In this document: piece after piece, positions 1-64,000 of the stretch
Layout: each line of letters starts with the position of its first letter
Numbering within the stretch: position 1 is the first letter of the stretch
DNA from: Amphibalanus amphitrite
Taxonomy: Eukaryota > Arthropoda > Thecostraca > Balanomorpha > Balanidae
Length of the DNA stretch: 64,000 nt
Reading direction: 5' to 3'
Assembly (NCBI RefSeq): GCF_019059575.1
Contig: NW_024881536.1
Location: forward strand, 124,001 to 188,000
Notes under the pieces: model-generated
Seen by the model: the letters and a program-made list of their open reading frames with translations, nothing else
Database searches by the model: none
What the model was told of the DNA's origin: nothing
Program-made: the position numbers and the translations under genes

Positions 1-483
1 CGGCCAAGTTCATGGACCTGGGTCCCAACTTTGACCTGACCGTGGACGTGGACGCCGTCACGGTGAAGATGAAGGCGCGCATCAACACGAGCACCATGCA
101 GATCGTCATTCCCTCCTTCGAGGTCGTCCATGTCGGGTGAGCGAATCTTGAGGATGTCCTTCCAATATCACAGAGACATTTACGCTGGCTTTGCTCAGTG
201 CCCACTCCCCAGAGACATTGACCCGACCCTCCCCCTCTCTTCCCACAGAGACATCGACGCCGAGGCGGACGGCCTGTTTCCAATCGACTCACTGCTGGCT
301 GCCATCAGCGAGCTCTTCATCAAACGCTGCAAGGACTCGATCGTCAAGGTGTTCGAGTTCGAGGCGCAGTGCCAGCTGGAGGCGGCGCTGAAACGGCTCG
401 ACTTCACGCAGATCGTGCGCTCCTATGGCAGAAAGTACTTCAAGGACGCCGCACAACACGTCGGAGTGCCCGGACTGAGCTGA
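1..483 (+). CDS. 3' end of a possible secreted TULIP/JHBP-like lipid-binding protein (partial)
   Basis: Two terminal exons are visible: <1-136, ending at a GT donor (GG|GTGAGC), and 249-483, beginning after TTCCCACAG and ending in TGA. The junction restores a glycine codon and the joined frame is open for about 123 residues. The segment reads as alternating strand-like stretches (FDLTVDVDAVTVKMKARI, then TMQIVIPSFEVVHVG) followed by a long amphipathic helix region (SLLAAISELFIKRC, then FEFEAQCQLEAALKRL). This strand-then-C-terminal-helix pattern resembles arthropod TULIP-fold proteins (juvenile-hormone-binding or group 7 allergen-like), but no diagnostic motif is present, so the family is inferred. 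The gene start lies outside the window. A poly-G run follows just after the stop (about 499-512). Confidence 0.5.
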
Positions 484-2663
484 GGGGCGCTGGATATATG
501 GGGGGGGGGGGGGCACGACTGAGCTGAGGGACGCTGGGAAGGTGGTGAGAGGCAAGGGGATATGCAAGGCTGGCCCGAGAGCCACCAAGAGGCGAGAGAA
601 GGGGCAGGACTCAGCTGACGAGCCCACGAGCCGCGGAAGTGTGTTAGACGACAGAGCTGCTATGGGCAGGTTCCCAGTGGGCCAGAGAGCGGTTCTGCAG
701 CGAGGTAAGCATTTGTAGAAGACGGTGACGATTGTGTCGTGCGCATGACGTGTGTGAAGCGAAGAGAGGTTTCCAAGTGAGCCAAAGACGGTATCAATGA
801 GCAAATGACAACCATTGATGCGCCGTCTATACGGTTATATAGGTGTAATGCGATATGCTGAGCATGAGGATATTGTACTGTGTTCCATAAAAGTGCGACC
901 GGTGACTGACTTTACCAGCTGTCAACAAGTAGATAGCTGTGGATCCCGTGAACAAACATGTATGAATTTATCTATATATGAGGCGTCCAGCTAAATATAA
1001 GGAACTCGGGCAACACAAGCGCGAAACAAGACGGACCTCACTGTGGAAAGGTCATGACGCGAGCAACTGAACTGGTCATTCACCAGCCAGTTGACGTGTA
1101 AATGTGTCGAGAGAGAGCTTGAATCCGCGATCTGTGCGCTGCTAAGTACTATGGTGACCAGTGACAAACTAGGCTGTTGAAAACAGCTAGGCGGAAATGG
1201 CCACGAAAGGATGTACCGACCCTTCGAGACATCCGCGTTCCTGCGAACTCGGGCGCAAAACAGAACAGAAGCATGGACGGTCTATCGGCGCTATGAACTG
1301 GGCCAAACATCCACGCAACAAACAGGGAGCCGAGCGGCGCCATCCGGCTGCCTCTCTGTTACCACGCGCGGTGCCGGGAGCGGGTCCCGCCGGCGACCCG
1401 CTCGGTGCGGCGGCACGGACCGGGGAGTTCCCGCAGACTGCCGACCCGGCCCGGCGACTCGTGACATCCTGTCGGGCAGCCGGCGCCAGACCGTGCCAGC
1501 CGCCCGCCGCCCGAGGGGGCCCCGCCGGGACTCAGGGTATATCCGGGACTGAGGAAATTCGGGGGTCGTGAACCGGCTGAATCTGGATTCGAAGGCCGAG
1601 TGAACGTGACGGAAAACTAGCGCCGGGTGGTGTACTACGCTGTGATGTATTTAACGGAGCCGGATCGTGCGTAGCTGGAGTTTGGCTGGAGGTCACCGAA
1701 TCCATGCGTGGTAGATTCCTGCTTCCAGCCATTAACAATTAAATGCAGATGAAATCTCCCGCTTTGTGCCTTCTGAATCTCTGATAAATAAATGATAAAC
1801 CCAGGAGGAAACGACAATTCAGTATGACTTACTTATTTCAGCCACGTAAAACTCCCGAAATGTAACCTAATTATTGAGCTTAGAAAAGCGTAAACTCTCA
1901 GTCTCGACCATGTATTGCACTTTCCCTATGTAAACCATCACGTACCAAACGTCTTTAAAGACACATTATTACACAACAATATAGGTACACTAATAATCAC
2001 ACGAGTCTTCTGGCCACTTATTTCACAACCCAGCACCGCCTAACGTTCTGTCGCATATCTGGCCACACGGCGGGTCGGGGCGGTGGGAGTAAGACCTCCC
2101 GATTAGGAGCACAGAGAACCCAGGCTGTGGGTGGACCTCAGCGTCGCGCCTGGCTGACGACCAGCCGCAGAGCCGCCTCTCTAGTAGCCCATCCAAGCGT
2201 ACATTTTTCTCCAAAACTTGTGGCTTCACGTCTGTTCGAATACTTCACTGAGAAGGGCACAGGGCTTTGAGGAGAGCTGGGAGTTTTGAGCTGCCAGACT
2301 GCTAATAAGGTTCCTAACGTTCTCGGCGTCCAGTCGTCCAGAAATGAGTGCAAGCATACTATAAAAAGGCTTGACTTTTTCGACCTCAGACTGTCGACCT
2401 CTGAACAGTGGCGGTGATCTGTCTTGGACCGAGCCGCGGGGGTCGTCCCAGTGAGCCCACAATCAGACCAGACCGAGGATGGCAAACAGCGGGCAGCCAT
2501 GACTCTAACCACTGTCAGACTGCGAGCGGCGGGAAGACGTTCTAAGCCACCGTCAGACCAGGCAATAGACTGCACTGAGTGCACACTGCAGCGGCGGACC
2601 GCGGCTCTAACCCACCGTTAGACCCGACTGCGGGCAGCGGACGGCGGACGACGAAGGGCGGCT
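484..2663. other. 3' UTRs and intergenic spacer between convergent genes
   Basis: The plus-strand gene ends at 483 and the minus-strand MCCC1 ends at 2664, so both 3' UTRs face into this stretch. I see AT-rich sequence with AATAAA-like hexamers (for example near 1788) and a GC-rich block at about 1330-1530 whose overlapping open frames are compositional. No exon, RNA gene or transposon terminus could be supported. Confidence 0.5.
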
Positions 2664-5600
2664 CTAGTCCGTCTCCTCCGCGTCAGCGGCGCCTCCCTCG
2701 GCCTCGTCCGACTTCATGTGCACGAGCAGGGCGTTCTTGGCCACGTTGTCGCCCACGCGGTACATGACCTTCTCCACGACGCCGGCGGCCGGCGCTTTGA
2801 TGACGTACTGTGAGCGGTGGACGGGGGGGGGGGGGCGTGTCAGACATTGCAGACGGACCACGGGGGGCAGCCATGGGCGGCGGGGAAGATCCCTAATATA
2901 ACTTCAATGAGTCTGCCAGTCAGTGGGGATTCACCTCCAACGTCCATGTCTGCAAGTAACGAAGGGAAATACATACTTATGACTTGCCATGGTGGTAATA
3001 TGAACCAGCGACAACTCATGATAAAAATTAATCAAGATGCGGTGGTGAGGATGTGAGTGCATCGCTAGTCGCTACCCTACTCTCTCATTTGAAATAAAAA
3101 TTTAGTCCATTCAAATAGGACAGCGCAAAGATGCTGTCACCTTTAAGCCATCAAGCAAACAAGGAAGCTTCATCACTCCCACACGTTCTACCACCTAGAC
3201 TTCCCAATAGCAGCTGCCATACCCAGTTTCTGCCATCCACGTCACTACTTCCCGCCACCCATTTCCCTAGTCTCGACTGACCTCCATTTTCATGGCGATG
3301 ATGACGACCAGCGGGTCGCCGGCCTTGACTGTGTCGCCGTCCGTCACCATCACCTTCTCCACCACACCGGGCATGGGAGCCACGGCGTCCCCGCCGGCCG
3401 CCGCCGCGCCGCCGGCAGCCCGGAACTTGGGCTCCGGCAGACGGAGACTGCGCACACCCGCCTGGGGACAAGGGGTGGGACAGGGGTAACAGCCGCAGAG
3501 CGCGCACCAGTCTCGGGAAGAAAACAGTTGGGGAAACTACGAGGCGAAAGTCAAAAAATGGATTGGTCAATAAATGGACTTTTGATGACCATATATGGGC
3601 ATAAATGCAGCCCCCGCTAGTAAGGGTGAAAAACGGTATAACAAGCCGGTACTTGCGGTATCGCGTCCACTTATTGGAGAGAAAAGGCTTCCATTTTTCA
3701 CTAGGAATTAGTGTGATTTGATTAAATTCGGCGAATTGACTCGAAAATGGCGATAGGAAAACGGCTTTTCTGCAGGTTCTGGGCGTCACAATCAGCTGGC
3801 CATTCCATAAATGGATTGGTTTTATGAAATAAAATTGTTAAAAGATTTAATTTAATTACAATGAACAAAAATATTTCATTCTAAAATAATAACTTAACTA
3901 CAATTAGAAAAACCATAAACAAAATAATAAAAATAATGACATTTTTAAACCACGGTACTGCTTACATTTTTTGGCGCGTCTGTTTCAATCCGCCATATTT
4001 GCTAATCACGGTTTGACCTTGCGTTGTAACTCTGCGATTTAGAGCCGCCAGTTAATTATGCACCGGGTGAGTGTAGGCCTTGTGTGGTTAAAAAACATTC
4101 TTATGCCTTATTTTTTCATTTGAATGCTAAAATTCATTGAAAAGATGAAGTTGTCTGATTTTATGACCATATATGGTTATCGCCCCGCCCACTCCAGCCG
4201 CTGATTGGCTAATCCAATTTTTGTTTGGCTCCTCGTAGTTTCCCCAACTGAAAAGGGTACCCGGTGCCGGGAATACAGTATAGTCGACTACAGAATGATG
4301 TTTCACTCCTCAGAAGCTATCAGTTGACCGGAACGCTAAGCTGTGCCGTTTATCACGCAATTAAGCGTGTCGATTGTGAGCATTGGGACAAAGCTATAAT
4401 CTGTGAACTCAGCCCGTGTGATGCGGCACAGCCTACCACTCCAGGCAAATAATTGCCTGTGAAAAGTGGAACATCATTCTGTAGTCGACTATACACCGGA
4501 GAACTGCGCTCACAGCCACAGGCTGCACACACCTTCCTGATGACGGGAGAGAGACAGGGGCAGCGGACGGGATGAGAAATCAATCGTGAATTCACCATTG
4601 ATTCACATTCGATTGGAATTGGGATTGGCTTGGAAATTGCCATAGTTACGTGGTATGACTAACAATCCGTGCAAAAAAAAATCAATTTGCGTCAGCTCAG
4701 CAAAAAAAAAAAATGGAATTCGGTCAAAACATCCACTTATCTGAACATTACCTAATAAACTCCTCCCATTGCGCATTAGAGCCGTTTTCTCTCTAGAGCC
4801 GGCACTAACCTCAGTGAAGACGTGGACGGCGTCTGCCTGTGGCACCACCTGTACGTGGGTCACCTCTCCCGACACATCTGAGGTCAGGGTGAGGACGCCG
4901 TCTTGCTCCGTCAGACTGCCGGACACCTGCCGGTCACAGGTCAGAGGTCAGGGGTCACAGGTCAGGGGTGAGGGTGAGGACACCGTCCCGCTTCGACAGA
5001 CTACCAGATACCGGCTCATCACAGGTCAGGGCTCAGAGGTCATATACCTGGGGATCAGAGGTCGCAGCTTAGCTGTAGCGAGGGAAGGGAGACGTTTTCA
5101 AGATATGCAAATACAGTGCTAGTCATGATAGTGAATAATGAACAGCTTTTGCGTCTTAATATCTAAAAACAGTAGCTAATAGCTAACAGTACACTTTGCT
5201 GATAACACGCCAGTAGGCACCACTGGATGACAACTTAACACTGAAGACAGCCACCAAGGGGGAAACGACATTCGAATGCCGGATATACCACAAACGACGC
5301 TGGAATTCTGCACACACTTCACAAACTGCACACCTGATTCCGTCACTTTCCCGTACTGCACCGCTGTGCTATGACCTAGTAGGTACTCTATCGCCCACAC
5401 CCACAGTCCCGGTATAACTGTAACTGGTACTCTATCGCCCACACCCACAGTCCCGGTACTGTACCTGGTACTCTATCGCCTACAGTCCCGGTACTGTACC
5501 TGGTACTCCGTCTCCCAGTCCCGGTACTGTACCTGGTACTCTCCATCCCCCACAGTCCCGGTACTGTACCTGGTACTCTATCGCCTACAGTCCCGGTACC

Positions 5601-8600
5601 GTACCTAGGACTCTATCGCCCACAGTGCCGGTACTGTACCTGGTACTCTATCCCCCACAGTCCCGCTACTGTACCTGGTACTTCCTGTCGCCCACAGTCA
5701 TGGCGTACCATCCCTCCCCGGTACCGTACCTGGTACTCCCTGTCGCCCACAGCCATGATGTGCCGCCCCGTACTGTACCTGGTACTCCCTGTCTCCCACT
5801 GTACCTGGTACTCTCTGTCGCCCACAGTCATGGTGTGCCGGCCCTCGCCGTCGCTGCGGACTGCCACCGTGTGCACTGTGCCGTCAGCAGCAGTCAGCGC
5901 CACCTGTCGCCGCAGCCGGTGGTTGAGCCGCACCCCCGACTGGCTGCAGTACGGCGAGAACGGGTCGCGCGACAGCAGCGCCGCGCGCAGCGTCTGCCGC
6001 TGCTCGTCCAGCAGCAGCGCCAGCGCCGCCTGCCGGCAGAAAGGAGAACCACGTCAGAGAGGTGCGGGACGGCGGTGTCGGGGAACGCTGAGTTCACTCT
6101 AAATTTTCTGAACATAAATCAATCCAATAACATAGAAAATGAAGCAGACAAGCAGTTCAAGTTCCTTTAGTCAGCTCGCAGTCAGCTAGTTATTTCCATC
6201 ACTTACTCCGCTATTGCTTTTCATATGCACCGTTTCAGCACACCCCACTGGTGAAGTTAATCACCACCTCTCCCTTCCCGCCGCGTGCCTCACCTGGCAG
6301 AGGGTGGCGTCCGAGACCGTCTCTGTGGGGAACAGCTGGTCGTAGTGGCGCGGAATGAACTCGGTATCCACCTTGCCCGCCACAAACTCCGGGTGGGACG
6401 CCAGGTCCAGCAGGAAGTTGATGTTCGTGTTCAGGCCCACTATCTGAAAACATGACAGGCGGTCTTACCTAACAGTGTGGACATGGATACTGAACATGCG
6501 AACGGCGAACGTCAGTGCACAAAGCACATTGCACAAGGGTTGACACGAATCTTGCCGTAAATGTTGAAACATTACCAAGACGTCTACGGTTTCCGTGATA
6601 GAGGACAAACTCAGCAGGGTAAAATCGACCTGGGTTTACCTGTGAATGACATAAACAGAATTGGCATAATCGCGCTGGGTTTACAGAAAACAATTTATAA
6701 GAGCCACTGCGTAGGCCCCTGCATACATAAGGCTCATATAAGTAAGTGTGTTGTTTTCATCGTATTTCAATCAGCTGTTTACTCAACTTACTAGAGACGG
6801 GGCTGGGGCGCCGAGACCATATTAGGATATGACAAGCTAGAAAAATGCAAACAACAGCCCAAAAGCACTGGCTGCCACACATATCCACAGTCCACACACT
6901 TACGTATATACGCCTATATATTACACACACCAACGGGCAGTCCCACCATTCGTTGCGCCTTTCGAAAACAGCCATCGATCCACCAGCCAAATCAGCTTCC
7001 GAAGTCGTTAAGATGATCCACGCACATTTGAAGACTGACCTTGACCTCTGATGTGGCCATCTGGACCGCTGTATCAGCGTTGTGTAGGACGTTTTATACA
7101 AACTACAACGAACATATACAATGGCGCGCCCGGTGGCGTTTGGAGCCGGTTCCAGCGGCGTTCGCCGCGGCCAGACTCTCATTCCGACTCTGTCCGTCGG
7201 CGGTACGGGTCCCCCGCCACCATGTCGCGTCTGACCGTGCTGCTACTAGTCTGCCTGGCCGGAGCCGCCTCCCGGGCCGGCGCCGACCAGCTGGAGCGGC
7301 TCGGCGACCGGCTCTCGGCCCTGGAGGACGCCGTGGCCGACCTGGCGGCCCTGCAGCGGTCCCAGGGCGACCTGCTGCGCCGGCTCACCGGACTGACACT
7401 GGGCGAGCGACAGGCGGCCGCGCTCGGCGCCGCCTGCACCGACACCCTCGACTGCCGGCTCACGGACGGCGCCGTCTGCAGCGGCGGTGTCTGCGCGTGT
7501 CCGGCCGGTACCTGGAACTTCTCCAACAGTACGTGCCGCCCGGCGGCGGCCGAGGGCGACCCGTGCCAGCTGAGCGGCGACTGCACGGCCACCAGCCCCA
7601 CCCTGACCTGCAGCGGCCGGCCGCGCCGCTGCGCCGAGCGCGTCTGCTTCCCCTCGGTGGCCGGCGGCTACCGGTACCGACTGGTGGGCGGTGCCTCGTG
7701 CGACGAGGGCCGCGTGCAGGCCGTCGGGCCCGACTGGGGCGGCGACGACTTCGAGTGGTGGCAGGTGTGTGCCGACAGCTGGGGTCCGCAGGAGGCGCGC
7801 GTGCTGTGTCGCAGCCTGGACCGGGGCGGCGGCGAGGTGGTGCGCGCGGACGCCGTCAGCCGACAGCGCGTCTGGAAGGTGTCGCTCAACTGTGCCGGCA
7901 GCGAGAGCGCTCTACAGGAGTGCGTGTCGCGCCTCGGGCGGCCCCGCATCGGCATCAGCGACTGCCGCCAGGGCTCGGTGGCGGCTGTACGCTGCGAGCC
8001 CCGTAAGCCGCTGTTCTGAGTACCGGGGAGCACACAGGACCGGCACAGCACACCAAGAGACGGCGGAGCACCCGGCTCACGTTGGCCCGGTGTGTTACGG
8101 CACTCCTGGCTCGAACTCACGTTTAGGATGAGCTTATCATGACTGTAACTTTCAGCAACAAGTGTTCACATGTTTTTCGCAGATTCCCTTGTTTGTGAGA
8201 ATATATCCAAATATGTGACAATTGCAATGTGGAAAGGAGCGTTCAAGCCACAGGTACCCATGACAGAAATATAAATCACGCAAGATAAAACACATTTTCA
8301 AACACGTTCCTACCACTGCCGTATTTCCATCGCTGATGGAAGCGCCAGTCTCTGAGAGCCGATCGTCAGGGCTATGTGGCCTTGCTTACGCGCACTCACT
8401 GCTGGCTTTACTCGTAGATGCCTCTGGCTGGAGTCTGGACATTGTCCGACCTGCCAGGGCCGTCGCCACTCCGTCCCACATTGCCAGCGACCGGTGGGTG
8501 AGTGACAGATAGTGCGTGCCTTCCCGACCCAAATACCGAGCGTTCGGTAAACGTGTGTTCCGGGAGCTGCGTGCGAGCATATGACCACGTACATTCATTC

Positions 8601-11600
8601 CACAGGCACTCGTGATCCGAAGTACCAAATTCTAATCGTATATTTTTTTCATACTCCCCAGTCCCCGTTACAAGCTACAAGTTAAAGTGGCTTATTCATA
8701 TAATCACCTTATCCTTTACTTGTATTTCCATATACCGTTTAATTATACCGGATCAACTATTCAATTTCCCCTGATCCGGATCACAAGTCCCCATAGAGGC
8801 CGGGTTAGCCATGAATATATCTCAGACAAGCACTCCTAGGCATACGCCACAGGCGAGGCATAAAACACGACGCTAAAAGTGCGACAGATGCTCTAGAAGG
8901 AAGCGGAGAATTTCGGTCCTTGTCCGAAATTCCATAAATGCACGAGCATCAAGAGTATGTATGTGATATCAATTCAAAATGATGAGCAACTCTGAAAAAT
9001 ATCCTCAACGGTTCGCGACATTCCAGCGAGTCGCTCACACATGCCCCACCGTTACCCAACCCAAAGGAGCGGCCGTTCCCGCATTCCTTATGAAAACGGT
9101 GGGTCCCATTAAGAGCCACCCAATGGTCACTTACCGCGTACTGGGCGAGGCAGCGTTTGAGTTTGCGCAGTGCCAAGTCACGGTCCTCTGCCCAGACCAC
9201 CAGTTTGGCGATCATCGGGTCATAGTGGACAGACACCTCGTCGCCCTGACGTACACCTGTCCGGGAGGAGGGGAGGGGGGGGGGATCAGTGAACGACGGG
9301 TAGATGTAACCGGAGCGCTTCAAAGGCCACACACGGGTTGGCTGATAACATCGCACGCGCCATTAAATTCAAATTGAAGCATTTCGTTCTTTAAATTTTG
9401 GGGGTGGAAAGGCATGCTGTCAACTCAAAATGCTCGCAAACCGAGTGGCAGGCATTTATGAAGTTTAAAATCTTGCGTTCGGCTTCCAAGAGCGACTATT
9501 CTGACGCACAGCCAGTCTGACGGCCACCCCAGGACGTGTCCCTGCCCGCCCGGCGCCGCACCTGTCTCGACCCTGACGTGTTGGTCTGCCGGCGGCGCGC
9601 TCAGGTGCAGCAGCGGTCCGGCGCCGGGCATGAAGCCGGCGCGCGGGTCCTCGGCGTACACACGCGCCTCAAACGAGTGGCCCAGGAGGGGGATCTGCTC
9701 CTGCTGCAGCGGCAGACGCTCGCCGGCCGCCACCTAAGGGCAGAGGTAAAGGGTCAGTCAGAGAACAGGGGAGCAGCGGCAGACGCCACCAGCCGCAGGA
9801 GACGGGAGGTCAAAACTCAGAAGGAGGGGAACAAGACAGCAGCGGCCGCCGCCCACCGGCCGCCACCTGAGGCCGGAGAGTGGCTGCTTAGTAGCACATA
9901 AGCCCAGCCCACTACGTCATTCTGTCACTACCAGGTAATCCCCCATATTTCAGTAAAATCAGTCTCACGGTACAATACTTTGTGGTGTGATCTTGAGCGG
10001 TCCTAGTCCGTCCCCCCCCCCCCGACCCTCAGTTCCTCGCAATACCCTGCCTCTCCTCACACAGCTGACCATCATCTGCCCCGTCCCTCCCCTCCCCTGG
10101 TACTGACCCTCAGCTCCCCCGCAGCACCCTCTCCCTCCCCTGGTACTGACCCTCAGCTGCCACTCGACCAGGTCAGTGCCGGTGATCATCTCGGTCACGG
10201 GATGCTCCACCTGCAGACGTGTGTTCATCTCCATAAAGTAGAACTTGTGCTCGGCGTCCAGGATAAACTCCACGGTGCCGGCGCCCACGTAGCTGACGGC
10301 ACGGGCGGCGCGTACCGCCGCCTCTCCGAGCTCGCGGCGCACCTCCGCTGACAGACCCGGCTGGGGGGGGGGGGGGAGAGGGGGCTTGGTCAGACTAGCC
10401 GAGGGGAGGGCTTGGTCAGACTAGCTGCCAGAATGGGGACGGGGAGGGGACACTCATGGTGAAAGGGACATTAAATAGTATGCCGTTTCGCGACAAATAT
10501 TTCCGAAAACCGGTATAAAACTCAAGCAAATAGAGACAATTTACCATCATGCAGCTGAGTTAAATGTTCAAAAGGTGCGTACTAATTCGAGTTTAGTTCA
10601 AGTTCGAGTTCAAGAGGTGCGTATTATGAATGCACATTAGACATGTCGTAGCCTATAACACAATTAAACAGTGCAGGGATCATACGTTCTCTAGCCTCTG
10701 GCTCACCGCGGGGGCTTCCTCGATGATCTTCTGGTGTCGCCGCTGGACGCTGCAGTCTCGCTCGTGCAGGTACACGTAGTTCCCGTGCTGGTCGCCAAAC
10801 ACCTGCACCTCAACGTGGCGCGGGTCGACGACAAACTTTTCCACCAGCATCACCTGACAGAGGTCGGCGGGGGAGGGGGGGGGGGGGGTCAGCTGACCAG
10901 CGGGACACCGGGGGATCGGGGGTCGGTATCGAGCCGGTGTGTGACCCCGGCAAATGCTTGCCATGCTGATCGCCGGGTTAGCTGGGCATCACAATTCAGG
11001 TCGACATTTTCATAATGGCAAGCACCACGACTTGCTCACCGAAAGCATGATTTCGCATAGTACAGTTTGCGTTTGAATCACACGAATTTGCAGACTACCG
11101 GAGGTTAGCGCCCTCGCCCTGCCGCACGACGGACTTACCTGGTCTCCGAACGCCTTGGTAGCCTCTCGCCGGGCCGACTCGAGCTGGGCGTGGAATTCGT
11201 CACGGGTAGAGGCGATGCGCATACCCTGCCAAAAGCGGGAGCCAGCGTCACTTAGAGCACGTCATGGGAGCAGACATCTAAACTGAATAACCCGATACAC
11301 ATTAGTGCAACTTCATTCAACATAACAGGCGCCCTTCATCGCTCGCAAGATAGGCATTATTACCTACGGAGCCCTGACGCAGAGGTGGAGTTCGTCCCAG
11401 GGAGAATTTGACCTCAGTCGCTCCTCAAATATAAATCGACGAGAACAGCATTTGTTATATCGACATACAATATCAAATTGTCAAACGTACCTACTATCCC
11501 ATGAAAGGCAGACTTTAACTCAAGCCCTCCCTATTTTTACCCTTTCTATTCTCCACTGTCTCCCCTCCTGCTCTCCCGGCCTTCACACCACACTTCCCTG

Positions 11601-13939
11601 CACCCTCTCGGCACGTGACCGTACCTTGCCGCCGCCGCCGCGGACCGCTTTGATCATGACTGGGAAGCCGATGGCGTCGGCCTCTGCCAGCAGCCGCTCG
11701 TCGCTCTGATCCTCGCCGTGATAGCCGCCGATCACGGGCACACCGGCCGCCGACATTATCTTCTTGGACGTGCTGCGAGCGGGCGGACGGTATACGGTAA
11801 GTGACAATCAGCGGTATTGCTCGGAAGTCGACACATTTCCATTAAATATATCCTCGTATGTCCGTTAGCAACACACCGTAGAGAATACTAGTATCGGCAT
11901 GACACCAGTAATAAACTGAGCCCCTCTATTACCTCCCACTTTCGTAATTATAAATGCATCTTTCGACATATGTATCGTATAAAGGTGTAGGGTATAAGCC
12001 CGCCTAGTGAATGTTCCTACATTCCTTTCACTTGTGAACGGTCAACGGTGGCCTTCCGGAGTAGCAGTCATTTCTCCATCGATTCCGCATCAACTGTCTC
12101 ACTAGCCATTTTACCTTCCGACGATCTCCTCTTAGAACCCACTCCCCGCCATTATTTGGAGATCCCGTCAAATTCGGTCCCCTATCTTTTGATGCCTATG
12201 TCTCTGATGGTCACTCAGTACCTTTTGATGCCCATCGCCCATGCCTCTGATGGTCCCCCGCACCTTTTGATGCCCATGTCTCCGACCGACCTCGTACCTT
12301 TTGATGCCCATGTCTCGATGTCGGACGGCCCCGTACCTTTTCATGCCCATGTCTCTGATGGTCCCCCGTACCTTTTGATGCCCATGTCTCTGATGGTCCC
12401 CCGTACCTTTTGATGCCCATGTCTAGATGGTCCCCCGTACCTTTTGATGCCCATGTCTCGATGTCGGACTGCCCCGTACCTTTTGATGCCCATGTCTCTG
12501 ATGGCGGACGGTCCCGTACCTTTTGATGCCCATGTCTCTGATGGTCCCCCGTACCTTTTGATGCCCATGTCTCTGATGGTCCCCCGTACCTTTTGATGCC
12601 CATGTCTCTGATGTCGGACGGCCCCGTACCTTTTCATGTCCATGTCTCTGATGGTCCCCCGTACTGTTTGATTCCCATGTCTCTGATAATCCCCGGTACC
12701 TTTTGATGCCCATGTCTCTGATGGACTGATGGTCCCCCGTACCTTTTGATGCCCATGTCTCTGACCGACCTCGTACCTTTTGATGCCCATATCTCTGATG
12801 GCGGAGGCCGGTGGTCCGACAAACGTCACGCCGGCCGCCTGGCACGCCTCGGCGAACTCTGTGTTCTCGGAGAGGAATCCGTAGCCCGGGTGGACGGCCT
12901 GGGCGCCGCTGCGGCGCGCCACGCCCAGGATCCGGTCGGCGCGCAGGTACGACTCCTGGGAGGCCGCCGCGCCGATATGGTACGCCTCGTCAGCCTGACG
13001 GGGAGGAGGGGAGCGGTTAGCGGCCGCCGCGCCGATATGGTACGCCTCGTCAGCCTGGTGGGGAGGAGGGGGAGTGGTGCCGATATGGTACGCCTTGTCA
13101 GCCTGACGGGGAGGGGGGGGGGGGGCAGCGGTTACAGGCCTGACCGAGAGGTGGGAAGCGGTTAGTGGCCTGAACGAGCGGTGGGGACTGGGGAGCGGTT
13201 AGATACTGGCGAATTAGTGCGACTCAATATCGACAATATCGATATGTAGTGATCGCGTTCGATTCATAGCCAGCGACTTTCACAACATAAAACAAATAAA
13301 GAGATATGTCGTAAACTCACGCACGAACGCGGAAAAGAGTAACGTTCTACTTCAACAAACACAGACAGCACCGGTCCAATGTCCATGCTTGTCCTCCTCA
13401 GCCCTGCCCAGTGTCCTCCCCACCCCTCTCCGCTCTCGCCCGTACCATGGCCACGTGCAGGGCGTTCCGGTCGGCGTCCGAGTACACCGCCACGGTGCGC
13501 ACTCCCAGCCGGCGCGCCGTGCGCATGATGCGACAGGCGATCTCGCCCCGGTTGGCGATCACCACCTTGTCGATGGCGCGGGTGGCGCCGCCCTGGTGGT
13601 AGCCGCGGGCAGCCAGCCGCCGCAGCCTGGGGAGATACGGTGAGCAGGACTGTCAGATTGACGGAGTGGTTGGTCATTGCTGCGTAATACAGTGTTTGTG
13701 ATAAAAACAACATGGTAAAAAAGTGAAGCTAGGAAAATGTAAAAAGGAGCACAATAAGAGTGACACAATGTATGCTTACATTTAGCACCAACTGAAGAAA
13801 AGGAATTTGTGAGCTAACTATGAATAGATACAGAGAACCAGTCGCTTGAAAGCAAAATAAACTGAAGAAGCAAGAAAAAAAATCATGGACATGTCTCAGT
13901 AGGTACTTACAGCATGTTTCCATGAAAGTACTTTGACAT
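2664..13939 (-). CDS. MCCC1: 3-methylcrotonyl-CoA carboxylase alpha subunit, mitochondrial (14 coding exons, 709 aa)
   Basis: The biotin-containing alpha subunit carboxylates 3-methylcrotonyl-CoA in leucine breakdown in the mitochondrial matrix, together with MCCC2. Exons in transcript order on the minus strand: 13939-13911, 13626-13446, 12994-12777, 11772-11625, 11225-11139, 10853-10707, 10360-10151, 9733-9562, 9256-9135, 6443-6294, 6029-5805, 4926-4810, 3461-3282, 2807-2664. Phases agree throughout and give 709 aa, close to the usual 700-730. The first 29-nt exon was chosen because its GTAAGT donor leaves the phase exon 2 needs. The resulting N-terminus is Arg-rich with no acidic residues, like a matrix presequence. 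Biotin carboxylase motifs include [22 protein letters not shown], the ATP-grasp glycine loop KAVRGGGGK and [13 protein letters not shown]. The BT/middle region follows ([14 protein letters not shown]), then the biotinyl domain with AMKM, Lys near residue 660. PCCA and pyruvate carboxylase are less likely because the middle region and C-terminal tail match MCCC1. Introns carry duplicated splice junctions and a nested gene. Confidence 0.95.
3525..4250. mobile_element. Non-autonomous inverted-repeat element (MITE-like, ~726 bp) in MCCC1 intron 12
   Basis: The ends are inverted copies: CAGTTGGGGAAACTACGAGG at 3525-3544 and its reverse complement ending at 4250, with weaker similarity continuing inwards (ATGGATTGG against CCAATTT; ATATATGG motifs near both ends). 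AAAA flanks both sides (3521-3524 and 4251-4254) and may be the target duplication. The interior is AT-rich with no transposase. Superfamily not assigned. Confidence 0.7.
4279..4493. mobile_element. Short inverted-repeat element (MITE-like, ~215 bp)
   Basis: The left end TATAGTCGACTACAGAATGA (from 4279) continues as TGTT and is matched by its reverse complement ending at 4493, giving arms of about 28 bp with one or two mismatches. The element lies directly after the larger inverted-repeat element in MCCC1 intron 12. No coding capacity. Flanking TA is consistent with a TA target. Confidence 0.7.
4927..5040 (-). repeat. Diverged partial duplicate of the 5' half of MCCC1 exon 12 plus its acceptor
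   Basis: Next to exon 12 (4810-4926), the stretch at about 4964-5030 repeats the order seen inside the exon and acceptor: GTGAGGGTGAGGACACCGTC, then CAGACTACC, GATACC and ATCACAGGTCAG. The true copy reads GTCAGGGTGAGGACGCCGTC with CAGACTGCC, GACACC and GTCACAGGTCAG. AGGTCAGRGGTCA repeats join the two copies. On the coding strand this is a second acceptor-like site with a decayed exon start upstream of the real one. Confidence 0.65.
5385..5830 (-). repeat. Tandem array of the MCCC1 exon 11 3' edge and donor site
   Basis: About a dozen copies of a 30-40 bp unit (plus strand: CTGTACCTGGTACTCTATCG followed by CCCACAGTCCCGGTA) fill the start of intron 11. On the coding strand each copy carries the end of exon 11 (GGCGACAGAGAGTACCAG) followed by GTACAG or GTACAGT, so the exon's last codons and the donor have been copied repeatedly. 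Copies near the exon (5700-5830) keep the exon sequence best. Distal copies lose the extra exon bases and only keep TACCAG|GTAC. Confidence 0.8.
7093..7100 (+). promoter_or_regulatory. Possible TATA box for the nested SRCR gene
   Basis: TTTATACA lies about 130 bp before the ATG at 7222, in the only AT-rich patch before the GC-rich coding block. The spacing would give a 5' UTR of roughly 100 nt. This is composition and position only. Confidence 0.3.
7222..8019 (+). CDS. Secreted SRCR-domain protein, intronless, nested in MCCC1 intron 9
   Basis: A single uninterrupted frame of 265 codons. I chose the ATG at 7222 because it sits in a perfect Kozak context (GCCACCATG) and starts a hydrophobic signal peptide (residues 1-21, ending RAGA). 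A short heptad-like helix follows (residues 23-60, [20 protein letters not shown]). Then comes a Cys-rich stretch with EGF/EB-like spacing (residues 72-142). A scavenger receptor cysteine-rich domain (about 151-260) has [21 protein letters not shown], the [13 protein letters not shown] motif and a final VRCEP. SRCR domains bind ligands, microbial surfaces or other proteins outside the cell. No membrane segment follows the domain, so it is probably soluble. It lies antisense to MCCC1 in the 6444-9134 intron. The lack of introns in a gene set full of them suggests a retrocopy or a compact immune-type gene. Ligand unknown. Confidence 0.8.
   Translation: MSRLTVLLLVCLAGAASRAGADQLERLGDRLSALEDAVADLAALQRSQGDLLRRLTGLTLGERQAAALGAACTDTLDCRLTDGAVCSGGVCACPAGTWNFSNSTCRPAAAEGDPCQLSGDCTATSPTLTCSGRPRRCAERVCFPSVAGGYRYRLVGGASCDEGRVQAVGPDWGGDDFEWWQVCADSWGPQEARVLCRSLDRGGGEVVRADAVSRQRVWKVSLNCAGSESALQECVSRLGRPRIGISDCRQGSVAAVRCEPRKPLF
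8020..9134. other. Rest of MCCC1 intron 9 downstream of the nested gene
   Basis: This stretch holds the likely 3' UTR of the SRCR gene and AT-rich intron sequence. I see no exon, RNA gene or clear repeat in it. Confidence 0.4.
10085..10165 (-). repeat. Duplicated MCCC1 exon 7 donor junction
   Basis: TCCCCTGGTACTGACCCTCA occurs twice, from about 10095 and from about 10138, and a weaker copy (CGACCCTCAG) lies near 10023. On the coding strand each reads CTGAGG|GTCAGTACC, the exact 3' border of exon 7. The array therefore copies the donor site and the last exon bases about 42 bp into the intron. Confidence 0.65.
12170..12800 (-). repeat. Array of about 17 copies of the MCCC1 exon 3 donor junction
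   Basis: A unit of about 35 bp (plus strand GTACCTTTTGATGCCCATGT then CTCTGATGG and a spacer) repeats around 17 times. The copy at 12777-12800 is the true exon 3 end. On the coding strand each unit is ...CCATCAGAGACATGGGCATCAAAAG|GTAC, encoding the conserved SAIRDMGIK and a GT donor, followed by GGGGGACC-type spacer. Variant spacers (GTCGGACGG, GACCGACCTC) recur in blocks, a sign of higher-order duplication. Exon 3 was ended at the innermost copy because only that copy continues the MCCC1 frame into exon 4 at the family's usual length. Confidence 0.9.
12961..13125 (-). repeat. Three copies of the MCCC1 exon 3 acceptor and exon start
   Basis: The block GCCGCCGCGCCGATATGGTA then CGCCTCGTCAGCCTG occurs at about 12963 and 13023, with a shortened copy from 13077. 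On the coding strand each contains an acceptor (CAG) followed by GCTGACGAGGCGTACCATAT, the start of exon 3. The period is about 54-60 bp. Together with the donor array on the other side, this exon is bracketed by copies of both its own edges. A poly-G run (13112-13124) follows. Confidence 0.85.
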
Positions 13940-14841
13940 TTTTAAATGGCAAAGTTGTGCACTTCTTCCACTCAGTCAAACTTCTGATTATTCAGTTTCC
14001 TGAAAACCAGAGATATTGTGAACAGAATTAGTCAACACTATTTTATCAATGACAGGTGAAGTTTTATTCTCAACTTATCTTCACAAGCTAATATGGCTAT
14101 CAGTCTTTTGAAATAAATATAAGTTACCACAATGTGAATGGTGTGAGGCTGTGAGCACATTCAGGTGTCACAGCCATATTTCACAATTCACAGGCTTGAA
14201 CAAGTTGAACCCTTTGGATTGGTGCAATAAAGACCCTCTAAAAAAGCATTTGGCCTTCAAGGGCCCTCTCAAAATCTTGCTCTCAAACACCGTAGTAGAC
14301 ATTATGACCAATAAGGACTAAGACAAAATTTTGTCAAACCATGGCCTGACACCTTATAGGGACTGGTGTGTTTAGTGGAAAAAGCAGACAGCAGCTTTGC
14401 TAGAACCTGCTTTTAGTTCAGGCTGTCCTAACCTACCAGCCACCCTTATCATCACTGAAAGCAAGGGCAGTGTTTCACGCCCTCTGCTGGCATGCTGCCA
14501 GCGCATTTCACAAGCTGACGTCATAGTCTGTGGTCAAGTCTCATATAGCCTTGGTCGAGTCACTTGATTTTGGATTGTCATTGACTGTGAGAAAAATCGA
14601 GTCACTTGATGTTGGAGCGTCCAAGCTTGTTTAGGTACCTATGTCTCTGTGGAAACCAAATTTGCCACCAACGTGTGCTGATACTGCTTGCAACGTGCCA
14701 GCAGCAGCCATGAAACATGGCCAAGAAGTCCTGCTCCTGTTTGCATTTCAATTTAGAGCTTTGCCATTGGCTCATTCCTAATATCGTGAAAAGGCAAAAT
14801 ATTAATTAACAAGACGCTGGCACATAGGCTCTACACATAGG

Positions 14842-14881
14842 CGACCAAATGGCTCTGCGCAGGCGCAGAGCCGTTTGGTCG
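14842..14881. repeat. 40-bp inverted repeat (hairpin)
   Basis: CGACCAAATGGCTCTGCGC is followed after two bases by its reverse complement with a single mismatch (CCGTTTGGTCG against CCATTTGGTCG). It may be a small foldback or the centre of a decayed inverted-repeat element. Confidence 0.75.
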
Positions 14882-15149
14882 GCTTGACGGCGGCTCCGCG
14901 CATAGTTATCTTGTATTCTTCACATTTCACGAGTTCCGTGACGTTTCATCGCTCAGTCGATGCGCCAAGTCTTATTCTATACGTGGTTAAATATTTCATG
15001 ACTTGATTCTCTGAATTCGCCAAGATTATTGCGTCTTTTGATCTAGGTGAGTCGAGGGTGAGTCCATGGATTGATCTGAATTTGCGTCATGTTTGCCACG
15101 CTGCCAGAGGACAACTGAGCGCTGTTCGGCAGCCGGCTATTTTGTGTGC

Positions 15150-15870
15150 AGGGTATGACGTATTTCGCGAGCCGACGTCACAGGCGGTGACGTCGGCTCG
15201 CGCGCGAGCCGAGGGCCAACGACAAACTAACGGGAACCCTCGGACACCCTCGGGGCATAAACCGCGGAGTAGCATATTGAGCGAGTCTTATAAGGAAAAT
15301 TCATATATTTTCGTTTCTCAAATGATAATCAGGGTGTCTCTTACCTTTTTACATATCATTTAGGCTTACCTAACTCTTCAGTTGCCAAATATCTGCAATT
15401 TATTCAAGCGAAGGTATTTTCAGTAAATATTAATGGTATAGACCGAAATCTTTTGAATAAAAACTCCAATCAACAGAAATAAAAATAACCTAATTTATTC
15501 CAACCATTTCCTCCAAATAAACAACATAAAAACTCACTTTTACACACATCATTCATAATAAAGCATACTAACACGCCGCTTTTGACAATTGCGGCGTCGA
15601 GTGGCGCGCTGCTAGCGCTCTTTTTCGATCGCAGAGACCCTGCACGCACGCGAGCACACTACGTCACGTCTGGGGGGCACAGGTATATGAAAAATCGCAG
15701 TGACGTAACACTTTTCTCGCTTCTCATTGGTCAATAGCCCGTTGCCGGGGTAACGTGCACGTATGTGAGCGCGGGCAAGAGTACTAGCCGGCCGCCGATC
15801 AGGGCTCTGATCCTCCGAGCCCAGATTTCGTTCTCAGCGAAAAACGTGACGTTGTGACGTGGCCAACCAC
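15150..15870. promoter_or_regulatory. Cluster of TGACGT/ACGTCA motifs upstream of LINE ORF1
   Basis: TGACGT or its complement occurs near 15156, 15174, 15188, 15663, 15702, 15846 and 15855. These are bZIP (CREB/ATF-like) core motifs by established knowledge. Their density in the 900 bp before the intact retrotransposon ORF1 suggests an internal or captured promoter; function is inferred. Confidence 0.35.
15166..15202. repeat. Perfect 16-bp-arm hairpin containing two CRE-like half sites
   Basis: CGCGAGCCGACGTCAC and its exact reverse complement GTGACGTCGGCTCGCG are separated by five bases (AGGCG). Each arm carries GACGTC, the core of a CREB/ATF-type site. Confidence 0.8.
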
Positions 15871-16048
15871 GACATTGGGATACTACAATTATAAATCGGT
15901 CCTTCAGCCTGAAGATTTAAAAAACATACCGAAGTGCAATCTGACCGCTTGAAATATATTATACGAATATTCTGCAAGCTGAGCGTGGTACTCTACAGTC
16001 GGGCATATCACGGCCGGATACAGATATTGTAGGCCACTGGAAGCTAAC

Positions 16049-18118
16049 ATGGACGACACCGCTGACACATCAGATACTTTGTCGGAGGTGGCAGCTACAG
16101 CGGCCAGCAGCCCGGAGCCGGAAGTGGCAGCTACAACGGTAAGCAGCTCGGAGCTGGTGATGGCAGCTGCAGCGGTCAGCAGCCCGGAGCGGGAGCAGCC
16201 ACCCGTCGCTCCGAGTCAACACATGCAACTGGAGGAGCTGTTTCCAGCTGACGCCTCTTCCGCCGAGAAGATAGAGTTGCTGGTCCGTAGCGAGACAATC
16301 TTCTCCGGCCGCTTCAGTCCTGCGGAAGTGCGATGTTTTCTAGCCAGCTTGGGAGAGTGTGATCTGCGTGCTCTGCGCGGTAAGCTTCACGGCGCCCTTA
16401 CGTCAGGGATCCCAGCCACTGCTGGGCGTCCGCTGCGTAACCGCCAGGCGGGTAACGTCACCGCCCTGGCCGACGACTGCTGGGAGCTCGGTTACTCTGC
16501 AGCGCAGCGCCTTCTCACTCGCCGCGTCGATTCTGCCGTCTTGAAGCCCGGTGGCCGGCCTCCGCTGCCGCCGCCGGGTTCCGCCGCCGAACCACCGCCA
16601 GGTCTGGTTAACGCAGCCGCCGTGGAGGCTTCTCTGCGTTCTGTAATCGATTCGCAGTTACGAATGGACAGAGAGCTTGAGGACCTTCGTCGTCGTGCTG
16701 CCGCCGCCGATGCCCAGCGAGTCCAAGTCCAGCGGCTTGAAGAGCAGCTGTACGACCTGCAGCGTGCGTGTGCTGATCGGGACGCCAGGATTGACCAGCT
16801 GGAGGACCTACTGCGCGATATGCTGGACCACCAGTCATCGAACCGGTCAGAGACATATAACCATCTGGTTACCAATACACACGTAAAGCGGGCGAATCCG
16901 CCGGCCGCCCAGGTGAGCCAGGCGAGCCCGCCGGCCGCCCAGATGTCCCATGCGAGCCCGCCGGCCGCCCAGGTGAGCAGTCAGGCGAGCCCACCGGCCG
17001 CCCAGGTGAGCCAGGCGAGCCCGCCGGCCGCCCAGATGTCCCATGCGAGCCCGCCGGCCGCCCAGGTGAGCAGTCAGGCGAGCCCATCGGCCGCCCAGGT
17101 GACCCAGGCGAGCCCACCGGCCGCCCAGGCGACCCAGGCGAGCCCACTGACCGCCCAGGTGAGCCCACCGACCGCCCAGGTGAGCCCACCGGACGCCCAG
17201 GTGAGCCAGGCGAGCCCGCCGGCCGCCCAGGATATCGCCGCTGCCATTGACCTCGTTGCCCTCGGTAAAGCCATCGCAGACAGAATCCACTGGCGAGCTG
17301 GCGACTCTGATTCTGAAAATGACGATGAATTGGGCGGGGACGAGCGCTTTGCCAGACGGGATTTTGGGGTTCTGCCAGCGACAGATACACGACGGGCGCA
17401 GTACCCACCAGCACACCTTCCGCCTCCGCCAACAGTTACCCACGGCTCCACCGCGAGCCGGCAGCTGAACGCGCCAAGGTCGGATAATCAGCGCCCAGCT
17501 GAACTCGCCGCTGTGACGGGCGCTGGGGCGGCCTCTGACTTGGTCTTATCCCCAGGAGTGACCCAGCAGCCGGCAAAGAAAAAGTTCATTGTTTGGGGTT
17601 TTCGCCCCGACGCGTCTGATAGCTCCGTGCGTGGCCTAGTACAGTCGGTGGCTGGAGACGTATACAGTTTCCGCCGTCTGCCTGCAGACGGCCCGTCGGC
17701 TCCAGGAGCGGCCTTCATGTTCGAGACCGCCGAGTCTCGATCGGATGCCGTCATGAACTCTGCGCGATGGCCGACGGGACTCAGCGTGCGTCCTAAAGCC
17801 GATAACAACGGACGGCGACGAAGGAGATTTCGAGTCCCTGCCACTCCTGTCCAAGCCAGCCACTACACAGCCGCGACGCACCAGTCCAGTCATCCAGGTC
17901 CGCACCAACCCACCGAGCAGCCCGCCGCTAACCGCACTCAGTGGGACGCAGCGCCCACTACAGGCTACTCTCACGAGCACGGCGAGTGGACCTATGCGCG
18001 TGGCCATGCCCGAACGCGGCATCGAAACGTTGGCAGCGCACCTGCCTCCTGGGACTCCAGAGACGACAACAGCTGGCCACGGCTCGGCGGCACGGTACCC
18101 CAGCCGCGGCGTCGCTAA
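16049..18118 (+). CDS. LINE ORF1: coiled-coil, repeat-rich, RRM-like RNA-binding protein
   Basis: This 689-residue protein probably coats the element's RNA. N-terminal Ala/Ser/Glu-rich repeats come first (ATAASSPEPEV type). A coiled coil lies at about residues 205-265 (RMDRELEDLRRRAAAADAQR and RIDQLEDLLRDML). A tandem stretch of the decapeptide ASPPAAQVSQ follows (about 283-390). An acidic linker leads to a compact fold starting KKKFIVWGFRPDASDSSVRG that looks like an RRM-type domain (about 510-590). The tail is basic and His/Arg-rich. No CCHC zinc knuckle was seen. The ATG at 16049 starts the frame and lies just after a spacer with no upstream start in frame. The last 125 bp overlap ORF2 in another frame. 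Confidence 0.8.
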   Translation: MDDTADTSDTLSEVAATAASSPEPEVAATTVSSSELVMAAAAVSSPEREQPPVAPSQHMQLEELFPADASSAEKIELLVRSETIFSGRFSPAEVRCFLASLGECDLRALRGKLHGALTSGIPATAGRPLRNRQAGNVTALADDCWELGYSAAQRLLTRRVDSAVLKPGGRPPLPPPGSAAEPPPGLVNAAAVEASLRSVIDSQLRMDRELEDLRRRAAAADAQRVQVQRLEEQLYDLQRACADRDARIDQLEDLLRDMLDHQSSNRSETYNHLVTNTHVKRANPPAAQVSQASPPAAQMSHASPPAAQVSSQASPPAAQVSQASPPAAQMSHASPPAAQVSSQASPSAAQVTQASPPAAQATQASPLTAQVSPPTAQVSPPDAQVSQASPPAAQDIAAAIDLVALGKAIADRIHWRAGDSDSENDDELGGDERFARRDFGVLPATDTRRAQYPPAHLPPPPTVTHGSTASRQLNAPRSDNQRPAELAAVTGAGAASDLVLSPGVTQQPAKKKFIVWGFRPDASDSSVRGLVQSVAGDVYSFRRLPADGPSAPGAAFMFETAESRSDAVMNSARWPTGLSVRPKADNNGRRRRRFRVPATPVQASHYTAATHQSSHPGPHQPTEQPAANRTQWDAAPTTGYSHEHGEWTYARGHARTRHRNVGSAPASWDSRDDNSWPRLGGTVPQPRRR
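16895..17230 (+). repeat. In-frame minisatellite inside LINE ORF1 (30/33-bp units)
   Basis: The unit GCGAGCCCGCCGGCCGCCCA followed by GGTGAGCCAG encodes ASPPAAQVSQ and is repeated about eleven times, with ATGTCCCAT and AGCAGTCAG variants. A longer block (QVSQ, QMSH, QVSSQ order) is itself duplicated, so the array has grown by segments. The frame is preserved in every unit. Confidence 0.9.
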
Positions 18119-21100
18119 TCGCGAACTGCCCGAAAACGCGACCATCGCCATCGGTGCCTACAACTGCGAGGGTCTGCTGTCAGCGTTCAAATATATCGAT
18201 GAATATGTTCTGCCACTCTGCGATATATTAGTATTGTCAGAAAGCTGGCTGTCTCGAGCGGAGGAGGTTTACGCACCAAGAATTTTCACTTCTGCTGGAC
18301 ACAGTGAACTACTGGTGTTCCAGTCATTCGCAATGGAGGTGCCTCCCGGCGTGGGTGAGGGCAGAAGACGCGGAGGCCTTGCTCTCGTATGTCGCCGCCG
18401 ACCCGGACTGACCTTCAAATCCTGCAGCTGTGACGACCCCCGCCTGTGCGGTGTAACGGTGCTGATGGATGGACGCCCGGTGCTGACCGTCATTGGCTGC
18501 TACATGCCGTACTGGGACGGGCAAGCCGGTAACTCGGAGGAGTACGACAGTGTTATTGCCAAGCTGGACGCTCTAATCATGGCGCTGCGTCCCTCTGCTC
18601 CGGTGGTTGTAGCCGGTGACTTCAACTGTGCACTACCGCGTCTCCCAGCAACTTCACGTCCGCCTCTGTGGCAACGACTTCGAGGGTTCACTCGGCACAG
18701 TGTCGCCATGCAGCAGCTGCTCGACCAGTACGAACTTGTGGCTGCAGAATTTCTATTCCCCCAGCAGGTGAATTTCACATACGCACGCGCCGACTGCAAG
18801 AGTCACATCGACCATATCGCTGTACCGTTTTCCCTGCTACCGCGCGTAGCTGGCTGCCAGATTCTGCCTCCACATCCAGAAAACCTCAGCCCGCACCAGC
18901 CGCTCGTCTGTCGGCTGTTGGTGGCAACTGCAGCTCCAACGGAGACGACGCACCGCGCCATCTCTCGGGCCACTCCTGTGCCTGATTCCGATCTACTTTG
19001 CTGGGACCGCGTCGACAGATTAGAAGACTACAAGCATATTCTTACCGGCATGCTCGTGACTCAACTCCCTAGTTGTGGCACCTCGCTCGATGCGCTGGAC
19101 TCAACAATATCCCGCTGCCTGCTCGCCGCCGCTAGAGAGGCAGGCTGTGTTAAACAGCGGCGCCGGCCAAAACCATGGTGGACCCCTGCCACAGCAGCTG
19201 CACGTGACCGAGTACGCTTCTGGCTCCATGTCTGGACCAGCTGTGGTCGACCTCTTCATTCGACGGTCTACTCCTGCTACCAGTCAGCTAGAAGAGAGTA
19301 CCGGAAAGCTCGCCGCACAGCAGCCTTAGCCCCCGTGCAGCAAGAGGCCCGTCTGTTGCACCAACTCAAGCGCAATGGGAACACCAACGCCTTCTGGCGA
19401 CGGGTTCAGCGCTCTCGGCGCGGCCCTCTCCCTCCTGGGGGTGGTCGCACTGCCAGCGAGTTCGGAAGACATTTCGAGGCGGTGCACGCGGACGAGCCCT
19501 CCCTGCTAGACTCTGAGCAGGCTCAGATTGCTGCTGCAGTCGAAGAAAGGGCGCGACGCTATTCCACTCTGGCCACCACTCGGACGGTCACCGTGAGTCA
19601 AGTTGCCGACCTGTTGCGCCGCCTCCCTCTGCGCAAGGTACCGGGTGCGGACGGCGTGACGGCGGAACACCTCATCTATGGCTGTTCTCCTCCCCTGCTA
19701 TCGGCACTGGCCCAGCTTCTATCGGCCTGTTTGTCTTCGTGCAATGTGCCGGCCACATTTGCAGAGAGCGTGGTAGTGCCTCTTCTGAAGAAATCCCAGC
19801 TTGATCCAAACAATCTGGACAACTACCGGCCTATTAGCCTGACATCGTGCACGTCGAAGCTGCTGGAGATGCTGTTGCTGGATGAACTTGAGGCCAGTTT
19901 CTGTCCGCACGACCTTCAGCTGGGATTCGTGAAACAGCGAGGCACCAGCGAAGCATCCATATTGGCCCTCGAGACCATTCAGTGGTGCCGACAACGAGAT
20001 CTGCCAGTTTACGCGGCAAACTTGGACGCCAGGAAGTGTTTTGATAAGATCTGGCATGACGGGCTATTCCACCGTCTGGCGCAACACCTTCGTCCGAACT
20101 CATGGCTGCTCATGCTTGCCTGGTACCGCCGACTTCAGGCTCACATTGCCTTTGACGGTGCCATATCCGACTCATTCAGGATCCGCCGGGGCACCAGGCA
20201 AGGTGCTATTCTCTCGCCTATCCTAGCCAACGCCTACCTACACCCGCTCGTAGCCGCCTTGGACGTAAGCGATCTCGGTGCTGACCTATATGGTCACCAC
20301 GTGCCAGCTGTCTGCTATGCCGATGATCTGCTACTCCTGTCCACCAATGCCAGAAACCTCAGCACTCTACTAGATGTGGTTGATGACTTTGCGAAGACCT
20401 GGAGGCTGGAGTTCGTCCACCCGGAGCCCGTCCGCACCAAAAGCCACTGCATGGTCTTCGGCGCCGAGCTTCTATCCGAAGTGCCAAGATGGAGCCTGTC
20501 GGGCCAGCAGCTCTCCACCCGCCAGCAGTCCGAGCACCTCGGTGTCGTACTGGATGGGAGTTTATCTGCGGCGCCACACGTCCAGCACCGCGCGTCTCGA
20601 GCTCGTGCCAGCCTGTACGGTCTCGCGCCTGCTGGTATGCTGACGTCCGGCCTCTGCCCAGCCGACAAGTGCTTCTTGTGGAAGACTATCATTCAACCGG
20701 CGCTCACATATGGCTGCGTGGCCGCCCCGCTCAATGCAAGGGACATGACGATCCTCTGTTCCGCTCAAGCGACTTCCATCAAGGTGGTTCTTGGCCTGCC
20801 TCGCTCCGCCCACCATTCGGCGCTTCTCGCTGCTGCCGACATCCAACCAGCACATGAACTGCTGCGGGCAGCGTGTTTCCGCACTTTGAAAGATGCGATG
20901 CGCTCAGAGCACCGGCTGCAGCAGGCGCTGCTGTCAGGAATCACCAAGCTGGCTATGTGCCCGACTGAGCTAGTGGGCTCATTACTGATACAGCTTCATG
21001 AGATGTGTGACTGCAACCTTTCTGCACTCCTCGGGGTGGCAGCAGGGCGGCCGTGCAGCGACCGTATCTACCCCCAACGGGCTCCCGATGGCCTAGCTGA

Positions 21101-21182
21101 CTCGCTTGCCTTCCTGATGAGTCGCCGGGACCAAGTATCTCGCCGCCTGCTCCGGCTATTGACATGCCCGGAGCGGGAGTGA
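17994..21182 (+). CDS. LINE ORF2: AP-type endonuclease plus reverse transcriptase
   Basis: The open frame of 1062 residues overlaps the end of ORF1 by 125 bp in the +1 frame. ATG at 17994 is the first in-frame start and a second (AMPERG) lies 12 bases on, so translation by reinitiation or frameshift is possible. The endonuclease domain (about 45-300) shows AYNCEG, LSESWLS, VVAGDFNCA and SHIDHIAV, the Asn, Glu, Asp/Asn and Asp/His positions of the exonuclease-endonuclease-phosphatase fold. The RT domain (about 530-830) shows the NYRPISLTSCTSKLLEM motif, LDARKCFDKIWHDGL, RRGTRQGAILSPILANAY and the catalytic YADDLLLLS. These enzymes nick target DNA and copy the element RNA at the nick. All active-site positions I can identify are intact. 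No RNase H follows. Confidence 0.9.
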   Translation: MRVAMPERGIETLAAHLPPGTPETTTAGHGSAARYPSRGVANRELPENATIAIGAYNCEGLLSAFKYIDEYVLPLCDILVLSESWLSRAEEVYAPRIFTSAGHSELLVFQSFAMEVPPGVGEGRRRGGLALVCRRRPGLTFKSCSCDDPRLCGVTVLMDGRPVLTVIGCYMPYWDGQAGNSEEYDSVIAKLDALIMALRPSAPVVVAGDFNCALPRLPATSRPPLWQRLRGFTRHSVAMQQLLDQYELVAAEFLFPQQVNFTYARADCKSHIDHIAVPFSLLPRVAGCQILPPHPENLSPHQPLVCRLLVATAAPTETTHRAISRATPVPDSDLLCWDRVDRLEDYKHILTGMLVTQLPSCGTSLDALDSTISRCLLAAAREAGCVKQRRRPKPWWTPATAAARDRVRFWLHVWTSCGRPLHSTVYSCYQSARREYRKARRTAALAPVQQEARLLHQLKRNGNTNAFWRRVQRSRRGPLPPGGGRTASEFGRHFEAVHADEPSLLDSEQAQIAAAVEERARRYSTLATTRTVTVSQVADLLRRLPLRKVPGADGVTAEHLIYGCSPPLLSALAQLLSACLSSCNVPATFAESVVVPLLKKSQLDPNNLDNYRPISLTSCTSKLLEMLLLDELEASFCPHDLQLGFVKQRGTSEASILALETIQWCRQRDLPVYAANLDARKCFDKIWHDGLFHRLAQHLRPNSWLLMLAWYRRLQAHIAFDGAISDSFRIRRGTRQGAILSPILANAYLHPLVAALDVSDLGADLYGHHVPAVCYADDLLLLSTNARNLSTLLDVVDDFAKTWRLEFVHPEPVRTKSHCMVFGAELLSEVPRWSLSGQQLSTRQQSEHLGVVLDGSLSAAPHVQHRASRARASLYGLAPAGMLTSGLCPADKCFLWKTIIQPALTYGCVAAPLNARDMTILCSAQATSIKVVLGLPRSAHHSALLAAADIQPAHELLRAACFRTLKDAMRSEHRLQQALLSGITKLAMCPTELVGSLLIQLHEMCDCNLSALLGVAAGRPCSDRIYPQRAPDGLADSLAFLMSRRDQVSRRLLRLLTCPERE

Positions 21183-21520
21183 GTGTCGCCTGCGACATCA
21201 ATGTGTGGCCCCTGCTCACCCACTGTCATGCTTTGTGTGATGTTTTGTGTGTGCCTTTTTTTTCTTACTTTCTTGCCAACTTTGGTGCCTAATAAACTAT
21301 GATGATGATGATGATGACATAGGAAGGTAAAATTTCAAATTCAAATGCTTTAAAAATAAGGAGCCTTACAGAAGTTCCTGGTCTATGTTGCAATCCAACA
21401 TGCAATTATGTTGTTTATCTAACGAATCCGGAACGGGGGTCGGGGAAATACCCAGAAAATACCGAAAATACCCAAGCCCCCTACCTCCGCTCGGCGTTCG
21501 GCCTAAAAGGACTAGAAATA

Positions 21521-23549
21521 ATGGAGCAAATGAAAAATGTTCAGTACCAGAAGATACGAAAGCTCGCATTTCATGAATCTCAACAAGCGATAGCAGGTTA
21601 CCAGGGAGTTCGAGATTTGAAGCTGAATGTGAGCGGCATGGGTAGAATCGGTATCTCTAATTTCCTCAAAGATAGAACATTTAACGTACGATGCGGTAAC
21701 ACATTTTCTCCCAATCTTAATCAGGATCACGGCCTCCCTCAGGGCAGTGTCCTCTCCCCAACCCTCTTCCTTATTATGATTAACGACCTTTTTCAAAACC
21801 CACCTAGTAGCCTTAAGCATTCTATTTTTGCCGATGATGTGGCCATTTGGGTAACGCGAAGAAACATTGACTCGGCTTTTGCCTCCGTTCAAAACGCAAT
21901 GGAGGATATTCATAGCTGGTGCGATAAATGGGGCCTAGTCTTGTCGCCCAGCAAAACAGTAGCACTTATATTCTCCCATAAGTCCCGTTTTAAATTTGAT
22001 ACCGAACTTAAAGTAAAGAACCAAACTATCAAATACGTTAAAACGTTCAAATACCTCGGCATCACACTAGATAGTAGACTCTCCTTTAAACATCACTTTG
22101 AAGACGTTAAAATGCGTTGCACTAGGCGCCTCAACATACTTAAGTGTATAGCAGGAAAGGATTGGGGTGCTGATCGCAGCACCCTCCTTAACCTATACAC
22201 TTCCCTAATCCGTCCTATCCTGGATTACAACAGTTTTCTATTTGATGATATAGCTTCTAATCAGATCGAATCACTTCAAGTTATACAAAATAAGGCCCTG
22301 CGTATAGTTACAGGAGCCCAATGCACCACAAATATCAAGGCTCTCCACGCAGAATGTAATATTGCTCTTCTCTCTCACCGCCGTAAACTCCAACTCCTTC
22401 GCTTCTATGCGCGCACTTTCTTGTCCCCTTATTCGCCTTCGCACCGCATTGTCTCCAATCGATATACGGACGACCCTCCCACAACGGCCCAACTCAAATA
22501 CCCGATAATCGCCTATCGCATAGAAAGGACACTCAGTGATTTCCAGTTGGATTTTCCATCTATTTTTCATCGGCCACCCATCTCTTCTTTCTTTCTGCCA
22601 GCCATAGAGAATATTGCATTCCTGTACGCAGAGGCAAAATCAAAAGTCACAAAAGAAGAAAGCATTCAACTTTTCTATGAGCATAAAGAAGAACATAAAG
22701 ACTATGCATACATATATACAGATGGTTCAGTTTGTGACGGGAGGACGGCAGCCGCTGTCACATCTGACCATCATAACAAAACAAGTAGGCTACACGACGA
22801 CCATAGCATATTTAGTGCTGAGTTGATAGCCATTCACTCAGCACTCAAATATGTCTCATCGAAAAACATAGAAAAGGCTGTGATCTGCACAGACTCAGCT
22901 TCATCGGTAAAGGCAATAGCTCACAGAAAAATGGAAAAAAAACGAAATCGTTTATAAAATAAAAAAGATGATTATTGGCTTTACCGATGAAAACAAACAC
23001 GTCATTCTCCTGTGGATTCCGTCCCACGTTGGAATACAGGGGAATGAAAAAGCGGACAAGCTAGCCAAAGAAGGTCTTCATCTCCCATCTCGAAATCATC
23101 TCGCTCTCCCCCTTCCGGATTTTCTGTCTTCGCTCTTCCGTGCCTTCCAGAGATACCGCCAAAAATGCTGGATAGATGATCATACACCACATCTCTTCTC
23201 CATTAAACCGAAACTTTGCCATTTCTACTCTTCCCATCAAAACACAAGGATCAAAGAGAGAGTCCTAGCCAGGCTCCGGCTCGGCCACACACAACTCACC
23301 CACAACTACATCCTGGACAGAGCACCTCCACCCATATGTCACCACTGCCGCGACCACCCACGCTACACCATCTCACACTTCCTCCTCCATTGCCCACACC
23401 TACACCAACACCGCAGACATATAGTACAATACATTAACACACATGGACTCTCTCTCGACCTTCCGACTCTCCTGGGCGACACTCATCCGGATATCCACGA
23501 CCTTCTGTTCGTCTTTCTCGCCGACGCTCGGATCATCAAGAGCCTTTAG
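21521..23549 (+). pseudogene. 5'-truncated non-LTR retrotransposon: RT C-terminal half plus RNase H, frameshifted
   Basis: RT homology starts near 21645 with SNFLKDRTFNVRCGN, then GLPQGSVLSPTLFLIMIND and the FADDVAIW box. The thumb region follows (KYVKTFKYLGITLDSRLSF). An RNase H domain begins YIYTDGSVCDGR and continues with AELIAIHSAL and ICTDSASS. The frame then breaks at an A-run at about 22930-22940 and resumes at 22968 in another frame with LLWIPSHVGIQGNEKADKLA. The D, E and D residues and the WxPSHxGxxGNExAD motif fit an I- or Jockey-group LINE that carries RNase H. A Cys/His-containing tail (ICHHCRDHPRYTISHFLLHC) ends the protein. The endonuclease and ORF1 are missing, so this is a dead copy. 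Confidence 0.85.
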
Positions 23550-24319
23550 CGTGTTAGGGCCGCGGCTGCCGCCCCTAAAACGCTAATCAGAGCCCTCGTC
23601 TCCCGGCTCACCCCCAAACTCACACATTAATTAATCGCGGTTACAGGGCTTTTTCCCTCGCGCCGTTTTGGCTTAGGTGCGAGGTTTTTGCCCTTTGCGT
23701 TAGGCGTCGGGTTTTTTATTATTTAGGACTTTTTCTCCCGACCATTACACCCCACAACAAGGCCCCGCCGGGGGGCTGGAGCCTAGAAGGTCTTATACCT
23801 TCTGTCAGTGCGATGAAAGCTTCCCGGCTCCATTACACTGACACCAGCTCACAAGTGTTTATGTCTATTATGTATTGTTAATAAAAGTCATTCCCACTGT
23901 TGTGTTTGCGACTCCAGACATCTCGGCTCTTTGGCTATACACGTAAGTACCTCCCTTAGCTTTGATTCCACATTAAGATAGGATCCCACGTTGTTTTTGC
24001 TACCGGGTTCACATAAACCGGTTTAACGTAAGACTTGCTGCCCGGCGAAAATTGCCGGAGTAACTGCCCCCTGCTCGGGTATGGCACTAGGCCGACCGAG
24101 CAAAAAAAAAAAAAAAAAAGTACTGCGGTGCTTAGGTTAGGGAGTAAAAAAAAAAAAAAAAAAATAACAACAAATGTGATATGCTGGTTAGAATTGTCCC
24201 TGGATATTTTGTCGGAAAGCCCGGTATATTGATATTGTTTGGGGAAAAATACTGTGGCACGCTGAGCTAAAACAAAACCAGCAATAACCTAAACCAGTTA
24301 TATGAGGCCAAATTGAAGT
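23550..24319 (+). other. LINE 3' UTR, retroposon-like A-rich tails and PLA2 upstream region
   Basis: From 23550 the sequence continues as a non-coding tail containing AATAAA at about 23879. Two long A runs follow, near 24103-24119 and 24147-24164, each preceded by GC-rich sequence (GCCCGGCG and TGCGGTGCTTAGG). They look like small retroposon tails. The remainder up to 24319 is AT-rich and should include the 5' UTR or promoter of the phospholipase gene; no core promoter was identified. Confidence 0.4.
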
Positions 24320-26190
24320 ATGTCCTGTGTGCGACATATGGTGGTTTGTGCAATTATTTTCGGTGGGGCTAATGGGGTTACGTTTTTTGATACTTTACAA
24401 GAGGCAGTTCAAGATGTAGGCTCCTTTTTAAATGATATTGGAAATGGTGCAATCAAAGTAATGGATGCATGGAATTTCATTCAAGAATTTGTTGATTCAA
24501 CAATTGACGAGGACTGTGAATTCAAGTGTAATTTGGGTAAGAGTTTTTTACATTTACATTTTATTTTATATTACATTTACATAAGCGTTTTTTTACGTTT
24601 TTTACATTTTTTTACATTTACATGCTTTGTGTAACATGTGTTAATAACAAGATATTCAGCCATCTATGTGTGTTTCTGGAATGTTGTTTAAATGCAAAAT
24701 GAATTTTCTTAAATGTTTTTAGTGGATGCTGTTGACTCCCAGTCCCAGTCCAAGTCACAATCATGTGTAATTGCAATGGGTTCATGAAATATACTCAATT
24801 AGTATGTTCAAAAATGCTGGAGCATTCTTACTTTGGTTACAGGTTATGTGCCAGTAAACAACACTGACTACATCCCCTCATCAGATGGCTGTGGGAGCCT
24901 GGGGGTCAAGGTATGTGAGCACACTGTCCAGCAGATATACACATACTGATGCAGTTTGGTATCAGGCTACACAGAAGTTTAAAGCTCCAGCTAATATGCA
25001 TCTGAGCACAGTTATGAACAAGTGATAAATCCTCCACTACAGCTTTCTGCTCTTGACCATGTGTGAGGAATTTATCAATGCACATCACACAACTTTTCTC
25101 AGTTATGTGATATTTGGCAGATAATGGAATCACAGACTACAGAGCACTCTGACTAGTGACTCTAGTGCCGAGAGGGTATTGGATCACTTGAACAGTCTAG
25201 TGGAGAGACACAATGTTGGGTTACTGAGCAGTCTGTACAAGATGTTTGTGGGGAGAGCTGGCTATGTGAATGCATTGAACTGTGCTATTTTCTATGCTTT
25301 TCTGTGCAAGCATTACAGGTCTACAAATTCAAATTGTAGACCTGTAATGCTTGAACAGAAAAACATACAATGTTTTTGAAACAAGCTTATAACAATCGAA
25401 TCTGCTATTGAAAGTCAGCAGTGATTGTAAGAATGTAATGATTCGGAAGTGCAACTAATTCTCTGAACAATGCCATTTTATGTAAGCTGACAAACACAAA
25501 CTCCATTGAACAGTGAATTGTTCTGGCCTGAGCTGCCCATTTGAACCCTCCCCGGGGATGTGAGCTGCCCCTTTGACCCCCCGCCGGCTGTGAGCTGCCT
25601 GTTTGACCCCCGCCACCAGCCGTCAGCTGCCCGTTTCACCCTCGGCCGCCGGTCCCGTTTCAGTGGGACACGGAGAGTCTGCCCGTGGAGCAGCTCTCGG
25701 ACTGCTGTGACGCGCACGACCTCTGCTACGACACGTGTGGATCGGACCGCGACTTCTGCGACCTCGCCTTCAAACGCTGCCTCTACGCCGTCTGCGACCG
25801 CGAGAAGAAACGACTCGACAAGCTGGCACAAAAAGGTATCGATTCAAAGGGCATGGTCCAGCGGAGTGGTCGCTGATCACGGATGGCGTGACTTTCCATG
25901 CACCTTTGTCATTTATTTTTCTGTAAGTCTCATAGTAAGCCTTCAAGCAGGTATCTGTAGAACTCTGTTGGTGCTTCGGCATGCCGATCTGCGATGTCGG
26001 CAGGATCGTTTCATAAATTTTCTGACGATGTGAACACGCCGTTCCTGACCGCCCTATCCGTCCCGTTCCAGCGTGTAAGGGCGCCTCCAAGCTTCTGTAC
26101 ACCGGCACGTTGGCGCTCGGCTGCAAGTCGTACCGGGACGCCCAGCGGCGAGCGTGCCGCTGCGTCAAACCGGAGCGCCAGGCGCCGTGA
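24320..26190 (+). CDS. PLA2G12: Group XII secreted phospholipase A2 (4 exons, 191 aa)
   Basis: Exons: 24320-24536, 24843-24910, 25664-25835, 26072-26190. Splice phases (1, 0, 1) agree and give 191 aa, close to the usual length of about 190. The ATG at 24320 starts a short signal peptide (VVCAIIFGGANG). A helical pro-region follows, then the family-specific CEFKC. The unusual calcium loop is DGCGS (about residues 87-91) and the active-site helix is CCDAHDLCYDTCG, with His113 and Asp114 as the catalytic pair. A further Cys-rich segment (CDLAFKRCLYAVC) and the C-terminal LGCKSYRDAQRRACRC close the protein. The enzyme hydrolyses the sn-2 ester of phospholipids using calcium and is secreted. Group XII is separated from group I/II enzymes by this Ca loop and Cys pattern. 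It is flanked by transposons on both sides. Confidence 0.92.
25293..25367. repeat. 34-bp-arm hairpin in PLA2G12 intron 2
   Basis: GCATTACAGGTCTACAA (25310-25326) is followed after seven bases by its reverse complement. The pairing extends outwards with two or three mismatches to about 34 bp per arm. It looks like a foldback element. Confidence 0.8.
25530..25655 (+). repeat. Degenerate ~32-bp tandem repeat just before PLA2G12 exon 3
   Basis: Four copies of a unit like GTGAGCTGCCCSTTTGACCC lead into the polypyrimidine tract of the exon 3 acceptor. Unlike the junction arrays elsewhere, no exon bases are included. The array sits where the branch point should lie. Confidence 0.7.
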
Positions 26191-26338
26191 CACCGCCGAG
26201 CTCCCCGCCGATCGCCGTCCTGCCAGTGCCTTCCGCAGTGAGATGGCTATTCTTTCAGTGTCTCACGTTGGACGTGACGGGAAAGCGTGGTAAGATGCCC
26301 GTCGTCCGGTAGACCGCTGGAGGCACTCAAGTGATATT

Positions 26339-27234
26339 AGGGGAGAGTGGGGCAAAGCGGCCACCCTAACGCTTCTCACGATGCCAACGCTTGATTTTTA
26401 AACTTGGAAAGATTCTTTCTATACCAATGTGATCCCTATTAAGTTGCCTTTTATTTCAACTGCGTTTTATTTCCAAAGGCGTTCTCATATGAAAGATATT
26501 GACAAAACTTTAAACCTATGCATATTGGCCACTTTGCCCCATACCCTGGGGCAAAGCGGCCACCGGCGTCTTCTCATGTCCCGATATGAGAAACAAAATA
26601 GTTGCCTCGTGTACGACTAGGGTATTTGATAGTGACAAGGTTAAGCGAGGATGGATGTTTACTTTATCATCTTCCACCTGTAGGTAAACAAAGAAAGGAT
26701 TTTCATGAAAATAAACATTTAATTGCATTATTTGGTAACTCATGCAACTGAAAAATGGCCAAGATGAATGCATGACGACACATTTGAATATGAATGTTTT
26801 TTATCCAGATGGAAGCAACTTATGGCCAATGGGGGGGTGGCCACTTTGCCCCGGCCACTTAGCCCCGCGCATACCGCCCGAGACAAAAATATTCCAGCTT
26901 AGCTATTAGTGGGGTAAAAAACATTAAAATTGGTAGAATAGAAGTACGATAACCATGCAATGCATGGACAAGAACGCTTATAATAATTCCGAACGGTTAT
27001 GGAATAGCATAACATTTAAAAATTGTAAACAAAGTTGGCAACCTGGCTAGAAATGCTTTTCCGTGTTTCACAGAACAATGGTGATGGGCCTGAAACCCCG
27101 GTCTGGCTCATTCGAACGACCATGAAGAGAAGTATAATTGGAAACCATAAATTGGAACTGACGCCAGCTATGTAGGGCTAAAACGATGGGTGGCCGCTTT
27201 GCCCCGGGTGGCCGCTTTGCCCCACTCTCCCCTA
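26339..27234. mobile_element. Non-autonomous TIR element (~892 bp between TA dinucleotides)
   Basis: The left end GGGGAGAGTGGGGCAAAGCG (from about 26341) continues as GCCACCC, and the exact reverse complement ends at about 27232. TA borders both sides, consistent with a TA target duplication. Sub-terminal copies of TTTGCCCC/GGGGCAAAG appear at about 26534-26566, 26838-26865 and 27190-27205. The interior is AT-rich without a transposase frame. A Tc1/mariner-type origin is possible from the TA target only. Confidence 0.8.
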
Positions 27235-28470
27235 CTGTTAGGAGGCTCCAGTCAGGGAGCTAGGAGTCTCTGATCTGTTGATGGGCAGCTGTGACTTGTG
27301 GGGCTTCCACCGAAGGTAACCAGCTGTTAGCATACCTACCTGTTCCCAGCAGACTGGCTTTGGCCCTGGCTCTGATAGTGTTTGTGTGCCCTTGATGTTA
27401 AACTGAGTGCCGTTTTACTCCATCAGTGACGAATGCGAATGTTTTGTGTGCCCAGAGATTGTGTATCTCTGTGGCCTTTTCATACCATGTATTTATTTGC
27501 ACCCTCGTATTTAGTCTTTCTTTTGATTATTTATGACAGTGTTCAAGGATTTCCGCTCATTTTATGTGAATGTGGCCGTTGTTTAAGTATGTTTGCTCCA
27601 AAAATAGCTTACAGAAAGTCCTGCACCCCAAATCGTGCCGTAGTGAAATGCAATACTTTTCCGTGCCCCACTTTCCTCTCCCTGCCTGTGGAATTTTGAA
27701 AATATGCCTGCAAAAAAAAAAAAAACGCGATCCACTCCTGTGTTGTAATGTGTTGTAGTGTAGGTACCATCAGGATAAGAGAGACACATTGCAATCTTTG
27801 CTTTCAACCACCCAACGAACCACACTGTTCGGTTGATGCTCTAACCTCAGTCCAGTCAGTCTGTCATTGATCTAGGTCTTCACTTTCAGGTCATCCTTTC
27901 CTCTGGTCACGCACTTGGTGGGCTGAAGACCCAGACACCTCTCTGACCCTCAGAAATCACGGTACGCGTGGCAAACGCTGGACTGCTGTAGCGCTAGATG
28001 TATTCACACCAATCGGCCGCGGCCGCCGCCTGTTGGCGCTGCGGGGCGGCCGCGGGCGGTACAGGGGGGGGGGGGGAAGGGGATATTTTTGCAGCCGCGA
28101 CCCGGGCTGTGCGCCGCCCAGACCGACAGGGGCGGGGGGGGGGCGGTCCGGGCCCGTCAGCGCGGGTCACGGCTGGATCACAGAGGGGACGCGGCGCCGC
28201 GCCCCGGCCCGGCCAGCGTCGGGCCGGTGGGACGGCGGGGTGCCCGGCGCTGGTCGGCGCGGGGACGGCGGAGCGGGCCGGCAACGGCCTCCGATAGCTA
28301 AAGCACGCGCACACACACAGGGTCACACAGGCCGGCCGGAGGTGCGGGCGGGCGCCGCGCGGCCGGCCGCAGTCGGACGCTCGCCCCGGCGGGCCGAGAG
28401 CGCCGCGCGGCGCCGACACCCGCAGCCCCGGCGGGTCGGGAACCACACCCCTTCAGGGCAGAGCGGGCCG
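27235..28470. other. Spacer ending in a CpG-rich block
   Basis: The first 750 bp are mixed composition without a supported gene. From about 28000 to 28470 the sequence is strongly GC- and CpG-rich, including G runs at about 28066-28077 and 28134-28143. This could be a CpG-island promoter or an unmethylated repeat. The long open frames in it are low-complexity and occur on both strands, so I do not call a gene. Confidence 0.45.
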
Positions 28471-28912
28471 ACAGTAGGCGCCGGACAGAACCCAGTACCG
28501 GACACAGAGCTAGCCGGCGCCGGACAGAACCCAGTACCGGACACAGAGCTAGCCGGCGCCGGACAGAACCCAGTACCGGACACAGAGACCAGTCGGCGCC
28601 GGACAGGACACGGTACCGGACACAGAGGCTAGTCGGCGCCGGACAGGACCCAGTACCGGACACAGAGGCCAGTCGGCGCCGGACAGGACCCAGTACCGGA
28701 CACAGAGCTAGCCGGCGCCGGACAGAACCCAGTACCGGACACAGAGGCTAGTCGGCGCCGGACAGAACCCAGTATCGGACACAGAGCTAGCCGGCGCCGG
28801 ACAGGACACGGTACCGGACACAGAGGCTAGCCGGCGCCGGACAGAACACGGTACCGGACACGGCGTCGGACAGAACCCAGTACCGGACACAGAGGCTAGC
28901 CGGCGCCGGTCC
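28470..28912. repeat. ~39-bp minisatellite, about 11 copies
   Basis: The unit GCCGGCGCCGGACAGAACCC then AGTACCGGACACAGAGCTA repeats from about 28487 to 28910. Variants include AGTCGGCG for AGCCGGCG, AGGACC or AGGACACGG for AGAACCCAG, and one unit (28859-28897) lacking the centre. It has no relation to a neighbouring exon, unlike the junction arrays. Frames run open across it because the unit is a multiple of three. Confidence 0.9.
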
Positions 28913-30098
28913 TGAGAGTGCACACGAAATTCAGGCGTCACGCCTGTCGTCAGATTGACAAAGAATGACAGTGACAAACTCAGCCGCGAACATTGTGGCG
29001 GCGAAGACGCTTTTGTGACAGTAATACGCTATTATCTAAGTCAAGAAATTGTTAAAGCTTGAACGTTAATAAATCCATGCCGCTCATATTTCCAAATCGC
29101 TTGAAGTAATTTAGGCGCTATCTTGAGGTCATGGCCAAAACCTCAGCAACAACTCAGCTGGTCCAAGACACGATGCTGTCAAGTGGTGGAGATTTGTGCA
29201 GAATTGTTCACGCCACGGCCGAGACGTGCTAAGATCTGCACAAAAGCGGTGTCTGCTGCGTGCCAGTATTAGCTCGCAAAAAATAGCACAACACAAGAGT
29301 TGGGCAAGAAATGAATCGGAAATAAGCGATTTTCGCGCTTTAAAAACCGCTACATGAACTGAACTCCACGGTGACCTGAACTCTTGACATAAATCGTAGA
29401 GCACGTAGCAAACAGCATAAGCCAAAAAGTGCACCCACCAAACAAATGCTTACAACTATGTATACGTAAAATGAAGTGCCAAACCCAAGGGCTGATGCTC
29501 GCTACTATCATCATAAACCGTTGTAAAATATCCACATCTATAAACAAGAAGTAATTGATTCGGGACCATGTGGTACGACGGGAATGAATCCATTCCACCA
29601 GCTGGCGCTGTGATGTGAAACTGAACTGAGCAAGTGTCGAACTATGCAGTGTGGACGCCTAGAATAGAGCTTAAAAGGCCCGCGACATGATTCGCATTCC
29701 TTGAAAAGTGCTCCCCCGACTTTGTCGCTACCCAATAAGCTCTTAAAAGAAGTTATTGTCAGTGAAGTGCCCGCGCACCGTAATGTTTATAGAAGCTCAC
29801 AATTTACATAGAATACCGCAATTGCAAGTAGAAGCATTTAGTTGCAAATGCATTATGGTTTGAATGATAAAATGGCTACAGAAAAATCCATAGAAAACGA
29901 AGAACAAAGTGCGATGTGGCCGGAGATGGTCACAAACTCCACTAAAAAAACCGCTCCCCATAATACCGATTCTGACGAAGCTGCTCCGGGCAGGTCGAGA
30001 GCTCTGCCAGCCATGTAAGCCTGTTCCTTCCCTGCGTGACGTGACCAGCTCCGAGGTCGCACCGCGCCGACCCCGGCTCCCGGCCGCGACGGCGGCGC
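28913..30098. other. Spacer downstream of the loqs gene
   Basis: The 3' UTR of the minus-strand gene that ends at 30099 must run into this stretch. I see no exon, RNA gene or repeat that can be supported. Confidence 0.4.
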
Positions 30099-33000
30099 TC
30101 ACTTGATCATGATCTTGAGATACTGGAGGGCGTTGTGAGCGGCGTCGCTACGGGCCTTGTCTGCGTCCTCGCCCACTCCATAACAGACGGCCACGGGTAG
30201 GGTGGAGAGCTGCACCAGACACTGACACCGACCTGACAGTGGAGAGGGGGTCAGTGGGGTCAGATACTGACACCGAGGGGGGGAGGTCAGACTCCATAAC
30301 AGACGGCCACGGGTAGGGTGGAGAGCTGCACCAGACACTGACACCGACCTGACGGGGGAGGGGGGGGGGGGAGAAGGAGGGAGGGGGTTAGTCAGGCGAG
30401 TCAGACACCTGAATTATGAGATAATGAGGTGATCAATAATTATGATTATTTTCACCTTCGTTGAAATATTTTGAGAGCAAAAAAAAAAAAACGTCGAGAG
30501 GTTTGTAAACGGTGGGCGTAAAGGGACAACAAAAAAGCACGGACAACCACAAAAACCAGACAGGCAGGCCCTCACCATCAAACGACTTCTCCTCGACGTC
30601 AATCCATGTCAACTGGAAGTTCTGCTCCTTCGCCAGATCCTGCAGGAACTGGAGGCAGTTCCAGCTCCCCGGGCTCGACTTGGGGTCCTGTGGAGCGGTA
30701 GCACACCGTCAGTGCCCGTCTCGCGAAACTCCGCGGGGACAGTTCAGTGCCGAGGCAGAAGGAAATCACAACTGATAGAGCCTCAGACAGAACTCCGCAA
30801 CACGCAGTAAGAACGAGCTGTCAGCTGACGTCATGTCCTAAGTGAAGTAATTTAGTAACTTAGCCTCTAAACCTTACCCCATAATTTTAAACAATTTTAT
30901 TCTTGCTTACTTTGAGTAGGTTAACCATTCCGTGTTCGAGATCCATTAACTGACAATCGTCCATCCACCTCGGCCGTTGGTTGCACTCACCCTGAGCTGT
31001 GTCAGCGCGTCCCCAGTGGCCGCCTTCAGTCCACGGTGGAACTGGCCCACCTGCACGCTGTCTGACGCCGTCAGAGAGGGGATCTGACTGAGGCGCAGGG
31101 CCGAAAAGTGCTCCGCCAGCCGCTGGGCAGTCTGCGGGGGCGGCACGAGCCGGTCAGACACACACGGGTAGACGGCGGCGGCGGCGGCCCAGCACACCCC
31201 GGCCGGCGACTCCGCAACGTACACCGGTGAAGGTAAAAACGGCGACTCCAATTTTATCTATACCGCGCTCAGTATCTCCTTTTATTTACTCCGTCACTTA
31301 TTAGAAAAGAAGCACTGATAAAGCTGCGCAAATTTAGTGGAATACAGTACGGTTCACGAATGATTATATTTCTCTTTTTTTTTAGAGCAAATAAATTGAT
31401 TGAAAATAAAGCCGTGTGCTCGATCTGCGGTGCGGGGCGGGTGACCCACCGGGCGAGCATGCGTCTGTCGGCGGCGGGGTGCGCGGGCCGCTGCAGCATC
31501 CGTCCAGGCTCAGCTGGGACGTCAGCCAACACATACAGGCGACACGCTGCCGGCCGGCCGGGGAGACGGGCGGCGGCGCGTGAGCGACGCGCGGCGCACA
31601 GCGGCACGTTACTACCGTACCGGGGGGCGAGACAGGTGCGGGACTACCGCACCAGGGGCGAGCCACACAGAACAGGCGGGGCGCTACTACACACCACACG
31701 GCAAACATTCGAGGGTGATGGAGATACACTGCAGATACTGAGTGAGCACACAGAACGGCAAGACGCTACGTGACGCACCAGCTTACGTCGCTGGTAACGA
31801 AAGGTCAGAGAAGACAGGCGGGTGAGCCGGCTTCCCGTACTGCGTGCAGTAACGTGCATAGCTGAAAGACCGCGGTAATAACTCGGATAACAGACATGCG
31901 TCATGCAGCAAACTAATTAAGTCGAAACGATAATAAGTTTGTGGTTTCACTGACGGCAATTAGAGGATCGTACTAAAACAGCACAAAGAACATCCGGTTC
32001 CTCTTTTTATGATGTTATGCCAAACACAAACTTCATCCCACACCTATTTATCCACATTTGAGTACATTCTCATGCGGTGAAAGTCCAGTTATTGTTCTGT
32101 AGAGCACAGTCATGCGGCCACCACCGTGTTACACAGGTCACACCGTGCCCGGACGTGTCAGGTGTATGACTGTGACTGTGTACTGTAAACCCCGTCCCTG
32201 CCCGTCTCCGACCCCACACCATGTCACACACAGAGGACAGCCCTGTATCTGACTGTGTGCACCCTGTCTCCTGCCCGTCTCCGACCCCACACCGTGTCAC
32301 TCACAGAGGACAGCCCTGTATCTGACTGCTCACCCCGCCCCTGCCGTCCCCGCCCTCCCACCGTGTCACACACAGTGACAGAGGACAGCCCTGTATCTGA
32401 CTGCGCCCACCCCACCCGCCCCTGCCCTCACCTGGTCCATCGTCTCCCCGCCGGCGGCCGCGGGATCGGCAGACTCAGCGGCCGGCGGCGGCGGCAGCTC
32501 ACGCAGCTTGGTCAGCAGCAGGTTGGACGCCTGCCGCTTGGCGATCTTCTTGGACTTGCCGACCCCTGCCGCGGACGGAGGGCAGAGTCAGGAGACTGTG
32601 ATAGGCGCCGGTGGTCGGTAAAACGCGGCGGACGAGAGGACTACAGGAACACGCTAGGGGTTAAGGAAAACGGGAGTGCTAATGGTAGCTTCACGTTATA
32701 AAAGAGGCAGAGTCGTGCCTAGTGTATGGCGCAGACACTGAGATAAACGAACGAGTGCGTTACTAATTACAAAGCATGCAAGACCAAAACCAGCTCAAAA
32801 CGAAATGCCCTAATTCAAGTATTGCCGTTAACTGTGTATCTTTTGTATGCCTCTTCGTTTATGCACATAAATAGCGTAGGTACTAGAGATGTATAAGAGA
32901 CTAAGAAATCGGTAAAAAGTTGGTATTTCCCTCATTTTCCCAAGTTGGTTTGGTTTCGGTATTTTCCCGTGGTTTTGGTTGGCATTTGGTTTGGTATCGG

Positions 33001-36000
33001 TATTCCGATATCCCGTAATTGGCACATCACTAGTAGGTACCCATTACACAATATAAAATGACTCCGAACACACCCGTCACGCCGCCCCAGCCGGCGGCGG
33101 CGACCGACCTGTCTCGGAGAGGGCGGTGCCGATACGGCAGGCGATGGTGAAGGTACGCTCGTGCGGCAGGCCCTGCTCGGAGACGGGCTCGTAGACGGGC
33201 GGCGGCAGCCGGTAAGCCATGCACAGCTCCTGCAGCTGGCCCACCGGGTTGCCGGCGATGCCGTCGTCGTAGGGCGACACCAGCTGGCCCAGTGAGTCGG
33301 CCTGCACGGGCGCCATGGGCGCGCCCGGCGGCGCCGCCTGGTTACCCAGCACCAGGTCCAGCACCGCCTTGGCCACGGCGTGTTTGGCCTTCTTCTTGCT
33401 CTGACCCTGGCCGGTGGCCATGAACTCGCCCACGGTGGCCTTGTAGAGGAAGGTGGGCTGGTGGACGGCGCCCTCCACCTGACAACAGGGCGGCCAGTCG
33501 TCACCGGACACCGGACACCAAACCGGGGTGCACCCCGGTTTGGTGTCCGTTTGTACCATGGTACAGACGGTCACCGGACACCACGAGACGATATCGCGGC
33601 GACACTAATGGTCATCGGTCACCGCGAAACAGCGCAGGGGTTACTAGGAGGGACAAATCCAGGATTACTGGGCAAAGCAATTATACAGCCACTCAACATA
33701 GTAAATATGTGCAATGACTGAGTAATGAGAAACAAGGTAATAAAGGGAGGTGTGCTAGAATCATTTGTCGCAAGAAAAAGTACGACCACATTAGTCATGA
33801 AACACACCGTCTTGGGTTTTTGACAGCACAGCAGCTTGTTGCGTATCACCAGCTTTGTTTAGTGCGCCGTGTTTTGGTGACCGGGTGCCCACGAGAGTTG
33901 AGGTCACTTTTTACAAGTCCCGACCACGAACATGGCACTAGGTACGCAGACCAATTAGTGACAACTCGTGCCAGAACCCAAGCGGGCGAAAGGCGCATTT
34001 CGAACGTAGGTGCCCGAAAATATAACAACTTACCGCGCGAAGTGAGGGGAGCTGTGACCATGGCCGGTTTTAAGCGCGCACTGAGGTCCACACTCAGTGA
34101 CAAATGAACGTGTGATGTGTAACTGCGCATGTGTTTATCTTGTCACTGTATGAATGTTTCTTTTGTCTTTTACTCACCTTTTATCTTTTACCTTTGACGT
34201 GACTCATGAAAAGCCTTATATGCATTGAGGATGCTGTTGAATAGGGCGGGTCGATGGAAAAAGTTTCCAAGTGAAGAGCGATTTTCCTACGGGCTGATCC
34301 ATAAAACGGTTAAAACATATTTTTTGCGAATTTTTGAAAAGGAACCGGGCGCGCCGTCAACGGTTTTTCGAGACCAATTTTGCTAATTTTTCTCGTTGTT
34401 TGCAAAATGTAGTGGGAAAAATTCGAGAAAGGTACTATATTTACCACTTTCCTAATTCTACATGCTTACCCCCACCTCTTCACAAAGTTTGGAAACCCCA
34501 GTGGCAGAATCGTGCTCAGAATAGCGCTTAGCATCGGCGCTCTGAGCGCAACGAAACCAGCGCCATCTATTGAGCGACTTTGGCATAACATTGATTTTGA
34601 CGGCTTTCCGACCGTTAAAAGCTGACGCAGCCGCTGCCACGTCGGGTATATGGTGTTCCTTGGTGTTCCTAGGTGTCTGGTGTTCCTTATTTGACACTAG
34701 GTGAGTTGTACCCATTCGATCCGAAATATTTCAGGAATCATAAACTGCTCCGGAAGCTATACCTATAGTGATTTCGCCAAGAAAACAGCGAGATGCTGAT
34801 GCTTAACTTTGATACCCATATGTTTATCAGTTAAATTAAGTTTTGCAGACAGATAACATCAGTCCAAACCGTATGTTCATTTTTGAATGCAATGTAGCCA
34901 GCCACCTAACCGTCCTAGGACAGAAAATCACACTTCGATAATTGATTCAAACGCCGGCATGAGAGCGTTGCATTACGTCCTGATGGCACACGTGATGTAA
35001 CCGAGACGTGCTCTCTTAATAACAGCAACGTATGCTGCCTAAGTTAGGGACCGGACGGCTCGCTCCACTGCCTGAGTAGTGAGTATGGGTATGCAATGCA
35101 CCGGATCGAAATTAATTTGTTAAGCAGCGGGTCGAAGGTCACCCTCTTCCAGCGAGATTGCTATTGGTGACTCTGCAACGCGTTCTTTGGACCGATCTAT
35201 GAGCTGCATGTAGTGCATGACTTGTTTATTGCAAAATGCTGATAGAATCGCATATCTTTATGTCTCCTGCCTCATTCGCTTCCTATACTTTTTTCCATAA
35301 GTGTATCGAGTCTTTTTATCACCATTCCTTAGTTCAGCAAGCATCGCAGTGTATGCACTGTTTGCTGGCTGTCTGTATCGGCCAGTACAGCCCAAAAAAA
35401 GCTTCCTATAGTGAGCCCGGTACTTATTCTTGTCGATCACTGGGCGAATAACACAGACCGGTGAGCTGGGAGGTCTCGCAATAGCTGGATGCTTTGGAGT
35501 AATCCGTCTCTGCAATGTTTACTCCGTAATTTCGGACCACATTGGGACATAGTGAACAACATTGAACTCGGTGATAGTTCGAAGCTGGTCAATATATGTT
35601 GTATGATGGGCGATCGCGACGGAATACGTAACTTGCAAGCTGCCAACGTAAGCCATTTTACCAAATTCAAGGGCTCAAGCTTCCTTACTGACAGCAAGGA
35701 TTTGTCAAGAGCGTGACGCCTGCTTCCGGGCTGTTCAGAAGTGTTCTGTGATCTGGACTGCATGGCGTTGCCCGAAACGGCACGAACGGTTCCTGCTCGA
35801 TGCACAGGCACTCTTGGTAAATGGTCCACTGATCGGCGCAGCTTTAGTCTAGTGGCTTTTCCACAAGTCTTGTAAACTTGTTTAATAGTTTGGCCCTTGT
35901 CTGATTTTGGTGTCAAATGGAATAAGCATTGACTACCGGGCTCATTTACTGAAGCAATATGCTCGTCCAACAGGCTCGTCATAGCCGATGATCCAGCACG

Positions 36001-38367
36001 GCTATCCTATTTATCATGATAAACGACGCATCCTTATGCACGTAAAATGCAGAAGGGCATTTCCTTTGTAATCACTTGCCTATCCGAGAACAGAATGTGA
36101 AGTGTCACCGAGGACCACCACGCGGCATTAGTTCCGTTTCGACATGGAGGCTCCTTTCCACTAACTGCAACAATGTCACATGATTGGGATCACAAATTGC
36201 GTCGGAGACCACTTAGCAGCTACTACCGCGGTTATTATGAGGTCAGTTTCCCTCAAAGCTCGATGCTCCACTGCTTGTTGCGGTGGCCCAGCCCCAATAG
36301 GTCATCAAAATAGGATCTGATGGTCCGATGAGAACGCGCGACTCGGGCAGTGATATGATACGCGGATCGCCGATCAGCAGGATACCTCGCAACTCATCCT
36401 CAGTCTGTTGTCAGATGAAGCCGGGCTAAGTTGACGAGGCTAACGTAGTACTTAGTTATTCTGCAATTGAGCTGCTACTGTTCAGTTCTAACACTAGGTT
36501 TGCATTTCAAAAGGAAGGTTAAATTTACATGCAAGGAAATAATCGAAGCCAAAACTGAAAATAATGCTGCTGAAGTCTCAGCGCAGAATCAAATGACTAA
36601 TAGGTCCAGCGGACACTATCGCACTTGGCGCATAATGGCTGTGCTTAAGTCAGGTGAACCCCCAATATGTACATTTCATGGCTACTTTAATTGCAATTGA
36701 CAGCTTTCACGCTATATACGCTCTTGGGCCTTACGTTTTTTCATCAGCGTCCTAAGATCGCATCAGCAGAATACATATTGTCTCGGCCGACGCAAGGTTA
36801 ACAGTCCTCTCAAGAGATGGCGCTGCGATCGAGTTGCGGAAAACCGATACAGAGAGCATGGCACCATGGCCACAGTTAAAGAGATACAGCCAACAGACTT
36901 GCAGAATAGGTTGAGGAATAGCTGAAGTTTCGAGGTATATATTTGAAAATAATTAATCATATGATATTTGTGCTCAAAACTCGCGTGCAGTGAAAATGTA
37001 GCGAAAAACCCGGTTGATTAATTGGCTGCGGCGACCCGCAACCTCAACCAAAAAAATTGAAAAAATTCACACAGTCTTCTTGTGACATGCTCCGTAGGAA
37101 TTTCGGTCTTCATTTTGTGTCCTCGAAAAAAAGTTCTCGGATGACCCGCCCTACTGTTGAATACATGATACTGATGTGGAGACAAGTCAAGGTCATGGAA
37201 ACATCATACCTATTGCCTAGGCATTGGCTGTAAAAATGGAGGTTAAAGCTGGTCACTACTGCCTAAATATCCAGGATACTACTACCCTGTGCTTAAACAT
37301 GAATGCACCAGCAATTTGTTACCTTCTCTGGAAAGTACATAGTTGATATGGAACCAGAGGTTGGTGTACCTATGTATAAAATCCTCTCAAGTGAGTTGCC
37401 CTATAGGCCACAGTCACAAGATACAAGCATAAATGTGATGGGCAGCACTGATTGCTGATTCTCACAAGTTTCTTCCTACCTGTATCAGGTCATACTTGGG
37501 AGTAATACCACGTTTAGCACATAGCTCCTGCAACAGCGACACTGGTGTCTTGGTTGGCATTGTTGGCATCTGGGGGCAGAGCACACAACAGGGCTGGTTA
37601 TTGTGTGGAAACAAAAGTGACAACAAGTGTCCAGAAACTTGAAACTCCTCAATCAGGGGCCCAGGTGATTGGTGAGTATGCATAGGCATCAGAGTTGCAC
37701 AAAATCTACCCAGAACATTGCATCAAGCATAGATAACAGTAGACATCAAGTAATGTAGCATCAAGTGACAGTAGCGGCGGAATACCTTCAATTAAGGGGG
37801 GGGGCACTGCCGACTTTTGGTCCCATTCTTTCCATGCAACGCCCATAGGGCTAATGTTAAAATGCCAAAATCAAAGGGGGGCACGGTGCCCCGGTGCCCT
37901 CCCCGTTCCGCCGCCTATGTCAAGTGATAGCGTGTTTATCATGTATCAAGAATAAGCTAATTAGGAACAATTGATGAGACATGTAGGATTAGGTGACACA
38001 AAAATATGGACCTAAGCAATAAGTATGGCAGATGCAAAATGACAAATTCATGCTAACAACAGTCAACAATAAAAGGCAACAATTATTAGCAAACAACAGT
38101 AGCCAACAAAAGTCAACATTAAAGTTACATCCTTATTACCTACACACATCCTTGCTGCCTAATTAGTGATCACTCCAATTCACTTATTGGCTAATCCACC
38201 AACAAATGCAAAAAGACAACACTATTATAAGCTTGCTACCACTACACACACCACACATTATATTTGAGCCATGCCAACACAATATGTTGCTCACAATTTT
38301 AGATACTTACTGATGCACCATTCATGGAAGAAGCAACCCCATTTGGAGCATTACTTTGCATGTTCAT
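30099..38367 (-). CDS. loqs: TARBP2/loquacious-type dsRNA-binding protein (7 coding exons, 345 aa)
   Basis: Exons on the minus strand: 38367-38311, 37569-37480, 33478-33109, 32565-32432, 31131-30991, 30687-30576, 30232-30099. Phases agree and give 345 aa, near the 350-465 typical of this family. Three dsRNA-binding domains are visible. The first is about residues 27-96 ([14 protein letters not shown], then [18 protein letters not shown]). The second is about 126-200 ([10 protein letters not shown], then [18 protein letters not shown]). The third is about 269-345 ([27 protein letters not shown] and the final [14 protein letters not shown]). In flies and vertebrates the first two bind duplex RNA and the third binds Dicer, so a role in miRNA/siRNA processing follows from family knowledge. 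The start ATG was chosen because it leads a short Asn/Ser-rich exon with an in-phase GTAAGT donor. XPG starts divergently 1.8 kb away. Confidence 0.92.
30170..30356 (-). repeat. Duplicate of the loqs exon 7 acceptor and exon start
   Basis: The 60-bp stretch TCCATAACAGACGGCCACGG to CACTGACACCGACCTGAC occurs at 30177-30236 (inside the true exon) and again at about 30295-30354, essentially identical. On the coding strand the transcription-proximal copy is a second acceptor plus the first ~55 exon bases, which then run into intron sequence. Splicing to it would not restore the C-terminal dsRBD directly. The near-identity implies a recent duplication. Confidence 0.9.
32090..32430. repeat. ~70-bp degenerate tandem repeat next to loqs exon 4 donor
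   Basis: Four or so copies contain GAGGACAGCCCTGTATCTGA, then a CCCACCCC-type spacer and a CTGCCCGTCTCCGACCCCAC block. The last part resembles the start of intron 4 (CTGCCCTCAC next to the exon border), so this may be another donor-flank array, but the match to exon sequence is too weak to claim. Confidence 0.65.
33512..33549. repeat. Perfect 38-bp palindrome with no loop, just upstream of loqs exon 3
   Basis: CGGACACCAAACCGGGGTG is followed immediately by its exact reverse complement (centre between 33530 and 33531). It is flanked by GTCACCGGACACC copies at about 33500 and 33571, and a second small palindrome TGTACCATGGTACA lies at 33553-33566. The block sits 34 bp from the exon 3 acceptor. 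Confidence 0.85.
33820..34107 (+). pseudogene. C-terminal fragment of a LINE reverse-transcriptase protein
   Basis: An open frame of 95 codons contains [20 protein letters not shown] followed by [20 protein letters not shown] and KRALRSTL. This layout (polar RT-tail stretch, YNxLPxxVR, then FKRxLRxxL and stop) is typical of the end of many non-LTR ORF2 proteins. The RT core is absent, so it is a 5'-truncated insertion antisense to loqs in intron 2. Confidence 0.6.
34108..37479. other. Bulk of loqs intron 2
   Basis: Mixed-composition sequence with stray open frames on both strands, none with a recognisable family, splice support or codon-like composition. I see no RNA gene. Old transposon debris is likely but not demonstrable by eye. 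Confidence 0.4.
37773..37918. mobile_element. Small inverted-repeat fragment in loqs intron 1
   Basis: TAGCGGCGGAA near 37773, followed by a G-rich stretch and GGCACTGCC, is mirrored by GGTGCCCTCCCCGTTCCGCC with GCCTATGT ending near 37919. The arms are imperfect (about 10-30 bp). A short MITE-like element is the simplest reading. Confidence 0.45.
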
Positions 38368-38989
38368 CGTTAATCAAGCGTAACAATGGCAGCGTTTAAG
38401 CTCCACAAGGACAAGAAACGCAAGGCAAAAACAAATTAAACTCTGGGAAAAAGAGCAAGTGTTAGTGCACAACAAAACTGAAGCACATCAGTCTCAGACT
38501 GTCCACTGAGAAATAGGCATGACACACACAAGACTACAAATTACAAAAGCAATATTTTCTCATGAAAAATGTATTTTAGCAAGACCATGAATAACACTCC
38601 CCGGAGCCATATCACGGAGCCATGATATGAGAGAAAATAGAAATGCCTTACACCCTGTCACCAGTGTACAATCTTACTATACGGCCATACTGTTACCGAA
38701 AATAACAATAGGTACTACACGATTCCATGACGGTTTTTCGTCCAGCAGATTTTCGTCGGACAATTTTTCGTCCGCAGATTTTCGTCCGACTTTTTTTCGT
38801 CTCGCATTTTTTCGTCTGTACAAATTTTCGTCTGTACAAATTTTCGTCCGTGCATTTTTTCGTCGGTACATTTTTTCGTCCGTACATTTTTTCGTCCGGA
38901 CATTTTTTCGTTCGTATATTTTTTCGTCTGTGCATTTTTTCGTCCGGACATTTTTTCGTCTACAATTTTAACGTAACGTAACGTGACGC

Positions 38990-39063
38990 AACCTAACCTA
39001 ACCTAACCTAACCTAACCTAACCTAACCTAACCTAACCTAACCTAACCTAACCTAACCTAACC
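38990..39063. repeat. Interstitial (CCTAA)n telomere-type array, about 14 units
   Basis: Uninterrupted CCTAA repeats (TTAGG on the other strand), bounded by degenerate ACGTAACGTAACGTGACGCA on the left and ACCTTACCTAC on the right. TTAGG is the usual arthropod telomere unit. The position inside a foldback block argues for an internal copy, not a chromosome end. Confidence 0.95.
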
Positions 39064-39115
39064 TTACCTACTGATGTTTGCCTACCGGGGGATAAGGAAA
39101 AAGTTACCTGCATGA

Positions 39116-39249
39116 ATAGATTGCAAGCAATGGTAAGTCAAATATTTTTAGGTTAAGTGGTTATGCATCAGGCTTCAGGCCTTCGGCCTGAAGCCAGATA
39201 CACAACCACTTAACCTAAAAATATTTGACTTACCATTGCCTGTAATCTC
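39116..39249. repeat. Long palindrome with an inner hairpin
   Basis: GCAATGGTAAGTCAAATATT and the following TTTAGGTTAAGTGGTT (39127-39162) are exactly mirrored at 39204-39239. Weaker pairing extends to about 39116 and 39249. The loop holds a second hairpin, GGCTTCAGGCC...GGCCTGAAGCC (39171-39195). TTAGG motifs lie inside the arms. Confidence 0.9.
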
Positions 39250-40170
39250 TCCTAAGGCATTGCCTTCGGCACTGCACTGCTTCGCCCCGAGTATTATTAT
39301 GACGTCATTTGCCTCACAGTTGAATAGCATTGTAGTATGTTTTCACTCAACCTTGGGTGCACAGACGTAAAATTTATTGAACGAAAAAATGTCCGGACGA
39401 AAATATGTACAGACGAAAAAATATACGAACGAAAAAATGTCCGGACGAAAAAATGTACAGACGAAAAAATGCACAGACGAAAAAATGCACAGACGAAAAA
39501 ATGTACAGACGAAAAAATGCGAGACGAAAAAAAGTCGGACGAATATCTGCGGACGAAAAACTGTCCGACGAAAAAATGTCAGACGAAATTTTGTCCGGAC
39601 ACGGTACTACACCCTCCCTAGACCCACATAAAAATCCGCATAAATCCAAATCGCGCATAAATCCACACGCCAAATGAAAGCCAGCAACAAGGATTTCTTA
39701 ACCTACGCTAAAACAATGCAAAGAATACTCGAAAACTTCCTATCTGATGTCTTGACATTTTAAATCTTTGTTACGTTTCGAAGTTGCATTCATTATGTTG
39801 CCATTCCTGCTTGTAAATTACAAAATAATTATATAAAACTTAGCCACAAAAATGACAAAAATATTATACAAATGTAGAGGTAGCAAACATTTTTCTAATA
39901 GTGAATAGCAGTAACTTAAGTATGGTCATAGAACATTTCATAAAAGACGCACGATAGACGGTTCTGACGCAAGGAAGTCGCCTGAGAGGGCCGCATGGAT
40001 GTGTTTGCTGCAAGTTGGCTGTTGTGGCTGTTGATAATGTTCGTGGTGAAATGGTGGTGGCAGATGAATAATAAACGTAACTTATACATAAATCTTCCAT
40101 ATTGAACTGACAAGAAGTACGAACTAGTTTTCTTTATACTGCAGAACTTGTTGAGAACTAGCTGTTCACC

Positions 40171-43100
40171 ATGGGAGTTCTCGGACTTTGGAAGCTCCTT
40201 GAGCCATGTGGAAAACCTGTACCTCTGGAAAGTCTGGAAGACAAGATATTGGCAGTAGATGTTTCCATTTGGCTCAATCAGGTATGTGCTTCTTTGAAAC
40301 ACTACCAACCATGACACCTATAAGAAACACAAACAACAGTAGTTTTGGTTACTCTTTACCACATCATGTAAGAGGCAAAGAGGACTGCTTACGTGGCTAA
40401 TCATAATGGCGCTAGTTCCAGTATGTTAGTACATAACCCAGAGATGCTCATTTCTGTTGTAACTGTAACAAGCTCTGAATTCTTACTCAGAATCTTGCAA
40501 TGATTCTATGAACAAACACTTAGGACTTCTGGAGCTAGGTAGGTACCTATGTGAGCACTCAGCTGTGGATGAAGACAAGACTGAAGGACCTGAAAGCGGA
40601 TCGGATGGTGCTTCAGGAGGACAGTAATAAAGTCAACCCGCTGAACCACTACTTTCACAGTGTACCTATGTAGGATCAAGGACCTCATCCTGCTGGCTGC
40701 CAGTACCACCACCAGGCTACACTGGCCTCTGGCTAGACATGCCTCACACCAACACCAGCACCAACAAGGAGAAGCTGCTGAATCTCAAGATCAACAACTC
40801 CCTGGTGCCAGATGGGCTGCATCTGCCTGATTCTCCTATCTTGCAGGAAACAGCATTGGTCATGCAGAACCATGTGCACTCTTTTTCTGCTCATCACCAG
40901 ACAACTCCACCTTGCCTTGCCAAGCAACTGGGGCAGGTGAGATCAACCCAATCTTCAAGAAGGATGTGAGGGACAGCCCTGCAAACTGCAAAGCAGTGAC
41001 TCAGATGACTGTCCCATACAAAGTGCTCAAATCATCAGTCCTTGACCAGAGGATTAACTACCTGAGTGAGACTGAACAGCTTAGCAATCTGCAACATGGC
41101 TGCAGGCAGAAGAGGTCATGCTCCACCCAGCTCCTTGAAACAGTTACAGAGTGGACCAATGACCCAGTAGAAGGAGACACTGTTGATGCCCTGAACCTGG
41201 ACATAAATAAAACATTGAACTTTGTGTCCCACCAGCATCTGCTGTTGAAGCTCCAATCTTGTGGGATTAATGGCCAGCTGCTCGAATGGATCAAGTCCTT
41301 TTTGACTGATTGACAGCAGCATGCGATGATTGATGGGAAAAAGTTCGAGGTGGGAACAAACCATGGCCCAGAAGAACTTTGGGAGCGTACCCTCGTCGAT
41401 GACTTCAGTTCGAAAGGTCGACGGATGACTGCCAGAAAGTGTGTGACGCTTAAGCTACGGCTGTCTTCGACAAGGTCACGCTCCCCAACGCTTTACCGGA
41501 CCATGGCTCGTCCCCATCTCGAGTACGCAAACGAGGACTGGGAACCCTTCAACCGAGAGGATCATAAGATTATTGAACGTATGGAGCAGAGATCCGCAAG
41601 ACATAGTGAGACAAGGCACAATGGTTGTTCGAACCGATGCCAAAATAGTTGCCGATACGGACCTTCAAACAATGCAAAAAGGCGTATTTGAAGAAGATCC
41701 CTAAAACGGTTAAACTAAAACGGTTGGTTGTATTACATAAGACTGATTTGGTAGAAAATGAAGTGTCTGAAAGCACACTCCTTACGTCAGTATGCTGATG
41801 CTTTGGCAGTAGGTTGGGTGACTTTGCTTTCCACATTACGCCATTCTGCATATCGATCTGCCCGTTCTCTTCTGGGTTGTGAGGGCTTGTTCTACTACAC
41901 GGAATCTCGCAGCGTACATCACACGGCATAGCGACAGGCGTGTCAACAAGCTCAGGGGACAAAGCACTGCGATAGCTTTACTGCACTACCACACAGTTCT
42001 GGCGAATATTTTATCTGTTCATGACACCATATCTAGTATCTACGGTCCAAGGAAGCCAGTCTAACTTCAGAGCGTTTCGTCCAGTAGTTATTTTACCAGC
42101 GAACCACAACGTTACCACCTTGGGTACGTTACGGTTCTGATTGTTGATACCAGCGCCGCGGGCAGCCAACGCATTCATTCGATCTTACCGGGCCGATCCA
42201 TCTCTAACCGTTAAAAGCATCGCCGGGCATACATTAACGTCCGCTAATAACAACGCATTCCGTCGAACACTTATGCTTCCATAACGCCAGTCCATCCCGG
42301 TCCGCATGTCCTGGCGCATTGTATCCAAGTGTGCCGAAACTGTCGAGCCACCGACCAAAGAACGGCTCAGCTGGTGATCGCAGTGTCGTAGCGTGAGGGG
42401 CGGCCTGGTTCTAAGATGAAAACCGCAATACACGAGACAACATTGCACACCCGTTCCGTCGTTTCCATCCTTAGGACATTCAAATCCTTCTCCTCCATGC
42501 CGGAACCCCTGCTCCGGGCTGGACAGGCAACTTCATACCATGCGGGCGACTCCCATTAGAGCGCACCGCAGCTCCTAAGGGAGCACACCCATATCTGGGT
42601 GCAGAGAGTAGGTACTGGGGGAGGGGGGGGGGGGGGGGGGCTGGTCGGCCTGTCCATTCGGACGGGCTCAGTCTCGGTGACTGTATGGGGTGCCGGCCCA
42701 GACCAATGTGCCTTGTACGATCGTTGTCTTGTACAATACTGTGATGACACGCAGCTAGCCGTACTGGGGAGTCCAGGTGATGCCGGAACTATGGTAACCC
42801 AGTTGGAGCGGGACCTTGCAGCTCTGTCACTCTGGTTCCGAAAAAAATGGGCTAAAGATTAACGCAAATAAAACTCAGATCATTGTTTTGGGCACAAGGC
42901 AGCAAATTCGTCAACTAGTCCCGATAGAAATCAGGTGCATGGGTACCACTACTGTGGGAACGTCTTCAGCTAAAAACCTCGGCGTCACTTTTGACGAGAG
43001 CATGACCTTCTCAAATCATGTGACTGATGTAGCCCGCCGATGCACCGGTATTCTGAGCGGCCTGAGTCACAGTAGGCACTACCTGCCGAAAAGTACGCTG

Positions 43101-46100
43101 GCCACTCTGGTTCAGGCTCTTGTAGTCTCATCCATCCGGTACGCCATTGTTGTCTATGGTGGATGTGGTGTCACCCAGATGTCTCGGCTCCAGCGGCTGA
43201 TCAATTTCGGTGCTCGTGTTGTGTCGGGCAGGCGGAAGTATGACCATGTAACCGAAGTGCTGAAAGAGTTGCGGTGGCTCTCGGCTGAGAATATGTGGCG
43301 TCTACAGTCTGTCACGCTATTAAAGAAAATTCTCGAGACAGGAGAGCCCGAAGCCCTATCCAACACGATTGTGTCGCGAGGTAGCGTGCATGGGCGTGAT
43401 ACGCGTCAGTCCGACCTGCTCGATTTACCCGTGATTAGAACGGAATCCGGGCGCCGCCAGTTCCTATACGCCACTGTATCGCAGTATAACGCTCTGCCTC
43501 CGGCGCTGCGCAATCTCGGTCACAGGCTCTTTCGGAGAGAGTATCGGAAGCTCCTACCGCGTGAGCAACACGGCGACCCGGCCAGTGTGTAGCGGCGCAG
43601 TGGCGCAAAAGTAAATATGTGTGCAGATGTGACGCGTGTGTGTTGTGTGTAATGTTGTGCCCACCTCATTCGTTTCACCTGACTCGGCAGCCAATAATAG
43701 CCATTTTCGGATGGATCGGCTTGCCACGATAAGTACAATACAATAAGTACAATACAATGTCTACCCTAATTCCTATCATCCTCCCGGCTCTGTAATAGTC
43801 TAAATAGACCGAAAGCGGAAAGGGCCTAACCCAACAAAAGAAAAGGAAAAGACAGCACGGATACGCTCTATCTATTCAAATCATTTTTAAGCGATTGAAT
43901 AACCTGGTTGCCAAAGCTCTCCATTTATTTACCCGGTAGTTGAACATAGCTACATGCTCAAATAACGCGCTGCTCCTCGGCCTCGAACCCGCAGTCACCG
44001 AGTACACATCGTATGAGCTGCGGGCCTCTCATCCACTTCGCCTCACAGAGTACACGCAATATGATTCCACTTTGAGCCTGATGCCACTGGACCGCAGGGT
44101 GAACTCAGTTATGGGCGTGGTTATATTCCTGCGTATTCCTACTCGTAATAGCGGCAATTGACACCATCTAAAAATACTCCCCGGCCCTCACGAGCGGGAC
44201 CGCCGATTTACTACTACTGACAGGTGTCCAGAGTCCCTGTTCCACATGGTGATCCAGCTCTTCAGCTCCACCTGTGCTCCACCTGTGAAGGGCCTCTCAG
44301 ATGGCCAGGGGCTTTTTCAATTGACCAGGGGCCACCAGGTGACAAGTGGGCTCTCTGATAACCAGTGAGGCGTTGCTTGGTTTGAAAAAATGAGAATTGA
44401 CGTCATGATCGACCCTTGTCGTGACCTAGCCACCTTAAAAGCAGCTTCATTTCCCTACGAATGCATGTCACCTACCCCACGGTTCGGTCGCTCACGTTCT
44501 TATATGTTGTTTGTCATCACTGTTGCTCTGCGACGGGTCATTATAGGTATTTCTAAGCTCTGATTGGACGACAACGCCTCCCCAGCGTCATGTATACTGT
44601 TCTTTGCGTGTTTCAGGTGATCAAAGGCTACCGAGATGGCCAGCACGGCGCCATGGCCAACGCCCACCTGCTCGGTGTCTTCCACCGGGTCTGCAAGCTG
44701 CTTACCTATAGGATCAAACCCGTGTTCGTGTTCGACGGTGGAGTGCCCGCCCTGAAACAACAGACACTGGTAAGTTTATGGCTTTTTCATGGCTCAAGGT
44801 ATCTTCAGACGATCTCGTCTTGTGTTTGAATTGCCAAAATGACTGTGTATTTACCTACCAACGCCCCCTTTTATTTAATGTTCTCTCAATCCCGGCTCCC
44901 GGCTTCACCCTAAGCTGAGCCTGTTATGACCAAACAGCTACCCTGACCGGCCTCGATCTGATGTGACGCCAGTCCCCGTAGAGCTGGAGTCGTCCCATGT
45001 GCCGCCTGCCGAAACTGCCGACTCTCTGACCTCAGTGTTGGAGCCGGGTCTGTCCCACTATCTGACCCCAGTCTCAGATCCGGGCCCGTCTCACCCCCTG
45101 ACCGGCGCCGATGCGTGTGCCCGCAGTCGGCACGGCGGCTGCGGAAGGCGGCCGCCTCCCAGGCTGCCGACCGCACCTCCCAGAAGCTGGTACAGAACCT
45201 GCTGCGCCAGGAGGCGATGCGCGCCGTACTGGGCGCCGCGGCACCGCTGCCCCTGGCGGTGGCCGCCGCCAGCCGACCGGACCCGTTCGCGCTGCCGCCG
45301 GCGCCGCCCGCTCAGAGGTCAGGGCGCTGGGCGGAGGGGAGTTGGGATTTGGGAACGGAGAGGGAATAGGGAATAGGATATTTGATTCCGATGAAGTTCA
45401 AGGCTTATATGAGATATCTAATGGATTTTTTTTTTAATTGAAACATTGAATTATGTAATATGTAAACTTAAAGTGCAACCGGAAAGGGGTTTAGTTTTAA
45501 AGAAGCTCACTTCCCGTCAAAAGTTTTTCCATTGATGCGTATTTGAGAGCTTCCTCTGCTCGCTTCATGTGCTATATCTTGATGTATCCCTCGTGTGATT
45601 TAAATTCCTCCCGAGTGCGCTCCCCTGTCTGACGCCCGGCCGTCCCACCCCAGCGCGGATGCCGGCGACTCGGAGAGCGGGGACAGCAGCTCAGACAGCG
45701 AGTCGGAGGCCATCGTGGACCGGCTCCAGCACGACCTTCACAGCTTCGACTTCGAGTCGGACGAGTTCCGAAACCTGGCGCCGCATGTCAAACACGACAT
45801 CCTCTCCGACCTCAAAGACACCCGGAAACAGAACTCCTGGGGAAAACTGGACCAGATGCCTAAGGTATGTACAGTGCGGCGCGGGCGGCTGGGCTGGTTA
45901 AGAGAGAGGGAGAAGATAATTTAGATTTTAAATAATTACGACAGGATCGGATTTGAAATTCAGTAGGAGTCAAGTCAGGCTTTTGGACTACAAGTGGTGA
46001 TTTGCTTTTACGTTCGTTCGATTCTTCATGAAGATAGTTGTGCGTACATGCGAATGCAACGCGCATGATACCATTCTGATCTGTTCTTTTTAGGATGCTG

Positions 46101-49100
46101 ATACTTTCTCTGATTTCCAAATGGAGCGGCTGCGTAAGAGAAAGAAGTTCCAGGATTCAATGGATGACGTTGAAGCCGAAATCACTAAAAGGGTACGTAC
46201 TTATAAATCTGACTGGCGTGAAGAGCATGATATTTGGGTACGATCAACATTTTTTCACTTGTCAACAGCTCCATATTTTACGTGACCTTACCATCTTCTA
46301 TGTTGTGGTAAGTTTGCACAATTTGAATTATGTGCCTGCGACAAGTATGACAACTGTTTTCACGGTTTCGTTTTATTGTATTCACCACTGCACTGCAGTG
46401 ATCTGACAGATTGACAACTGCTGTCCCTCCATCTGACGCCACGGCCTTTCTGTCGATTGCAGAACACCGAGCTGCTGCACATGGGTATCGACCTGCCGGG
46501 CACGGTGACGGCCCACTCGATGGCCTCGCGCGCCGGTACTTTCCTCGTTCTGAGCCACCCCTCGGCCGACAAACAGACTGGTGACGGCTCGGACGGCGCT
46601 GGCGCTGCTGCTGCTGCTGCAGGTTCTGCCACTGCCGTGAAGTCGGAGCCGGACGAGGACGAGGACGAGGGCGCGCTGGCAGACGCTGCCGACACCATGG
46701 AGTACCTGGCCGGCACAGACCTGTTCGGGGGCGGCGGCAGCGGCGGCGGCGGCTCGGCGGCGCGCGTCGACCGACGGATGGAGGAGCTGAGCGGCGCGCG
46801 CCGCGGCGCACCCGGCGGCGCAGCGGGCCGCGGCGGGCAGCGCTCCGCCTCACAGACAGAGGCCGACACTGCGCAGGTGTTCTCCGAGATGGGCAAAAAG
46901 TACTCGAACCTCTACCTCAAGTTCTCCGCCCAGTGGCTGGAAGACGAGAAGAAGGCGGACGTCAAGACCAAGCGGGACTCGCCGCAGAAGCGGAAGGCCC
47001 CCGACCCGCCACCCAGGCAGAGTGAACCTCCGGCAAAGAAACCGGCCTCGAAGCCGGAGTCTGTCCACATCCCCACCTTAGAGGAAGTCACCAGGGACTT
47101 AGCGAAAATATCAGCCGAACGGAAAAAGGCCTCTCGGTCTGGACAGTTCAAAAAGCCGTACCCGGTCGCGCCTAAGAAGTCAACAAAATCCTCAAAAACG
47201 TCTCGGTCGAAAGTTGTCACCGATTCGTCCGGCGCTGCCCCTACTGCCGCCTCGTCTGACACCGGGATGCTGACAGTTTCCATTAACCCCGTGTCCGCTC
47301 CAGCCGAGGACGATTTATTCAGCGACGTGTTCTCTGCGCCTTCGGCGGTGGAAGATGACGTCGGTGTAATGAGTGACTCGGAGGAGAGTGACGGGGAAGA
47401 CACTGACGGTGGCAGAGACAGTGCCGATGCGGCGACTGCTGTGACGTTGAAGTCAACCAGTCCTGCTCCGGGCAATGTTACAGAGAAGACCGCGGGGAGA
47501 AGTGACAAACGGTCGGACGACGGGATAGTACCGTCCAGCAATGGACCTCCAAAGGACCAGCAGCTGGAGAACTGTGCCAGAGGTACTGCTGAGGTGGTGA
47601 CGTGCGCAGCAGCTGATAGACCTACAGAGGCTCGGTTAGGAAAGGAGGACGCCACTCCCGCCACCGCTGGCCATCCTGGTAAGCTAGAAGAGACCAGGCT
47701 ACCCTCCTCAAAAGCATCGCCTTCCCGTGAGGAGAGCGTTTCCAGTATGTCATCCGCCGAACCACCGCAGCCTGTGACAGTGGGCGGGAGTCGGTCCATT
47801 GCCCCTGCTGCTGCTTCCCCTACCAACACGGCCTCGAACCGTCGCCCGCCTCCGGTGGACAGTGCCTCGTTGACTTCTGACGGCGAGGATGCTGACGACC
47901 CGGGGGTACTCTCCCCATCCAGGGGTCGGGACTCGCCGCTGGTGTTACCGGTGTCACCGCGACGAGGCGACGCCACTGCTGCTGTCCCTACCGCCGCCCA
48001 CACCGCGGCCCCTGCGGCCTCCAACGGGATCTCTGCAACCTCCAGCGAGGCCCCTGCAGCCCCAACAGCCGCCGCAGCGGGTCCTTCAAATGACACCGCT
48101 GGTCCTTCAGCCTCTACCGAGGTTCCGTCAACATTCAGCGCGGGTACTTCGTCCTCCATTGACACCCTTTCAACCTCCACCGCGGGTCCTTCAGCGTCTA
48201 ACACGGGACCTCCAGCCCCCGCCGCGGCTGAGCCCGCCTCTCCTGCAGTAGAGGACTCTGTGTGGGACGGTCTGGACGACTCTGAGCTGCGCGGCCTCGC
48301 CGAGGATCTGGCCAGAGAGCAGATGTCGCTGCTGGAGGAGCGTGGACGCCAGCAACGGGACGCCGCCGGCGTCAGCGACGACATGTACAGGGACGTCCAG
48401 GTGAGTCAGTTACGACATGCACAGGGACGTCCAGGTGAGTTAGTTACGACATACTGTACAGGGACGTCCAGGTGAGTTAGTTGCGACATGTACAGGGATG
48501 TCCAGGTGGGTGGCCGTTCTGGGCTGTGCGAACAGTGGTCATTAGTGGTCCCAAGGGAGGGTCTGGTAGCTAGGAAGCCGGTGTGGAACGGGGCAGACGG
48601 GAGCACCTCACGCTATGAGGTTTTGGCCGAAGAACGAGAGTTCTGCATACCTGTTAGCATCGCCGTGGATAATGAGTGCGATTCGCTGGAGCGAGTCATA
48701 GCAGCTCCTCATAAATCGTCACTCGGTTGCAGCTTTGCGTCAGTGCGTTTCACAGAAAACTTCGCTGCTCTGTAGATTTAGCTCTTTGCTGTGTATATCG
48801 TCTATCAATATCTCTATGCTGATGTGTGTGACGTGTTTGTGATTCTCCTTCACACCCTCGGCCAGGCGCTGCTGGAGCAGTTCGGCATTCCGTACGTGGT
48901 GTCGCCCAAGGAGGCCGAGGCGCAGTGCGCCTTCCTGGAGATGGCCGGTCTCACTGAGGGTACGTGAGGCGGATGGTACCGGCTGATCAGGGTTTACATG
49001 GACTCATGTTAGATGGTGTGTGGGAGCTGATGGACGATGGCGACACGGTACGACGATGGCGAGACGAAGTTTCGCTGGGCTTGGATTGCAGATCACAATT

Positions 49101-52100
49101 TCTGGTAAAACATGGGAATCTGTCAAACAGATCCATGCTCAGATGCCATTCGACTTGTCGTGTATGAATCGTATTGCTTTACGTGTGCTGAGCCCCTGAC
49201 TCGTCGGCTTTCTCTAGGCACAATAACGGACGACAGCGACATCTGGTTGTTCGGCGGCCGGCGGGTTTACAAGAACTTCTTCAACCAAAAGAAGTTCGTC
49301 GAGTGCTACCAGGCGGGCGACATCCAGGGATCCCTGGGTAGGTGTTACATGTCTTCGCTCGCCTCGTTGCAGATTTGCGTCATGTGCAGAACGGCGTAAC
49401 TTAGGCTTAGATTATTTTTCCAAGGGTCATCTCACTTTATTATAGCATTCTGCTTCCCAAAGTGGCTCGACGCAGCGCGCATAGTTCGCGGAGGATGATT
49501 TGACCGTTAACGCCACGAACAAGTACATTTTACATCTCTGACTGTCGCTACCACCAGACTGTCCACTGAGGTTCCCTCCCTCTCTCCGTCCCAGGTCTGA
49601 CGCGCGGCCAGCCCGTTCACTGAAGCTCCCTGCCCTATGCCGCGGTCATTCTGTCCTGACGTTCCCCCTCTCCGCCGGCCAGGTCTGACCCGCGGCCACC
49701 CCGTTCACTGAAGTCCCTTTCTCCGCCGGCCAGGTCTGACGCGCGGCCAGCCCGTTCACTGAAGCTCCCTGCCCTATGCCGCGGTCATTCTGTCCTGACG
49801 TTCCCCGTCTCCGCCGGCCAGGTCTGACCCGCGGCCACCCCGTTCACTGAAGTCCCTTTCTCCGCCGGCCAGGTCTGACGCGCGGCCAGCCCGTTCACTG
49901 AAGCTCCCTGCCCTATGCCGCGGTCATTCCGTCCTGACGTTCCCCCTCTCCGCCGGCCAGGTCTGACGCGCGGCCAGCTGGTCTGCGTGGCGCTCCTCAC
50001 GGGCAGCGACTACACGCTGGGTGTCGAGTCCGTGGGCTGTGTGCGTGCCCTGGAGATATTGGCCGAGTTCCCCGGCGAGGGTCTGAGCGGGCTGCGCGCC
50101 TTCCGCCGCTGGTGGGAGCAGGCCCGCGCCGGCGCCGGCGCCGCGGCGCGCACACCCATCCGCCGCAGCCTGACGGCGCTCAAACTGACTCACGGTGAGC
50201 TGGTGGTGAAGGGGATGGCGGGGAAAGGTGATTTTTGTTACGAAGCAAGTACTTTAAATGTATGTTTATATCGAGAATGGTTGACTGTTAAAAGCGATGC
50301 TTCTTGCACGTAACTTTACGATCCTTATTGACTATATTTCTGCACTAACCGCTCCCCACCCTCACGGTACGGCAGGGTTTCCGTCGGAGGCGGTGATGAC
50401 TGCCGTCTGTCTGGTGCTGTCTGTCTCAGTGCCTGTTATTCTGTACTGTGCTCTGCTTCTCGCGGTACGGCAAGGTTCCTGTCGGGGGCAGTGATGGCCA
50501 CTCTGTAATCTGGTATATCAGCACTGTTATTCTGTTTCGGAGACTTACAGTGACCTGTTCCGGCTGTTCCCCTCCCGTGGTAGGGTTCCCGTCTGAGGCG
50601 GTGATGACCACTCTGTATCTGGTGTATCAGTGCTGTGATTCCGTTGGGCCGTTGGGCTCTCTGTAACTACTGACAGCTGTTATCACGCGGTGTGGGAGGG
50701 TTTCCGTCGGAGGCGGTGATGACCTCCCTGTATCTTGTGTATCATTACTGTGATTCTGCTCGGGACTGTGTACTGACTTATGTACCCCTCCCGCGGTACG
50801 GCAGGGTTTCCGTCGGAGGCGGTGATGACGGCCTACCTGGAGCCGGAGGTGGACACCAGTCGGGAGCCGTTCAGCTGGGCGCCGCCCGACCCGGACGGCC
50901 TCAGACACCTGGCCGCCGCCAAATTCGGCTGGGGCGCCGCGCAGACCGACACCGTGCTCAACCCCGTCCTGGACAGATACAAACAGAAACAGGTGAGGAC
51001 TGGAGTGGGGTCCTGGACAGATACAAACAGAAACAGGTGAGGGCGGGAGTGGGGTCCTGGACAGATATAAACAGAAACAGGTGAGGACGGGAGTGGGGTC
51101 TTGGACAGGTACAAACAGAAACAGGTGAGGACGGGAGTGGGGCCCTGGAGCGGCTCAGACAGAAGCAGGTGAGAACGGCGGTTCTACGAGGAACAGGTGG
51201 GGGCCGGAAAGGGTGGAAGGGGGGGGGGGCTGAAGTGGCTCAGAGACAGGTGGAGACTGACTCCCCGGGATCCTGGGGAAATATTTCATACAGATACCTG
51301 TGTTGGTATTGAGGCACACCTCTCTGATTCCGATCCACAGCTTTCCTCCACTTGCTGCAATCTTTTTCCGAGCTTTGCTTGGATGGCAGCAATCTTGTCA
51401 ACTCGAGTGACGCTGGAATTGGCTTCAATGGCGTTGATTCTAGCCTGCAGCTTCATTTGACACACCTCAAGCTTCTGGTTAGTCTGTGAAATATCAGCTC
51501 TCAATGCGGCAATCCCAGCAGAGCTCTTATCGGATGTGGTGGCCGCGATCCGATCGAGGTCGGATTTGATGGACAGCTACTCTCGCTGAATTGCTACGAG
51601 CTGGAGTCTCAGTTGCTTAGCTCATTCCTTGCGTGCCCGACAGAATCACGCACAACTGTGTGCACCATCCCAGTGGCTTGGTACACCCTCGCCGAAATCA
51701 TCCGAGTCTTCGCCCGTAGAGTTGTGCATAGCACCCTAACGCAATCGGTTATTGCTTTCCACTACCTAAATTATGCGACCTGGATTATTGAGTGTTTTGA
51801 CAAGAAGTCTCGCACTAAAAAAAAAATCGTAGATATGATATATCAGTGGCTCGTGCTCGTGGCACGCCATTTATTATGTGCATGCCGCCGTCCGCCTGGC
51901 CTATCTGTTACTATTTCCGGCGTCCGTCACAGCTCTGCCGACCGCTCGCCATCAGCACATTACCTGCCTCCGCTGTGATAGAGTTATCACTAACGACCCG
52001 CCGTGACACCTGCCTTAGTCACCCCCGGTGCCATGCCGCCGGTATCGTACTCCGTACTCCGTACCGCCGGTGATCTCCAGCACGCCGGTCGTATGGTGGC

Positions 52101-53986
52101 GCGCTCTTATTGCCCCACGTGCCGTACTGTACTGACCGGATAGGAGGTGACTGCATCCATCGACAAGCAGTACTCTTGCATCTTTAGGCGGGCAGCGATA
52201 GTGTGATATAACTCATTAGCATAGTTCTCGCATTCTGTACCGAACCTTTTACCCATATCCAACTAGCCGTCGAACCCCTAAATCACATCTGCATCGCATC
52301 GTAGCTTTCACAGTAGCAGTCTCTGAGCCGTCTACCCGTCGCTTCCAGTCCCCACAAACGTGTTTTCACACATAGCTCTTCACCATTACCGTCAGTTCAC
52401 CGCCTGTTCTCCGTCTGCCGCAGGGCCAGCGGCGCCTGGACGCGTTCTTCACGGCCGCCTATCGCCGGGACGCGCCCACCGAGGGCTCCAAACGGCTGCA
52501 GGAGGCGGTCCGCAGAGTCCGCGGTGACGACCCGCCGTCCCCGCCTTCACGTGGAGCGGAGCCGAGCGGCCCGGAGCCGGGAGCGGCGGCGGATCCAGAC
52601 GCTCTCCTGGATGACGGTCTGGATGAGCTGCTGGCAGCGGTCGAGGAGCCGCTGGATGATGCTGGTGATGATGACGGCGCGGGTGACGCGTTTACGGAGC
52701 CGATGGATGAATGGGATGGTATGAATGGTGCGGATGGCCTCGGCGATGGAGAGGCATTTGAAGAGCCAAGTGGAGTAGAGTCCACGGTAGAGTCGGCCCA
52801 GCTGCCGGACGTTGTGCCCAGGCCGCGCGCTGTGCCTCGTGGGTCGGCCAGCAGGGGCGCCCGAGGTCGGGGCGCCACCGGCGGCCGCGGCAGAGGTCGT
52901 GCTCGCCCCAGGAAACCGGTTTCGTTCTCAGCTGATGAGCCGGGCCCGTCCTCCGCCGCCGCGCCGTCCGCCCCGGCCACCTCTCGGTCGAGCCCTGCGG
53001 CGTCCCGCTCTGCACCGGTGTCCGGCGAACTCTCCTCTCTGGACCCGGTGGCCCGGGAGCGTGTGCTGCTAGTCCGGCGTCTGCGGGACCGCGCCAACCT
53101 CATCCGCTCCCAGATCCAGCACGAGAACCCGCCGGCGGCGCGGCCGGCCGCCCAGAAACCCTCCACACGCCAAGTGCGCGCACAGATGATGGAAGGACTG
53201 CTGAAACACAACCCGCGACTGAGACTGGAGCGGGAGGCGCAGCTCCGGCGCCGGCTCGGCCTGCCGCCGCTGTCGGCCGGGCGGGGTCGGTCCTGCCGCG
53301 ATCCGGCCGCGCGCAGGGAGGAGAGCTTCTCTGAGGTACTGGCGGCGCCGGACCGGAAGCCGGACGGAGCGGCGACGGCTGGAGACAGTGAGGGAGGTCA
53401 GACTGGACAGGAGTCGGGGAAGAAAACGGCGGAGGGGAGCGCGGCACAGGGAACGGGGGCCGGTGATGTCTCGGCTCAGCCGCTAACAGAAACGGCGGCA
53501 GTGCCACCGGCAGCCGCGTCGGCGGACACTGGAGCCCAGCAGCCAGCCGCCGCGCTATCTAACGCTGGTGGAGCTGCAGGGACATCGGCATCTGAATTAA
53601 AGTCCGTTCGTACGCCGGGCAGCGCCGCCCGTCCACCCCGCAGTACCTCGGGGGCAGCCAGCGCTCCGGCAGCCGCCGGACGCCGTCCTCCAGCATCACA
53701 GGCGTCGGGTCGGCGTGAGTCGGCCGCCGACCGTCTGCGGCAGGCGGCGGCGGCGCCGGACCGGCCGCTGCCCGTGCTGCCCGCGCCGGCCGCCGCCGAG
53801 CCGGCCCCGCAGCGGCTCCTATCCGAGCGCCGCCAGGCGGAGGCGCGGCGGCAGGCTGCCGAGCTGCTGCGGGCCGGCGGCCGGCGCCGCGGACAGCGAG
53901 CGGGGGGCCGGCGGCAGGCGCCGGTCCGCCGAGCTCCGGCCGCGCCCCGCGCCGGGGGGCTCTCCGAGAGCAGCGACAGCGACTGA
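40171..53986 (+). CDS. ERCC5: XPG/ERCC5-type DNA repair endonuclease (11 exons, 1633 aa)
   Basis: The structure-specific nuclease makes the 3' incision in nucleotide excision repair and works with TFIIH in the nucleus. Exons: 40171-40281, 44617-44769, 45127-45317, 45654-45864, 46094-46192, 46463-48400, 48866-48959, 49218-49337, 49961-50194, 50805-50992, 52424-53986; all phases match. The N nuclease region starts [12 protein letters not shown] with metal ligands Asp30 ([11 protein letters not shown]) and Asp77 (VFVFDGG). A long acidic spacer (about residues 150-900, mostly one 646-codon exon) replaces the usual R region. The I region has [27 protein letters not shown] and [16 protein letters not shown], so all catalytic acidic positions are present. 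Exon 11 opens with GQRRLDAFF, a PCNA-binding PIP box (about 1115-1122), and continues into a disordered Ala/Arg-rich tail with basic NLS-like stretches. The length exceeds the usual 1100-1250 because of the spacer and tail. FEN1 and EXO1 are excluded by the spacer and the HRLCKLL-type helix. Confidence 0.95.
40739..41691 (+). pseudogene. Decayed LINE reverse transcriptase in XPG intron 1
   Basis: RT-like blocks appear in shifting frames: [14 protein letters not shown] (about 40797), [20 protein letters not shown] (about 40945), [40 protein letters not shown] and, after a stop at about 41312, [20 protein letters not shown]. The order matches a LINE RT (PDG, IFKKG, HGFRxxRSC, LDxxKAFD, RPxLEYA), but the catalytic YADD block is missing and several frameshifts are needed. 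Probably CR1/Jockey group. Confidence 0.75.
42640..43592 (+). pseudogene. 5'-truncated LINE RT C-terminus in XPG intron 1
   Basis: The segment begins after an 18-base G run (42623-42640). It carries the degraded active-site block [12 protein letters not shown] (about 42736), then a frameshift at an A run (42840-42847), then [20 protein letters not shown] and a 258-codon frame ending [20 protein letters not shown] and stop. The tail resembles the fragment at 33820, suggesting a related family. The YADD motif reads YCDD here. Confidence 0.75.
48380..48515 (+). repeat. Four copies of the XPG exon 6 donor junction
   Basis: ACAGGGACGTCCAG|GTGAGT occurs at the true border (48400/48401) and again with borders near 48434, 48473 and 48507 (the last reads GATGTCCAG|GTGGGT). 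Each copy holds the final exon codons (YRDVQ) and a strong donor, linked by TAGTTACGACATG-type spacer. The unit is 34-39 bp. Confidence 0.9.
49575..49985 (+). repeat. Array of XPG exon 9 acceptor and exon start
   Basis: The block CTCCGCCGGCCAGGTCTGAC followed by SCGCGGCCASCCCGTTCACTGAA recurs with borders near 49593, 49682, 49732, 49821 and 49879, ending in the true acceptor at 49960/49961. A longer spacer (GCTCCCTGCCCTATGCCGCG, then GTCATTCTGTCCTGACGTTC) alternates with a short one, so the higher-order unit is about 147 bp. Only the last copy continues into GGCCAGCTGGTCTGC, the conserved exon. Confidence 0.9.
50365..50835 (+). repeat. Array of XPG exon 10 acceptor and exon start
   Basis: ACGGTACGGCAG|GGTTTCCGTC then GGAGGCGGTGATGAC appears at about 50364-50400, 50463-50497 (diverged), 50577-50608, 50693-50722 and at the true acceptor 50793-50830. 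Between copies a spacer with CTGTATCTGGTGTATCA and CTGTTATTCTG repeats. The unit is about 105-115 bp. Each copy has an acceptor and the exon's first codons (GFPSEAVMT). Confidence 0.9.
50968..51180 (+). repeat. Array of XPG exon 10 donor junction
   Basis: TCCTGGACAGATACAAACAG followed by AAACAG|GTGAGG occurs at the true border (50992/50993) and again with borders near 51036, 51080, 51124 and, diverged (GACAGAAGCAG|GTGAG), 51169. The unit is 44 bp including GACTGGAGTGGGG. Exon 10 is therefore bracketed by arrays of both its edges, like MCCC1 exon 3. Confidence 0.9.
51286..51504 (-). pseudogene. Coiled-coil fragment, probably a transposon ORF remnant, in XPG intron 10
   Basis: An antisense frame of 72 codons reads as a heptad-rich helix ([20 protein letters not shown] and [19 protein letters not shown]). 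The composition differs from the surrounding intron and resembles the coiled coil of LINE ORF1 or gag proteins. No further domain adjoins it, so the identity is unproven. Confidence 0.35.
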
Positions 53987-55634
53987 GCGCCAGTCCGAGC
54001 AGCCTCAGTCTCAGTCGGGGAACTGCCCCAGTGGAGATAGCGGCGCGCGTGCCAGTCCGTGGATCGTGTCCGGTATCCGGGGCCGATGGTAGGATGGCGT
54101 GTGGTGGCCGATATGTAGGTGATACGGCTGTGATAACCGTACGGTTGTGTAACCGGTGTGACTTTGATAGGCAGTGTTACATGTTGTTGTATGGAGGCGC
54201 TGATATGCCTGTTTTTTATACTATCTTAAATCTTTGTAAGAACCGTATGAGTGGCGTTTGTACGAATGGTTCTTTGTTCACCATCGGCTTAAAAATCGGT
54301 TTATAAGTGCCAAAGTGGCAACTTAAGTAAATCGGCCAATTGTTTGATCATAGCCAAACATTTGGTTACTTGTATTCCTTTTATATATTTTCCTAGGAAT
54401 GTATAGAAGTTCGCTGTTGCCATTTTCGTCAATCTTGATTCGTCGTGAGTGTCCCCTTCAATCTGGCGAAAAGTTGCATGCAAAGTGGCAGTTTCGGCGC
54501 CTTTATCTGCCAGTCGGAGTACCTGAACGGCAGAGCGCTAGGATCCACTTATGGATGTCAAATTGGATTTGTCTTCCGCTCTGCATGTAATGATTGTTGG
54601 CAAACATGGCGCTGTATTTTGGGCTTACTTCGGAAACCGCATCATAAATCGTTGTTATTCGTATGATGTACAATTTTGTAATTTTGCTTCCTTTTGTATA
54701 TTGTCTTTAGTCACTCACTTCTGCCTTGGTTTCCCTTTATTCAATAAGAACTGCCTGTTGCCTTCACTTTCACGGTTTTGTAATTTGTTGCCACCAATAA
54801 ATGGTAATGAATTCCTGTTGCGGGTGTCGTTGCTGGTCATGGGGAATTACTAACTGGGAAGGACAGCTGCTGTTCAGTCTGGGTACTATCCTGTAAGACT
54901 GCTGTATCCGCGCCGAAGGGGAGGTCCCCAGGACAATTCAGTCAGGATTCAGGATGACTGTGAAGTTCTGGATATCCAGCAGGTTAGTGATTCTGTACCA
55001 TGTGCTCAGTGAATATTTCTGTCGTGATACCGGCTGTGCTCGATTGGTGTCTCTTGTTAGAAGGGCCCTTATCTACCTATATTATTGCATGTGTCGAGTT
55101 GATAATAATTTTGTGCTCCAAGTATCCGTTTATATCTCATTGTTCATCGGGTAGGGCGATAGCGTGAAAAGAATATTTACGAGTTATTGTGTTCAGCACC
55201 TGTCGGGTGTCTGGTTCACGCCTGTCTGTTGTTTGTTCCCTGTGTGTATGTTGTCCGTTGTCCCCCTGTCTGACCCCTGTATGTCTGCTGTCTGCACCCT
55301 CCCTGTCTGTTGTCTTACCTCACGCTCCTGTCCGTCTGCTGCAGGTCTGCGGCCGCCGGCGACATCCATGTCGTCAGGTCACGTGTCTCCGGTCTGTCAG
55401 CGGCGATATTTAGGCGTCGCCGGCCGGAGCGGCGCCGCAGTCGGAGGCACGGCGCTGCCGGAGGAGCGCACCCGACACGCTCCCCGCCGTCGCTGCCGCC
55501 GCCGCTGCTGCTGCTTCTGGCGTGGTGCTGCTGCTGCTGCTGCCGTTGCTGCTGTCGCTGCTGCCGCTGTCGCCGCTGCTACTGCTGCTGCTGCCACTGT
55601 GCCTTTGCTGCTGTATCCCCGTTACCGTCTCCAC
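53987..55634. other. XPG 3' UTR and upstream region of the carboxypeptidase-like gene
   Basis: AATAAA at 54796-54801 is a plausible XPG polyadenylation signal, giving a 3' UTR of about 0.8 kb. From about 55360 the sequence becomes GC-rich with CTG/GCC triplet runs (55490-55610). These keep an open frame into the next gene's first exon and could encode an N-terminal extension or belong to its 5' UTR. Confidence 0.45.
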
Positions 55635-58600
55635 ATGGCCAGACCTCGAGCAGTGTGGCTGGGCGGACTGATCATCGGAGGACTGCTTCAGGTAGGTGTC
55701 GGACTGATATTCTTGGACTTTCTAGGCAGGTGTGGTGAGACAGGGTGGCTTAGCGGGCCTCAGGACTGTTCCAGGTGGGTACGAGACTGATAGGCGGGTA
55801 TGGACCTCACGCAGTGACCAGTGTGAGTTGGCGGACTGACCATCACAGGTTTACCACATATGGGTACCGGGGAGGCGGGAGCGTGTCCCTCGACGATCAT
55901 GCGTTATTGACTCGGGAGGCTAAGTCTTATGATAATTCAGCTTATTAGGTCCAGGTGTTTCAATATGTGTATATCCAGTTAATGCGATACAGCCGAGATA
56001 CAGCCGTGAACTGATTGCTGTTACTTGTGACTTCAGTCGTTTGGTAGGCCGGTAATCTGCCCAGATAAACGAATGTAAAATGGAGCATTGCGCGTCTGTA
56101 CTGTTGTCAGTGGGTCGCACACCCTACCTCACCCGCCCATTCCCTCGTCTGTTCGCAGGTTCTGCCGTTAGCGGACGCTTTATTCAACGGTGGAGAGCCT
56201 ACCTCAAGTGACCGTCAGTCCTCGAACTATGGCCATGACACCATTGAACAAACAACCAAACAACTACATGACCTCATGGAGGCGGGCCGGATCGGCAAGA
56301 ACCTCAGGTACTGTTAGCGGTGGCTGAGCTGACTGTTCGTAACTGGCGCAGCCCGCTCGGTAGGCTGGGGATACTCTTGTACCAAATTCCACTGAGTGGT
56401 GGTAGCTCCGTGATTTGTGGGGTCGTAGTTATGTGGGGATTATACGTTTATGTTTTTGATTATGCATAGTTTCTAGACATTTTTTATGATTTAATGATGT
56501 TTAATGTTATCACTTATCACCAATAAAACAGAACTGCAATAACATATCACTGCTTCTCGTTCCATTCCGAGCAACTGAATCTACTACCCGCTGAACAAGC
56601 TCCGAGATTCTAATTAGTTATGACTGATCTTCGTTCGATCAGCGACCGACACACAACATTCGAGTTTTTTTCTCCTTTAAGCATTGCACCACCGATAGAT
56701 TCTGGGTGTGAATCGCACGACTACGGCCAGATTGAGGTCTTTTTGGTACCACAACTAACTATGCCGCCTAAACATCAATGAGGAAATCAACACCCATTAA
56801 TATATCACCTACTACGCATTGCCTAACCCTGCTGCAAAAGTTGGAGTGTTGTTGTGTGTTTCGACCATGCATATTAATCTAGCTGTTGATAATTTCATGT
56901 TATCACTTATCACCAATAAAACAGAACTACAATAACATATCACTGCTTTTCGTTCCATTCCGAGCAACTGAAGCCACTGCTCACTGAACAAGTTCCGAGA
57001 TTCGAATCAGTTATGACTGATCTTCGTTCGATCAGCGACCGACACATAACATTCGAGTTTTTTTCTCCTCGAAGCATTGCACCACCGATAGATTCTGGGT
57101 GTGAATCGCACGACTACGGCCAGATTGGGGTCTTTTTGGTACCACAACTAACTATGCCGCCTAAACATCAATGAGGAAATCAACCACCCATTATGGATCA
57201 CCTGCTTAGCATTGCCTACACAAGTTGTAGTGTTGTGCTTGTCGTGAGCCGCGTGCCGCGTGTGCCGCACACAGGGAAGTCGTACACTGCTTCGATTACA
57301 CTGAACTTCCCACTTTATTCCATGAGGGCCTCATGGAATGAGGCCCTTATGAAGAACGTCTCATGATGAGGCGTTCTTCCAGTACCACCATGCTGGAAAT
57401 CAGGTCACATTTGTGGGACTGACTCTCGCAACATTGCATATGAATACAGTAAATTGGGAAAATCGGTACCATATCCCGGTGAGGATATAACCATGCCGCA
57501 ACATGCATTTGGGACGACTTTCGCTGTGCTGTGGCATGGGACCTGGCACGATCCAAATCAATTTTGAACAGAACGATAATCTACCCAACGTGCAATACTT
57601 CCTTTCTCACAAGCACACATGCTCAAACGGACAATTATCTAACTTTGGCACGATCCTTATTACAATCAGAAACAAATAAACACATGAAAACCAAACGAAC
57701 TAACCAGAAATAATTAAAAATATGCTCGTGTTTGCGCGCGCAAATACAAGGTGCAGTGTGAAGTGTGTGAGTTGCTTATAGCTTCTCTGCATTTTGTCTT
57801 ATTGTACGCGGATTTATGCTCGACTTAGGTGCTACTTCGTCGAATGATGCATATTCTAGGCTCTATTTGAGAACCACCTAAAGCAAAAACATCGTCCCTT
57901 CCCATTAGTGTGCCCCATATGTAATATGTAAACGACGGAATTTCATCCGCTTACTGGTCACTGCTAGGAGTAACCACCGATACGATTTGTGCGTGAAGGT
58001 GGTGAAAACTATGGGCAATAGGCTCTCGCAAGAAGTATGCAGCCAATACTGGCATTGGCATAACCATAAACTTCCGAACCGTCCTCGGAGCGTGACCCGA
58101 ACCGGACAAACAATGCCCTGACCTGAACAGTGCCCAGAGCCCCAGAGCGTTTCGGGCCCGGTGCTACCTGACCCAAAGTCACCCAGAGCCCTCAGGGCCC
58201 AGTGTTCCCTGACGCAAACCCGCTCAGAGTGTTCTGGGTCCTGTGTTACCTGACACAAACTCGCCTGGACTACCAAACTACCTCGGGCCAAGTGATCCCT
58301 GGCCCAGACCTGACCGGTGTTCTGGGTCCAGACTCAGTTTTCTCTGACGACATATCTGGGTCACCAGTAGTGTGGGTCCAATGTTCCCCGACCCATACCT
58401 TGAACTCCGGGTCCGGTGTTCGTCCTGTGCACCTCAGACCCGCTCCTGGGAGCATGTCTTCAGTATCCACCGTGTGTGCCCGCCTCGGCACTCTGTCTCC
58501 ACTATATGTGTCACCCCGGTAATAGTCTGTCCCCGCCGTCTGTGCCTGTGTCGCCCTTTGAGCCACCGAGTGTGCCCTTCGTGTCAGCCTGTCCCCACCG

Positions 58601-61600
58601 TCTGTCCCCACCACAGGGAGTGCACCGCCTCGACGCACGTGGGCGGCACGCCGGCCGACCTGAGCCAGGCCGAGCAGATCCGGGACACCTGGCGAGACCA
58701 GCAGCTGGACGACGTCATCCTGAATCGCTACGAGGTGCTGCTGTCGCATCCCAACACCACCGAGCCGAGCAGGGTCAGTAAATTGTTTGAGAGGGTTGGG
58801 CTGGGAGCTGGAATTGAGGAAGGTAAATTGAATCTGACGTTACGCCAGCGAGCTTGTGCTCAGGACGAGAAGGAGCTGACTTGTGTGACCCTCTGTTGGT
58901 GACGCACGTAACTTCACTGACTTTGCGCAATCGATTCAATCAGTTTCCATTCTTGACCCCATGTCCCAGTGGCTACACACTCACCTTTGGTTCCTGTTCG
59001 ACATTCCGATGATTTGTCACGTTCACCTGTCCGTGTGTGCTCTCAGGTGTATCTGCTGGACGGAGGCGGTAACGTGAAGTTCACCTCGGCTCTCTCGGAG
59101 GAGGGGACAGAGTGGCAGGAGGGAGATGAGCTGCCCGCCTACCTGGCCTTCTGTCCCTCCGGAGACATACGCTCGGTACGTGTCGCAGAGTCGAGAGTGA
59201 CGTAGAAACTAGGTGATTTGTAGACCACCGTGCGAGCTGGGCTGACCAGCGGAACTCTTCCAGCTGAGATCCGCTGCCTCTTGTTTTATAAATACTATTT
59301 TTCAGCCGTCGACGTAACTCGCTTGAATGTGATTCCACTCAGCTGGTTTTGTTTCTTAATTACTCAAATACAACTTCGCTTGTCTATAAATGACATTTTC
59401 CGCCGGTGTTCGCCATCTCTGTATTATTTTCGGATATTTTTCTATCGTCCCCCGTGCCCTCGGCCTCCAGAGTGAGCTGGTGTATGCCAACTACGGTCGG
59501 CGCGAGGACTTCCAGCTGCTGCGTCATCTGGGCGTCTCGGTCCGCGGCCGGCTGGTCATCATGCGCTACGGGGCCATGTTCAGGGGCAACAAGGTCAAAA
59601 ACGCCCAGGAGGAGGGGGCCATCGGCGCCATACTCTACTCGTGAGTAGCCGTGTGCGGCATGCGTACCTAACGGCTGGGTGTGGCTCGCATCGTTGTGTG
59701 AAGAAGTGCTGAAGATGGATTGAATTGAATGCTAGGTTTCTATAGGCGCTGTTGTGGCATAATGTGGTCGGATGAACTTAATGTGAGTGTTTTTGTTTTT
59801 ATTATGTTCAAACCTACATAAAACCGCCTAGTCTATCTGTAATAAGTAGTGTCCACTGTCCACCAGTCCAGTTCCGTTCGAACAGCGCGCTGCTACCGCT
59901 CTGGTGTTTGTGTTTTGGGATCTGTTCAGTGCCCTATAACTGTGTTCTCGTACCACCAGTGACCCTGCCGACTACGGTAACCCGGCCAACGTCAGTGACG
60001 CGTACCCGGGCTCGTTCTGGCTGCCCGACTCGGGAATTCAGCGGGGCACCGTCACCTGGCGCGACGGCGACCCGCTCACCTACGGATACCCGGCCACAGG
60101 TAAATCACCAGCTCACCTACGGATACCCGGTCACAGGTAAATCACCAGCTCACCTACGGATACCTGGCCACAGGTAAATAGTAAATACCTGCGGATACCC
60201 GGCCACAGGTAAATAGTAAATACCTACGGATACCCGGCCACAGGACGTAAACGTAAACTCCGCCTAGTCCGCTCTCCTACTGATACCCGGCCACAGGTAA
60301 ATACTCACCGACAAATACCTGGCCAAATGTGAAAATTACAGTTCTACCGTTTGTCAAACATGATGATAGGCTAATACCTAGGAATGATAATGGACGTATT
60401 TGGCAAAAATTATAGAGTAATTGAGCTAGACCATATGATGAAAGGTCCACGATTATTGGTGTTGACGTTAGCTCGATGAACCGGTACCTATCACTGGCAG
60501 CTCCACTGTATACCTTTAAAGGCGAGACCCTCATGTTTTTAACCGTATCAGACCACTCCCGGCCAGCGATGCTGACCTTACCGCCGCTCCCGACGCTGAC
60601 CGCACCCTTTCGCCGCAGAGGACGCCTACCGTGACCGGTCGCGACCTCCGGCCAACCTGCCTCTGGGACCGTGTCACACTCTGAGCGCCAGGGACGCGCA
60701 CAAGCTGCTCAGTAACCTGGGAGGCCCCGAGGCGCCGGCGGCCTGGCGCGGCGCTCTGCGCACCACCTACCGGCTGGGACCGCAACTAGCTCGACCTGAC
60801 TGGTGAGGGGAGGCTGGGGCCGCAGCTAGAGCCCGGTCCGACTGACGTAATGGGACCGTTACTAGTCCAACTGGTGAGGGGAGAGTACAAGGACCGTAAG
60901 TTGCCAGACCAGACTGGTGAGGGGAGGCTGGGACTGTCACACAGCCAACTGTGGGGATTGTGAAGAAAAGCTTACTTTCTATCTTTTGCATGTTTCATCG
61001 AACGGGCACATGCCTTTGATTCTGTCATTGCGCCTGGATCACATTGCTGGGTCGATGTGTCTGATAGGATCAGTCAGTGTTGGGTTATTTATGTTTTGAT
61101 CAGTCAGTGTCAGTCAGTGTCAGTGTTGAGTTATTTATGTTTTGATATAAGTAAGCTATGGTCTATCGTCACATTGTGCGTCGTGCAATATGTCTGCGGT
61201 ATCTCGCTTTGTTGCGTCGTTGCAAGTCCGTTTCGCATCACTATTGACATCTATTTAGTTCATTTGGTACCTCAACGTAATCTAACCTAACGGATGAAGA
61301 TTTACGCCCGCCACCGAGTCTGACTACGTCAGTGTTTCAGGTCAGTCCGTCTGTTCGTCAACAACATGGAGCGGGTGATGCCCACCTACAACACGCTGGG
61401 CTTCATCCGCGGCAGCGTCGAGCCAGACCGATACGTCGTCCTCGGTGAGATTCCGATAAACTTTCCGATAAACCGATAAACTTTCCGTTTAATTATCGTA
61501 ATGGTCGAAGCTACTTTAAGCTACTCACTGAGCGCCATTCCTCATTTTCTTCTCAGCTGAGACTATACTGTGCTAAAAAAAAAACGCTGTGCTCCACTGA

Positions 61601-64000
61601 TTCTTTTGTCTCTAGGCTGTTCGGTTTGATTGCATTATGAGTGCCGAGTATTATTCTGTTTAGCTGAATAACGTCGTTGCCCGTTGCCAGGTAATCATCG
61701 GGACGCCTGGTCGTACGGCTCTCTGGACCCGTGCTCGGGCACGGCCACCATGATGGAAATGGTGCGCGCCTTCAGCCTGCTCAAACAGAACGGTGAGTGT
61801 CACGGGCTGGCTGGTGGGTGAGAGCGGCTAGCAACCCGTAATGACGACGAACGTAAATGGTTTGGTGTAGGTACACTCGGGGGCAGATTGATGTTCCACC
61901 ACTCCCTACCCATCGGGCTCCCATGGCTCAACACTGGCTGCTGCCAATGGCAGCACTGGCAGCACTGGCACTGGCAGGCAGTGCTGACCAGTGCTGAGAG
62001 CAGGCAAGACTGGCAGCAGCCAGTGCTGAGCCAAGGGAGCCCGATAGGTAGGGAGTGGTGGAACATCAATCTGCCCTCGAGTGTACGTGAGCTCTGAGAG
62101 AGAACTAAGCTGCAGCGTCATCGGGCAATTTCGATCGTTGGGAGGGGGGGAGGCTGCTTGAATTACAATGCCTCCTGCCTTGTGGTTATAACAATATTTT
62201 GAATACTGCTGAAGTATTTCACTAATGCGCGTTTTTTCGAGCATTCCAGGCCCCTGTACCGTTCAACGATGTCTCTCTCGGCCGTCTGACGCCGCCCTCT
62301 TACGCCGCAGGTTGGCGTCCGCGCCGGACGCTGGTGTTTGCCAGCTGGGGCAGCGGCGAGTTCGGCTACTATGGCGCCACCGAGCTGGTCGAGGAGTTCA
62401 TCACGCTGATCGGCGGACGCACGGTGGCCTACCTGAACGTCGACCTGGCCATCATCTACACGTACAACCTGTTCGTGGTGGCCACGCCGCTGCTGCAGAA
62501 CGTCACCGCCGAGGCCGCCAAACAGGTGACCACCGCGCGGCCGCCGCCAGTTGTGTCACAGCTCCAGGGGAGGGGGGGGGGGGGCAGAAAGGAAGGGCTC
62601 GAGTCGAGACACGGGACTCGGGAGTGATCTTCCCTCGGTGGAGTCGGGCGGTCTTGACTCAGTCTCAGTTCCCGTCTGTCAGGGGTACGCTGTGGGGTCG
62701 CTCAGTCGTGATGGGGGCCATACAGCAGACGTATTTAGATAGGTTGGTGAGTGGGACGGCGTGGTGGAGCTGTTAAGGACTCAATGTATTTTCGCTCATA
62801 TACCTGTATTTTGGGTGGCCAGCAGCCGCCTTAACTCAGTGGCAGAGCACTGGTCTTGTAAACCAGGGGTCGTGAGATCGATCCTCACAGGCGGCAGGCG
62901 CAGGTCTTGCCTTAATACTCGAGGCCTTTTCTTGACCCAAGACTAAGCAACACAGCCTATCATACTCTATCAGTCAACTGGTGGCTCAAGCACAGCCTAT
63001 TTACCCTATTCTTTCACTGATGAAGCTTTCAAGTTGCATGTCTAGCGGCTGACGAGTCGAGCTCCAAATATCCCGCCACATACAGTTCAGGAGTGGTCGT
63101 TGTCGTGTTATTGCCATGCGTGTATTCACTGTCCGTCCGTCTGTCCTCTGTATCAGGTGGCGGCGCCGGATCCGTCTCTCGGTTTCTCCTCGCTGTACGA
63201 CCACTGGCGCAGCCGCGAGAAGGGCGACCTGTTCAGCTATAACCTGGGATCGCCGAGCGAACACTGGTCCTTCTACCAGCTGCTCGGCACTCCTATCGTC
63301 TACATGATGTGGGAAATCGATTACGTGAGTACCTGCTCCATCTAGCTTCGCCTCCGTCCGAGTAGATTATGGACAAAGCGAATTAGAGATCTTCAGAACA
63401 TTCCTAAATCCATCCATGGCCTAGCCTCTACGCAATCTCCGAGCTTCCCGAACTTTGCCCAAATATACCTACTCCCTCTTCTAAGGAGCGCGAGAGCTGT
63501 CCCAAGACGCAAACGTCAGTTCATTGAACGCACACCTCTCTTCCCAGGACCGATGGAACCGGGTCGACTTTCCGCTGTACCACACGGTCTCTGTCCCCAG
63601 GACCGATGGACCTGGGTGGACTTTCCGCTGTACCACACGGTATCTGTCTCCAGGACCGGTGGAACTGGGTGGACTTTCCGCTGTACCACACGGTCTCTAT
63701 CCCCAGGACCGGTGGAACTGGGTGTACTTTCCGCTGTACCACATGGTCTCTATCCCCAGGACCGGTGGAACTGGGTGTACTTTCCGCTGTACCACACGGT
63801 CTCTATCCCCAGGACCGGTGGAACTGGGTGTACTTTCCGCTGTACCACACGGTCTCTATCCCCAGGACCGGTGGAACTGGGTGGACTTTCCGCTGTACCA
63901 CACGGTCTCTATCCCCAGGACCGGTGGAACTGGGTGGACTTTCCGCTGTACCACACGGTCTCTATCCCCAGGACCGGTGGAACTGGGTGTACTTTCCGCT
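55635..64000 (+). CDS. Glutamate carboxypeptidase II-like (M28B) protein lacking the catalytic Glu, 3' incomplete
   Basis: Exons: 55635-55691, 56159-56307, 58617-58773, 59047-59175, 59471-59640, 59960-60099, 60619-60802, 61341-61444, 61691-61792, 62311-62525, 63157-63324, then an exon whose acceptor is tandemly copied from 63548 to the window end. Phases agree for 525 codons. I start at the ATG at 55635 (CCACATGG), which gives a hydrophobic anchor ([12 protein letters not shown]); an in-frame ATG at 55368 would add an Ala-rich extension. The PA-like region has [34 protein letters not shown] and [11 protein letters not shown]. The peptidase region has [39 protein letters not shown] and PLYHTV. 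These supply all five zinc ligands of GCPII. The general-base Glu (ASWxAEEFG in active members) is Gly, so activity is doubtful. The family is type II membrane proteins (FOLH1, NAALADL, transferrin receptor). Confidence 0.88.
56504..57240. repeat. Direct tandem duplication of ~350 bp in intron 2 of the carboxypeptidase-like gene
   Basis: The stretch from ATGTTATCACTTATCACCAA to the AATGAGGAAATCAAC region occurs at about 56504-56860 and again at about 56897-57240, offset 393 bp and roughly 95% alike by eye. Each copy holds a small hairpin (GATCTTCGTTCGATC) and AATAAAA. It may be a satellite dimer or a duplicated SINE-like element. Confidence 0.85.
58100..58410. repeat. Degenerate ~55-bp repeat in intron 2
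   Basis: Recurring GGGYCCAGTGTTCCCTGACC-like blocks (near 58157, 58196, 58238, 58286 and 58376) alternate with CAGAGYGTTCTGGGTC. Copies are strongly diverged and unrelated to the next exon as far as I can see. Confidence 0.5.
60075..60300 (+). repeat. Array of the exon 6 donor junction (carboxypeptidase-like gene)
   Basis: CTCACCTACGGATACCCGGC followed by CACAG|GTAAATCACCAG occurs at the true border (60099/60100) and repeats with borders near 60136, 60175, 60206 and 60297, plus a variant CACAGGACGTAA near 60243. Every copy carries the exon's end (TYGYPAT) and a GTAAAT donor. The unit is about 31-39 bp. Confidence 0.9.
60770..60935 (+). repeat. Copies of the exon 7 donor junction (carboxypeptidase-like gene)
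   Basis: GACTG|GTGAGGGGAGGCTGG at the true border (60802/60803) recurs as AACTG|GTGAGGGGAG near 60872 and GACTG|GTGAGGGGAGGCTG near 60917. Each is preceded by diverged exon-like sequence (GGGACCG, ACTAG, CCAGAC). The unit is about 45-70 bp. Confidence 0.75.
61871..62086. mobile_element. Foldback element (~216 bp) in intron 9
   Basis: The left arm GTACACTCGGGGGCAGATTG continues through TTCCACCACTCCCTACC and the TGGCTGCTGCCA region. The right arm is its reverse complement ending at about 62086 with few mismatches, giving arms near 75 bp around a GCAGTGCTG/CACTGGCA-rich centre. Non-coding MITE-like foldback. Confidence 0.85.
62825..62896 (+). tRNA. tRNA-Thr (anticodon UGU)
   Basis: A 72-nt cloverleaf with the acceptor stem GCCGCCT paired with AGGCGGC and discriminator A. 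The D arm is CTC/GAG, the anticodon stem CTGGT/ACCAG holds the loop CTTGTAA (anticodon TGT), and the T arm is GTGAG/CTCAC around ATCGATC. A-box and B-box promoter sequences are in place. No intron and no encoded CCA. It lies in intron 10 of the carboxypeptidase-like gene, same strand. Confidence 0.95.
63546..64000 (+). repeat. 53-bp array of the exon 12 acceptor and exon start, running off the window
   Basis: Nine copies with an exact 53-bp period start at 63548, 63601, 63654, 63707, 63760, 63813, 63866, 63919 and 63972. Each has CCCCAG|GACCGGTGGAACTG then GGTGKACTTTCCGCTGTACC and ACACGGTCTCTATC. The encoded [14 protein letters not shown] contains the last zinc-ligand His. Variants GTCGAC, GTGGAC and GTGTAC alternate. 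Since 53 is not a multiple of three, the copies cannot be read as one long exon without frame changes. Confidence 0.95.

Follow-up and report, generated by a model that had tools for sequence, protein, structure and literature searches.

Minisatellite-like repeats that lie across 5′ or 3′ exon-intron boundaries, with units of 10 to 160 bp, are known from lancelets, where they are called mirages. They are described in Adh3, the globin genes BflGb6 and BflGb9, TnC, and PGBD5, with undisturbed mRNA and length instability reported (PMC3087553; PMC3902484), and the lancelet authors suggest a general phenomenon in cephalochordates (PMC3087553). In human segmental-duplication genes, the expansion of a minisatellite can include an exon-intron border (PMC2812944). 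In the literature surveyed, mostly as titles and abstracts, only the lancelet papers and the human report (PMC2812944) were found to deal with junction-spanning minisatellites, and a search by term of a Daphnia tandem-repeat survey (PMC3152781) returned nothing on splice borders. We analyzed a stretch of 64,000 nucleotides of the Amphibalanus amphitrite genome (the window; NW_024881536.1, positions 124,001 to 188,000). It contains junction-spanning minisatellites of the lancelet mirage kind, the likeness being one of anatomy alone. The phenomenon is already known and named; new here are its frequency and its occurrence in unrelated genes and on separate contigs.

Exons were placed by tblastn with human proteins, followed by GT/AG refinement by eye and by script. 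Four genes were modeled in the window, whose GC content is 53%: MCCC1 (minus strand, 13626-2664, 13 exons placed), a loqs/TARBP2-like gene (minus strand, 37569-30099, 6 exons), XPG/ERCC5 (plus strand, 40171-53986, 11 exons), and a GCPII/FOLH1-like gene (plus strand, 55636 to beyond the window end, 12 exons). Every one of their 78 junctions in the window has the GT/AG pattern, and splicing at them yields open frames. Exon numbering starts at the first placeable exon, and the numbers for MCCC1 and loqs are apparently one below those of the original prediction. The window also holds LINE-like open reading frames with endonuclease, reverse transcriptase, and RNase H domains (17757-22957, plus strand), a TTAGG-type telomere-like repeat internal to the contig (AACCT x16, 38990-39070), a tRNA-Thr(tgt) within a GCPII intron (62825-62896, plus strand), and, within GCPII intron 2, a pair of similar ~300-bp blocks at a distance of 393 bp (56497-57191). 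An element of ~150 bp (37769-37919) is present five times, with 91 to 95% identity, in 200 kb of another contig, C1.

To each junction we applied a strict test, in which the 24 bases centered on it were compared with every same-strand position within 600 bp on both sides, at a threshold of 20/24 matches. A local copy was found for 13 of the 78 junctions. The scores were bimodal, the remaining 65 junctions reaching 17/24 at most, and no match was obtained in 5,536 comparisons with non-cognate neighborhoods or over 20 rounds with shuffled ones. Three junctions scored 17/24; longer alignments back the MCCC1 exon 11 acceptor and the GCPII exon 1 donor as duplicates, for a total of 13 strict and 2 weaker cases, and give no such support to the MCCC1 exon 6 acceptor. 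The copies are on the intron side for 12 of the 13 junctions that passed the strict test. The 13th, the GCPII exon 12 acceptor, belongs to an array that is cut by the window end and had for that reason been modeled at the first copy; the sequence past the window corrects this, as the last copy joins the real exon. Donors and acceptors account for 8 and 7 of the 15 affected junctions, so that both 5′ and 3′ boundaries are involved. The original prediction, that exon borders in four genes are copied into their introns, is confirmed for the 11 exons that it named, each of which has junction-spanning copies, and the exon-intron border arrays of this window are real. The MCCC1 exon 7 acceptor (9733) and the GCPII exon 1 donor (55691) add to its list. 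Its statements that the copies carry the GT or AG site and that recurrent arrays in unrelated genes multiply decoy sites held across the four modeled genes, the former with the exception of MCCC1 exon 11 (exon 12 in its numbering), where the copy has diverged and lost its AG.

In MCCC1, on the minus strand, the donor of exon 2 (junction 12777) belongs to an array at 12173-12809 with ~16 intronic copies spaced by 34 to 43 bp, and its acceptor (junction 12994) has two upstream copies, shifted by -60 and -108, within 12956-13122. The exon 10 donor (junction 5805) has ~10 intronic copies (5376-5846). The exon 6 donor (junction 10151; 10084-10166) and the exon 7 acceptor (junction 9733, shift of -133; 9706-9879) are each duplicated, and the start of exon 11 (junction 4926) has a diverged duplicate matching 36 of 45 exon bases (4877-5044). 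In loqs, also on the minus strand, the last-exon acceptor (junction 30232) is duplicated at 30170-30367. The exon part of this duplicate is identical at 58 of 58 bases and its intron part has diverged; the identical part may result from a recent conversion from the exon. XPG, on the plus strand, has arrays at the exon 6 donor (junction 48400; 48369-48513), the exon 9 acceptor (junction 49961; 49586-49984), and the exon 10 donor (junction 50992, period of 44; 50962-51182), together with diverged copies of the exon 10 acceptor at a spacing of ~100 to 110 bp (junction 50805; 50356-50837). In GCPII, also on the plus strand, the end and donor of exon 1 have weak duplicates (junction 55691; 55648-55844), the exon 6 donor has an array with a period of 37 (junction 60099; 60067-60327), and the exon 7 donor has a diverged copy at a shift of 114 (junction 60802; 60787-60938). 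The exon 12 acceptor array, with a period of 53, comprises 24 copies, the first 9 of which are in the window (63534-64000) and the others in the next 1.2 kb; the best acceptor score among the 24 is that of the exon-proximal copy.

The repeated unit, ~26 to 140 bp long, consists of an exon end, the splice site, and some intron, with an exon part of ~6 to 65 bases as read by eye. The copies read are unspliced exon-plus-intron units, arranged head to tail and placed on the intronic side of the border, and with the copy next to the exon the reading frame is open and conserved. Units of this kind lend no support to RNA retro-copying, which the original prediction offered as one mechanism and whose mark would be spliced exon-exon sequence in the copies. 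The original prediction had the arrays starting at exon edges. This was not borne out: the junction can be anywhere in the unit, and its position fits a uniform spread (Kolmogorov-Smirnov P = 0.38; 20 of 22 arrays, with fractions entered by hand, the MCCC1 exon 10 donor set at 0.5, and the GCPII exon 7 and exon 1 donors left out). Breakpoints at the junction itself were rejected on this basis.

We then turned to hold-out sequences, 280 kb analyzed of 290 kb from three other contigs (C1, C2, and C3). An exon finder of simple design, for which the four window genes served as the training set, placed 27 of their 34 internal exons exactly; its predictions numbered 34 exons on C1, 15 on C2, and 12 on C3. 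The count was restricted to exons in four recognizable genes: DZIP1 (PF13815, 6e-33), a SWIM-domain gene (PF04434 match) that is presumably ZSWIM7, an SLC22-like transporter (tblastn values of 0.001 to 0.61, MFS_1 under the cutoff), and a musashi-like gene represented by two exons named by eye alone. Copies at 20/24 or better were found for 7 of 31 junctions (DZIP1, 3/19; ZSWIM7, 1/3; SLC22-like, 3/5; musashi-like, 0/4), or 4 of 26 when the SLC22-like gene, which had been noticed through an array, was omitted. Two of the acceptors, those at DZIP1 exon 3 and ZSWIM7 exon 1, are uncertain; neither is among the matches. Window and hold-out genes together give 20 of 109 junctions by the strict test. 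Among the raw predictions on C1, 13 of 68 edges reached 20/24, several being arrays misread as exons. These arrays are a warning for annotation, as gene finders can pick the wrong copy; our exon finder did so at MCCC1 exons 2 and 10.

In the genome as a whole, pairs of CAGGTRAGT motifs at 30- to 60-bp spacing numbered 363, compared with 173 for the reversed control (raw, unnormalized counts), and at least 33 arrays were present among 100 such places listed. Four of the 33 donor-type arrays were examined with 400 bp upstream of each. Each of them lies at the end of an exon that is open and scores positive for coding, and three of these exons have Pfam matches above the cutoff (SDF, Kinesin, and Ric8), the fourth being without a match. 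Look-alike arrays with differing pair counts, either alleles or paralogues, were seen among the matches listed (8 versus 4 pairs on contigs C56 and C161, and 3 versus 1 on C29 and C61).

Whether junctions are enriched for such copies depends on the control. Per position, local copies were found for 16.7% of junctions versus 9.0% of intron positions, a 1.9-fold difference. Circular shifts reached at least 13 junctions in 51 of 5,000 cases; for 76 positions drawn at random from introns, the mean was 6.9, with at least 12 in 86 of 5,000. These enrichment probabilities, like that given below for the families, are post hoc, because the window was chosen after the pattern had been noticed. Coverage by local copies climbs with GC content, from ~1% at 40 to 45% GC to 33% above 70% (C1 to C3, outside the window), and junction flanks have a GC content of 59% versus 51%. 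With GC matching, 12.9 of 78 junctions are expected and 13 were seen, leaving no excess per position. That control is partly circular, since the GC-rich intron DNA near junctions largely consists of the arrays themselves; without the junction families, the expectation is 1.8.

Counting families gave a different picture. A junction is contained in 15 of 22 non-exonic families (two of the 15 being the weaker cases), compared with 1.9 to 3.6 expected for placement allowing 40 to 80 exon bases. With one family split, the count is 15 of 23 versus 4.0 expected with GC weighting; GC weighting plus a twofold persistence raises the expectation to 6.7 families, with a probability of 0.005 of reaching at least 13. 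A four- to sixfold preference for junctions is needed to account for this excess. On the proposal that a mechanism favors duplication at splice junctions, the evidence is divided: the excess of families persists, whereas the per-position excess disappears with GC matching. The junction/intron ratio was 0.84 at 24/24 matches (2 of 78 junctions) and rose to 1.59, 1.63, 1.75, and 1.86 at 23, 22, 21, and 20 of 24, as slower decay at junctions predicts, but it then dropped to 1.64, 1.42, and 1.46 at 19, 18, and 17 of 24. In Tandem Repeats Finder (TRF) arrays, donor sites scanned at the lowest threshold numbered 11 versus 2 for the reversed control in C1 to C3 (49 arrays) and 6 versus 3 in the window (15 arrays). 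The same scan for acceptor sites gave 8 versus 5 in C1 to C3 and 2 versus 4 in the window, and thus no acceptor support there.

The probable origin of these arrays, in our view, is tandem duplication of the ordinary kind in GC-rich DNA, with tolerance at junctions and persistence through a frozen exon-proximal copy. Tandem duplication, by slippage or unequal exchange, would be frequent in the GC-rich DNA of this genome. Duplications inside coding exons would be purged unless in frame, and copies wholly within introns would drift apart. A duplication spanning a junction would be tolerated because the spliceosome would use the exon-proximal copy, leaving the mRNA unchanged; we infer splicing at that copy from the sequence. 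As selection would freeze the exon-proximal copy, the array should remain recognizable for longer and open to re-seeding. In this best account, much of the excess is explained by tolerance, by slow decay, and by the high GC content of exon flanks, and it is likely, though unproven, that some bias toward array birth at exon edges is left over. The account is favored by the junction test with its controls, the open frames given by the exon-proximal copy in all four genes, the acceptor score of that copy at GCPII exon 12, the intron-side position of the copies, the GC match, the uniform position of the junction, the negative test for intron gain (below), and the findings in the hold-out genes and the four donor-type arrays. 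Against it, the excess of families (15/23) goes beyond both GC weighting (4.0) and twofold persistence (6.7), and the scores of decoys often equal that of the true site, which leaves their neglect unexplained. Two coding minisatellites have periods divisible by three, one of 21 bp in XPG exon 6 (48077-48193) and one of 24 bp in DZIP1 exon 6 (locus L025, ~2460-2671), as is expected if arrays also arise within exons and only in-frame ones survive.

The family excess is what a raised rate of tandem duplication at the borders would produce, be it through R-loops, open germline chromatin, or exon-edge repair, with the four- to sixfold preference as its measure. Donors and acceptors being struck alike (8 and 7 of 15) and the recurrence of the pattern in the hold-out genes fit with this, but GC-matched introns erase the per-position excess, perfect matches show none (ratio of 0.84, from only 2 of 78 junctions), breakpoints are not located at the junction, and many arrays occur even in the 200 kb of C1, a stretch that yielded little to the exon finder. 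Such directed birth is rather doubtful as the main cause. It is a tentative possibility that exon borders are true hotspots of array birth, several-fold above GC-matched DNA, with about one junction in five carrying a mirage and thousands of near-equal decoys handled by exon-proximal choice.

It may also be asked whether selection keeps exon-matching arrays, as the original prediction offered as an alternative, with the extra sites helping to recruit U1 or U2AF or feeding regulated unproductive splicing. GT or AG is intact in 59 of 63 copies, a hand count inflated by the choice of copies by similarity that includes the site, and most donor decoys score close to the true site, many the same; those of GCPII exon 12 score below it. 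However, in nine arrays the GT or AG was retained only about as well as the neighboring exon bases, and the periods disregard the reading frame. Fifty-five copies were evaluated (GCPII exon 12 left out), with the site lost in 4 and intact in 51. Of these 51 decoys, 42 are predicted to bring a premature stop, and the other 9, among them the two acceptor copies upstream of MCCC1 exon 2, lie in frame and stay open. These results speak against the proposal, and we consider such selection improbable.

In another reading, the arrays would be what remains of introns gained when an exonic AGGT segment was duplicated in tandem (Rogers model); in the lancelet globin study, mirages are proposed as a way in which new introns can arise (PMC3087553). 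In a comparison of 38 introns, their starts matched the next exon at a mean of 6.1 of 20 positions, versus 5.8 for non-cognate exons, and intron ends matched the previous exon at 6.6 versus 6.3. With resemblance near the non-cognate level, this model was rejected as very improbable. Least credible of all is false expansion by the assembly, for although highly repetitive arrays are error prone and the copy numbers given here are those assembled, the copies have diverged to varying degrees, some cases have just two, several contigs are concerned, a conserved exon is joined to the last copy of the GCPII exon 12 array, and XPG positions 48200-49000 are found at a single place in the assembly with no second copy, so that no merged second haplotype is seen there.

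So many near-equal natural decoy sites make this genome a test bed for exon-proximal splice-site choice, and the same genome could be used to ask whether transcription or splicing shapes the birthplaces of minisatellites. Dense mirage-like arrays in another animal would widen the puzzle beyond cephalochordates. Tandem duplication of splice-site sequence is shared with AGGT intron gain, but the resemblance of exon sequence across the intron is absent here. The human system concerns recent paralogues with altered gene structure, whereas the genes described here are conserved and their predicted protein is unchanged. The lancelet mirages are closer: as in them, the unit spans the exon-intron boundary, both types of boundary are affected, and many copies carry AG or GT. 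Unlike them, the arrays reported here are from another animal, affect 20 of 109 junctions, include one array of 24 copies, and are known from genomic sequence alone.
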